From assembly GCA_021295735.1 (NCBI GenBank), contig JAGWBU010000049.1, forward strand, positions 1 through 37,760: a stretch of 37,760 nucleotides of DNA, given 5' to 3'. Shown one piece after another: positions 1 through 37,760 of this stretch. The stretch's first letter is position 1; every line of letters starts with the position of its first letter. A program made the translations under genes and the position numbers. The notes under the pieces were generated by a model. That model was not told the DNA's origin, did not search any database, and saw nothing but the letters and a program-made list of their open reading frames with translations. The stretch comes from Candidatus Poribacteria bacterium. Its GTDB lineage: Bacteria; Poribacteria; WGA-4E; WGA-3G.

Positions 1-106
1 ATTCTCATACCCTATTAAGTATAAATTTCCATAACGCTTAAGGGCTTTTTGCAAGTCCAAAACTACTTATTGCGAAAATATTTACATATCTCTACTCTTA
101 TTTACC

Positions 107-135
107 TTGCCACCACCCGCAAGTCATGCTAAAAT
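107..135 (+). promoter_or_regulatory. Sigma-70-like promoter, probably leaderless
   Basis: TTGCCA at 107-112, a 17-base spacer, then TAAAAT at 130-135 preceded by TGC (extended -10). A start site about 7 bases past the -10 would fall at 141-143, just before the ATG at 145. No Shine-Dalgarno sequence precedes that ATG, so the mRNA may be leaderless. Read from sequence only. Confidence 0.6.
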
Positions 136-144
136 ACCGATAGC

Positions 145-1527
145 ATGAACCAACACAATTTAAAACATCCGCATAAAGAACTCCGTTCCCTTCTGGGAAT
201 ACGTTTCAACACAGACAACACCATTCGAGAAGCGCATTCACAGGATGCATCATATCATCGCGGCACACTTCCTGATGCTGTTGTCTTCCCAAAAACGAAT
301 GCTGAAGTTTCTGAAATCGTCAAAATCTGTGTGAAGTACAATATACCGATAATTCCTTATGGCACAGGCACTGGCGTTGAGGGTGCTGTTGTTGCAACCG
401 AAAGAACGCTTTGCATCTCCTTAAACCGAATGAATCGCATCCTCAGCGTCAACGAGGACGACAGAGATGCTACTGTCCAAGCAGGCGTTACGCGCGGACA
501 ATTGAACACGCATCTTGCTGAACTTGGGTCGAAACTCCATTTTCCTGTTGACCCGGGTGCGGATGCCTCATTAGGAGGCATGGTGGCAACACGTGCCTCT
601 GGGACAAGTGCTGTTTACTACGGCACCATGCAGGATAATGTTCTCGCATTAACTGTGATTACTGCCGATGGTACGCTTATCCGCACTGGCAGCAGAGCGC
701 GGAAATCTGCCGCTGGATACGACCTTACACGGCTGTTTATTGGATCAGAAGGCACATTGGGTATCATCACTGAAATCACACTCAAATTAGCGCGGTTACC
801 AGAAGCGATCACCTCTGCTGTCTGCGCGTTCCCAACCGTTGATGCCGCAGTAAATACCGTCATTGAACTCATAGGCATGGGTGTCAATATCGCTCGCATA
901 GAACTATTAGATGAACAGCAGATGGATGCGATAAATAAATATTCTGGGTTGGCATACGAAGTTGCACCGACGCTCTTCTTTGAATTTCACGGAACGGTTA
1001 ATAATGTCGCTGAGAGTTCAAAGGTTGCTGGCACTATTGCAGCTGCACATGGATGCGGTGATTTCCAATATGCCACAGAGGAAACAGAACGTAAACGACT
1101 CTGGCAAGCCCGTTATGATAGTTATTACGCTGCGCTCAACCGACGTCCTGGGTCCGTAGGATATGTCACCGATGTCTGTGTCCCGATCTCCCGACTCGCA
1201 GCGTGTATCTCAAAAACGAAAGAACTACTTAACAACTCAAATCTCATAGCATCTATACTCGGTCATGTAGGCGACGGCAATTTTCACGTCGTTTTTCCGC
1301 TTGAACCCCACAATAAAGATGAATTGGCAGAAGCACAGCAAATTAGCAATCAGATTGTGGACATCGCATTGAAAATGGATGGCACTTGTACCGGTGAACA
1401 TGGCATCGGGATTGGCAAAAGGGCATCATTAGAAAAAGAGCATGGTGAAGCAGTTAACTTAATGCGTGCCATCAAGCAAGCCTTGGATCCACAAAATTTA
1501 ATGAATCCCGGTAAAATTTTCTTGTAA
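145..1527 (+). CDS. FAD-linked oxidase, D-lactate dehydrogenase/GlcD-like
   Basis: A 460-residue flavoprotein of the FAD_binding_4 plus FAD-oxidase_C family (D-lactate dehydrogenase cytochrome type, LDHD/GlcD). The family oxidises D-2-hydroxy acids to 2-oxo acids and passes electrons to the respiratory chain. The PP-loop-like FAD site is seen as PYGTGTGVEG near residues 72-81, and the second FAD-contact stretch as PGADASLGGMVATRASGTS near 135-155. The C-terminal substrate/FAD domain has GHVGDGNFH and CTGEHGIGIGKR. Length is normal for the family. The ATG at 145 follows a consensus promoter almost directly. The next gene encodes a D-2-hydroxyacid dehydrogenase acting on the same class of compound. 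The exact substrate cannot be told from sequence. Confidence 0.88.
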   Translation: MNQHNLKHPHKELRSLLGIRFNTDNTIREAHSQDASYHRGTLPDAVVFPKTNAEVSEIVKICVKYNIPIIPYGTGTGVEGAVVATERTLCISLNRMNRILSVNEDDRDATVQAGVTRGQLNTHLAELGSKLHFPVDPGADASLGGMVATRASGTSAVYYGTMQDNVLALTVITADGTLIRTGSRARKSAAGYDLTRLFIGSEGTLGIITEITLKLARLPEAITSAVCAFPTVDAAVNTVIELIGMGVNIARIELLDEQQMDAINKYSGLAYEVAPTLFFEFHGTVNNVAESSKVAGTIAAAHGCGDFQYATEETERKRLWQARYDSYYAALNRRPGSVGYVTDVCVPISRLAACISKTKELLNNSNLIASILGHVGDGNFHVVFPLEPHNKDELAEAQQISNQIVDIALKMDGTCTGEHGIGIGKRASLEKEHGEAVNLMRAIKQALDPQNLMNPGKIFL

Positions 1528-1533
1528 TAATCT

Positions 1534-1560
1534 TGTGGGAGCAGTTTCTAACTGCGATTT
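1534..1560 (+). repeat. REP-like palindromic element
   Basis: The stretch starts TGTGGGAGC and contains CAGTT-TCT-AACTG, a short palindrome. It resembles elements on the minus strand near 32437-32462, 33424-33450 and 35401-35428 that begin TGTAGG. It fills the gap between two genes and supplies a false upstream GTG start for the following reading frame. Confidence 0.5.
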
Positions 1561-1573
1561 TTGTAAACAAAAT

Positions 1574-2590
1574 ATGTCACAAAATTGGAAAGTTCTCATA
1601 ACCGACTACGCATGGTCATCTATTGAACCGGAACGACAAGTGCTTGCAGAAATTGGCGCTGAACTTATAGTAGCAGAAACGGTTAACGAAGAAGAACTCC
1701 TCACGCTTGCCCCAACGGTGGACAGCATCCTTACCTGTTGGAAACCGGTTCGTGAACGTGTTATCGCAGCAGCTAACAAATGCCAAGTTATCGCTCGTTA
1801 TGGTATTGGATTAGACAATATTGATGTAGAAACTGCTACCGAGAACGGCATCATCGTTACCAATGTTCCCGCATATTGCGTTGATGAAGTCTCTGATCAT
1901 GCTATGGCACTTCTCCTCGCTTGTGCAAGGAAAGTATCACGTTACAATGAAGCAGTTAAATCTGGCACTTGGGACCAGAACATCGGACCGCAGATGTGCC
2001 GATTGCGTGGGAAAATTTTAGGTGTCATAGGGTTCGGACACATTGCAAAAGCAATTATCCCAAAAGCGAAAGCATTTGGACTTGATGTAACAGTCTATTC
2101 ACCACGCACGTCGCCAGAATTAATCAAACGTCACGATGCGGAAAAGGTGCCTTTTCAAGACTTACTCAAAACGTCAGATTTTATCACGATCCATGCGCCG
2201 TTAACACCAGAAACACAGCACATGTTCAGCTATGATGAATTTCGTGCGATGAAAACCACAGCGTTCCTGATTAATACTGCGCGTGGCGGTATTGTAGACT
2301 CTGATGCACTTTCCACGGCACTTAAAAAAGGTGAAATTGCTGGTGTCGGTTTAGATGTCTTAGAAACTGAACCGCCTGAAGAAGACGAAGGACTGCTTAC
2401 ACTCGATAATGTGGTCATTACACCTCACGCTGCTTTTATTTCAGAAGAATCGATCCTTGAATTGGAGGTCACCGCCGCCACATGTGTCGCACAAGTATTA
2501 ACAGGACAACTTCCGGAATCTATTGTAAACCCCTCGGTTTTAAAACGTCCAAACCTACGGGCGAAATCACTAATTAAAAAGAATGGATAA
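1574..2590 (+). CDS. D-isomer-specific 2-hydroxyacid dehydrogenase (CtBP/SerA-like)
   Basis: A 338-residue NAD-dependent 2-hydroxyacid dehydrogenase of the SerA/GhrA/C-terminal-binding-protein group. It has the Rossmann nucleotide-binding loop GVIGFGHIAKAI, the substrate Arg in NTARGGIVD, the catalytic Glu in LETEPPEED and the His in ITPHAAFISEES. It lacks the ACT domain of long SerA proteins, so glyoxylate/hydroxypyruvate/2-oxoacid reduction is as likely as serine biosynthesis. The frame stays open upstream to a GTG at 1535, but that part lies in a REP-like palindrome and encodes a Cys-rich tail untypical of the family, so the ATG at 1574 is chosen. It follows the FAD oxidase on the same strand and precedes trpB. 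Confidence 0.87.
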   Translation: MSQNWKVLITDYAWSSIEPERQVLAEIGAELIVAETVNEEELLTLAPTVDSILTCWKPVRERVIAAANKCQVIARYGIGLDNIDVETATENGIIVTNVPAYCVDEVSDHAMALLLACARKVSRYNEAVKSGTWDQNIGPQMCRLRGKILGVIGFGHIAKAIIPKAKAFGLDVTVYSPRTSPELIKRHDAEKVPFQDLLKTSDFITIHAPLTPETQHMFSYDEFRAMKTTAFLINTARGGIVDSDALSTALKKGEIAGVGLDVLETEPPEEDEGLLTLDNVVITPHAAFISEESILELEVTAATCVAQVLTGQLPESIVNPSVLKRPNLRAKSLIKKNG

Positions 2591-2632
2591 TCACATATCT
2601 AAACACGATACAACACATACTGGAGAACTCTC

Positions 2633-3826
2633 ATGCAACAACTCCCTGACGCAACAGGACACTTCGGCCAGTTCGGCGGCAGATATGTCCCCGAAACCCT
2701 TATGCCTGCTCTTTTGGAATTAGAAGAAGCTTATGCCTCCCTCAAAGATAATCCAGATTTTCAAAAGGAATTTCGGTATTACCTCAGCGAATATGTAGGG
2801 CGTCCCAATCCACTCTATTATGCCAAACGTCTGACAGAAACACTCGGCGGCGCAAAGATATACCTCAAACGGGAAGACCTGAACCATACAGGGGCACACA
2901 AAATCAATAGCGCAATCGGACAGATATTGCTCGCAAGGTGGATGGGCAAAAAGCGTATTATCGCAGAGACCGGGGCAGGACAGCATGGTGTTGCAACAGC
3001 CACCGTCGCCGCAAAATTCGATATGGAATGCGAAGTCTATATGGGTGAAGAAGACATGGAACGACAAGCACTCAACGTCTTCCGGATGCAGTTGATGGGA
3101 ACAAAGGTCGTGCCGGTCAACTCTGGTTCGCGTACGCTCAAAGATGCTATCAATGCCTGTTTTCGGGATTGGGTTACAAATGTCCGCACGACATATCTAT
3201 TGCTCGGATCGGTTGTTGGTGCACATCCTTACCCCATGATCGTTAGAGATTTCCAAGCAGTCATCGGCGAAGAAGCAAGAGCACAGATTTTAGAACAGGC
3301 GGGTGATTTGCCAGATTGTATCGTTGCTTGTGTCGGTGGTGGGAGCAATTCTCTCGGAATGTTCTATCCATTCTATAATGACGAATCTGTTCGCCTTATC
3401 GGTGTAGAAGCCGCAGGTGAAAGTATCCGTAGTGGACGACACGCAGCACCGCTCACTGCAGGAAGCGTCGGTGTTTTCCACGGGGCAAAGTGTTACCTAT
3501 TACAAGAAGAAGATGGACAGATTACACCCGCACACTCAATCTCCGCAGGGTTAGATTATCCTGGCGTCGGACCTGAGCATAGTTATTATCGCGAAACTGG
3601 TAGAGCGGAATATGTCCCGATTACGGATACAGAGGCAATAGAAGGATTCAAATTGTTATCGGAGACTGAGGGCATTATCCCTGCTTTAGAATCCGCACAT
3701 GCCATCGCATATCTATGTGAACTTGCGCCGAAACTGGGGAAAAATAAAGTTGTAGCCGTGTGCTTGTCTGGACGTGGCGACAAAGACGTCTACACCATCG
3801 CAAAGGAATTGGGGATTACCTTGTAG
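2633..3826 (+). CDS. trpB: Tryptophan synthase beta chain
   Basis: A 397-residue PLP enzyme that condenses indole and serine to tryptophan. The Schiff-base lysine is K90 in HTGAHKIN. The serine/carboxylate loop is [12 protein letters not shown] and the phosphate-binding loop is [10 protein letters not shown]. Length and sequence fit the classical TrpB1 type. A Shine-Dalgarno GGAG lies upstream of the ATG (tactggagaactctcATG). No trpA is adjacent: the next gene encodes a HEAT-repeat protein under its own promoter. The alpha subunit must be elsewhere, or indole must come from another source. The upstream gap of 42 bases suggests possible read-through from the dehydrogenase gene. Confidence 0.96.
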
Positions 3827-3871
3827 GACACAGAGACAGTTTACGCTGTATATTTCAGATCTAAAAACCGA

Positions 3872-3900
3872 TTGCCATTGGATAGAATACATGCTATAAT
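3872..3900 (+). promoter_or_regulatory. Sigma-70-like promoter for the HEAT-repeat gene
   Basis: TTGCCA (3872-3877), 17-base spacer, TATAAT (3895-3900) with an upstream TGC forming an extended -10. The predicted start site near 3907 leaves a leader of about 24 bases before the ATG at 3931, with AGGA as the ribosome site. Confidence 0.75.
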
Positions 3901-3930
3901 TCCACAATTCCATTACCATAGGACAGCGCA

Positions 3931-4539
3931 ATGGCACGCAAAGTTTCGGATCAATCTCGACAACAAAAGATTCGTAGATTGATTCAGCTGCTTTCACACA
4001 AAGACGGTCCTCTACGAAATTGGCGGTATTTCCCGACGCGGTTGTTACTCCGAAAATTACAATCGGAATCCGCTGAAATGCGTGCCTATGCCGCTGAAGG
4101 GTTAGGCGGTGTCGGTGATGTGCATGCCGTAACTCCGCTCATTGAGGCATTGTCTGATGATAACACAGCCGTTCGCCGCTTTGCTATATCTTCCCTTGGA
4201 CACCTCCGCGATGAACGTGCCATTGACAGACTTATTCCGTTCCTACAAGACGAAGAACCTGACATGCGGTGTGCTGCGGTCGTTGCTCTTGGTGAATTGG
4301 GACTTGGTGAAGAACGGGTTGCAAACCCACCCGTGCAGGTGATAGAAGCATTGATAGGTAGTGTTAACGATATTGACAGGTCAGTCTGCTCAGCTGCTGT
4401 TGTAGCGTTAGGCAGAATAGGCAATCCGCAGGCGATTTCTGCGCTCAACGAATTAGCAGAAACCACCGAAAGTGAATGGGTTCGCCGCTACATCAGCGAA
4501 GCATTACATCAAATTGAAGAACAGACACTAAACGAATAG
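3931..4539 (+). CDS. HEAT-repeat (PBS-lyase-like) protein
   Basis: A 202-residue alpha-solenoid protein with about four HEAT/PBS-lyase repeats between residues 48 and 195. Repeat cores include AAEGLGGVGDVHAVTPLIEAL, AISSLGHLRDERAIDRLIPFL and AVVALGRIGNPQAISALNEL. Such repeats are protein-protein scaffolds; no catalytic motif is visible and no precise role can be assigned. It has no signal peptide, so it is probably cytoplasmic. It has its own good promoter. A degraded copy of its last 18 codons lies downstream at 4896-4952, after an antitoxin-like pseudogene, showing that this gene and its neighbour were once duplicated in tandem. Confidence 0.8.
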   Translation: MARKVSDQSRQQKIRRLIQLLSHKDGPLRNWRYFPTRLLLRKLQSESAEMRAYAAEGLGGVGDVHAVTPLIEALSDDNTAVRRFAISSLGHLRDERAIDRLIPFLQDEEPDMRCAAVVALGELGLGEERVANPPVQVIEALIGSVNDIDRSVCSAAVVALGRIGNPQAISALNELAETTESEWVRRYISEALHQIEEQTLNE

Positions 4540-4601
4540 AACAAGCCTTCGTGAATTTTGATTTGACAAGACGATATAAACAGTAAAAAAATAAATGAAA
4601 C

Positions 4602-4854
4602 ATGAAAAATTCCACAAACCGATTCAATTCAAGAACTTGCCAACTTTTGGGACACTCACGACTTAACTGATTTTGAAAACGAACTTGAAGAGGTACAGGA
4701 ATCTATTTTTGAATCTATAGTCCCAGTTACTTTAGCGCCTGAAGAAGCCGCAGCTGTTACCGCCGCAGCGAAGGTACGCGGAATATCACCTGTGATGCTG
4801 ATTCGAGAGTGGGTTACCCAAGGCATCAAAGCATCAGCAAAATCAGCAAACTAA
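4602..4854 (+). pseudogene. CopG/BrnA-like antitoxin gene with a broken start
   Basis: A reading frame of about 82 codons ending TAA at 4852-4854 encodes a protein that begins KIPQTDSIQELANFWDTHDL and carries a C-terminal CopG-like segment (APEEAAAVTAAAKVRGISP, then LIREWVTQGIKA). The N-terminal pattern is typical of CopG/BrnA-type antitoxins, which usually start M-K-K-I-P. The only ATG (4602) is out of frame: it is followed by five A residues, where four would give M-K-I-P and seven would give M-K-K-I-P. A TGA stands directly before the frame. The gene is therefore a start-region frameshift pseudogene, an error in the A run, or uses a non-standard start. No toxin gene is adjacent. Confidence 0.6.
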
Positions 4855-4895
4855 CCGATAGCGCGATTAGTCTCGAATATGTCAGTAGTGTTCAA

Positions 4896-4952
4896 TGAAT
4901 CTGCCGATACATCAGTGAAGTCCTGCATCAAATTGAGGAACAAAACGCTTAA
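4896..4952 (+). pseudogene. Remnant of the 3' end of a second HEAT-repeat gene
   Basis: This stretch encodes RYISEVLHQIEEQNA followed by TAA. It matches the C terminus of the intact HEAT protein at 3931-4539 (RYISEALHQIEEQTLNE), with clear nucleotide similarity. The bases upstream (4855-4895) no longer hold an open HEAT frame. It is best read as the scar of a tandem HEAT/antitoxin duplication. Confidence 0.65.
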
Positions 4953-5006
4953 ACTTATCAATATGCTGTTAAATGCAGAAAACAACACGATAGGTTGGAG
5001 GAACTA

Positions 5007-5273
5007 ATGAACCGTGAAGACTATCTCCTCACTGGAGACGAAGAATACCTCGATGTCTATGACGAATATGAATTCTTAGCCGCACAAGAAGCAGCTGAGT
5101 ATGATGGTGCACTTGTGGAAACAGAAGATGGGTACAAAGCTTCTGTGTGGTTAACTGAAGAAGAAATAGAGGTGGTACTGGAACTGGCTGAAGCACGTGA
5201 TATTCCGCCAAGACACTTAATTCAAGAGTGGGTTGTTGAATGTATAAAGGCAGCAGCAAAATCAGAAACTTAA
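5007..5273 (+). CDS. Small acidic CopG-like (antitoxin-type) protein
   Basis: An 88-residue protein with a strongly acidic N-terminal half and a C-terminal segment (TEEEIEVVLELAEARDIPPR, then LIQEWVVECIKA) that aligns with the end of the broken antitoxin at 4602-4854. The second half resembles a ribbon-helix-helix CopG domain. The ATG at 5007 is preferred over the TTG at 4995 because GGAGG lies about 5-6 bases upstream. It may be an orphan antitoxin or a small DNA-binding regulator; no cognate toxin is recognised, and the next gene is of unknown function. It is the intact survivor of the duplicated HEAT/antitoxin module. Confidence 0.62.
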   Translation: MNREDYLLTGDEEYLDVYDEYEFLAAQEAAEYDGALVETEDGYKASVWLTEEEIEVVLELAEARDIPPRHLIQEWVVECIKAAAKSET

Positions 5274-5338
5274 TCATTGGAACAACCAGATAACAAAATG
5301 TAATTTGTGTATACCTCAATTGAAGAACTTTAAAACAG

Positions 5339-5830
5339 ATGCTTATCCGCTTCAAAAAAGGCAAAAACCAACATAAACACAAACCTGACACACTTACCTG
5401 CATTCGGGACGATGGAACTGTAACTTGGACTCACATCCATCGAGGATTTGTGCAACACGATTTTGCGCACTATGTTGTCGAAACCACGCTGGGTTTTCAA
5501 AATGCGTTCTTCGGACTTGTTGCGAAAGGTTACAACATCCTTGATTTTAACCTGCCTACGTCAAAACGTCCATTCAAAATTCCGAAAGAAGCGATGAAGG
5601 TAGAACCTATTGTAGCACTGTTACAAGCAGAACTTTGGGAAAGTTTCCCTGCTCCGTTGCTTCAACCTGAAAGCCAAGAACTTCCTGCCAACGCCACTCC
5701 TGCACAGATTGAGACAATGCGCCAACATCTACGAAATTTATTACAGCAATGGGACAATTTAGCGCCCGGTGAATCTATGGATTTGCAGTTTGTCACGTTA
5801 GGAGAAATATATAATGGACATTTTGCATAG
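5339..5830 (+). CDS. Conserved-looking hypothetical protein upstream of gmhA
   Basis: A 163-residue soluble protein that I do not recognise. The first half is basic and aromatic (MLIRFKKGKNQHKHK, then TCIRDDGTVTWTHIHRGFVQHDFAHYVVE) with several His and Trp residues. The second half has a proline-rich linker followed by a helical segment rich in Gln and Leu (QIETMRQHLRNLLQQW). There is no signal peptide or membrane segment. The ATG at 5339 has only a weak ribosome site. Its last 17 bases overlap the start of gmhA, so the two are probably translationally coupled and functionally linked. Coding status is supported by this overlap and by protein-like composition. Confidence 0.65.
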   Translation: MLIRFKKGKNQHKHKPDTLTCIRDDGTVTWTHIHRGFVQHDFAHYVVETTLGFQNAFFGLVAKGYNILDFNLPTSKRPFKIPKEAMKVEPIVALLQAELWESFPAPLLQPESQELPANATPAQIETMRQHLRNLLQQWDNLAPGESMDLQFVTLGEIYNGHFA

Positions 5831-6401
5831 TATTCGTGGCGCGTTGTTGGATGCACAGGACACACTCAATCAGTTTATCCAAAACCGAGATAACATCACG
5901 ATCATCGCGGAAACAGCAGTCTTGATACGCGACGTTTTTGAACAACAAGGAAAGATTTTCACGTGTGGGAATGGCGGAAGTTTATGTGATGCTATCCATT
6001 TTGCGGAAGAGTGCACAGGGAAGTTTCGGGATAATAGGAAGCCGCTTCCTGTAATTGCACTGAGTGATGCGGGGCATATCACCTGTACAGCAAACGATTT
6101 CGGGTTTGCGGAGGTATTTGCGCGTCCGCTGTTAGCATTAGGAGATCCTAACGATCTATTGGTTGTCCTCTCAACAAGTGGGAATTCCGAAAATGTTGTT
6201 CGTGCGGCTGATGCAGCAAAATCACGCGAGATGAAGGTATTCGGATTACTGGGTAAAGACGGTGGGAAGCTTAAGAACTACTGTGATAGTTACCTAATTG
6301 CACCAGGTGATACTGCTGATCGGATACAGGAAATTCATATTAAGGTTTTGCATATTCTGATAGAAAACGTGGAACGGTTAATGTTTCCTGAGAATTATTG
6401 A
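5814..6401 (+). CDS. gmhA: Phosphoheptose isomerase (sedoheptulose-7-phosphate isomerase)
   Basis: A 195-residue SIS-domain protein. GmhA converts D-sedoheptulose 7-phosphate to D-glycero-D-manno-heptose 7-phosphate, the first step of ADP-heptose synthesis for LPS core or S-layer glycans. The sugar-phosphate loop is GNGGSLCDAIHFAEECTGK (residues 52-70), with a second one at STSGNSENVV. Glu65 and His180 occupy the numbering of the E. coli GmhA catalytic residues, and the C-terminal DRIQEIHIKVLHILIE block is diagnostic. A good ribosome site (aggag) precedes the ATG, inside the end of the preceding gene. This supports a heptose-containing surface glycan, though no other heptose gene is in the window. 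Confidence 0.93.
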   Translation: MDILHSIRGALLDAQDTLNQFIQNRDNITIIAETAVLIRDVFEQQGKIFTCGNGGSLCDAIHFAEECTGKFRDNRKPLPVIALSDAGHITCTANDFGFAEVFARPLLALGDPNDLLVVLSTSGNSENVVRAADAAKSREMKVFGLLGKDGGKLKNYCDSYLIAPGDTADRIQEIHIKVLHILIENVERLMFPENY

Positions 6402-6483
6402 CAAAAATACTGTTTTCTGATACTATTCTGCATACTCCTACAGATTCCACCCCAAAGACTTCCAAAATATCGGAGGACAGTTT

Positions 6484-6762
6484 GTGAAAACATCAGATAA
6501 TAATAGACTATATTGGCGGAAAAATCTACAATATCTCGGTATCCTACTCGGAATCTGGTTCGCCACATCTTTTCTCTGTTCAATTGTGTTTGTGGAACAA
6601 CTTGACAAGATCCGATTCGGGGGGTTCCGTCTCGGATTTTATTTTGCACAACAGGCATCTATATGGATATTTGTTGTGCTAATTTTCGTTTACGCTTGGT
6701 TGATGAACAGACTGGATAAGAAATATCGGACCGATCAAGATGATGTGGAGGATTCCGAATAA
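6484..6762 (+). CDS. DUF4212 small subunit of a sodium:solute symporter
   Basis: A 92-residue membrane protein with two transmembrane helices (about residues 16-36 and 55-76), the second in the motif GFYFAQQASIWIFVVLIFVY typical of DUF4212. The start is GTG at 6484 with GGAGGA 6-7 bases upstream. This family is almost always encoded just before a large SSS-type symporter, as here: the next gene starts 2 bases after its stop. The protein probably forms a complex with, or assists, that transporter. The cytoplasmic tail is highly acidic (DQDDVEDSE). Confidence 0.9.
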   Translation: MKTSDNNRLYWRKNLQYLGILLGIWFATSFLCSIVFVEQLDKIRFGGFRLGFYFAQQASIWIFVVLIFVYAWLMNRLDKKYRTDQDDVEDSE

Positions 6763-6764
6763 GT

Positions 6765-8456
6765 ATGAGCGTACAAACCTGGACCTTCATATTGGTTGGT
6801 CTTTCCTTCGCATTGTATATTGGGGTAGCGATTTGGTCTAAAGCACGTTCTACTGGTGACTTCTATGTTGCTGGCAGCAACGTACATCCGGTTGTGAATG
6901 GCATGGCAACTGCAGCGGATTGGATGAGTGCTGCGTCTTTCATCTCAATGGCGGGGATGATCGCTTTTCTGGGACGCGATGGATCGGTCTATCTCCTCGG
7001 ATGGACAGGTGGGTATGTCCTCCTTGCACTATTATTAGCCCCTTATCTTCGTAAATTCGGTAAATATACCGTTCCCGATTTCGTTGGGGATCGGTATTAT
7101 TCACAATTGGCAAGAATCGTTGCTGTTGTGTGTGCTGTATTTGTTTCATTTACCTATGTTGCTGGACAGATGCGCGGTGTCGGCATTGTCTTTTCTCGGT
7201 TTCTCAATGTTAATGTTACAACGGGTGTGCTAATCGGCATGGGGATAGTGTTCTTTTACGCTGTGCTTGGCGGCATGAAAGGCATTACCTATACGCAGGT
7301 TGCACAATACTGTGTCCTCATTTTTGCATACCTCGTGCCTGCGATTTTCATCTCAATACTAATTACTGGCAACCCTATTCCGCAGCTAGGATTTGGCGCA
7401 GCAGACGATACAGGTGTGTATCTCTTGGACCGTCTCAACGGACTACATGAAGCACTCGGTTTTGACCAATACACAGACGGAACTAAATCTAAGATTGATG
7501 TTTTTTTTATCACTGCAGCTTTGATGTTGGGAACTGCTGGACTTCCGCATGTAATTATCCGATTCTACACAGTCCGTAAAGCATCAGAAGCACGAATTTC
7601 TGCAGGATGGGCGTTGTTATTCATCGCGATGTTGTATACAACAGCACCTGCTGTCGCTATATTTGCCAAAACAAATTTGCTTAAGACTGTAACTTCTGAA
7701 CAGGAAGGCAAATTAATCGACACCAAATATGAAAGCATGCCTGAGTGGTTTAAAAATTGGGAAGCGACCGGACTAATAAAATTCAATGATTTGAATGACG
7801 ATGGTGCAATTCAATACCGTGGCCCAAAATCTTCTGTTGAGAATGAACTTGAAATTGATCGTGACATTATGGTGTTGGCAAACCCTGAAATTGCAAAACT
7901 ACCGAATTGGATTGTAGGATTAGTTGCTGCAGGGGGTTTGGCAGCCGCTTTATCTACTGCTGCGGGGCTTCTTTTGGTTATTTCAACCGCTATTGCGCAT
8001 GACTTACTGAAAGGTTGTATTGTCCGCGATTTATCGGAGAAAAACGAATTAACTGCTGCGCGAATCGCTGCAGGTTTTGCTGTCTGTATTGCTGGATATT
8101 TTGGCATCAATCCACCTGGATTTGTGGCGCAAGTTGTCGCATTCGCTTTTGGATTGGCGGCAAGTTCTTTCTTCCCCGCAATCGTGATGGGAATTTTCTC
8201 TAAGCGAATGAACAAAGCTGGGGCAGTAGCAGGTATGGTTGTTGGTATCACATTTACAGCAGCCTATATCATATTTTTCAAATTTATCAAACCCGACCTT
8301 AACACAGCCGAGTACTGGTTATGGGGCATATCTCCAGAGGGTATTGGCACACTTGGCATGGTGTTAAATTTTATTGTCGCTGCTGTCGTATCTGCTTTCA
8401 CACCACCGCCACCTGAAGAGGTGCAAGTACTGGTTGAAGATATTCGAATTCCGTAA
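6765..8456 (+). CDS. Sodium:solute symporter, VC_2705/ActP-like subfamily
   Basis: A 563-residue inner-membrane transporter of the SSS family with about 13 hydrophobic segments. Family motifs include DWMSAASFISMAG near residues 52-64, GLPHVIIRFYTV and the late AGGLAAALSTAAGLLLVIS. Related large subunits paired with DUF4212 are assigned to uptake of acetate or other short organic acids, but the substrate cannot be read from the sequence. A soluble loop around residues 325-375 contains DLNDDGAIQY, an EF-hand-like calcium-loop pattern. It lies 2 bases after the small subunit and 15 bases before the DUF3352-like gene, so these form one operon. Confidence 0.92.
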   Translation: MSVQTWTFILVGLSFALYIGVAIWSKARSTGDFYVAGSNVHPVVNGMATAADWMSAASFISMAGMIAFLGRDGSVYLLGWTGGYVLLALLLAPYLRKFGKYTVPDFVGDRYYSQLARIVAVVCAVFVSFTYVAGQMRGVGIVFSRFLNVNVTTGVLIGMGIVFFYAVLGGMKGITYTQVAQYCVLIFAYLVPAIFISILITGNPIPQLGFGAADDTGVYLLDRLNGLHEALGFDQYTDGTKSKIDVFFITAALMLGTAGLPHVIIRFYTVRKASEARISAGWALLFIAMLYTTAPAVAIFAKTNLLKTVTSEQEGKLIDTKYESMPEWFKNWEATGLIKFNDLNDDGAIQYRGPKSSVENELEIDRDIMVLANPEIAKLPNWIVGLVAAGGLAAALSTAAGLLLVISTAIAHDLLKGCIVRDLSEKNELTAARIAAGFAVCIAGYFGINPPGFVAQVVAFAFGLAASSFFPAIVMGIFSKRMNKAGAVAGMVVGITFTAAYIIFFKFIKPDLNTAEYWLWGISPEGIGTLGMVLNFIVAAVVSAFTPPPPEEVQVLVEDIRIP

Positions 8457-8471
8457 AATGGAGGCCTTCTG

Positions 8472-10160
8472 ATGAAATTCCAAGTCTTAGTTCAAGATCG
8501 CAATTTATCATTGTTACCTTGGCGTAACATACTTAAATTACTTATTTTCACGCTTTTAGTGGTCGGTATCCCTGTTTCAGGACACACAGCGAAAGTAACA
8601 GATTTTATTCCAAATGATAGTATCGTCTACCTAAAATTACAAGATATAGATGAAGTTTATAAAGAAATACAAATCTCAGAAGAATGGGAAAATATACTTG
8701 ATCAAATTATGGACGAATCAGAGATGCAGGAGATAGAACAGGTACTGTTAGCTGCGCAAGCGATTATTGGAACTGATCTGTTCGGTGTCATTGATACTGT
8801 CGGATACCAAACAGGTTTCGCACTATGGAAAAACGAGGCAGATACCGTTCAAGGTGGAATTGTTGTTCATTCAGGAGGGAATCTTGCTGAGTTAAAACGA
8901 TTAACTAAAATGCTGACCGGTTTTATCGGTTTTTCTGGAGGCACATTAAAACTTGATGTCGGTGAACATGAAAAAGTAAAATACAGCATTGTCCAGCTAC
9001 CAGATTTACTGATTAGCTACGGATTTGTAGGCGATTTTCTCGTGGCAGGAATTGGAGAGAATAGTTTTAAAAAATTGATTGATACCTATCGCAAAAAAAA
9101 TCCAGCTATTCGAAAAAATGTGTCTTATTCTAAAGTTACAAAGAGATTTGGGGAAGGACAATTGAGCCTTTCTATAAATGTGTCAGAAGCATTGCCTTTG
9201 CTTGAAGATATAGATGCTGAAGAACGAGTACAACTGGAAACCTTTACAAATGTTTATGCTAAACTCAATCTACTTGAGGCAGCACCATTTCTTCAGTTTT
9301 ATGCCGCATTTGATTCTTCTCTGCCAGAAAACAAAATTGCACTCTTCTTGAAAGAAGGTAAAGACTTACAAACTCTAAAAGGGTTGTCAGGAGAGGAAGA
9401 CCTGTTTATCGCAGTTGCTCCGAGGATATTAGAAACGACGTGGCTGCTTATCCGTGACCAAATTAATAATAACGCAACGGATGATCTTTATGCGTTTATC
9501 TTGTTTCTTGAAGGCATGCTAAACCTGAATTTAGAGGAAGACGTTATGGCAGGTTTAACCGGGGAAATTGCGTTGTCTGTTGACGACTTAACACAGTTTG
9601 AACCGAGTGCTTTAGAAAACCTCAATATTGATTTTTTTGAGACCTTTCAGATAGATGCAGCGAGCGTGCATACGCATGGCGGATTAATCTTCAATTCTGC
9701 AAATTCTCAAAAATGGAATCAAATAGGCAATAGTCTCTCTAATCTACAGAACGCTTCTATTTCTCAAACTAACTATAAGGGCACAAAAGTATCAATTTTT
9801 GCTTCAAATATCTACTATACTGAAAAGAACGGACTGTCTCTTTTAAGTTTTTCTGAGGACCAGATGTATTCCATCATTGATAGGCTTGAAAGCAAAAAGA
9901 AACCATCATACTTAAAGCAGTTGCCCAAAAAACCACTGGCAGTTGTAAAACTCAACATCGCGAAGTTGTTGGAATCTATCAATGGTGCCGTACCGATAGA
10001 AGATGGCATTGTAAAACCAAAGGAACTACCTCCGCTTCTTGCTTGGATCACAGTCAAGAAAAATGAAGCTGTGTTAGAAGCAACGCTCTCAAATAAAGAG
10101 TCACCGCTTGAGGTATTGGCTAAATTTGCACCTATTATCGCTTTTCATTTGAAGAATTAG
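8472..10160 (+). CDS. Exported DUF3352-like protein
   Basis: A 562-residue protein with a basic N terminus, a hydrophobic segment at about residues 20-36 (signal peptide or anchor; the region ends VSGHTA) and a long extracytoplasmic part. The opening of the mature region (DFIPNDSIVYLKLQDIDEV) and the repeated alpha/beta pattern of about 250-residue modules resemble DUF3352, a family of exported proteins of unknown function. GGAGG precedes the ATG with good spacing. It follows the symporter directly, so it may act at the same membrane, but no partner is known. No catalytic motif or cysteine pair is seen. Confidence 0.7.
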   Translation: MKFQVLVQDRNLSLLPWRNILKLLIFTLLVVGIPVSGHTAKVTDFIPNDSIVYLKLQDIDEVYKEIQISEEWENILDQIMDESEMQEIEQVLLAAQAIIGTDLFGVIDTVGYQTGFALWKNEADTVQGGIVVHSGGNLAELKRLTKMLTGFIGFSGGTLKLDVGEHEKVKYSIVQLPDLLISYGFVGDFLVAGIGENSFKKLIDTYRKKNPAIRKNVSYSKVTKRFGEGQLSLSINVSEALPLLEDIDAEERVQLETFTNVYAKLNLLEAAPFLQFYAAFDSSLPENKIALFLKEGKDLQTLKGLSGEEDLFIAVAPRILETTWLLIRDQINNNATDDLYAFILFLEGMLNLNLEEDVMAGLTGEIALSVDDLTQFEPSALENLNIDFFETFQIDAASVHTHGGLIFNSANSQKWNQIGNSLSNLQNASISQTNYKGTKVSIFASNIYYTEKNGLSLLSFSEDQMYSIIDRLESKKKPSYLKQLPKKPLAVVKLNIAKLLESINGAVPIEDGIVKPKELPPLLAWITVKKNEAVLEATLSNKESPLEVLAKFAPIIAFHLKN

Positions 10161-10175
10161 GAGGATAACACAGTT

Positions 10176-10448
10176 ATGTCTGACTGGATTAAAACCATTA
10201 ATCAAAAAACAAAATGGATGAAGTGGTCGGCTATTGTTTTTTGTTTCCTCATAGGAATATATAATTTTGTTGAGGGTTATAGATTGCTGCAAGATGAACC
10301 AGGAGAGCGATCGGGTACACTACTCATTATCTCTGGCTCGTTTTTCCTTATCAGTGGTGTCTTGCAATTTTTATCACGTTATCTCACTGCTAATGTTGTA
10401 GGCGCAATATCATCAGTTATTGCAGTGGTTATATTTTTTATTGCTTAA
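10176..10448 (+). CDS. Small three-helix membrane protein of unknown function
   Basis: A 90-residue protein with a short polar N terminus and three hydrophobic segments (about residues 18-35, 46-63 and 70-89). I do not recognise a family. GGAGGA lies 9-10 bases before the ATG, and the gene starts 15 bases after the DUF3352-like gene, so it is probably the last member of the symporter operon. It could be a small accessory membrane protein. Confidence 0.65.
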   Translation: MSDWIKTINQKTKWMKWSAIVFCFLIGIYNFVEGYRLLQDEPGERSGTLLIISGSFFLISGVLQFLSRYLTANVVGAISSVIAVVIFFIA

Positions 10449-10557
10449 TTTTATTATTGGACAAACCGTAATTTGTGTCTCGGTAAATTTTCGAAAGGAG
10501 CCAGCATTCCTAAATATGCTGTTAAGATGGGTAGGTTTATTTCGGACACTATACTCA

Positions 10558-10779
10558 ATTTATAGTAAAACCTATAATTAATGGGACACTTCTGTAGCGC
10601 AAACTTTATGAAGTTTAAGAAAATAATTCGGTAATTTAGACACCTGCCTTGTGCGGACAGAAAATTACCGAATTAAAAAATTAATCTTCATTTAGTTTGT
10701 GCTACAACTTGTATTGTCCGTTATCTTTCCAAGACAAGTTTATCAAAGTGTCCCAATAATTTCAAAGTTCACTATAAAT
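10558..10779. mobile_element. MITE-like inverted-repeat element (about 222 bp)
   Basis: The ends are imperfect terminal inverted repeats of about 35 bases: ATTTATAGT...TTAATGGGACACTT on the left (10558-10591) and its reverse complement on the right (10746-10779). Nested inside are a second inverted pair (10594-10613 with 10686-10705, about 16 of 20 matching) and a perfect 13-base pair (10625-10637 with 10662-10674). The whole unit can fold into one long hairpin. It has no open reading frame. The gap 10449-10557 before it holds only a small CAGCAT/ATGCTG hairpin near 10503-10522. Confidence 0.75.
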
Positions 10780-10811
10780 GAATAGCACGGGGAATATACG
10801 GGAGATTTTAA

Positions 10812-11624
10812 ATGATAGATGTCTGTTTTTTTGCTGACGAAGTTTCCAGAGAAGATTTTGAGGAAGCTATCAAACTCGGTGTCGAAGCTGGCGCCACTAC
10901 TGTGGAAGTACGCGGTGGTGTTTGGGGTAAACACGTAACCGAAATCGATGATGACGATGTGAAACGCGCGCAAGACGTACTAACTTCTTACAATGTCCGC
11001 GTCGCGAGCGTCGGTTCACCTTTTGGTAAATGTGCAATTGACAATCCACAAGAATATGAACGTCACCTGCGACACTTCGACCGTATGGTTGAACTCGCTC
11101 ACGCCTTTGAAACACAGATTATTCGAGGATTCGCTTTTTGGAATCCAAATCGGCGGCTTAAAGAAACATCCCGTCCAGATATAAACGACTATTTGGAACA
11201 GATCGTGGAAAAACTTTCACCTGTAGTTCCAATTGCTGAAAGCGCAAACGTTATCCTCGCATTTGAAAATGAAGATGCAACGCTTGCAGGAACATGTGAA
11301 GAAACACGTGCTGTTATTGATGCACTTGGTAATAGTCCTGCTCTCGCTTCATGTTGGGATGTCAATAATGGTTTACACTGCGGTGAGATTCCTTTGCCTG
11401 ACGGATATTCACATGTTAAGGGACTGGTGCGGCATGTGCATGTAAAACCAAACCGCGAGAAAAATCTGGATCCGATTAGAGATACAGACTTACGCTATGA
11501 ACAATTGTTGCAAACATTAATTGATGACGGATTTACTGGTGCAGCGAGTATTGAACATTGGGGAAATCCACAACAGATGTTAGACGGCATCCGTCAACTT
11601 CGTGCAGTTGTTGATGCAATGTAA
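10812..11624 (+). CDS. Sugar phosphate isomerase/epimerase (TIM barrel)
   Basis: A 270-residue xylose-isomerase-like TIM-barrel protein (AP_endonuc_2 superfamily, as in hydroxypyruvate isomerase and tagatose/inosose epimerases). Conserved metal and proton-transfer positions are visible: the Glu of ILAFENED, the Asp/His around SCWDVNNGLHCGE, the His pair of VRHVHVKPN and the Glu of ASIEHWGN. The ribosome site is GGGAG, 9 bases before the ATG. It starts a same-strand run with an SGNH hydrolase and a Gfo/Idh/MocA dehydrogenase, a combination typical of catabolism of unusual or modified sugars. Substrate unknown. Confidence 0.86.
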   Translation: MIDVCFFADEVSREDFEEAIKLGVEAGATTVEVRGGVWGKHVTEIDDDDVKRAQDVLTSYNVRVASVGSPFGKCAIDNPQEYERHLRHFDRMVELAHAFETQIIRGFAFWNPNRRLKETSRPDINDYLEQIVEKLSPVVPIAESANVILAFENEDATLAGTCEETRAVIDALGNSPALASCWDVNNGLHCGEIPLPDGYSHVKGLVRHVHVKPNREKNLDPIRDTDLRYEQLLQTLIDDGFTGAASIEHWGNPQQMLDGIRQLRAVVDAM

Positions 11625-11655
11625 CGCACACTCAAACAGAAGGAGAGATATTATA

Positions 11656-12645
11656 ATGCAATTAAAACCTGATGCGCCACATCTGAATTGGCAAGGGATT
11701 GTATCCATTGAAAAAACAGATACTTCTATTATGCCTTGGCGAACACCTCACGAGACGCACGCACTGTTTCCAGAGCCGTTATTAGAACGCTCAGCAATGC
11801 CTGCGGGGGTTCGCATCAGTTTTCGGAGCAACACTACGCGCATTTCGGGCAATATTGTTGAACAACGCGAATCTGGCATGCTTGATCTCTGTTGTGATGG
11901 AGAGTTCATTGCATCATTTGATCTGAAGGGACAAAATAGTTTTGTCTTTGAAAATCTATCAGATCAAGATAAATTAATTGAACTATGGTTACCGCAATTC
12001 GGTAGGTTTCAACTCCGAAATTTAGACATAGATGATGGCGCAACATTAGAACCGTTCATTGACAAACGTCCGCGGTGGATCACTTATGGAAGTTCTATCA
12101 CGCAATGTCGTTCAGCCGCTTCACCAACACAGACATGGCCTGGCATTGTTGCTCGCGATCAGGATTTCAACTTGACATGTCTTGGCTATGGTGGACAGTG
12201 TCATCTTGATTCTATGGTGGCACGAATGATTCGCGACCTACCTGCGAACTACATCTCAATGTGTCTCGGAATTAACATACAGGGTGCATCCAGTTTGGGA
12301 CCTCGTGCATTTCGTCCAGCGATTATCGGTGCTGTGCAGATTATTCGTGAGAAACACACAGACATACCTATTGTCCTGATGTCACCCATTTATTGCCCAA
12401 ACAGAGAGGAAAATCCGAACGCTGTCGGTTTCAATTTGCAGAAAATGCGTGAGGAAGTGCAAGCAGCAGCCGAAGCACTAAAATCTTATGGCGACGATAA
12501 TATCCATTACGTAAGCGGTTTAGATGTATTTGGCTCAGATTTTGTGAACCTGCTCCCTGATAACTTGCACCCTGATGCAGAAGGATATAGGGTAATGGGC
12601 AGGAATTTTGTAAGTGAGGTTGCCAATAAATTTTTCACTGAATAA
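11656..12645 (+). CDS. SGNH/GDSL-family hydrolase with N-terminal beta domain
   Basis: A 329-residue protein. The first 125 residues are beta-rich, like the N-terminal domain of carbohydrate-esterase-2-like proteins. The rest is an SGNH hydrolase: block I YGSSITQ with the nucleophile Ser at about 146, block III glycine/asparagine in CLGINIQGAS, and block V DNLHPDAEGY with Asp302 and His305 completing the triad. There is no signal peptide, so it is probably cytoplasmic. It likely removes acyl groups from sugars or glycans. The ATG at 11656 has GGAGAG upstream; an earlier in-frame ATG at 11602 lies inside the preceding gene and lacks that site. The gap to the upstream gene is 31 bases. Confidence 0.85.
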   Translation: MQLKPDAPHLNWQGIVSIEKTDTSIMPWRTPHETHALFPEPLLERSAMPAGVRISFRSNTTRISGNIVEQRESGMLDLCCDGEFIASFDLKGQNSFVFENLSDQDKLIELWLPQFGRFQLRNLDIDDGATLEPFIDKRPRWITYGSSITQCRSAASPTQTWPGIVARDQDFNLTCLGYGGQCHLDSMVARMIRDLPANYISMCLGINIQGASSLGPRAFRPAIIGAVQIIREKHTDIPIVLMSPIYCPNREENPNAVGFNLQKMREEVQAAAEALKSYGDDNIHYVSGLDVFGSDFVNLLPDNLHPDAEGYRVMGRNFVSEVANKFFTE

Positions 12646-12698
12646 TTTTAATCCTGTAGGTTTCTATTCCAATTTATTGAAGATTACGGAGAACACCT

Positions 12699-13778
12699 AT
12701 GAATACTTATCGTGCCGCTATTATCGGTTGTAGCCGAATGGGTGCGTTCATTGACAACGAAGTTCCGGATTATGAGGCGATAAAATTGCCCTACTCTCAC
12801 GCTGCTGGCTTTTTTGCCGAAGAACGAACCGATCTTGTCGCGTGTGCTGATCTACGTCCTGAAGTAATGGAACACTTTGGGAACCGTTATAATGTCCCAA
12901 AAGCAAATCAGTACACCGATTATCGTGAAATGCTTGAAAAAGAACAACCAGATATTGTTAGCGTTGCCACGCAACCCGAACATCGCGCGGAAATAGTCAT
13001 TTACGTAGCAGAACACGGTGCCAAAGCCATTTACGCAGAAAAAGCGATGGCAGCTTCTATGGACGAGGCAGCAGCGATGGTGTCTGCCGTCGAACAAAAC
13101 AACGTTGCCTTCAATCTCGGCACAAATCGTCGGTGGCACACAGGCTTTGACAAGATGAAAGAGGTTATTGACAGCGGCGAAATTGGCAGTCTGCGAGCAC
13201 TAATCATCTATGGCAACGGCTCACTTTTCAACACTGCAAGCCATAATTTAGATCTAATTTTACGCCTGAATAGCGATGCGCCTGCAAGTTGGGTTTCTGG
13301 TTACCTTCCGCAAGGCGATTCCGTTTTTGATGGCGACGTGCTACAAGTTGATCCATCCGGATCAGGCACAATCCAGTTTGAAAATGGTGTAACAGCACAT
13401 GCGCTCTTGACACCACGCAGCAGTGAATGGGAAGCAATATGTGACGGTGGAACCGTCACATGTTGGAACAACGGTTGGCAGTGGCATCTCCGTAAACAGC
13501 AAGATGTACCGGGATGGCGAGCGTGTAAAGTGCCTGATACCTTTCCTGAATTTGAGCGTGCCAGTAGCACAGCAAATCTGATTAAAGACCTTGTTAATGC
13601 ATTAGATACAGGTGAACCAACACGCGGCGGAGTCCGCTGTGCGTATGCAAGCACTGAACTAATTTTTGGTATCATCGAATCACATCTACACAACGGTGCA
13701 CGAATTGAACTTCCATTGAAAGATTCAAAAATCCGTTTACAAAGAAATCCATCTGCAAGACAACCACGGATTGAGTAA
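12699..13778 (+). CDS. Gfo/Idh/MocA-family oxidoreductase
   Basis: A 359-residue NAD(P)-dependent dehydrogenase. The N-terminal Rossmann loop is AAIIGCSRMGAFID. The usual E-K-P motif appears as AEKAMA (residues about 113-118), with Ala instead of Pro after Lys. The C-terminal alpha/beta domain (from about residue 130) has NRRWHTGFDKMKEVIDSGEIG. These enzymes oxidise or reduce sugars, inositols and their derivatives. GGAGAA precedes the ATG. It follows the isomerase and SGNH hydrolase and probably shares their pathway. A second, clearly different family member lies at 16248-17282. Confidence 0.88.
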   Translation: MNTYRAAIIGCSRMGAFIDNEVPDYEAIKLPYSHAAGFFAEERTDLVACADLRPEVMEHFGNRYNVPKANQYTDYREMLEKEQPDIVSVATQPEHRAEIVIYVAEHGAKAIYAEKAMAASMDEAAAMVSAVEQNNVAFNLGTNRRWHTGFDKMKEVIDSGEIGSLRALIIYGNGSLFNTASHNLDLILRLNSDAPASWVSGYLPQGDSVFDGDVLQVDPSGSGTIQFENGVTAHALLTPRSSEWEAICDGGTVTCWNNGWQWHLRKQQDVPGWRACKVPDTFPEFERASSTANLIKDLVNALDTGEPTRGGVRCAYASTELIFGIIESHLHNGARIELPLKDSKIRLQRNPSARQPRIE

Positions 13779-13877
13779 CCACAATAATAGTGGAGGTGCC
13801 CTCCTTGAGTTGTTCTTAAACCTTTGTTGAAACTTCTAACCAAGATAAACTTTTGGTTCCAAAAGGAGGAATTCCCG

Positions 13878-14594
13878 ATGAGATTTACAACTTTCTGTTC
13901 GCTTATCGTAACAGTTATACTAATAACACCCGCGGCTTTAGCACTTCATGATGAAGACCAGGGACCGGAAAAATTTGGAAATTACGAATTCAAGGAGCAA
14001 GACATCAAAGCGGCAACAGACGCTTGTGATGCTGACGGTCGAGCAGGCCCCGAATTTGTGCCAACAGTTCGGGATAAAGAGCCAAATTTAGCACTTCTGA
14101 AAGATGCTAAGCCTGATGCTTCTTCACTCTTAGGAGGTTGGTGTCCACAACGGCATTGTACAGAATACCTTAACGATGGCTTCTATAACAATTGCCGTAG
14201 TTGGATTATCGACGCAATACCCGGTTGGGCACAGATTGACATTGGTGTTGTTGCAAATGTGAACCGTATCTATTTCGGTAGCGATCATGCGCAAAGTTTT
14301 ATTGACCGAACAACTGCCGACTTTGATATCCTCGTTGCAACAACTAAGGCAGACGCGAACTCCGAAGCAAACACCTGGAAAAAGGTCTATACTCACAAAG
14401 GTGCGGCTATAAGCAAAACCACTGAGATAACTTTTGACGATGTAGAGGCACGATGGGTACGCATTCACATTCGCGCCAATGGTGGTGCACGTATTGATGA
14501 AATCGAGATTTATGGTGGTAACGATCCGATGGCAGTTGAACCTACTGACAAACTAACGACAATCTGGGCACAAGTTAAAGCTGATAAATTTTAA
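13878..14594 (+). CDS. Secreted discoidin (F5/8 type C)-like protein with shared C-terminal tag
   Basis: A 238-residue exported protein. Residues 1-22 are a signal peptide ending PAALA. Residues about 70-220 look like a galactose-binding/F5-8 type C beta-sandwich (NLALLKDAKPDASSLLGG, then PGWAQIDIGVVANVNRIYFG and ARWVRIHIRANGGARIDEIE), a fold that binds glycans. It ends VEPTDKLTTIWAQVKADKF, a divergent version of the C-terminal motif found in four other secreted proteins of the window. The ATG at 13878 has AGGAGGA upstream; the longer frame from 13824 would put a non-signal stretch ahead of the signal peptide. Confidence 0.78.
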   Translation: MRFTTFCSLIVTVILITPAALALHDEDQGPEKFGNYEFKEQDIKAATDACDADGRAGPEFVPTVRDKEPNLALLKDAKPDASSLLGGWCPQRHCTEYLNDGFYNNCRSWIIDAIPGWAQIDIGVVANVNRIYFGSDHAQSFIDRTTADFDILVATTKADANSEANTWKKVYTHKGAAISKTTEITFDDVEARWVRIHIRANGGARIDEIEIYGGNDPMAVEPTDKLTTIWAQVKADKF

Positions 14595-14617
14595 CAATAT
14601 AATATAAGGAGATTAAA

Positions 14618-15328
14618 ATGCGCTATCTTATCTATTTGACACTGATTCTGTGTGTTGGCACCGTTTCAGCTGAAATTCTGTTTCAAGACGATTTTGAAAG
14701 TGGTAAAGTTGACAATGCAAAGTGGGCTCCACAAGGCACTTGGGTAATTGAGGATAATAAGGATGATCATGATGTTCTCGGCAAAAAAGTGCTTGCTGTC
14801 CAAGGCAGTGAAATTGGGCTCAGCGTTGATGAGTTTCCTGAAGAGTTCGATTATTACGCTGATTTTAAAACCGTATCGGCTGGTTTGACAGGCTTCTGTT
14901 TTCACTGTCAAGACAGCAATAACGTCTATATGCATCAAGTTTCAACAGCTGGTTCCGGGCATACGCCGCAACATATCCGGTGGCACAGAAAAGTAAACGG
15001 TGGTTATGCTGTTGAACCTGACCCATTCGCAGATAAAGTGAATCGTGACCAAAATGTGTGGTATCGCGTGAAGTTTGAGATGCGTAAAAACTACAAATTT
15101 AAGGTTTATCTCGGTGATGTCGGCGCTGAAAATAATGATCTCACCCTTGTGAGTGAATGGACAGATAGCCAAAAATCTTTTAAGATGGGTAAAATTGGAA
15201 TCCGGATGAGCGGTGGCGAGCGCGCACAATATGATAACATTGTTATTGCTACCCCAGAATTTGATATATTTCCCGTAGAACCTAAAGGCAAACTCGCGGT
15301 GACGTGGGGTAACTTGAAAAATAAATAG
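14618..15328 (+). CDS. Secreted LamG/DUF1080-like jelly-roll protein, copy 1
   Basis: A 236-residue exported protein with a signal peptide (residues about 1-18, ending GTVSA) and a single beta-jelly-roll domain. The opening FQDDFESGKVDNAKWAPQGT and the later SEWTDSQKSFKMGKIGIRMSG resemble concanavalin-like/DUF1080 domains that bind or cleave glycans. No glycosidase acid pair can be named with confidence. It ends VEPKGKLAVTWGNLKNK, the C-terminal motif shared with other secreted proteins here. The ribosome site is AAGGAG. It is a paralogue, equal in length, of the protein at 15538-16248. Confidence 0.8.
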   Translation: MRYLIYLTLILCVGTVSAEILFQDDFESGKVDNAKWAPQGTWVIEDNKDDHDVLGKKVLAVQGSEIGLSVDEFPEEFDYYADFKTVSAGLTGFCFHCQDSNNVYMHQVSTAGSGHTPQHIRWHRKVNGGYAVEPDPFADKVNRDQNVWYRVKFEMRKNYKFKVYLGDVGAENNDLTLVSEWTDSQKSFKMGKIGIRMSGGERAQYDNIVIATPEFDIFPVEPKGKLAVTWGNLKNK

Positions 15329-15394
15329 GTCAAAATCTCGTTTTTGTTCTTTCACAGCAACAGAAAAGATGGCTATTTACTTTGCCGTTTATGG

Positions 15395-15424
15395 TTACCT
15401 TAATAATATAGATTATGGTATAAT
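15395..15424 (+). promoter_or_regulatory. Extended -10 promoter for the second jelly-roll gene
   Basis: TATAAT at 15419-15424 preceded by TGG gives an extended -10; the -35 is weak (TTACCT at 15395-15400, 18-base spacer). The predicted leader is about 107 bases and contains the hairpin at 15485-15502. Confidence 0.5.
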
Positions 15425-15484
15425 TTAAATTGAATGGCAGTTGAATTGACTGTCAGATTAATAGTTTCTGAATTGATAAAAGCA

Positions 15485-15502
15485 GGCTTTGGCACCAAAG
15501 CC
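15485..15502 (+). promoter_or_regulatory. Perfect 8-bp hairpin in the 5' leader
   Basis: GGCTTTGG-CA-CCAAAGCC forms a perfect stem with a 2-base turn, flanked by CA/CCTG that can extend it. No T run follows, so it is not a standard terminator. It may be a leader stabiliser, processing site or protein-binding site. Confidence 0.4.
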
Positions 15503-15537
15503 ACCTGATTTTACCTTCACTATAAGGAGAAAATATT

Positions 15538-16248
15538 ATGCGATATTTAATCTGTTTAGCAATGATTCTGTGCGTTGGCACTGTATCTGCTGAACTGCTA
15601 TTTCATGATGATTTTGAAAGTGGAAACATTGACGAATCTAAATGGGCACCGCAAGGTACCTGGACGATTGAAGACAATGCCGATGGGCATGATGTACTCG
15701 GTAATAGTGTTCTTTTTGTTCCAGGTGGGGAAGTCGGACTTAGCATTGATGAGTTCCCAGAAGAGTACGACTATTATGCAGATTTTAAAGCCATGCAGAA
15801 TGGGTTAACTGGTTTTGTCTTCCACGGGACGGACGGTAACAACATCTACATGCACCAGGTCTCCACTGATGCCTCTGGTCATACACCTCAACATATCCGT
15901 TGGCATAGAAGAGTTAATGGTGGATGGGCTGCCGAACCAGGTGCTTTTGAAGATGGCGTTGATCGTAAAGCAAATGTCTGGTACCGTGCGAAATTCGAAG
16001 TGCGGAAAGGCTCTAATTTCAAGGCATACATTGGACCAGTAGGTGGCAGTGTTGGCGATTTATCTTTTGTAAGCGAATGGACCGATTCACAAGGCGCCTT
16101 CTCGTCAGGGAAAATCGGGTTCCGTATGAGCGGTGCTGAACATGCTCAGTACGATAATATATTTGTCGTAACACCGGGCGGTAATGCTACACCTGTTGAA
16201 CCGCGAGGTAAAATTGCTGTGACGTGGGGCAACTTAAAACGTAAATAA
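15538..16248 (+). CDS. Secreted LamG/DUF1080-like jelly-roll protein, copy 2
   Basis: A 236-residue paralogue of the preceding gene, matching through its whole length: signal peptide ending GTVSA, FHDDFESGNIDESKWAPQGT, HTPQHIRWHRRVNGG, and the C-terminal tag VEPRGKIAVTWGNLKRK. It is predicted to be exported and probably binds or acts on a carbohydrate. AAGGAG lies upstream of the ATG. It has its own promoter and hairpin-bearing leader, so its expression may be separate from copy 1. Its stop codon overlaps the start of the next gene (TAATG), coupling it to a Gfo/Idh/MocA dehydrogenase. Confidence 0.8.
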   Translation: MRYLICLAMILCVGTVSAELLFHDDFESGNIDESKWAPQGTWTIEDNADGHDVLGNSVLFVPGGEVGLSIDEFPEEYDYYADFKAMQNGLTGFVFHGTDGNNIYMHQVSTDASGHTPQHIRWHRRVNGGWAAEPGAFEDGVDRKANVWYRAKFEVRKGSNFKAYIGPVGGSVGDLSFVSEWTDSQGAFSSGKIGFRMSGAEHAQYDNIFVVTPGGNATPVEPRGKIAVTWGNLKRK

Positions 16249-17282
16249 TGCAACAAAAATCCACAATGAGTGCAACTCGTGGCGTTGACACCTTAGCCAT
16301 CGGCATTATTGGCGCCGGCAGAATGGGTAGACATCACCATAGTGCTATCACCAACTACGGTGCAAGGGTGGTTGCTGTCCACGATGTGCAGCTTGAAGCA
16401 GCACAAGAACTTGCAACGCTTGCCAACGCTGAACTTGCGACAGATGTACTGAGTGATTTTTTTGATGTAGAAATGCACGGGGTGGTGATTACAACACCAC
16501 CCCCTGTTCGTTTAGAGCCTATCCAGATGGCGTGCGAACACGACATTGCCTTAATGGTTGAAAAACCGCCTGCTCTGAATATTAGTGATGGACAGAAATG
16601 TCTTGAATGTATTGAGAAGGCAGATGTGATGGCAGCTGTCGGATTTCAACTCAGATATCATCCTCTCTATGAACAACTGAAAGCATTAATCGCTTCGGAG
16701 ACAGTCCATCTGGTGCGAACAGTTTGCACAATCAATTACTATCTCAATTTTCAAATGCCTACTTGGTTTTTACAGTCAGAGGTCAGCGGTGGACCCTTAG
16801 CAGAACAAGCTGTGCATGTGCTGGATTGTGCAAGATTTGTTATGGGTAATCCAAAACCTGTGCAAGCACATGCATTGGCTGTAAAAAATATGGCGTTAGA
16901 ACGAACCGAATTTGATGCTGAAAATGCTATACAAATGACTTATGAATTGGACAATGGCGTTTTCGGTACACACATGAATCATTGCGGCACCGAAGGATTT
17001 TGTTTTGATGTTGAGGTCGTAGGACCGCATTTACGCTTGCAAGCAAATATGGCGGACAGCGCGATTCGCGGCTATCTTAATGGTGAAACAATAAACGAGC
17101 CTGCTGTTTCGCAAAACAGTTTGGGTTTAGATAAAACTGGAGCGTGGCTACGTGCTATTGAAACAGGGGACAGAAGTCTAATCCGTTCCTCTTTTGCTGA
17201 CGCACTTGAGACGCTTGCATTAATTGACGCGGCAATCAAAAGCCGTAATACTGGACGATTTATTCAAGTGGAGGAATTATGA
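16248..17282 (+). CDS. Gfo/Idh/MocA-family oxidoreductase
   Basis: A 344-residue sugar dehydrogenase-type protein. The NAD(P) loop is IGIIGAGRMGRHHHSA (residues about 17-32), and the canonical E-K-P motif is in LMVEKPPAL. The C-terminal domain includes GFQLRYHPLYEQLKALI and EQAVHVLDCARFVMG, with the His-Asp pair expected near the active site. The ATG at 16248 overlaps the stop codon of the secreted protein before it; an internal Met at 16266 is a possible alternative start. The final bases provide the ribosome site (GGAGG) for the following selenoprotein gene. Confidence 0.9.
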   Translation: MQQKSTMSATRGVDTLAIGIIGAGRMGRHHHSAITNYGARVVAVHDVQLEAAQELATLANAELATDVLSDFFDVEMHGVVITTPPPVRLEPIQMACEHDIALMVEKPPALNISDGQKCLECIEKADVMAAVGFQLRYHPLYEQLKALIASETVHLVRTVCTINYYLNFQMPTWFLQSEVSGGPLAEQAVHVLDCARFVMGNPKPVQAHALAVKNMALERTEFDAENAIQMTYELDNGVFGTHMNHCGTEGFCFDVEVVGPHLRLQANMADSAIRGYLNGETINEPAVSQNSLGLDKTGAWLRAIETGDRSLIRSSFADALETLALIDAAIKSRNTGRFIQVEEL

Positions 17283-17626
17283 TGATAGACTGGGTATATT
17301 TTCGGAATAGCTGAAACTCATGCAAAAAAGTGCAAGAGGTTCTTGACACACATAACTTAGAAGCAAAAGACAGAACTGATGCTCGAAAAGAGAAGTTAGA
17401 AGCAGACGCAGTATGGGATTTAATAGAATCCGCTGAGCGGATAGTTGTTGCGAAAGGTAAAAGCATAGAAACCTTCGTGCCTGCTGAAGACGACCGTGAT
17501 TCAATCTTGAAAGCGGTTTTAGGACGGAGTGGCAGTTTGCGTGCCCCGACGGTTAAAACGGGCAATGTATTTTTTGTTGGGTACAACGATGCGCTCTATA
17601 CTGACGTGCCGTTCGCAAACGGATAA
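17279..17626 (+). CDS. ArsC/Spx-like selenoprotein with in-frame UGA (Sec12)
   Basis: Read through TGA at 17312-17314, the frame gives a 115-residue thioredoxin-fold protein starting MMIDWVYFRNS-U-NSCKKVQ, with a UxxC redox motif where relatives have CxxC. The C-terminal part (GRSGSLRAPTVKTGN, then FFVGYNDALY) matches the ArsC/Spx-type RAPT...VGY pattern. GGAGG lies 4-8 bases before the ATG pair at 17279/17282, ahead of the UGA. Starting instead at GTG 17330 would delete the first beta strand and the active site. ArsC-family selenoproteins are known in other bacteria. It overlaps the previous stop by 4 bases. A likely role is thiol/selenol redox chemistry; the substrate is unknown. Selenocysteine insertion machinery is not in the window. 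Confidence 0.82.
17330..17349 (+). promoter_or_regulatory. Candidate bacterial SECIS hairpin
   Basis: Starting 16 bases after the UGA, GTG-CAAGA-GGT-TCTTG-A-CAC can form an 8-bp stem with one bulged A and a GGU apical loop. The loop lies 24 bases after the UGA, inside the range usual for bacterial SECIS elements, and resembles the GGUC loop of E. coli fdhF. Confidence 0.6.
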
Positions 17627-17636
17627 CTAAAAATCG

Positions 17637-18401
17637 ATGGCTATTGAAAAGATACTGATTACAGGTGCCTCTGGATACCTCGCCCAATTTATCATTGAGC
17701 GATTGTATCCCAAATATCAACTGACGCTGACTGATATTGTTGAGCCGAAGCGCGATTTTGATGGGACAACATTTATCAAAGCAGATGTAACAAATGCCTC
17801 TGAGATTGAAGCGGCGTGTGCGGAGCAGGATGCTGTTGTTCACCTCGTTGCGCTGGTGCGGGAACGGCACGGTAAACCCTTGACCTTATTTGCTGATGTG
17901 ATGGTGAAGGGAACATGGAATGTTGCGGAGGCATGTGCTCGGAAGGGCGTACAAAAATTGGTAAACATTTCCAGTATTTCTGCTTGTTCTCCTGCTCCTG
18001 GAGCCAAATTGCCATATCAGGTTGACGATGCATTTCAGTTCGGCGCTGGTGACCTTTATTATGCACTGGCGAAACACCTCGGCGAACAGATCGGTTTGGC
18101 GTACCATCAGGCACACGGTTTGAAAGTAATTCATGTCCGTCCAGGTGTCATTGCAGGGGATGGGCTTAATCCAGGCCCTTCAGCACCTGAAGTCGTAACC
18201 GATCCTTGGTTCGTCTATGTTGATCCGAGGGATGTTGCGCAGTGTGTGGAACGTGCGATTGAAACAGAAAGCATAACTTATGGAGCGTATAACGCTGTCG
18301 CCGGGCGGGCAGATTCGCGTTTTGATTGGAAGCAGGCAAAAAAGGAATTGGGATATTCACCCGAACATAATTGGGATGAGATACCAGACAGTGATCAATA
18401 G
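17637..18401 (+). CDS. NAD(P)-dependent epimerase/dehydratase (extended SDR)
   Basis: A 254-residue SDR protein. The N-terminal dinucleotide loop is ILITGASGYLAQFI (TGxxGxxA variant), the acidic adenine-ribose residue follows in DIVEP, and the active site shows YYALAKHLGEQ (Tyr-x-x-x-Lys) with an upstream Ser-rich strand VNISSISA. It is shorter than typical sugar-nucleotide epimerases (about 310-340 residues), suggesting a compact family member acting on a sugar or sugar acid. It lies 10 bases after the selenoprotein gene, with little Shine-Dalgarno signal. The restriction-modification pair starts 8 bases downstream. Confidence 0.87.
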   Translation: MAIEKILITGASGYLAQFIIERLYPKYQLTLTDIVEPKRDFDGTTFIKADVTNASEIEAACAEQDAVVHLVALVRERHGKPLTLFADVMVKGTWNVAEACARKGVQKLVNISSISACSPAPGAKLPYQVDDAFQFGAGDLYYALAKHLGEQIGLAYHQAHGLKVIHVRPGVIAGDGLNPGPSAPEVVTDPWFVYVDPRDVAQCVERAIETESITYGAYNAVAGRADSRFDWKQAKKELGYSPEHNWDEIPDSDQ

Positions 18402-18409
18402 GGGTGCTT

Positions 18410-19840
18410 ATGACTTTTCAAGAAAACGAATTTGAATCGCAAGCTGCAGAGCTGCGTGACAAAATCACCACACTTGATGCTGAACTCACCGAAGATTTCA
18501 AATCGAAATTCTTAATAGTCCCTTTTTTGTCTCGAAAGATTGTAAGCTTTCAGGGAAACAAAGACAAACCTGCCTATAATTGGTACAAATACAAAGAAGC
18601 ATTTTCTGCAGGACTTGTTGAATACTTTTTGAGTAATTATGAAGGTGGCACACAAGGGAAGGTGCTTGATCCATTCGCAGGTATAGGCACGACCTTGTTT
18701 GCCGCAAGTGAACGAAGTATCCATGCTGATGGGATAGAATTACTACCTATTGGACAAGAAATTATCCAAACACGACTCTTATTGCAAAAGGGTTTGTCCT
18801 CCAGTGACACTGCTACGCTTGAACGTTGGATAGCCTTCCAGCCGTGGAAAGAATTCCCAGAAAGAGTACCGTTCAACATATTCCGAATTACAAAAGGAGC
18901 GTACTCCTCGGAAACATTAGATGCGATTGAACGTTATAGAGGTGCAATGCATCAAGAAAGCGAGAAAATTCAAGCAATTCTTCGTCTTGCATTGTTATGC
19001 GTTTTAGAATCAATCAGTTATACGCGAAAAGATGGGCAATATCTGCGCTGGGATGCGCGCTCCGGCAAAATACGACCAGGCACAAAGCCTTTCAATAAGG
19101 GTGAAATTCTTTCATTCGCGCCTGCAATCACTGCTAAACTAAAAGAAATTTTATCAGATGTAACTTCTTACGAAGTGCCTACAACCCTCTTTCCTATTCC
19201 ACAAACGTCAAGTGATATTCGGTTGTTTGAGGGCTCATGCCTTGAAATTCTACCTGCCTTAGAAACAGCATCGTATGATGCGATAATGACCTCGCCCCCC
19301 TATTGCAATCGCTACGATTATACTCGTACTTATGCTCTTGAATTGGCAATGTTGGGTTTAACACAAACAGAAGTTTCTAATTTACGTCAGGAAATGCTCA
19401 GTTGCACCGTAGAAAATAGAGAGAAAGATTTGTTAAAAATCTGCCCAAATTGGTCTCCGTTTATAGAAGCTGCCAATCATCAGAGATTGCTAAAGAGAAT
19501 AAATACTTATCTTGAAAACGAAAAAGCAGCGGGAATATTAAACAACAATAGCATTCCGAGAATGGTGCGCGGCTATTTTTCTGAAATGGCGTGTGTCATT
19601 GGAGAGTGTATCCGTGTGTTAAAACCGAATGCACGCCTTTTCATGGTGAATGACAACGTTCGCTACGCAGGTGTCGGCATTTCCGTAGATATGATTTTGT
19701 CGGATATAGCAAGAACGTTGGGGTTTGAGGTTGAAAAAATTCTCGTAGTACCAGGGAAAAAAGGAAATAGCAGCCAGCAAATGGGTACGTATGGTCGCAT
19801 TCCACTTCGAAAATGTGTGTATGTCTGGCGAAAGAGATAA
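18410..19840 (+). CDS. Type II DNA methyltransferase, probably N4-cytosine
   Basis: A 476-residue SAM-dependent DNA methyltransferase. Motif I is DPFAGIGTT at about residues 87-95 and motif IV is TSPPYCNRYDYTR at about 294-306; the S/T-S-P-P-Y form is typical of N4-cytosine methylases. About 200 residues between the motifs probably hold the target-recognition region. The ATG at 18410 with GGGG upstream is preferred over GTG 18404. It overlaps by one base (TAATG) the gene for an AvaI/BsoBI-like endonuclease, so it is the protecting partner, and the likely target is CYCGRG. Confidence 0.88.
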   Translation: MTFQENEFESQAAELRDKITTLDAELTEDFKSKFLIVPFLSRKIVSFQGNKDKPAYNWYKYKEAFSAGLVEYFLSNYEGGTQGKVLDPFAGIGTTLFAASERSIHADGIELLPIGQEIIQTRLLLQKGLSSSDTATLERWIAFQPWKEFPERVPFNIFRITKGAYSSETLDAIERYRGAMHQESEKIQAILRLALLCVLESISYTRKDGQYLRWDARSGKIRPGTKPFNKGEILSFAPAITAKLKEILSDVTSYEVPTTLFPIPQTSSDIRLFEGSCLEILPALETASYDAIMTSPPYCNRYDYTRTYALELAMLGLTQTEVSNLRQEMLSCTVENREKDLLKICPNWSPFIEAANHQRLLKRINTYLENEKAAGILNNNSIPRMVRGYFSEMACVIGECIRVLKPNARLFMVNDNVRYAGVGISVDMILSDIARTLGFEVEKILVVPGKKGNSSQQMGTYGRIPLRKCVYVWRKR

Positions 19841-20787
19841 TGTCATATATTCAACATTTATCTAATAATAGTGATCTCATAACTCCACCTGAAGAAATTC
19901 GCTCTGGTTTTGTCGCTCTTGCATTGGAAAGAAATCGACAGGCTACTCCGTTTGTTGAACAAGCACGGGCATTGAAAGTTTTTGCATTGCGGGCCGAAAC
20001 CCCTATTGATTTACTAAAAATTAATGAGATTCGACCCGCGTTACTGACAGCTGCAGGGTTTTCAGATAAGGCAGTTGGACATACAGATGAAGTCAACCAA
20101 ACAAGAGCAATAGAACAATTAATAGAGAATTTTTTAGAGCCTGCTGGCATAGAGTTTGTAGAGGAATTAGTTTATCGATTTCTGTTAACACGTGGAGATT
20201 CGTTAGGCGGCTCAATGCGAAACATTGCAGGGAAGTTAGCAGAAAGAAAACTAACCCGAGCAATTATTTCTGCCCTGACTCTGACTGAAACAGCTTATCA
20301 ATGGCTTAATACTGTTAGTAACACATGGATCGAGGGAAAAAGTGGTGGAGCGGATATAGAATTGAGTCTCAAAGCACTGAGTTGGAAAAGGAATGGTGAA
20401 ATGCGAACGCTGATTTACAACCGAACTATCCCATTAGTGAGTAAAAACATAGATATGTGTTTACTTCACTGTGCTTCGGACGAAATGAAGCCTGCGACTT
20501 ATAGAATTCCCGAAAAATTTATTGCTTTTGGCGAACTAAAAGGAGGAATTGACCCAGCAGGTGCTGACGAACATTGGAAAACTGCCCAAACAGCATTAAC
20601 TTGTATTAGAACAGCTTTTGCATCTGAAAACTTATCACCAGACCTCTTTTTTATTGGGGCTGTTATTGTTGACAGTATGGCACAGGAAATTTGGCGACAT
20701 CTTGAGGAAGGAATGCTGAAGAACGCAGCTAACTTAACAAACGCTGATCAAGTTGCATCGTTATCTAATTGGCTTGTTAGTTTGTAG
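19840..20787 (+). CDS. Type II restriction endonuclease, AvaI/BsoBI family
   Basis: A 315-residue endonuclease. The block GELKGGIDPAGADEHWKTA has the exact BsoBI active-site spacing: Glu232, Lys234 and His245 correspond to BsoBI E240, K242 and H253; a probable catalytic Asp205 lies in NIDMCLL. The segment GDSLGGSMRN is also characteristic. Length matches the AvaI/BsoBI enzymes (about 315-323). The family cuts C^YCGRG as a dimer that encircles DNA. The start ATG at 19840 overlaps the methylase stop; a longer frame from 19813 lies inside the methylase. No controller (C) protein is present. The assignment of specificity is from homology only. Confidence 0.9.
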   Translation: MSYIQHLSNNSDLITPPEEIRSGFVALALERNRQATPFVEQARALKVFALRAETPIDLLKINEIRPALLTAAGFSDKAVGHTDEVNQTRAIEQLIENFLEPAGIEFVEELVYRFLLTRGDSLGGSMRNIAGKLAERKLTRAIISALTLTETAYQWLNTVSNTWIEGKSGGADIELSLKALSWKRNGEMRTLIYNRTIPLVSKNIDMCLLHCASDEMKPATYRIPEKFIAFGELKGGIDPAGADEHWKTAQTALTCIRTAFASENLSPDLFFIGAVIVDSMAQEIWRHLEEGMLKNAANLTNADQVASLSNWLVSL

Positions 20788-20825
20788 ATTCAGAAAACAC
20801 AATTCAGTCATTAGAAGATGCGGAA

Positions 20826-21182
20826 TTATTCTATGGATTCATCTTGACTATCGGATGATTCCTGTTCCAATTGCGCAAGACGTTGATCTAATGCTTGCTG
20901 CTGCCTTCCCAATCGCACTAAGTAGAGCATAAAGACCAGCCAAATAACGAGATAGGCGGAGACAAGGTATTTGAGGCGCTTGCGTTGCTTCGTTTCCAAC
21001 TCTCCTATAGAAAGAGTGACTGCTGCTCTGACAGTATCTTCATCTCCCACAGTAACTTGAGATTCTGATATTGCTTCTTTGGTAGCTGCGTCAATCTTTT
21101 TCTGATCCAAAGTTGGGACCTGAATCGCCAAGAACACCAAACCGACAACGATTAGAAAACTAACTATAATTACGATTCGCAT
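20826..21182 (-). CDS. CcmD-like membrane protein
   Basis: A 118-residue protein with an N-terminal hydrophobic segment (residues about 3-22), a soluble middle rich in acidic residues, and a second membrane helix (KYLVSAYLVIWLVFMLYLVRLGR) followed by a coiled-coil-like Gln/Leu tail. The second helix and tail resemble CcmD, the small protein that assists CcmC/CcmE in cytochrome c haem delivery. CcmD is usually about 50-70 residues, so this is an extended form. The ATG at 21182 overlaps the ccmC stop by one base, supporting the pairing. Confidence 0.6.
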   Translation of the reverse strand: MRIVIIVSFLIVVGLVFLAIQVPTLDQKKIDAATKEAISESQVTVGDEDTVRAAVTLSIGELETKQRKRLKYLVSAYLVIWLVFMLYLVRLGRQQQALDQRLAQLEQESSDSQDESIE

Positions 21183-21856
21183 CAAGATGTCTCCTCTATA
21201 TGTTTCCGGCGAATCACCTCATACCGTGACTCCGTCTTTTTGATCTGATACTGCAAAATTAATAGTAGTGAAAAAAGTCCGATGAATACGAGTAACACCA
21301 CAAGCCATGTATGTAGTATGGTTGGAACTACATCGATTTTTGCCCCACGCTCTGGATGATGTTTTGATTCCCAGAATTTTGTGGCAAAATGGACAATAGG
21401 CACATCGAAAAAGGCTATAATTCCAAGCACCGCCGAATAGAGTTTTTGTTTGTCTTCAGCTAAAGCAGAACGAAGAATGAAATACCCGACATACATTAGC
21501 CAGAGAACAAGTGTACTCGTGAGTCTTGCTTCCCAATTCCACCAAGTATTCCAAGCATATTTCGCCCAAATCGGTCCAGAAAGAAGCACAATAGTGCAAA
21601 AAACAAGACCTATTTCAGCTGCTGATACTGCCAATAAGTCATCGTTCGATTTGCGTTTAATTAGATACTTTATGCTAAATATGAAGTTCACACCAAATGC
21701 CAGATAAACAGTCATTGCAGCTGAAACGTGTAAGTAGAAAATCTTCTGCACTTCTAACATTGACTTTTCCACCGCTGCATATCCGAAAATAAGATAGAGG
21801 GCAATGAATAGTAAAATTGCAGTGGCAACCGTCAGAATTTTTACTGATTTTCCCAT
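21182..21856 (-). CDS. ccmC: Haem exporter/handling protein CcmC
   Basis: A 224-residue protein with six membrane helices. The tryptophan-rich haem-handling motif appears as WNTWWNWEARLTS in the periplasmic loop, with Glu where WWxWD usually has Asp. A conserved His lies in IFYLHVSAAMTVYL. In System I cytochrome c maturation CcmC binds haem and loads it onto CcmE. The ATG at 21856 overlaps the end of map by 16 bases, with GGGAG upstream. ccmA, ccmB, ccmE and ccmF are not here, so the remaining genes must lie elsewhere. Confidence 0.88.
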   Translation of the reverse strand: MGKSVKILTVATAILLFIALYLIFGYAAVEKSMLEVQKIFYLHVSAAMTVYLAFGVNFIFSIKYLIKRKSNDDLLAVSAAEIGLVFCTIVLLSGPIWAKYAWNTWWNWEARLTSTLVLWLMYVGYFILRSALAEDKQKLYSAVLGIIAFFDVPIVHFATKFWESKHHPERGAKIDVVPTILHTWLVVLLVFIGLFSLLLILQYQIKKTESRYEVIRRKHIEETS

Positions 21857-22629
21857 ATTGGACTCCCCGTTAGAATTTCAGGTCCATCTGAAAGAACAGC
21901 CACCGTATGCTCAAAGAGGGCAGACAAACTTCCATCTGACGTAACAATACTCCACCCATCTTCCAAGGCATCCACACCAGGGTGTCCTGCGTTGACCATT
22001 GCTTCAATGGCAAGCACCATCCCTGGTCGTAAACGGACACCACGACCCGGTTTGCCAGTAGTGGGGATTTGTGGTTCTTCATGCAGGTTTCGACCAATAC
22101 CGTGTCCAGAAAAATTCTGAATGACGGAGAATCCTGCCTTTTCAGCAACATTTTGGAGTTGAAAAGAGACATCGCCTATACGGTTCCCCAGTTTTGCTTC
22201 TGATATTGCAGCGTACAGCGAGGCTTTCGTCGCATCCAGTAAGCTTTGTGCTTCGGTAGATATTTTTCCTACTGGAAACGTGAAGGCGTTATCGCCATGA
22301 AAACCATCAATACTCACAGCGGTGTCTACACCGATAATATCACCCTCTATGAGTTCTTCTGATTTATCTGGGATACCGTGAATGACTTTGTTATTAACAG
22401 AGACACAGATTGTGGCGGGATAAGGACTGTGTTCCGGAATTACATAGTTCAAAAATGATGAGGTGGCATTTAGATTAGCAATCGCTTTGCGGGATACCAT
22501 TTCCAATTCGTAAGTTGTTACGCCTGGCTCAATGGCATCTGCAATCGCTTGCAATACCTTTGCTGCGGCTTGTCCACTCCGTTTCATTTTCTCAATTTCT
22601 ATTCTGTTCTTAATTCTAATTTTTTGCAT
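21841..22629 (-). CDS. map: Methionine aminopeptidase type I
   Basis: A 262-residue metalloprotease that removes the N-terminal Met from nascent proteins. The five metal ligands are visible as Asp102 and Asp113 (VDTAVSIDGFHGDNAFTF), His176 (SGHGIGRNLHEEP), Glu209 (VLAIEAMVN) and Glu240 (LFEHTVAV); His84 (VIHGIP) is the substrate-binding residue. Length fits type Ia without an N-terminal extension. It lies between miaB and ccmC on the minus strand and overlaps ccmC, so it is probably in one transcript. Confidence 0.95.
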   Translation of the reverse strand: MQKIRIKNRIEIEKMKRSGQAAAKVLQAIADAIEPGVTTYELEMVSRKAIANLNATSSFLNYVIPEHSPYPATICVSVNNKVIHGIPDKSEELIEGDIIGVDTAVSIDGFHGDNAFTFPVGKISTEAQSLLDATKASLYAAISEAKLGNRIGDVSFQLQNVAEKAGFSVIQNFSGHGIGRNLHEEPQIPTTGKPGRGVRLRPGMVLAIEAMVNAGHPGVDALEDGWSIVTSDGSLSALFEHTVAVLSDGPEILTGSPIWENQ

Positions 22630-22723
22630 ATTTACAAGAGATTGGTTTTCGGGAAAACAAATGTATGACTTATAAACCTGATAATGCTTTGCAGAAAACC
22701 AATGTTATTAAGTGAAAACTTTG

Positions 22724-24124
22724 TTATCCAGCAATTTCGCCTATCAACGTATGAGCAGTAGTAGATTGGATTTCCACATTCACAATTTCACCGACCTGAG
22801 CATTTTCTTTTGGAAAAACTGCCGTTTTGAATGTGTCTGTCTTACCGTGATACTGCTGAGTATCGCGTCGACTATCTCCCTCAACTAAAACAGAAGCAAT
22901 TGTTCCGACCGCTGTTTGATTGATGTCGGCAGAAATTTCCTCTTGCAACTCAATTATTTCATTGAGTCGCCTTGCCTTTTCAGACTCAGGAACGTCATCC
23001 TTCAACGACTTATTTGCTAAAGTCCCCTCTCTATCAGAATACTTAAACATAAACGCTGAATCGAATCGGATATCTGCCATTAGTTGATAGGTTTGCATAA
23101 AATCTTCTTCGGTTTCGCCACAAAAACCGACAATAATATCCGTTGAAAGCGCAATTTGAGGGATACGGTCCCTGAGTTTTGAAACCAGTTCACGATATTC
23201 TTCTGCTGTATAAGTGCGCCGCATCCGTTCTAATACATGTGTTGACCCAGATTGCAACGGAAGATGAAGTTGTTTACATACCTGCGGGCAATTTTCTATC
23301 GCATCAATCATGCTATCGGTTGCATCTGCAGGGTGAGGTGAGGTGAATCGCACCCGTTCAACACCATCAACTTCAGCAATAGACCACAAGAGTTCTCCAA
23401 AATCATGCTCACCATCGTGATAAGAGTTGACTGTCTGCCCCAAGAGAACGATTTCTTTAAAACCTTCATCAACAAGTCTTTTGACATCATCTGTAAGGGA
23501 TTTCAGTGGTATACTCCGTTCTCTACCCCGGACAAACGGGACAATACAGAAGGTACACATTTTATCGCATCCACGCTGAATAGTGAGCCATGCCCGAATT
23601 CCTTCTTTACGAATAGGTGCAATATCTGCGTAGTCCTCACTTTTATCCAACTGTAAACCGAGAAAAGGATCGCCGCTTGCTACAGCATTGAGCGCCATCG
23701 GTAAATTCCGATAGGCATCGGGCCCCATAACAAGATCAACATACGGGGCTGCTTTCAAAAGTTTGTCGCGTAGGTGTTGTGCCATACATCCACAAACCCC
23801 GATAATCAGATTTCCTTCTCGCCGCTTCCGATGATTCAAATGTTCAAGCCGATTGATAACTTTAGTTTCAGCGTTCTCCCGTATGGCACAAGTATTGAGT
23901 AAAATCACATCCGCATCATCAATGTGGGAAACAGTCCGATGTCCTGATTGCGTCAAGATGCCTGCCATCAGTTCGCTATCACTGACGTTCATCTGACATC
24001 CATAGGTTTCAATATAGATATTACGCGCAGATTGTCCATCGACATCAGTGGGACGAACACTCATTTCAGATTGAAGTAATGGGGGTTGGGAATTATAGAT
24101 TGGGAGAGAGGATTTATCTTTCAT
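22724..24124 (-). CDS. miaB: tRNA-2-methylthio-N6-isopentenyladenosine synthase
   Basis: A 466-residue radical-SAM methylthiotransferase that adds the 2-methylthio group to i6A37 of tRNAs reading UNN codons. The N-terminal UPF0004 domain has cluster cysteines Cys43 (ETYGCQMNVSDSE), Cys79 (LNTCAIRE) and Cys113 (GVCGCMAQ). The radical-SAM CxxxCxxC is Cys186, Cys190 and Cys193 (RGCDKMCTFC). A C-terminal TRAM domain follows. The N terminus is about 30 residues longer than usual; Met21 could be an alternative start. It lies between the DUF6807 gene and map on the same strand. Confidence 0.95.
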   Translation of the reverse strand: MKDKSSLPIYNSQPPLLQSEMSVRPTDVDGQSARNIYIETYGCQMNVSDSELMAGILTQSGHRTVSHIDDADVILLNTCAIRENAETKVINRLEHLNHRKRREGNLIIGVCGCMAQHLRDKLLKAAPYVDLVMGPDAYRNLPMALNAVASGDPFLGLQLDKSEDYADIAPIRKEGIRAWLTIQRGCDKMCTFCIVPFVRGRERSIPLKSLTDDVKRLVDEGFKEIVLLGQTVNSYHDGEHDFGELLWSIAEVDGVERVRFTSPHPADATDSMIDAIENCPQVCKQLHLPLQSGSTHVLERMRRTYTAEEYRELVSKLRDRIPQIALSTDIIVGFCGETEEDFMQTYQLMADIRFDSAFMFKYSDREGTLANKSLKDDVPESEKARRLNEIIELQEEISADINQTAVGTIASVLVEGDSRRDTQQYHGKTDTFKTAVFPKENAQVGEIVNVEIQSTTAHTLIGEIAG

Positions 24125-24162
24125 GAATCTTCAGCGTATCGGCAGGTTAGTTTTCATAAAAC

Positions 24163-24969
24163 CTAACCGTTTTTACAATTAATATATTTTTCGTAATAAT
24201 TCCACACGTCAAAGGTAAACAGGTCTCCGAGATAGATGAGTAAGCGATAGTTTAATTCTCGATTTTCGTTAACATTTAAAGTAAAGGGTGTTGTGTTAGC
24301 GAATAAAAATCCTTTGTATGCATCCTCAGCAAGAAAGATTGTTTGTCCGTTTGCAGGGTGTGGCAGGATTGCCACGCCAATAGCAGCATTGCTATTAATA
24401 CCACACAACGTTGCCCACTCTGATTCCTGTTCGTTTACTTCAGATTCGCCAATTTTTCCACTTGCGTTTGCTGCTTTTCTATGCTCCATTTCAATAGCAT
24501 AGTAACCTAACCCAATTTCACCTTCAAACGTTATAAGGTTAGAAGATGCGTGTAAAACGACTGACAAGTCAAGTATCCGAACTTCATCTTGGAGTGGATA
24601 GATTGTAACTTTACATGTTTCTGTCAACACAGTGTTAGAAACTTTCCAAGTTGTTTTGCAAACAAAATTGGCAGATTCTTCAGTTGCGGAAGATTTAAAC
24701 TTTTCCCGATTAAATGTTGGATGACTCGGCCGAAATTCAATAGGCTTTCCACTATCATCGTTCACTGTGCCAAGTGTGAAACAGATACCCGGTGGATGTC
24801 GTTGTTCAGTTTCCGTCATTCCCTCCGTTACTACCTCTCCATTCGGGGCATAGATCGGATGAAAATGTGGATGTGATACCGCCTCTCCATAGGAGAAGGT
24901 GAGTACTGGCTCTCCCTCTTCTGTTATGGATACCTCTTTTCCGGACATTTCTTCCAACATAAATTTCAT
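24163..24969 (-). CDS. DUF6807 (PmoA-like) family protein
   Basis: A 268-residue soluble beta-rich protein. The opening region HPHFHPIYAPNGEVVTEGM and the His-Pro pair in EQRHPPGICFTLG match the pattern of DUF6807 proteins (often labelled methane oxygenase PmoA, without evidence of that activity), where the usual H-P-H-H-R-G block is altered here to RHPPG. The family is common near sugar-oxidoreductase genes in planctomycete- and poribacteria-like genomes. The function is unknown. It begins right behind a strong promoter (24977-25005) and may be translated from a leaderless mRNA. Confidence 0.68.
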   Translation of the reverse strand: MKFMLEEMSGKEVSITEEGEPVLTFSYGEAVSHPHFHPIYAPNGEVVTEGMTETEQRHPPGICFTLGTVNDDSGKPIEFRPSHPTFNREKFKSSATEESANFVCKTTWKVSNTVLTETCKVTIYPLQDEVRILDLSVVLHASSNLITFEGEIGLGYYAIEMEHRKAANASGKIGESEVNEQESEWATLCGINSNAAIGVAILPHPANGQTIFLAEDAYKGFLFANTTPFTLNVNENRELNYRLLIYLGDLFTFDVWNYYEKYINCKNG

Positions 24970-24976
24970 GTGCTAA

Positions 24977-25005
24977 ATTATACCATGCATGCCCTATAAA
25001 TGCAA
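24977..25005 (-). promoter_or_regulatory. Sigma-70-like promoter, probably leaderless
   Basis: On the minus strand TTGCAT (25005-25000), 17-base spacer, TATAAT (24982-24977) preceded by TGG (extended -10). The expected transcription start near 24970 abuts the ATG at 24969, leaving no room for a ribosome site. It probably drives DUF6807-miaB-map-ccmC-ccmD. Confidence 0.7.
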
Positions 25006-25022
25006 ACGTAATTCAGATTGGT

Positions 25023-25052
25023 TTGTTTTCTGTTGCCATAATAAGGTATACT
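25023..25052 (+). promoter_or_regulatory. Weak sigma-70-like promoter
   Basis: TTGTTT (25023-25028), 18-base spacer, TATACT (25047-25052), about 60 bases before the glutamine-amidotransferase-like gene at 25114. It is divergent from the DUF6807 promoter. Confidence 0.4.
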
Positions 25053-25113
25053 TTAAAACCAAATTTTTGATTTCGAGATCGTTCAAAAAACTATTATACG
25101 AAGGGAATAAGAC

Positions 25114-25812
25114 ATGACACCTATTATTGGTATTCCTGCGGTAGATTCTGCAGCAAAGTATAAGTTTGAGAACTATAAAAACGCAATTGAGCAGCACGGA
25201 GGAGTCGTTCGCTTTTTGGTCCGAGGCGAACAATCTATTGAAGAATTTGTCGCAGGTATTGATGGGCTTTTACTACCGGGGGGTGGTGACCTTGATCCAA
25301 AAAATTTCAATCAAGAATGGCATCCTACACTAAAGTATGTTAACGAGGATCGCGATGAATTAGAGTTGTCAATATTCAAACAGGCGATTGAAAAGGATAC
25401 TCCTACTATAGGGATTTGTTTTGGTATCCAGATCATGAATGTTGCAATGGGCGGGGACATATATCAAGATATAGAGTCTGAATACCCGCAGCAAGCACTC
25501 ACGCATCCTAAGGTAGGTGGTGAGGATTCCCTGCATGAAATTGAGATTGAACCCGGCAGTCTGTTAAGCAAACTTGTAGGCAAAAGTAAAGACTTCGTCA
25601 ATTCAGCGCACCATCAAGCAGTAGACGAAATTGGCGAAGGGTTTGTTGTAACAGCTCGTTCAAAAGATGGTATCGTTGAGGCTATTGAAAATCCATCAAA
25701 GCGATTTGTGATAGGTGTGCAATACCATCCAGAACGAATGCTTGAAACCAGCGAATTCCGTGAACACAGACGCAAACTATTTGAGGCATTTATTAAGGCT
25801 GCGGCTGAATAA
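25114..25812 (+). CDS. Gamma-glutamyl-gamma-aminobutyrate hydrolase family protein (peptidase C26)
   Basis: A 232-residue class I glutamine-amidotransferase-like hydrolase. The nucleophile Cys102 lies in GICFGIQIMNVAMGG (most relatives have GICRG), and the His/Glu of the triad are His205 and Glu207 in VQYHPERM. The oxyanion region is LLLPGGGDLDP. The family cleaves gamma-glutamyl bonds, as PuuD does in putrescine breakdown; no other Puu gene is here, so the substrate is open. AAGGGA precedes the ATG. It converges with the PorV-like gene with a 6-base gap. Confidence 0.88.
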   Translation: MTPIIGIPAVDSAAKYKFENYKNAIEQHGGVVRFLVRGEQSIEEFVAGIDGLLLPGGGDLDPKNFNQEWHPTLKYVNEDRDELELSIFKQAIEKDTPTIGICFGIQIMNVAMGGDIYQDIESEYPQQALTHPKVGGEDSLHEIEIEPGSLLSKLVGKSKDFVNSAHHQAVDEIGEGFVVTARSKDGIVEAIENPSKRFVIGVQYHPERMLETSEFREHRRKLFEAFIKAAAE

Positions 25813-25818
25813 TACTGC

Positions 25819-26748
25819 CTAAAAATTCGCAATCAAAGAAAATCGGTGTGTTAGCCCCAAATCTCCGAACGGTATAAGTGCGTAATCAATTTGGAATCTT
25901 CGGAGAGTCAGTCCAAAACCGCCTCTAAGCCCTGAAGTTGCACCTAAATCGTTTCCACCAAGTTTATATATATAACCTGTTCGTAGTTGCATAACGTTAG
26001 CTACCGTATAAGCGCCACCTATACCTATGGAATTATCGTTGTCCGTGGGACGAATGAAATCCATCGTTAGGATGACAGCATCGTTCCAAAGTCTATACGC
26101 TGTCCCTATTCTTAAAGTGAAAGGAAGTTCAAACGCATCTTCAACGTACTGTACTCGCGGTCCAATGTGTTGCGCGTTGAAACCGAGTGAAAGTGGAACG
26201 TTTGCAAAAGCGTATAACCCTCCAAGATCGAATGCGATACCGCTCCCGCTTTCGTCTGCGATCTGTTCCCGTAAGAATTTTGCGTTTGCACCAAAAGCTA
26301 ACGTTTTACCGATACTACGTGCATAAGAGAGAACTACTGCAAAATCATAAGGTCGGAAAAGCGTTGTTTCATTCCCTTCTTGATCGCGTCCTTGTAATTC
26401 ACCGAAGGATAAGAAATTTGCACTTGCACCAACAGTATTATTTCCAATCGGAAGGGCAAACCCCACAAACTCGTGATTAATTCCTGCAAACCATTCGTTA
26501 TGCATAAGTGCAAGTTGCGGTTTTTGTAGTCTTGTGAGACCAGCAGGATTCCAATATGATGCATAAAGATCGTCTGTTGCAGCGACTTGCGACTCTCCCA
26601 TTCCCATTGCCTTCGCACCGACGCCTATTTTGAGGAATGTCATTGCACGAGTTCCTGCGTTCTCGTGGATGTCTGTGCTATCAGCCGCAACGGGTATACA
26701 CGTGAAGATGGAAGTTATGATCAGAATACAAGTAAAGATGTAATTCAT
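25819..26748 (-). CDS. PorV/PorQ-family outer-membrane protein, copy 1
   Basis: A 309-residue predicted beta-barrel with a signal peptide (about residues 1-22) and the family signature GVGAKAMGMGESQVAATDDL, then YASYWNPAGLT. The remainder shows alternating amphipathic strands and ends in an aromatic residue (LIANF), as outer-membrane barrels do. PorV in Bacteroidetes is the type IX secretion shuttle that binds C-terminal signals; many relatives outside that phylum have no known role. A strong promoter (26823-26851) precedes it. A second family member lies at 30454-31533. Confidence 0.82.
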   Translation of the reverse strand: MNYIFTCILIITSIFTCIPVAADSTDIHENAGTRAMTFLKIGVGAKAMGMGESQVAATDDLYASYWNPAGLTRLQKPQLALMHNEWFAGINHEFVGFALPIGNNTVGASANFLSFGELQGRDQEGNETTLFRPYDFAVVLSYARSIGKTLAFGANAKFLREQIADESGSGIAFDLGGLYAFANVPLSLGFNAQHIGPRVQYVEDAFELPFTLRIGTAYRLWNDAVILTMDFIRPTDNDNSIGIGGAYTVANVMQLRTGYIYKLGGNDLGATSGLRGGFGLTLRRFQIDYALIPFGDLGLTHRFSLIANF

Positions 26749-26822
26749 AAGATGTTTTACTCAGGCAAACCATCACCAATGTTCTTAATGTTTGTGGTTT
26801 TTTCCTAAATTTATATTCAAAT

Positions 26823-26851
26823 ATTATATCACGTGGCTATGTTGAAGTCAA
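26823..26851 (-). promoter_or_regulatory. Sigma-70-like promoter for the PorV-like gene
   Basis: Minus strand TTGACT (26851-26846), 17-base spacer, TATAAT (26828-26823) with TGA upstream (extended -10). The leader to the ATG at 26748 is about 68 bases. Confidence 0.72.
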
Positions 26852-26870
26852 CTTCCATTTATTCAAGTTA

Positions 26871-27376
26871 CAGAGGCATTCAATTTTCGTCTAATTATCC
26901 GTTTTAGTCGAAAAGTTGGGACCTAAAAATCGTTCCCCAGATACACGAATTGATTGTATTTTTCTTCTCATTTTATTGGAATCATCTCCTTAAAAAGTTA
27001 CCATACGGTAACTTTTTTCATAAACTCAGTATCTATAGGGGTTTATAGTGAATTTTTTTAAGTTTTATATTTTTCATCTGTGTTGAGGAACACGGGTTTC
27101 CTTTTGCTGAAGATATTTTGGTAAGTTTTGCGTTGTCGTCTTTGCATTTAGAGAGTTACTTATGATGTGTTTGGGGATCGGTTTTCTCTTTTCATACTGA
27201 TATTATACCTGTTTCTATGTAGTGATCAGAGGTTTTTGTGGCGTTAGGAACAATAGATATCCAATATATTGACAATAAGTTTGCAGGAAAATGCATTTTG
27301 TTGTCAGCATGGTGGTTGACGCGATTTTTTGGAGTCTTAGTAAAGAAAGAAATCATTGGAGAATTGAATGCCTCTG
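26871..27376. mobile_element. 506-bp element with perfect terminal repeats and 10-bp target duplication
   Basis: A perfect 15-base terminal inverted repeat (CAGAGGCATTCAATT at 26871-26885, reverse complement at 27362-27376) is flanked by the direct repeat ATTCAAGTTA at 26861-26870 and 27377-27386. This is the footprint of a transposition event. The inside is AT-rich and has no transposase; the longest frame is about 58 codons (from GTG near 27237 across the right end) and is probably chance. It contains a terminator-like hairpin at 26992-27018 and a motif near 27040-27060 resembling the ends of the 10558-10779 element. Confidence 0.72.
26992..27018. terminator. Rho-independent-type hairpin with T run
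   Basis: AAAAAGTTACC-ATAC-GGTAACTTTTTT: an 11-bp perfect stem, 4-base loop and T run on the top strand; by symmetry the A run gives a T run on the bottom strand too. It lies inside the 506-bp element and may insulate the two divergent genes. Confidence 0.6.
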
Positions 27377-27394
27377 ATTCAAGTTACAAACGTT

Positions 27395-27423
27395 TTGACT
27401 TCACATCTCTCTAATGATATACT
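27395..27423 (+). promoter_or_regulatory. Sigma-70-like promoter of the helicase/nuclease gene
   Basis: TTGACT (27395-27400), 17-base spacer, TATACT (27418-27423) preceded by TGA. The right target duplication of the 506-bp element ends 8 bases before the -35, so the insertion lies just upstream of this promoter. Confidence 0.65.
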
Positions 27424-27453
27424 AAGCCTAAATATGCTTTGCGACGATCAAAT

Positions 27454-29169
27454 ATGAATCTTGATAAAAACCAAGAGAAAGCTGTCAACCACTTTACAGG
27501 TCCCGCTATCGTTGTTGCTGGACCGGGGAGTGGTAAAACCGCAGTTGTAACAGCTCGCATTCTGAACCTTATTCAAACTCACAATATCCCTCCTTCAAAA
27601 ATCCTTGCTATAGCATTCAATAGAAAAGCAGTCGAAGAAATGGAAAATCGGATTGTGCGTGGACTAACGTCAAAGGGCACTTTGCCGGTCATTCGTACAC
27701 TCCATGCCTTTGGAAAAGATATTATCACTCAAAACTACAAGCAGGCAGGATTTGAACATCATCCCGAAATTTGGTCAGGGGAGATAAACAAAATCATTGC
27801 TGAAGAAAAAGGACAGATTGATCAGAAAGCCGCAATCACAAAAGTTTCCATATATAAAATTGAAAACAAACTGACAGGCAAGTGTTACATAGGACAGTCC
27901 ACAAATCCGGAACGGCGCAGGCGCGAACACTTTAGTCATTCCTCAAATGATCGACTCCGTCAAGCCATCCGATCTGAAGGAGAATTACAGTTCACATTTA
28001 AGGTTTTAGAACAGGTTGAAGGAAGAGAGGCGAACCGACGCGAAGCATACTGGATTAGGCATCACAGAAACTGTGGCGAAGTTTTCAACCGCGCAGACCC
28101 GATGCGTGAACAGTTTAGCAATCAAGTTTTGCTTGAGATGTTCTGTCAACATTTTAGCATTCAATATACTGATCATCTGGATAGAGACCCCGATTTTGAA
28201 AACCTTCGTGATCGTTTTTACGATATAAAAGATATAGTCATGCGTGCAAAACGGCAAGTAGAATCCGGAATCTTTGATCCAAACACATTACAAAATCCTG
28301 TGGCACGCGAATTTGCGAAGAAATATGAAGACCAAAAATCAGCCGCGAATGCTATTGATTTTGAGGATATGATTATCTACGCCGCACATCTATTAGAAAC
28401 CCACTCAAATATCCGCCAGACCTACCAAGACAGATACCTTTATGTGCTTGTAGACGAATTCCAAGATATCGCACCAATTGATTTTCGGTTGATTTCCCAG
28501 TTATCAGAGAACCTTTTTGCGGTTGGAGACGATGATCAGGCTATTTATAGTTTTCGCGGCGGTGATTCCCAGATTATGCAGAAATTTTCCAACCGATCAG
28601 ATGTTAAAAAATATGAGATTACACGCAATTATCGTTCCACGTCAACAATTGTTGAGCATGCAAGAGCTATAATTGAACGAAACAAGCCTCGGATTCGGAA
28701 AAACCTACGTTCCCATAATCCGATAAAAAAAGAAATAGGTATTATAGAGACAACGCCTGAAACCATCAAAAAATATCTACTACAACAATTATCTGATGTT
28801 GTTGAGACAGCTATCCTTGTCAGAACGAACTATGAGGTTGATCGGATTGAGGAGATACTCTCAAGTGAATCCTTATCTTTTTCAATAGAGGTGACGACAA
28901 TACACAAAGCAAAGGGACGTGAATGGGAAAAGGTTATCCTCGTTCACAATACGCTGGATCGGAAATTCCCTCGCCGCGATACCATCCTTGAAGAAGAACG
29001 TCGCGTTTTCTATGTCGCAATGACGCGGGCAAAGGAGCAGTTGGTTATCCTCGGCGGGACATGTCAATTCGTGCCAGAGTGTAAGAACATTCCGAAAAAT
29101 ATAAGGTATTATTATCGGCAGTTTGTATACTGGTGGGTAAGAAGGAAACTGAAAAAACTTGAGACGTAA
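27454..29169 (+). CDS. UvrD/PcrA-like helicase with an inserted GIY-YIG nuclease domain
   Basis: A 571-residue protein. Superfamily 1A helicase motifs are Walker A GPGSGKT (residues 23-29), motif II VDEFQD (about 334-339), motif III GDDDQAIYSFRGGD (about 358), motif V TIHKAKGREW (about 482) and motif VI YVAMTRAKE (about 520). Between motif Ic and motif II, residues about 130-217 form a GIY-YIG domain: SIYKIENKLTGKCYIGQS, Arg/His in PERRRREHF, Glu in REAYWIRHH, and the Asn in VFNRA. All expected catalytic positions are present. The helicase is shorter than UvrD (about 720), with reduced 1B/2B parts. The ATG at 27454 is preferred to TTG 27439. A role in DNA repair or defence is inferred. Confidence 0.85.
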   Translation: MNLDKNQEKAVNHFTGPAIVVAGPGSGKTAVVTARILNLIQTHNIPPSKILAIAFNRKAVEEMENRIVRGLTSKGTLPVIRTLHAFGKDIITQNYKQAGFEHHPEIWSGEINKIIAEEKGQIDQKAAITKVSIYKIENKLTGKCYIGQSTNPERRRREHFSHSSNDRLRQAIRSEGELQFTFKVLEQVEGREANRREAYWIRHHRNCGEVFNRADPMREQFSNQVLLEMFCQHFSIQYTDHLDRDPDFENLRDRFYDIKDIVMRAKRQVESGIFDPNTLQNPVAREFAKKYEDQKSAANAIDFEDMIIYAAHLLETHSNIRQTYQDRYLYVLVDEFQDIAPIDFRLISQLSENLFAVGDDDQAIYSFRGGDSQIMQKFSNRSDVKKYEITRNYRSTSTIVEHARAIIERNKPRIRKNLRSHNPIKKEIGIIETTPETIKKYLLQQLSDVVETAILVRTNYEVDRIEEILSSESLSFSIEVTTIHKAKGREWEKVILVHNTLDRKFPRRDTILEEERRVFYVAMTRAKEQLVILGGTCQFVPECKNIPKNIRYYYRQFVYWWVRRKLKKLET

Positions 29170-29189
29170 AATATGAATTGTGCTATAAT
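29159..29189 (+). promoter_or_regulatory. Weak extended -10 promoter before the MFS gene
   Basis: TATAAT at 29184-29189 preceded by TGC; TTGAGA at 29159-29164 with a long 19-base spacer. It overlaps the end of the helicase gene. Confidence 0.45.
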
Positions 29190-29227
29190 CGCCAGATATT
29201 TAAAAAACCGAATGTTAATTTTACCTG

Positions 29228-30457
29228 ATGGAAAACAATCAAAAAACCAAGAATTCATCTACTCGCAATCAGTTCTTCTTCCTCACATTTACACATACCA
29301 TCCTTGATTCTTACGCTAACCTATTTCCACATTTACAACCGCGTTTATTAGCTAACCTTGCTTCCGCAACTACGCGGAATAGTTTTGCGGGTATTCTCAT
29401 CTCAGTCTATAGCCTTTTCAGTTCTCTTGGACAGGTTTTCTTTGGATGGTTGTCGGATAGGGTAAGGACTATACATTTCATTACATTCGGAGTTGCATTC
29501 ACGGTAATCGGTTTAGGCCTGGTGAGTCTTGTCCCTTCAACAACTATTGTAATTATGTTATTAGCTATCGGTGGTACTGGTGTTGCAGCATTTCATCCAC
29601 AAGCAACTACCTATGCTGGGGCACTCGCAGCTGAAACAAGAGGTATGGGAATTTCCATTTTTCTCACAGGTGGTAATATTGGACGCGCTATTGGTCCAGT
29701 AGTACTACTTTTGATACCATACCGTCTCGGATACGGACATTTAATTTGGGAAATGATACCGGGTTTACTTGTAGCGTTATCGGTACCTATCATATTGAAA
29801 TTTGAACATGGACTTGACCTGACCGCTTCTACTCGTGTACTATCACATGTAGGAAAGACACAACGAGAATCCTTTTGGATTGTTGCCCAACCCCACCTGT
29901 TCCCACTAATTGTATTGTTTGTTGTTGCCTCATTTCGAACGGTCACTGGGATAGGATTAGAGAACTTTCTCTCCATCTACTTAAATGATCTTAACTATTC
30001 TGACCAGAAACGTTCATTAGTTATTGCACTCTATATCTTTGCAGGTTCTATGGGTATTATGGGAAGTGGATGGGTATTAAGTCGTGTACATACACTTATT
30101 TTATTGTTGTTCTCACTTGTTGTTGCACCGCCACTGCTCTATGTTGCACTTCACACTCAGGGTATCACTTCACTAGTATTTCTGTTTTTGGGTAACGTAG
30201 TTCTATCAAGTTCAATTACCTTAAACATCATAGTAGCACAGATTATTTTGCGTGGGCATGAGAACATCGCATCAAGTTTTATGATGGGTGCATCGTGGGG
30301 TGTGGGTGGATTATTAAATTTGATTGTCGGTGCTTTGGCTGATAAGTACGGATTACCTATTGTGCTGGATTGGTTAGTAATGGTGCCGTTGATGGTGTCT
30401 CCACTGGTCATATTCCTCAGGAGTCAACCAGATTTGTCTAACCCAAAATCTGACTAA
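29228..30457 (+). CDS. MFS transporter, fosmidomycin-resistance (Fsr)-like
   Basis: A 409-residue major-facilitator protein with about 12 membrane helices. The opening LTFTHTILDSYANLFPHLQP is characteristic of the Fsr-like group, and the loop 2-3 motif appears as GWLSDRVRT. The family exports drugs such as fosmidomycin or small metabolites; the substrate cannot be told. It has its own weak promoter. Its stop codon overlaps that of the convergent PorV-like gene (CTAA serves both strands). Confidence 0.87.
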   Translation: MENNQKTKNSSTRNQFFFLTFTHTILDSYANLFPHLQPRLLANLASATTRNSFAGILISVYSLFSSLGQVFFGWLSDRVRTIHFITFGVAFTVIGLGLVSLVPSTTIVIMLLAIGGTGVAAFHPQATTYAGALAAETRGMGISIFLTGGNIGRAIGPVVLLLIPYRLGYGHLIWEMIPGLLVALSVPIILKFEHGLDLTASTRVLSHVGKTQRESFWIVAQPHLFPLIVLFVVASFRTVTGIGLENFLSIYLNDLNYSDQKRSLVIALYIFAGSMGIMGSGWVLSRVHTLILLLFSLVVAPPLLYVALHTQGITSLVFLFLGNVVLSSSITLNIIVAQIILRGHENIASSFMMGASWGVGGLLNLIVGALADKYGLPIVLDWLVMVPLMVSPLVIFLRSQPDLSNPKSD

Positions 30458-31533
30458 AAAGTCCACAGCACACTCAAAAAATGGGTATTAATCAGGTCTC
30501 CAATGAGAAGTGCGTAATCAAGCCGAAACTGTTTGAGTTGGATACCGACTCCACTTGTCAACCGGGTATCACGGTAGCCAACGCGCAGTGCTAACGGAGG
30601 ACTGAGTTGATATTCTATGCCGAGATGTGTTTGCCCACCATAACGTTCCTGCCATTGATAAGATAAAATGAGTTCACGATTAAAAAGAAGTTTTGTGAAA
30701 TATGCGAGACCTATATTCAGATTCGCTGGGATTGATTCTTTGCGTGCGGGTACGGTATTCCATGTCAAAGTAGTCTGTGATACGTCTTGAAGATTCACAC
30801 CGAAAGCAAAACCACCCACGTTCTCAAGTCCAAAAAGGGCATTCATGTCTGGCAGCCGCATTAACATACCCGCATCAAAGCCGTATCCGCTGCTACCATA
30901 ACTTGAGAACAAAGCAGTGGCATCGTCAAGATCACCCGCTCCATTGAAATTTTGAAAGATACCTTTCGCATTTATGCCAAATAGAAATTCCGGCGGAACA
31001 GAATCTCTACCAAAGTTATCCCACCAAGATTGACTGACCGCGACACGCGTTGCAAGTGATAGCACAAATGCGTTTTCACTATCGTTAAGATAACCTGAAG
31101 GGATAAAATCTTCTTCTCGTGGTCTGTATTTTGGGTTGTTTTTGCGTTGATCAGCACTAATATCTGGATCAAATGCTGGCACATCGTAATAGATAGGGAT
31201 GTCGTCAATACCAGCGCGAATCCACGAGAGGCCGAGTGTAACTTGCGGTAAGATTTTTCCTATACCGCTGACGTAACTAAAAGCCCCTAATCCAGAGCGG
31301 CGTGTGGCATGCATCATACAGACTTGATAATTTTGTGGAACGCCTGCTATTCCCGCGGGATTCCAGTAGGTAGCAGTAGCATCGTCAGCGATGCTTACAT
31401 AGGCACCCCCGAGTCCAAGAGCGCGCGCCCCAATGCCGTTCGTCAAAAAATCGCCTGTATAGTTTTCTGCCGATGCGGACAATACGATGAGAAAACAGCA
31501 TCCGATAAGTCCCAAGTATTTTAGTTTACGCAA
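30454..31533 (-). CDS. PorV/PorQ-family outer-membrane protein, copy 2
   Basis: A 359-residue predicted outer-membrane beta-barrel. The signal peptide covers about residues 1-22 (hydrophobic, ending ASA). The family signature is GIGARALGLGGAYVSIADDA, then TATYWNPAGIAG. It ends in an aromatic residue (VLWTF). The start is TTG at 31533, with AAGGAAA upstream; no better in-frame ATG precedes the signal peptide. It lies 45 bases downstream of the SUMF1-like gene on the same strand. Relatives in Bacteroidetes act in type IX secretion; here the role is unknown. Confidence 0.8.
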   Translation of the reverse strand: MRKLKYLGLIGCCFLIVLSASAENYTGDFLTNGIGARALGLGGAYVSIADDATATYWNPAGIAGVPQNYQVCMMHATRRSGLGAFSYVSGIGKILPQVTLGLSWIRAGIDDIPIYYDVPAFDPDISADQRKNNPKYRPREEDFIPSGYLNDSENAFVLSLATRVAVSQSWWDNFGRDSVPPEFLFGINAKGIFQNFNGAGDLDDATALFSSYGSSGYGFDAGMLMRLPDMNALFGLENVGGFAFGVNLQDVSQTTLTWNTVPARKESIPANLNIGLAYFTKLLFNRELILSYQWQERYGGQTHLGIEYQLSPPLALRVGYRDTRLTSGVGIQLKQFRLDYALLIGDLINTHFLSVLWTF

Positions 31534-31578
31534 TGATTTCTATTTCCTTTTAGATTCCGCCATAACAGTGTATTATTT

Positions 31579-32400
31579 TTATGGTTTGACATTTCGTACA
31601 CATCTAAACCCGACATCACTGCTCAAAAGCGAAGGTTTCTCACCCATGCGGTTTGCAACACGAACGCTCTTTGCATTGAAACTCCACGAACCGCCACGCA
31701 CAACACGTCTTGTCTCTATATTTTGGAAGTTATCAATAACCTCATTTAGACGTTCTGCTCCAGCGATAGGGTTCTGCTGAGGTGATTTAGCATAGAAATT
31801 TTTCTGATACGCATCAAGACACCACTCCGACACATTGCCTGACATATCAAATAATCTGTACTTATTGGCACGATATTTTCCAACAGGCGTTGTCTGCTCA
31901 TCATGTGTGCCAGATTTTGTGTTCTTATTGTAGTTTGCTTTGCTTGTATCAATCACATTACCCCAAGGATATTTCTGTCCAATTAATCCGCCTCGTGCTG
32001 CTTTTTCCCATTCTGCTTCTGTCGGCAGCCGTTTGCCTACCGACTGGGCATAAGCCATAGCGTCGTGCCAACTCACACTAACAACAGGGTGCTGATCGGT
32101 AGGTGAACACCGAAAAACAGAATCGGATAGCGCGCGATGTCCAGTGGCTTTGATGAACTTTTTGTATTCTCCAACTGTAATCTCATGTTCATCTATGTAA
32201 AATGCATCAAGATGAACGGTATGTATAGGCTTTTCGTCACGATCACCGTTTTTGCTCCCCATCTGAAACTCGCCTGCGGGAATCAATACCATTCCATCAG
32301 GAATTGGTACGGTTTCAGTGTCGTTATGATTCTCCGACAATAGACTTGCTGAAAGACAGAAAGAGCTAAATATTAGCAAGATCAACCCGATTTTCATCAA
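31579..32400 (-). CDS. Secreted SUMF1/formylglycine-generating-enzyme-like protein, probably not a true FGE
   Basis: A 273-residue exported protein. After a signal peptide (about residues 1-18) comes an FGE-sulfatase (SUMF1) domain: MVLIPAGEFQMGSKNGDRDE, FYIDEHEITVGEYKKFI, RLPTEAEWEKAARGG, YPWG, and the C-terminal RVVRGGSWSFNAKSVRVANR, then VGFRC. True FGE enzymes have a Cys pair (C...C) in the G-G-S-Y-x-C region; here the equivalent positions are Phe and Lys/Ser, so sulfatase activation is unlikely. It may be a structural, lectin-like or hydroxylase/oxidase relative. It sits between PhyH and a PorV-like gene on the minus strand. Confidence 0.85.
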   Translation of the reverse strand: MMKIGLILLIFSSFCLSASLLSENHNDTETVPIPDGMVLIPAGEFQMGSKNGDRDEKPIHTVHLDAFYIDEHEITVGEYKKFIKATGHRALSDSVFRCSPTDQHPVVSVSWHDAMAYAQSVGKRLPTEAEWEKAARGGLIGQKYPWGNVIDTSKANYNKNTKSGTHDEQTTPVGKYRANKYRLFDMSGNVSEWCLDAYQKNFYAKSPQQNPIAGAERLNEVIDNFQNIETRRVVRGGSWSFNAKSVRVANRMGEKPSLLSSDVGFRCVRNVKP

Positions 32401-32436
32401 TTGCTACACCCGATTTAGATCAAAAGCATTCTGTAA

Positions 32437-32462
32437 TGTCGTGACCAGGAGGTTGCTCCTAC
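32437..32462 (-). repeat. REP-like palindromic element
   Basis: On the minus strand it reads TGTAGGAGC followed by AACCTCCTGGTCACGAC, the same style as the element at 1534-1560. It fills the 69-base gap between the PhyH and SUMF1-like genes. Confidence 0.45.
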
Positions 32463-32469
32463 AGAAAGA

Positions 32470-33333
32470 TTACACCCTATTAAGATCAAAATTGTTCCAA
32501 TAGTACTGAAATTGTGTAGATTTCCATCCGTTATAAATTTCATCCCAAGGCATTCTGTTGAAATGTGGCAAAAGCGAACCCTCCGTCACAGGTTTTGAGC
32601 AACCTTGATACCGATAATCCACTGAAAGGCGTATCCGATCAGGTGACTGATTCGGCAGTGCTTTGTGAATAGTATGGCTATGGAAGAAAATGGCATCACC
32701 TATCTCGTAATCTCCACCAACCCAATGCAATCCATCTGCTTCCAACGGATCAGTATCAATGCCTAGTCCGCCCGCGCCAAACGCTGGCTTCACGGGAAAA
32801 ATGCCAAACCGATGCGATCCAGCTAAAACAGATAATCCACCCATATATTCAGGACACGCACCCAGTGGAATCCAACCTGTGTAGGTATCTTCTGTACCTC
32901 GGATATGGATAAAGTCTTGGTGTGCAGGGGTTGTATACTTTGTGTTTTCTGGGAACATGATTCTTCCGATATTCCGCGGATGCACCAGTGTTTTTTCGCC
33001 AAACAACTTGTCGCACATATCTAAAATTGCAGGATGATGTGCAAACGCATGAAATGATTCAAGAGATTGGAATTCGTCTAACACGGGCCAATATCCATCA
33101 TCACCTTCCATAAATGGGCCACCCGTGCGTATGCCTTCCATCAGTGCTTCTCCGCCTTGTGCCCATCCGTGCCGATGACAAATCTCTAAGAAATCTCTGC
33201 GTAAGTTATGAATGGATTCAGCATCAATTAATCCACGAAAGTAGAGATAGCCATCCTGCTGTGCGCGTTCGCGGAGTTTTCCAGGTTGATCTAACAATTC
33301 ATTTGAGACAAAAAAAGGTTCAATTCTTGTCAT
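32470..33333 (-). CDS. Phytanoyl-CoA dioxygenase (PhyH)-family protein
   Basis: A 287-residue Fe(II)/2-oxoglutarate oxygenase. The iron ligands are His138 and Asp140 (PAHQDFIH) and a distal His, probably His223 in SHTIHKALPNQS; the 2-oxoglutarate Arg is in PDRIRLSVD. The family hydroxylates diverse small molecules or lipids, and the substrate is unknown. It has a strong promoter and a leader of about 40 bases with GGAA before the ATG. It leads a probable minus-strand unit with the SUMF1-like and PorV-like genes. Confidence 0.9.
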   Translation of the reverse strand: MTRIEPFFVSNELLDQPGKLRERAQQDGYLYFRGLIDAESIHNLRRDFLEICHRHGWAQGGEALMEGIRTGGPFMEGDDGYWPVLDEFQSLESFHAFAHHPAILDMCDKLFGEKTLVHPRNIGRIMFPENTKYTTPAHQDFIHIRGTEDTYTGWIPLGACPEYMGGLSVLAGSHRFGIFPVKPAFGAGGLGIDTDPLEADGLHWVGGDYEIGDAIFFHSHTIHKALPNQSPDRIRLSVDYRYQGCSKPVTEGSLLPHFNRMPWDEIYNGWKSTQFQYYWNNFDLNRV

Positions 33334-33379
33334 AACGCGTTCCTCGTCTCTCCGATAGAATGTTGTTTATATAACTGAT

Positions 33380-33409
33380 ATTATACCAACAAAATAGGAG
33401 GCGTGTCAA
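33380..33409 (-). promoter_or_regulatory. Near-consensus sigma-70 promoter for PhyH
   Basis: Minus strand TTGACA (33409-33404), 18-base spacer, TATAAT (33385-33380) with TGG upstream (extended -10). Confidence 0.78.
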
Positions 33410-33423
33410 ATGGGTGTGTAAAG

Positions 33424-33450
33424 TTTTTGTAGAAATCCGCCCTACAGTGG
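33424..33450 (-). repeat. Short REP-like hairpin
   Basis: TGTAG and CTACA (33428-33432 and 33442-33446) form a small stem around a GC-rich loop. The minus strand begins TGTAGGGCGGATTTC, like the other TGTAGG elements. From here to about 33605 nothing else is recognisable. Confidence 0.35.
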
Positions 33451-33605
33451 AAAACGCCGCGTAATCATTGCAAATTGAACCTATGTGATATAGAATGATG
33501 CCAGACAGAGCTTCAGGTCTAAGTCGTGCCTTACTTCAAATTAAAATCAATCCCATGATTACCATTTACTCGTTTGTTGAGACTTGCTCCAATTTTCTTC
33601 AAAGA

Positions 33606-34035
33606 ATTATAAAACCTATAATTTAGAAATATCTCGTAATTACTATGCTATATTTTAGAATTATTTACTCACTCTGCACCCGCGAGGTTAGGAAACCTCC
33701 AAATCAAGAAATCAACGCTACAAATCATGGCGAATGCCATACGGGGAATGCCAAAGGGCATTCATACCGTTGATTTGGCGCATTCGTCTTGAGGCATTTG
33801 GCCAAATCAACGCTGAATACGCTTTTGGTATTCAGCCAAATCAACGCAGCATGCGCCAAATCAAGAAATCACCAAAAGCGTATTCTACCAAGCGCATTCG
33901 TCTTTAGTCATTCACCGGGTCCGAATGCCTGTTGGCATTCCCCGTCCGGCATGCTGCGGGTATGAATCCCATTTAGGCATTCCCCGCCTACCGAGGGATG
34001 AAAGTGTCTATTTATTTCTATAATTCACCATAAAT
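33606..34035. mobile_element. Possible MITE-like element carrying the hairpin array
   Basis: The right end, read on the minus strand from 34035, starts ATTTATGGTGAA and reaches GACACTTTC, matching the right end of the 10558-10779 element. The left boundary is less sure: AAAACCTATAATT at 33611-33623 is shared with the left end of that element. Between them lies the hairpin-rich core at 33684-33990. There is no reading frame. Confidence 0.45.
33684..33990. repeat. Dense array of short hairpins and direct repeats
   Basis: Perfect inverted pairs: GAGGTT/AACCTC (33684-33699), GAATGCC/GGCATTC (33746-33763), a 12-base pair (33768-33779 with 33801-33812), GCTGAATAC/GTATTCAGC (33812-33836), GAATGCC/GGCATTC (33923-33940), and a long-range 10-base pair (33845-33854 with 33949-33958). 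Direct repeats include CCAAATCAACGC, CCAAATCAAGAAATCA, GCGCATTCGTCTT and GGCATTCCCCG. There are no regular spacers, so it is not a CRISPR array. Confidence 0.8.
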
Positions 34036-34045
34036 CGTATAATTC

Positions 34046-34076
34046 TTAACAGATTATTTTGAGAATATGCTACAAT
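34046..34076 (+). promoter_or_regulatory. Weak extended -10 promoter
   Basis: TACAAT at 34071-34076 with TGC upstream; TTAACA at 34046-34051, 19-base spacer. It lies about 30 bases before the enolase-superfamily gene. Confidence 0.42.
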
Positions 34077-34107
34077 TCAGAACAATCCAAACATTAGGAG
34101 GCATCAG

Positions 34108-35289
34108 ATGCTTAGCATCAAGCATATAGAAACAATTCCATTGAATGTACCGTTCTATTGTGAACGTGTCAGTCAACACATGCACCGAGCAGCAACACAT
34201 GGGGAACGCGTTTACGTCTATCGCGTTGAACTTAGCAACGGGGTGATTGGATATGGTGAAAATTTATCTGATGAATCAGGGAATATTGAACGATTGATAG
34301 GGCAGAATCCGTTTGCATGTATGAACGATGATGGTTTCGGGTTCGGTATTCAAATGTCGCTTTATGATGCTGTGGGGAAAACGGTCGGTGTCCCTGTTTC
34401 CGACCTGATTGGTCCTAAAGTTCGTGAAAGATGCCCAATTTCTTGGTGGGATATTGACATGCCACCTGAGGATTGGGTTGCAGAAGTCCAAGAATCTGTC
34501 AAAAGAGGTTATACTTCCGCAAAACTCAAAGCGCGACCTTGGCGAGACATCTTCGCACAAGTTGATGCAGTCGGCAACGCAGTACCAGCGGACTATCGGC
34601 TTGACATTGATTTCAACGGTTTCCTGCGGACAGCGGATAACGCTATTCCTGTTTTACAGAAGTTAGATAAACATCCGAATGTTGCCATCTACGAGAGTCC
34701 GTTTTACCTCGGAACTGATATAGAAGGTGCTGGGAGGTTACAGGAGGCTGTTCAAAAACGTATCGTAGAGCATTACAACGAATCCTGTTTGCATGCGCGC
34801 TGTTGTGGCGGGTTTGTTGTCGGCGGTGGTGTAAACTCACTACTACGAACCAACGCGCTCTGTGCTTCGTTTGGGCAACCTTTCTGGCTTCAAATGGTTG
34901 GCACTGGCATTACAACGGCATATTGTGTACATCTTGGTGCAGTACTATCGCAAGCCGAGTTGCCTGCAATCACTTGCCATGAGTTGTGGGAATCGGACCT
35001 GCTTGAAACACGACTCGAAGTAGTTGATGGGACGATCCAAGTTCCAGACTCACCTGGATTGGGAGTTTCTGTGGATGAGGACGCATTAACAACATATCGC
35101 GTTGAGAAATCAACACCCACACCGCAGCAGCTGTTCCACCAAAGTGAGTATACCTGTAGAGTGCATATCCCAAATGCGGATGGTGGCGAGACAGTCCATG
35201 ATTTCAGCAGTGAGGGTGTCTATTATCCCGCATTCAGTGAAGGGAAATATCCCGGTTTTGTGCCGGGAGTATGGATGGAAGTAGTTTAA
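34108..35289 (+). CDS. Enolase-superfamily (mandelate racemase/muconate lactonising) protein
   Basis: A 393-residue protein with the N-terminal capping domain and a TIM barrel. The base motif K-x-K appears as Lys139-Leu-Lys141 (SAKLKARPW). Metal ligands are probably Asp168 (DIDFNG) and Glu196 (YESP); the third ligand is not obvious. The family abstracts a proton alpha to a carboxylate, in acid-sugar dehydration or racemisation. The C-terminal 80 residues after the barrel are an unusual tail. AGGAGG lies 8 bases before the ATG. It stands alone between a hairpin array and palindromic elements. Confidence 0.85.
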   Translation: MLSIKHIETIPLNVPFYCERVSQHMHRAATHGERVYVYRVELSNGVIGYGENLSDESGNIERLIGQNPFACMNDDGFGFGIQMSLYDAVGKTVGVPVSDLIGPKVRERCPISWWDIDMPPEDWVAEVQESVKRGYTSAKLKARPWRDIFAQVDAVGNAVPADYRLDIDFNGFLRTADNAIPVLQKLDKHPNVAIYESPFYLGTDIEGAGRLQEAVQKRIVEHYNESCLHARCCGGFVVGGGVNSLLRTNALCASFGQPFWLQMVGTGITTAYCVHLGAVLSQAELPAITCHELWESDLLETRLEVVDGTIQVPDSPGLGVSVDEDALTTYRVEKSTPTPQQLFHQSEYTCRVHIPNADGGETVHDFSSEGVYYPAFSEGKYPGFVPGVWMEVV

Positions 35290-35341
35290 TGATTCACTTG
35301 TTGTTTATTTCTAACCAATTTTTCTGAAAATCTACTATATT

Positions 35342-35460
35342 AACCTAAGTTGCTACGGACAAGATTTCAAGCTTGCAGACATTGCTTTTTACTGAAAAAC
35401 AAGGATTTCCAGCAAACCCCTCCTACAAGAGCATTCGCGATATAGGTAGCAACTTGGGTT
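35342..35460. mobile_element. Small inverted-repeat element (about 119 bp)
   Basis: AACCTAAGTTGCTAC (35342-35356) and GTAGCAACTTGGGTT (35446-35460) are inverted with 14 of 15 matching, and both are flanked by ATAT-like bases. The inside includes a TGTAGGAG-type REP fragment on the minus strand (35401-35428). No reading frame. Confidence 0.6.
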
Positions 35461-35466
35461 ATATTA

Positions 35467-35495
35467 TTGACAAAAATATAGCAAACTGGTATAAT
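35467..35495 (+). promoter_or_regulatory. Perfect-consensus sigma-70 promoter without an obvious gene
   Basis: TTGACA, exactly 17 bases, TATAAT, with TGG before the -10. The next coding start on this strand is about 500 bases away. The transcript would begin inside the direct repeat at 35494, so it could make a non-coding RNA or a long leader for the LamG gene. Confidence 0.75.
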
Positions 35496-35571
35496 AGACA
35501 TTATAATGAATTAATCACAGAAGTTTCATAAGACCAGGGTCTAAAGTTTAGGTGAAAGTTGTGTAACCTAC
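35494..35571. repeat. Direct repeat, copy A, flanking the LamG genes
   Basis: About 78 bases starting TAGACATTATAATGAATTA, recurring at 37683-37760 with roughly 85% identity by eye. Together the copies enclose both LamG genes. Confidence 0.8.
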
Positions 35572-35691
35572 AACAGGTTTCCATACCTAAATCACAAAAG
35601 CCTTTTTCCAAGTCCGTAGTTTATCTTTTTCGTTGCTGTATCTTTTGACACCGCATTATGCCTTAGTGCTTAAAAATCCGACTATTTTTCC

Positions 35692-35721
35692 TTGACTTTG
35701 ATTTAATACTTAGCATATAAT
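35692..35721 (+). promoter_or_regulatory. Sigma-70-like promoter overlapped by a palindrome
   Basis: TTGACT (35692-35697), 18-base spacer, TATAAT (35716-35721). The -10 lies within the left arm of a perfect palindrome (35714-35751), an arrangement typical of operator control, so a repressor site is possible. Confidence 0.55.
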
Positions 35722-35751
35722 TCACATAAAGTCATTTATGTGAATTATATG
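35714..35751. promoter_or_regulatory. Perfect 17-bp inverted repeat with 4-base centre
   Basis: Arms 35714-35730 and 35735-35751 are exact reverse complements around GTCA. The core includes TTCACATAAA/TTTATGTGAA. It is either a dimeric-regulator site on the overlapping promoter or a hairpin in a transcript from 35467. Confidence 0.65.
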
Positions 35752-35795
35752 AAACTAAATAATTGGCTTATATATGATATTGTTCGAAATTACTT

Positions 35796-35947
35796 AGGAC
35801 TTACGTAATAATCCTTGATATAGACTATTCAACTTTCCAATATGGCTATGGTGTGAGAGGGTAAAAAATGGCAAACCAACTCGTGTTGATTACTGTCAAT
35901 CTATATTCAGCACACACCTCTCAACTATACTCTAATGCGTAAGTCCT
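35796..35947. mobile_element. Small MITE-like element with AGGACTTACG ends (152 bp)
   Basis: The left end AGGACTTACGTAA (35796-35808) and right end GCGTAAGTCCT (35937-35947) are inverted. GGACTTACGCA-type ends are common in small transposon derivatives. The inside holds only a 24-codon frame from 35869, which is unlikely to be a gene. No clear target duplication. Confidence 0.6.
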
Positions 35948-36009
35948 GACACAATTAAATCGTTATAATGTCTAATATCTCAACTTTTAACTAAGGAGGA
36001 ATTATAATC

Positions 36010-36829
36010 GTGAAATCTGGAAATGTTACAAATAATTATCATCATTCTATATTTTCCATTTTTTGTGGAAACCTTCACAAAATGGTGATATATATATTAT
36101 TGTTTACTTTTATTTTTGTCCTGATCCCTTACGTAATGTCGGCAGACTTTGCGGACGGGCTAATACTATATCACGCTTATGACAAAGGGGAAGGTGATAT
36201 CGCAGAAGATATTAGCGGTAGCGGCCACGATGGTAAAATAGATAACCCAAATTGGGTTGATGGAAAATTTGGAAAATCGCTACAATTTAATGGTGCTGGC
36301 AGCGGTATGTTTGTCACCGTTGAAAGTACTGAGGCACTTAACGTCAATGAATGCACATTCATGGCATGGGTTCATGCGGAACATTGGGATGACACTCGTC
36401 AGATTGTTGGCAAATCTGTTCACGGCGGTTGTAGTGGGAGAGGACAATACGGTCTGTTCAGCGAAAACGGGGTTTTCAAACTCCGTTTTGAAACTGAAGT
36501 TGCCCGAAACCGAGAAATGGGTGCATGTTGCTTTTACAAACGATGGCACTACCGGAAAAATCTATATTGATGGAGACGAAGTAATGGCAGGCAATGTTCC
36601 AGGGAAACTTAAATCTAACGCCGATCCCTTGCGGATAGCGCAAGATTGTGACAGACCCAACAACGTCTTCGCTGGAATGATTGACGAGGTGCGTCTCTGG
36701 AATCGCGCATTAAGTGAAAACGATATTGATAAGTATAAGGACCAAGATGTAGAAGGTGCGCTCGCTGTTACACCATCTGGAAAACTCTCAACTACATGGG
36801 GTTACCTCAAACAGGTACCCTTATTCTAA
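36010..36829 (+). pseudogene. Secreted LamG-domain protein, copy 1, frameshifted
   Basis: From GTG 36010 (AAGGAGG upstream) the frame encodes a signal-peptide region (hydrophobic segment ending VMSA, about residues 26-45) and the first half of a LamG/concanavalin domain to FKLRFETEV near 36500. It then leaves frame and stops at 36570. The second half (LPETEKWVHVAFTNDG, IYIDGDEV, IDEVRLWNRALSE) continues in the +1 frame to 36829 and ends GKLSTTWGYLK plus five residues, the shared C-terminal tag. LamG domains bind glycans or proteins. Either the gene is broken, or the sequence has an error, or it is read by frameshifting. Confidence 0.78.
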
Positions 36830-36845
36830 AAAGGAGACAAATAAT

Positions 36846-37585
36846 ATGAAAAACTTAAGTGTTTTTACGCTAATTATAGCAATTTTTGTGTTGACACCAC
36901 TAATAGCATCTGCGGACTTCTCAGAGGGACTCGTCCTGAATTTCTCTTTTGATGAAGGTGAAGGTGAAATTGCTGGAGATATCAGTGGCAATAGTCATAA
37001 TGGCACAATTGACAACCCACAATGGGTTGATGGAAAGTTCGGAAAAGCACTGAAATTTGACGGTGCGGGAAGTGGCATGTTTGTGACGGTGGAAAGCACC
37101 GATGCGCTCAACGTCAATGAATGTACCTTTATGGCATGGATTAACGCCGAAACGTGGGATGGCACTCGTCAGATTGTTGGCAAATCTGTGCACGGCGGTT
37201 GTAGTGGGAGAGGACAATACGGTCTGTTCAGCGAAAACGGGGTTTTCAAACTCCGTTTTGAAACTGAAGTGAAACTGGAAAGTGGATACATGTTGCTTTT
37301 ACGAATGATGGCGAAATGGCTAAACTCTATATTGATGGAGAGGTCATAGGTGAAGCGGAAATCCCCGGAGCACTAAAAAGCATTGACGACCCGTTGCGGA
37401 TAGCCCAAGATTGCGATAGACCCAATAACGTCTTCACTGGAATAATTGATGAAGTACGTCTCTGGAACCGTGCATTGAGCCAAGATGATATTAATATCGC
37501 CAAGGATTTGAGTGCACAAGCCACACCGGTTGATCCGCTTGGCAAACTTTCTACGACTTGGGGAAATCTCAAATCAAGATTTTAG
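36846..37585 (+). pseudogene. Secreted LamG-domain protein, copy 2, frameshifted
   Basis: The ATG at 36846 (AAGGAG upstream) starts a signal peptide (about residues 1-21, ending ASA) and the first half of a LamG domain to FKLRFETEV near 37272. The frame then diverges and stops at 37349. The second half (ETGKWIHVAFTNDG, KLYIDGEVIG, IDEVRLWNRALSQ) continues in the -1 frame to 37585 and ends VDPLGKLSTTWGNLKSRF. A TGA in the downstream frame limits the shift to after about 37268. It is a tandem paralogue of 36010-36829, 16 bases downstream, broken at the same homologous point but in the other direction. Confidence 0.78.
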
Positions 37586-37586
37586 T

Positions 37587-37620
37587 CGTAGGTTGGTAGA
37601 GCGGTAAGCGAAACCCAGCA
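37587..37620 (+). repeat. REP-like repeat
   Basis: GTAGGTTGG followed by GAGCGGTAAGCGAAACCCAGC resembles a widespread intergenic repeat in which GGTTGGGT and ACCCAAC pair. It sits between the LamG stop and the terminator. It is not a tRNA: no cloverleaf can be drawn. Confidence 0.4.
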
Positions 37621-37646
37621 ATTTGGCAACCTTCATACTTAAACAT

Positions 37647-37682
37647 AATGCTCCAGTTGTCCTTCAACTGGAGCATTTTTTA
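37647..37682 (+). terminator. Rho-independent terminator
   Basis: A perfect 13-bp stem AATGCTCCAGTTG/CAACTGGAGCATT (37647-37659 and 37665-37677) with the loop TCCTT, followed by a T run to 37682. It ends the LamG transcript. Confidence 0.9.
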
Positions 37683-37760
37683 TTAGACATTATAATGAAT
37701 TAAATAACAGGGGTTTCATAATGCCAGGGTCTAAAGTTTAGTCGAAAGTTGTGTAAACCA
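37683..37760. repeat. Direct repeat, copy B, running off the window
   Basis: It matches 35494-35571 to the last base of the window, so the true end is not visible. The similarity may continue beyond. Confidence 0.78.

What the first reader, a model, noticed from the sequence alone, without database searches (positions are those of the whole stretch)
13878..37585. A shared C-terminal motif on five secreted proteins of different folds
Seen: discoidin-like, two jelly-roll/DUF1080-like and two LamG proteins, at 14.6, 15.3, 16.2, 36.8 and 37.6 kb, all have N-terminal signal peptides and end with V-[ETD]-P-x-[GD]-K-[LI]-x-x-[TI]-W-[GA]-x-[LV]-K, with at most five more residues. Examples are VEPKGKLAVTWGNLKNK and VDPLGKLSTTWGNLKSRF. 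The domains before it are unrelated, so common descent of the whole protein does not explain it. It lacks the hydrophobic helix and basic tail of LPXTG, PEP-CTERM or GlyGly-CTERM signals. Inference: a new sorting, anchoring or processing tag.
Basis: partly seen in the sequence, partly recalled or inferred. Interest (0 to 1): 0.8.

Follow-up and report, generated by a model that had tools for sequence, protein, structure and literature searches.

The report
Phylum-wide C-terminal tag in Poribacteria
Many exported proteins of otherwise unrelated kinds in the sponge-associated bacterial phylum Poribacteria end in the same short peptide, which looks like the address label of a protein-sorting system that seems not to have been described.

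Summary
A profile built without the window's five tails finds all five (i-E 8.7e-10 to 3.2e-8); the best reversed or shuffled hit is E 2.4. The same tail, roughly V-[ED]-[PA]-x-[GD]-K-L-x-T-T-W-[GA]-x-[LI]-K, gives about 140 hits in this genome and occurs in 84 of 84 held genomes of its phylum, Poribacteria by record titles. In 132 of 140 it ends within 10 residues of the stop. Carriers mostly have signal peptides and unrelated domains: LamG, beta-propellers, F5/8. Selection acts on the peptide, not the DNA. No Pfam or NCBIfam model listed covers it. It is not the T9SS domain, though 4 of 141 hits run into one. Two genomes of another lineage carry it without a SprA match. Two positions are lysine, hardly ever arginine. 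Best reading: a short sorting or docking signal read after Sec export. No receptor was found, and no function was shown. Correction: both LamG genes are frame-broken here, so their signal peptide and tail lie in different frames.

The parts
13878..14594 (+). Exported F5/8 type C (discoidin-like) protein ending in the tail; signal peptide read by eye
   Evidence: PF22633 30.0 bits and PF00754 28.7 bits, both over cut-off
14535..14579 (+). Tail core V(-10) to K(+4) of the F5/8 protein
14618..15328 (+). Exported jelly-roll protein, weakly DUF1080-like, ending in the tail
   Evidence: PF06439 26.0 bits, just under the cut-off of 26.8
15275..15319 (+). Tail core of the first jelly-roll protein
15538..16248 (+). 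Second jelly-roll protein, 69% identical paralog, ending in the tail
16195..16239 (+). Tail core of the second jelly-roll protein
36010..36829 (+). First LamG gene, frame-broken: signal-peptide frame 36010-36570, LamG end and tail in another frame ending 36829
   Evidence: PF13385 71.5 bits on the C-terminal piece, nothing on the N-terminal piece
36767..36811 (+). Tail core of the first LamG gene
36846..37585 (+). Second LamG gene, also frame-broken: signal-peptide frame 36846-37349, tail in another frame ending 37585
   Evidence: PF13385 68.5 bits on the C-terminal piece, nothing on the N-terminal piece
37529..37573 (+). Tail core of the second LamG gene
25819..26748 (-). Context only: PorV/PorQ-family outer-membrane protein, a possible shuttle; no link to the tail shown
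   Evidence: NF033709 202 bits, cut-off 90
30454..31533 (-). Context only: second PorV-like protein; no link to the tail shown
   Evidence: NF052325 101.3 bits and NF033709 83.4 bits, both under their cut-offs

Best explanation
The tail is a short linear sorting or docking signal, a C-terminal address peptide of proteins exported by the Sec route. The cargo crosses the inner membrane with an ordinary N-terminal signal peptide. Its domain folds with the roughly 17-residue tail hanging free. A dedicated receptor in the periplasm or at the outer membrane then reads the tail (V, E/D, P, K, L, T/V, W, G/A, L/I, K) and hands the cargo on or fixes it at the cell surface. Shown: recurrence, C-terminal position, link with signal peptides, unrelated domains, selection on the peptide; predicted: a tail detached from the domain in two models. 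Inferred: the receptor, where it sits, and the destination. Lysine rather than arginine at two positions suggests a lysine-specific pocket or chemistry. SprA is probably not the only reader, because two tagged genomes of another lineage have no SprA_N match.
For: About 140 tails in one genome (141 at E<=10; 143 at E<=1) and 84 of 84 held genomes of the phylum. 132 of 140 within 10 residues of the stop; in other Poribacteria loci 47 of 47 and 163 of 165. Signal peptide by a simple rule in 124 of 140, against 64 of 143 neighbouring ORFs. 78 Pfam families among 123 carriers. Synonymous codons mixed and no nucleotide conservation after the stop. 47 of 49 homologous frames keep the tail, down to 41% identity. 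Tail at pLDDT 55-63 and 39-44 in two AlphaFold2 models. 65 of 71 LamG domains of the genome are in tagged proteins by a distance rule.
Against: No receptor or enzyme was found, and nothing shows that the tail directs location. The signal-peptide rule is home-made and its neighbour control is itself 45% positive. If the tail were only a docking peptide for partners outside the cell, 'sorting' would be the wrong word. The outside genomes could hold inherited tails without the system, although there 13 of 13 profile hits are still C-terminal.
Confidence: 0.55

Rival explanations
1. A docking peptide for assembly outside the cell, dockerin-like in use: the tail plugs many binding proteins into a surface scaffold, and export itself needs nothing beyond Sec and a general outer-membrane route.
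For: Carriers are mostly small proteins with binding-type domains (LamG, F5/8, CBM9, propellers). The tail is predicted flexible. Domain and tail combine freely.
Against: I saw no tandem copies and few internal ones, which a docking module need not avoid: 8 of 140 tails have more than 10 residues after them, 4 of these because a T9SS domain follows. No scaffold candidate was found; none was searched for by profile.
Confidence: 0.18
2. A minimal type IX secretion signal: the tail is read by the T9SS of Poribacteria (SprA translocon, PorV-family shuttles) in place of the full Ig-like type A domain.
For: SprA_N matches in 11 of 11 Poribacteria genomes tested. The window holds PorV-family proteins. 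4 of 141 tag hits sit directly before a type A domain.
Against: No SprA_N match in tagged G308 and G085. Of 20 type A domains whose linker I could read, 3 have the tail before them. In 3 of the 4 tail-plus-domain cases the tryptophan is leucine. A type A CTD is a folded Ig-like domain that needs PorV (PMC12618676, passages); this tail has 17 residues.
Confidence: 0.12
3. A membrane- or LPS-binding amphipathic tail with no protein receptor: L(-4), W(0) and L/I(+3) on one face, lysines around them.
For: Basic, one Trp, spacing of a short amphipathic helix; a weak helix is predicted in one of two models.
Against: Membrane-binding helices are usually conserved in pattern rather than in identity and tolerate K/R exchange (general knowledge). 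Here W is 137 of 140, K(-5) 132 with 3 R, V(-10) 129. The second model has no structure there.
Confidence: 0.08
4. A periplasmic degradation or quality-control tag, in the manner of ssrA but encoded in the gene.
For: C-terminal position; flexible tail.
Against: It is encoded in the gene and kept over long times on about 140 proteins, 65 of 71 LamG domains among them; marking so many proteins always for destruction is hard to explain.
Confidence: 0.03
5. A hitch-hiking leftover: a LamG family with this tail was duplicated and recombined, and the tail has no function.
For: LamG supplies about half of the carriers (61 of 123), many in tandem.
Against: The tail is kept while the domains diverge, on unrelated folds, with mixed synonymous codons.
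Confidence: 0.02

Closest known systems
T9SS type A C-terminal sorting domain (TIGR04183)
   Same: C-terminal, on Sec-exported proteins of a diderm, on unrelated cargos; present in the same genome (30 places over cut-off) and directly after the tail in 4 of 141 tag hits
   Different: An Ig-like folded domain of about 72 model positions; this tail has about 17 residues, is predicted detached or disordered, and occurs in genomes with no SprA_N match
MYXO-CTERM / myxosortase (PMC11980579, passages seen)
   Same: A C-terminal tag found throughout one phylum, dozens of proteins per genome, surface sorting
   Different: MYXO-CTERM has an invariant cysteine, a transmembrane helix and an Arg-rich end; none of these is in this tail
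PEP-CTERM / exosortase and GlyGly-CTERM / rhombosortase (listed)
   Same: Short C-terminal signals on many unrelated exported proteins
   Different: Both are signature plus hydrophobic helix plus basic cluster; this tail has no hydrophobic helix
Sortase signal LPXTG (passage)
   Same: C-terminal signal after a Sec signal peptide
   Different: No LPXTG, no helix. Sortase itself was not searched for here
Braun lipoprotein type linkage by L,D-transpeptidase (recalled)
   Same: A critical lysine near the C terminus of an exported protein
   Different: No YkuD match in this genome, in single-contig G045, or in tagged G308 and G085; the lysine here is not the last residue

Membership tests
T9SS type A substrate (TIGR04183) | C-terminal Ig-like domain matching TIGR04183 | tested here: not met
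   4 of 123 tagged proteins match it; the rest end at the tail
T9SS type A substrate (TIGR04183) | SprA translocon in the same genome | tested here: inconclusive
   Matches in 11 of 11 Poribacteria tested (this genome under the cut-off), 0 of 2 tagged genomes of the other lineage
T9SS type A substrate (TIGR04183) | Recognition by PorV | not testable with these tools
   PorV-family proteins exist in the window; binding needs an experiment
Tripartite C-terminal signals (LPXTG, PEP-CTERM, GlyGly-CTERM, MYXO-CTERM) | Hydrophobic helix and basic cluster after the signature | tested here: not met
   132 of 140 tails have 1-10 residues after the core lysine; no room for a helix
Tripartite C-terminal signals (LPXTG, PEP-CTERM, GlyGly-CTERM, MYXO-CTERM) | Partner protease (sortase, exosortase, rhombosortase, myxosortase) in the genome | not tested
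   No search made
Lysine linkage to peptidoglycan by L,D-transpeptidase | YkuD (PF03734) enzyme in the same genome | tested here: not met
   4 of 13 Poribacteria match; 0 in this genome, G045, G308 and G085; 3 of 3 untagged relatives of the last two match
Any Pfam-A or NCBIfam family | A curated model that covers the tail | tested here: not met
   123 tagged proteins scanned; no listed family is a tail model (25 of 78 Pfam and 25 of 36 NCBIfam families shown)

The most novel reading that the evidence does not exclude
The tag belongs to a new sorting system that joins cargo covalently through a lysine: a periplasmic or surface enzyme recognises the tail, and the lysine at +4 (or -5) forms an isopeptide-like bond with a surface polymer or partner protein. 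It would be a surface-display route that needs no transmembrane helix and no folded C-terminal domain, is present throughout one phylum, and has passed to at least one other lineage.
Probability: 0.12. Interest if true: 0.92.

Novelty: new variant of a known kind. Interest (0 to 1): 0.72.

Why it matters
Known bacterial C-terminal address signals shared by many exported proteins mostly carry a transmembrane helix or a folded domain. A soluble tail of about 17 residues on about 140 exported proteins in one genome, found in 84 of 84 held genomes of a phylum, would be a new type. It also makes a concrete question testable: how Poribacteria, abundant and uncultured partners of sponges, place their many LamG, propeller and discoidin proteins. 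A 2014 study found T9SS-type sorting domains on poribacterial proteins but no structural genes of that system, and said the route remained to be revealed (PMC3909097, passages). The tag gives a way to list the likely cargo of an unknown route and a peptide with which to look for its receptor.

Tried and rejected
Linkage to peptidoglycan by L,D-transpeptidase, suggested by the lysine rule: no YkuD match in this genome or in tagged G308 and G085. The type A T9SS domain as source of the tail: 30 domains over cut-off in the genome; of the 20 whose linker I could read (10 were missed by my pattern) 3 have the tail before them. A DNA element or mobile cassette: no nucleotide conservation after the stop, mixed codons. 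A solved structure with the motif: 3 PDB sequences at E<=10, best E 0.2, taken as chance. A conserved neighbour as receptor: twelve stretches around tags in G308 and G085 compared with about 1.68 Mb of held Poribacteria DNA gave general genes and one shared tagged protein, no receptor candidate; this covered a small part of either genome. The 2 of 199 genomes in the Planctomycetota group have two tails each on contigs of 4.3-6.7 kb; mis-binned Poribacteria are possible, not resolved. I read the other tagged proteins of G085 and G308 as trypsin-like by eye, but 4 of 4 tested match no Pfam family, so I do not claim it. Lipoprotein or Tat signals in Poribacteria: patterns hit 3 and 2 of 124, and I do not trust these few. 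Literature: nine searches listed no paper describing the tail; 'Poribacteria' with 'sorting signal' gave 0. Only open-licence PMC papers are held, and of three papers I saw passages only.
Full report
OBSERVATION. The window is contig C117 of an unnamed 5.07 Mb, 230-contig assembly. A relaxed motif scan of all six frames finds five matches, each 2-5 residues before a stop. A profile of 131 tails from elsewhere in the genome, the window's five left out, finds the five at i-E 8.7e-10 to 3.2e-8; the next-best window hit is E 18, the best reversed and shuffled hits E 2.4 and 3.2. Two corrections. Both LamG genes are frame-broken, so signal peptide and tail lie in different frames; in a syntenic relative two single frames of 287 and 257 aa end in the tail (L198). 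And the five are three domain types, since four of them are two paralogous pairs.

EXTENT IN THE GENOME. A profile of the five tails gives 141 hits at E<=10 (150 of 176 candidates scored); a profile of 136 tails gives 143 at E<=1 (150 of 201 scored). I read the frames of the 141. One has no complete core. Of the other 140, 132 have 1-10 residues after the core lysine, 4 have 16-27, and 4 run into a type A T9SS domain. Counts in the 140: V(-10) 129, K(-5) 132, W(0) 137, G or A(+1) 137, K(+4) 140. My locator demanded K at +4, but the single hit without a core ends before that position, so none was lost for another residue there.

PHYLUM. All 84 held genomes of the phylum have the tail at E<=0.01, in 21 of 21 genera, 27 to 109 matches each, 109 being the limit of candidates scored. 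These matches were not all checked for position; in the loci fetched from that search 47 of 47 profile hits end within 10 residues of the stop. The name comes from a DNA pattern scan of one genome for each of 84,980 species. Because the scan stopped early it does not bound the spread elsewhere. Two same-family relatives, G080 and G081, have contigs of the same lengths as chromosomes titled Poribacteria. In the first 80 stretches 101 of 102 pattern matches end within 10 residues of the stop; in the 111 Poribacteria stretches 163 of 165 profile hits do.

CARGO. A simple rule finds a signal peptide in 124 of 140 tagged frames, against 64 of 143 neighbouring ORFs; the neighbours are not a clean cytoplasmic control. 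One of the 124, in the window's first LamG gene, is a chance start in a broken frame. Of the 16 misses 13 are frames of 181 aa or less; three are 216, 266 and 878 aa. I scanned 123 of the 124, leaving out that broken frame: 61 match LamG, 19 PD40, and 78 Pfam families occur, overlapping propeller models included. No family listed is a model of the tail (25 of 78 Pfam and 25 of 36 NCBIfam families shown). Conversely 65 of 71 LamG domains of the genome lie before a tail by a distance rule; of the six others four are in frames of 697-1382 aa, one lies 77 bases from a contig's start, and one misses the rule by 7 bases.

SELECTION. Over 137 tails Thr at -2 uses ACA 39, ACG 28, ACT 23 and ACC 16, and Leu at -4 uses all six codons; nothing is conserved after the stop codon. 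In the 30 best loci of a search with 15538-16245, 49 frames match its domain with the tail cut off; 47 keep the tail by a strict pattern, down to 41% identity; one miss has Arg at +4 and one lacks the end. The first search used the whole protein, tail included.

LYSINES. With both lysine positions left free, 366 Poribacteria tails have K 359, R 6, L 1 at -5 and K 365, R 1 at +4; in the next four residues R outnumbers K, 193 to 129. These numbers lean towards K, because L182-L294 were fetched with a pattern demanding lysine codons at both places. The own-genome set, found by profile, gives 132 K and 3 R at -5 and 140 K at +4. Arginine is thus avoided at two places in a stretch that otherwise favours it, which points to a lysine-specific pocket or to chemistry on the amine. 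Linkage to peptidoglycan by L,D-transpeptidase is not supported: no YkuD match in this genome, in single-contig G045, or in tagged G308 and G085.

STRUCTURE. AlphaFold2 models of a tagged LamG protein (46 sequences, mean pLDDT 86.6) and of a second tagged family (10 sequences, 77.6) put the tail outside the confident part: last ten-residue blocks 59, 55, 63 with a weak helix, and 44, 39 without structure.

OUTSIDE THE PHYLUM. In the group of the Planctomycetota record 2 of 199 genomes have the tail at E<=0.001, two each, on short contigs. In the order of the genome titled Pseudomonadota (G085) 2 of 43 have it at E<=0.01, and 2 of 58 in its whole held phylum at E<=0.001, a group too small to be the Pseudomonadota at large. 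G308 has 9 of these matches on one contig of 2.84 Mb, so mis-binning is unlikely there. In twelve stretches from G308 and G085, 13 of 13 profile hits end within 10 residues of the stop. Three tagged G308 proteins, with lipoprotein-like starts and an HExxH stretch by eye, are 32-40% identical to a tagged protein of this genome (L069). Pfam on two of them and on L069 finds ankyrin repeats over cut-off and metalloprotease models only below cut-off. This suggests gene transfer. Four other tagged proteins of the lineage match no Pfam family.

T9SS. A 2014 study found type A domains on poribacterial proteins but no structural Por genes (PMC3909097, passages). Here SprA_N matches at E<=0.001 in 11 of 11 Poribacteria tested, this genome at 9.4e-5 and below the curated cut-off, 7 of the 15 searched above it, and in none of G308, G085 and two untagged relatives. 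The window has a PorV/PorQ-family protein over cut-off and a second one under it. Poribacteria thus probably have a T9SS-like translocon besides the tag. The tail is not a type A domain, and tagged genomes without a SprA_N match speak against T9SS as its only reader.

VERDICT. A real C-terminal peptide of exported proteins, found in every held genome of the phylum and under selection as a protein, for which nine literature searches gave no description. The best reading is a sorting or docking signal read after Sec export. Receptor, destination and any processing are unknown.

Noticed in passing
window 36010-36829 and 36846-37585: Both LamG copies lose their frame at the corresponding place, right after a stretch of over 100 bases that is almost identical in the two; a syntenic relative (L198) has single frames. 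Assembly fault or real decay is open.
   Followed up: partly
window about 35496-35570 and 37684-37757: A direct repeat of about 70 bases, seen by eye, flanks the LamG pair.
   Followed up: no
window 25819-26748 and 30454-31533; G000:C191:5999-6307: PorV-family proteins in the window and a SprA_N match in a 2168-aa frame of the genome, although a 2014 study reported no structural Por genes in Poribacteria (passages).
   Followed up: partly
L358:8888-10015, L360:18221-19327, L362:9944-11092 against L069:1501-2733: A tagged HExxH-plus-ankyrin protein shared by this genome and G308 (32-40% identity), in two of the three G308 cases next to a gene with a pilin-like start: probable gene transfer that carried the tail.
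   Followed up: partly
genomes G308 and G085 against G309, G315 and G286: The two tagged genomes of that lineage have no YkuD match, while three untagged relatives have 1-5 each.
   Followed up: no
G000:C202:4244-28798: A run of about ten tagged genes on one contig; three run from the tail into a T9SS domain and have leucine in place of the tail's tryptophan.
   Followed up: partly
window 27439-29169: A UvrD-like helicase frame that seems, by eye, to hold a GIY-YIG-like stretch in its middle.
   Followed up: no
own-genome loci: 13 of 140 tagged frames are short pieces of 181 aa or less without a signal peptide, as if cut by frame breaks or contig ends.
   Followed up: no
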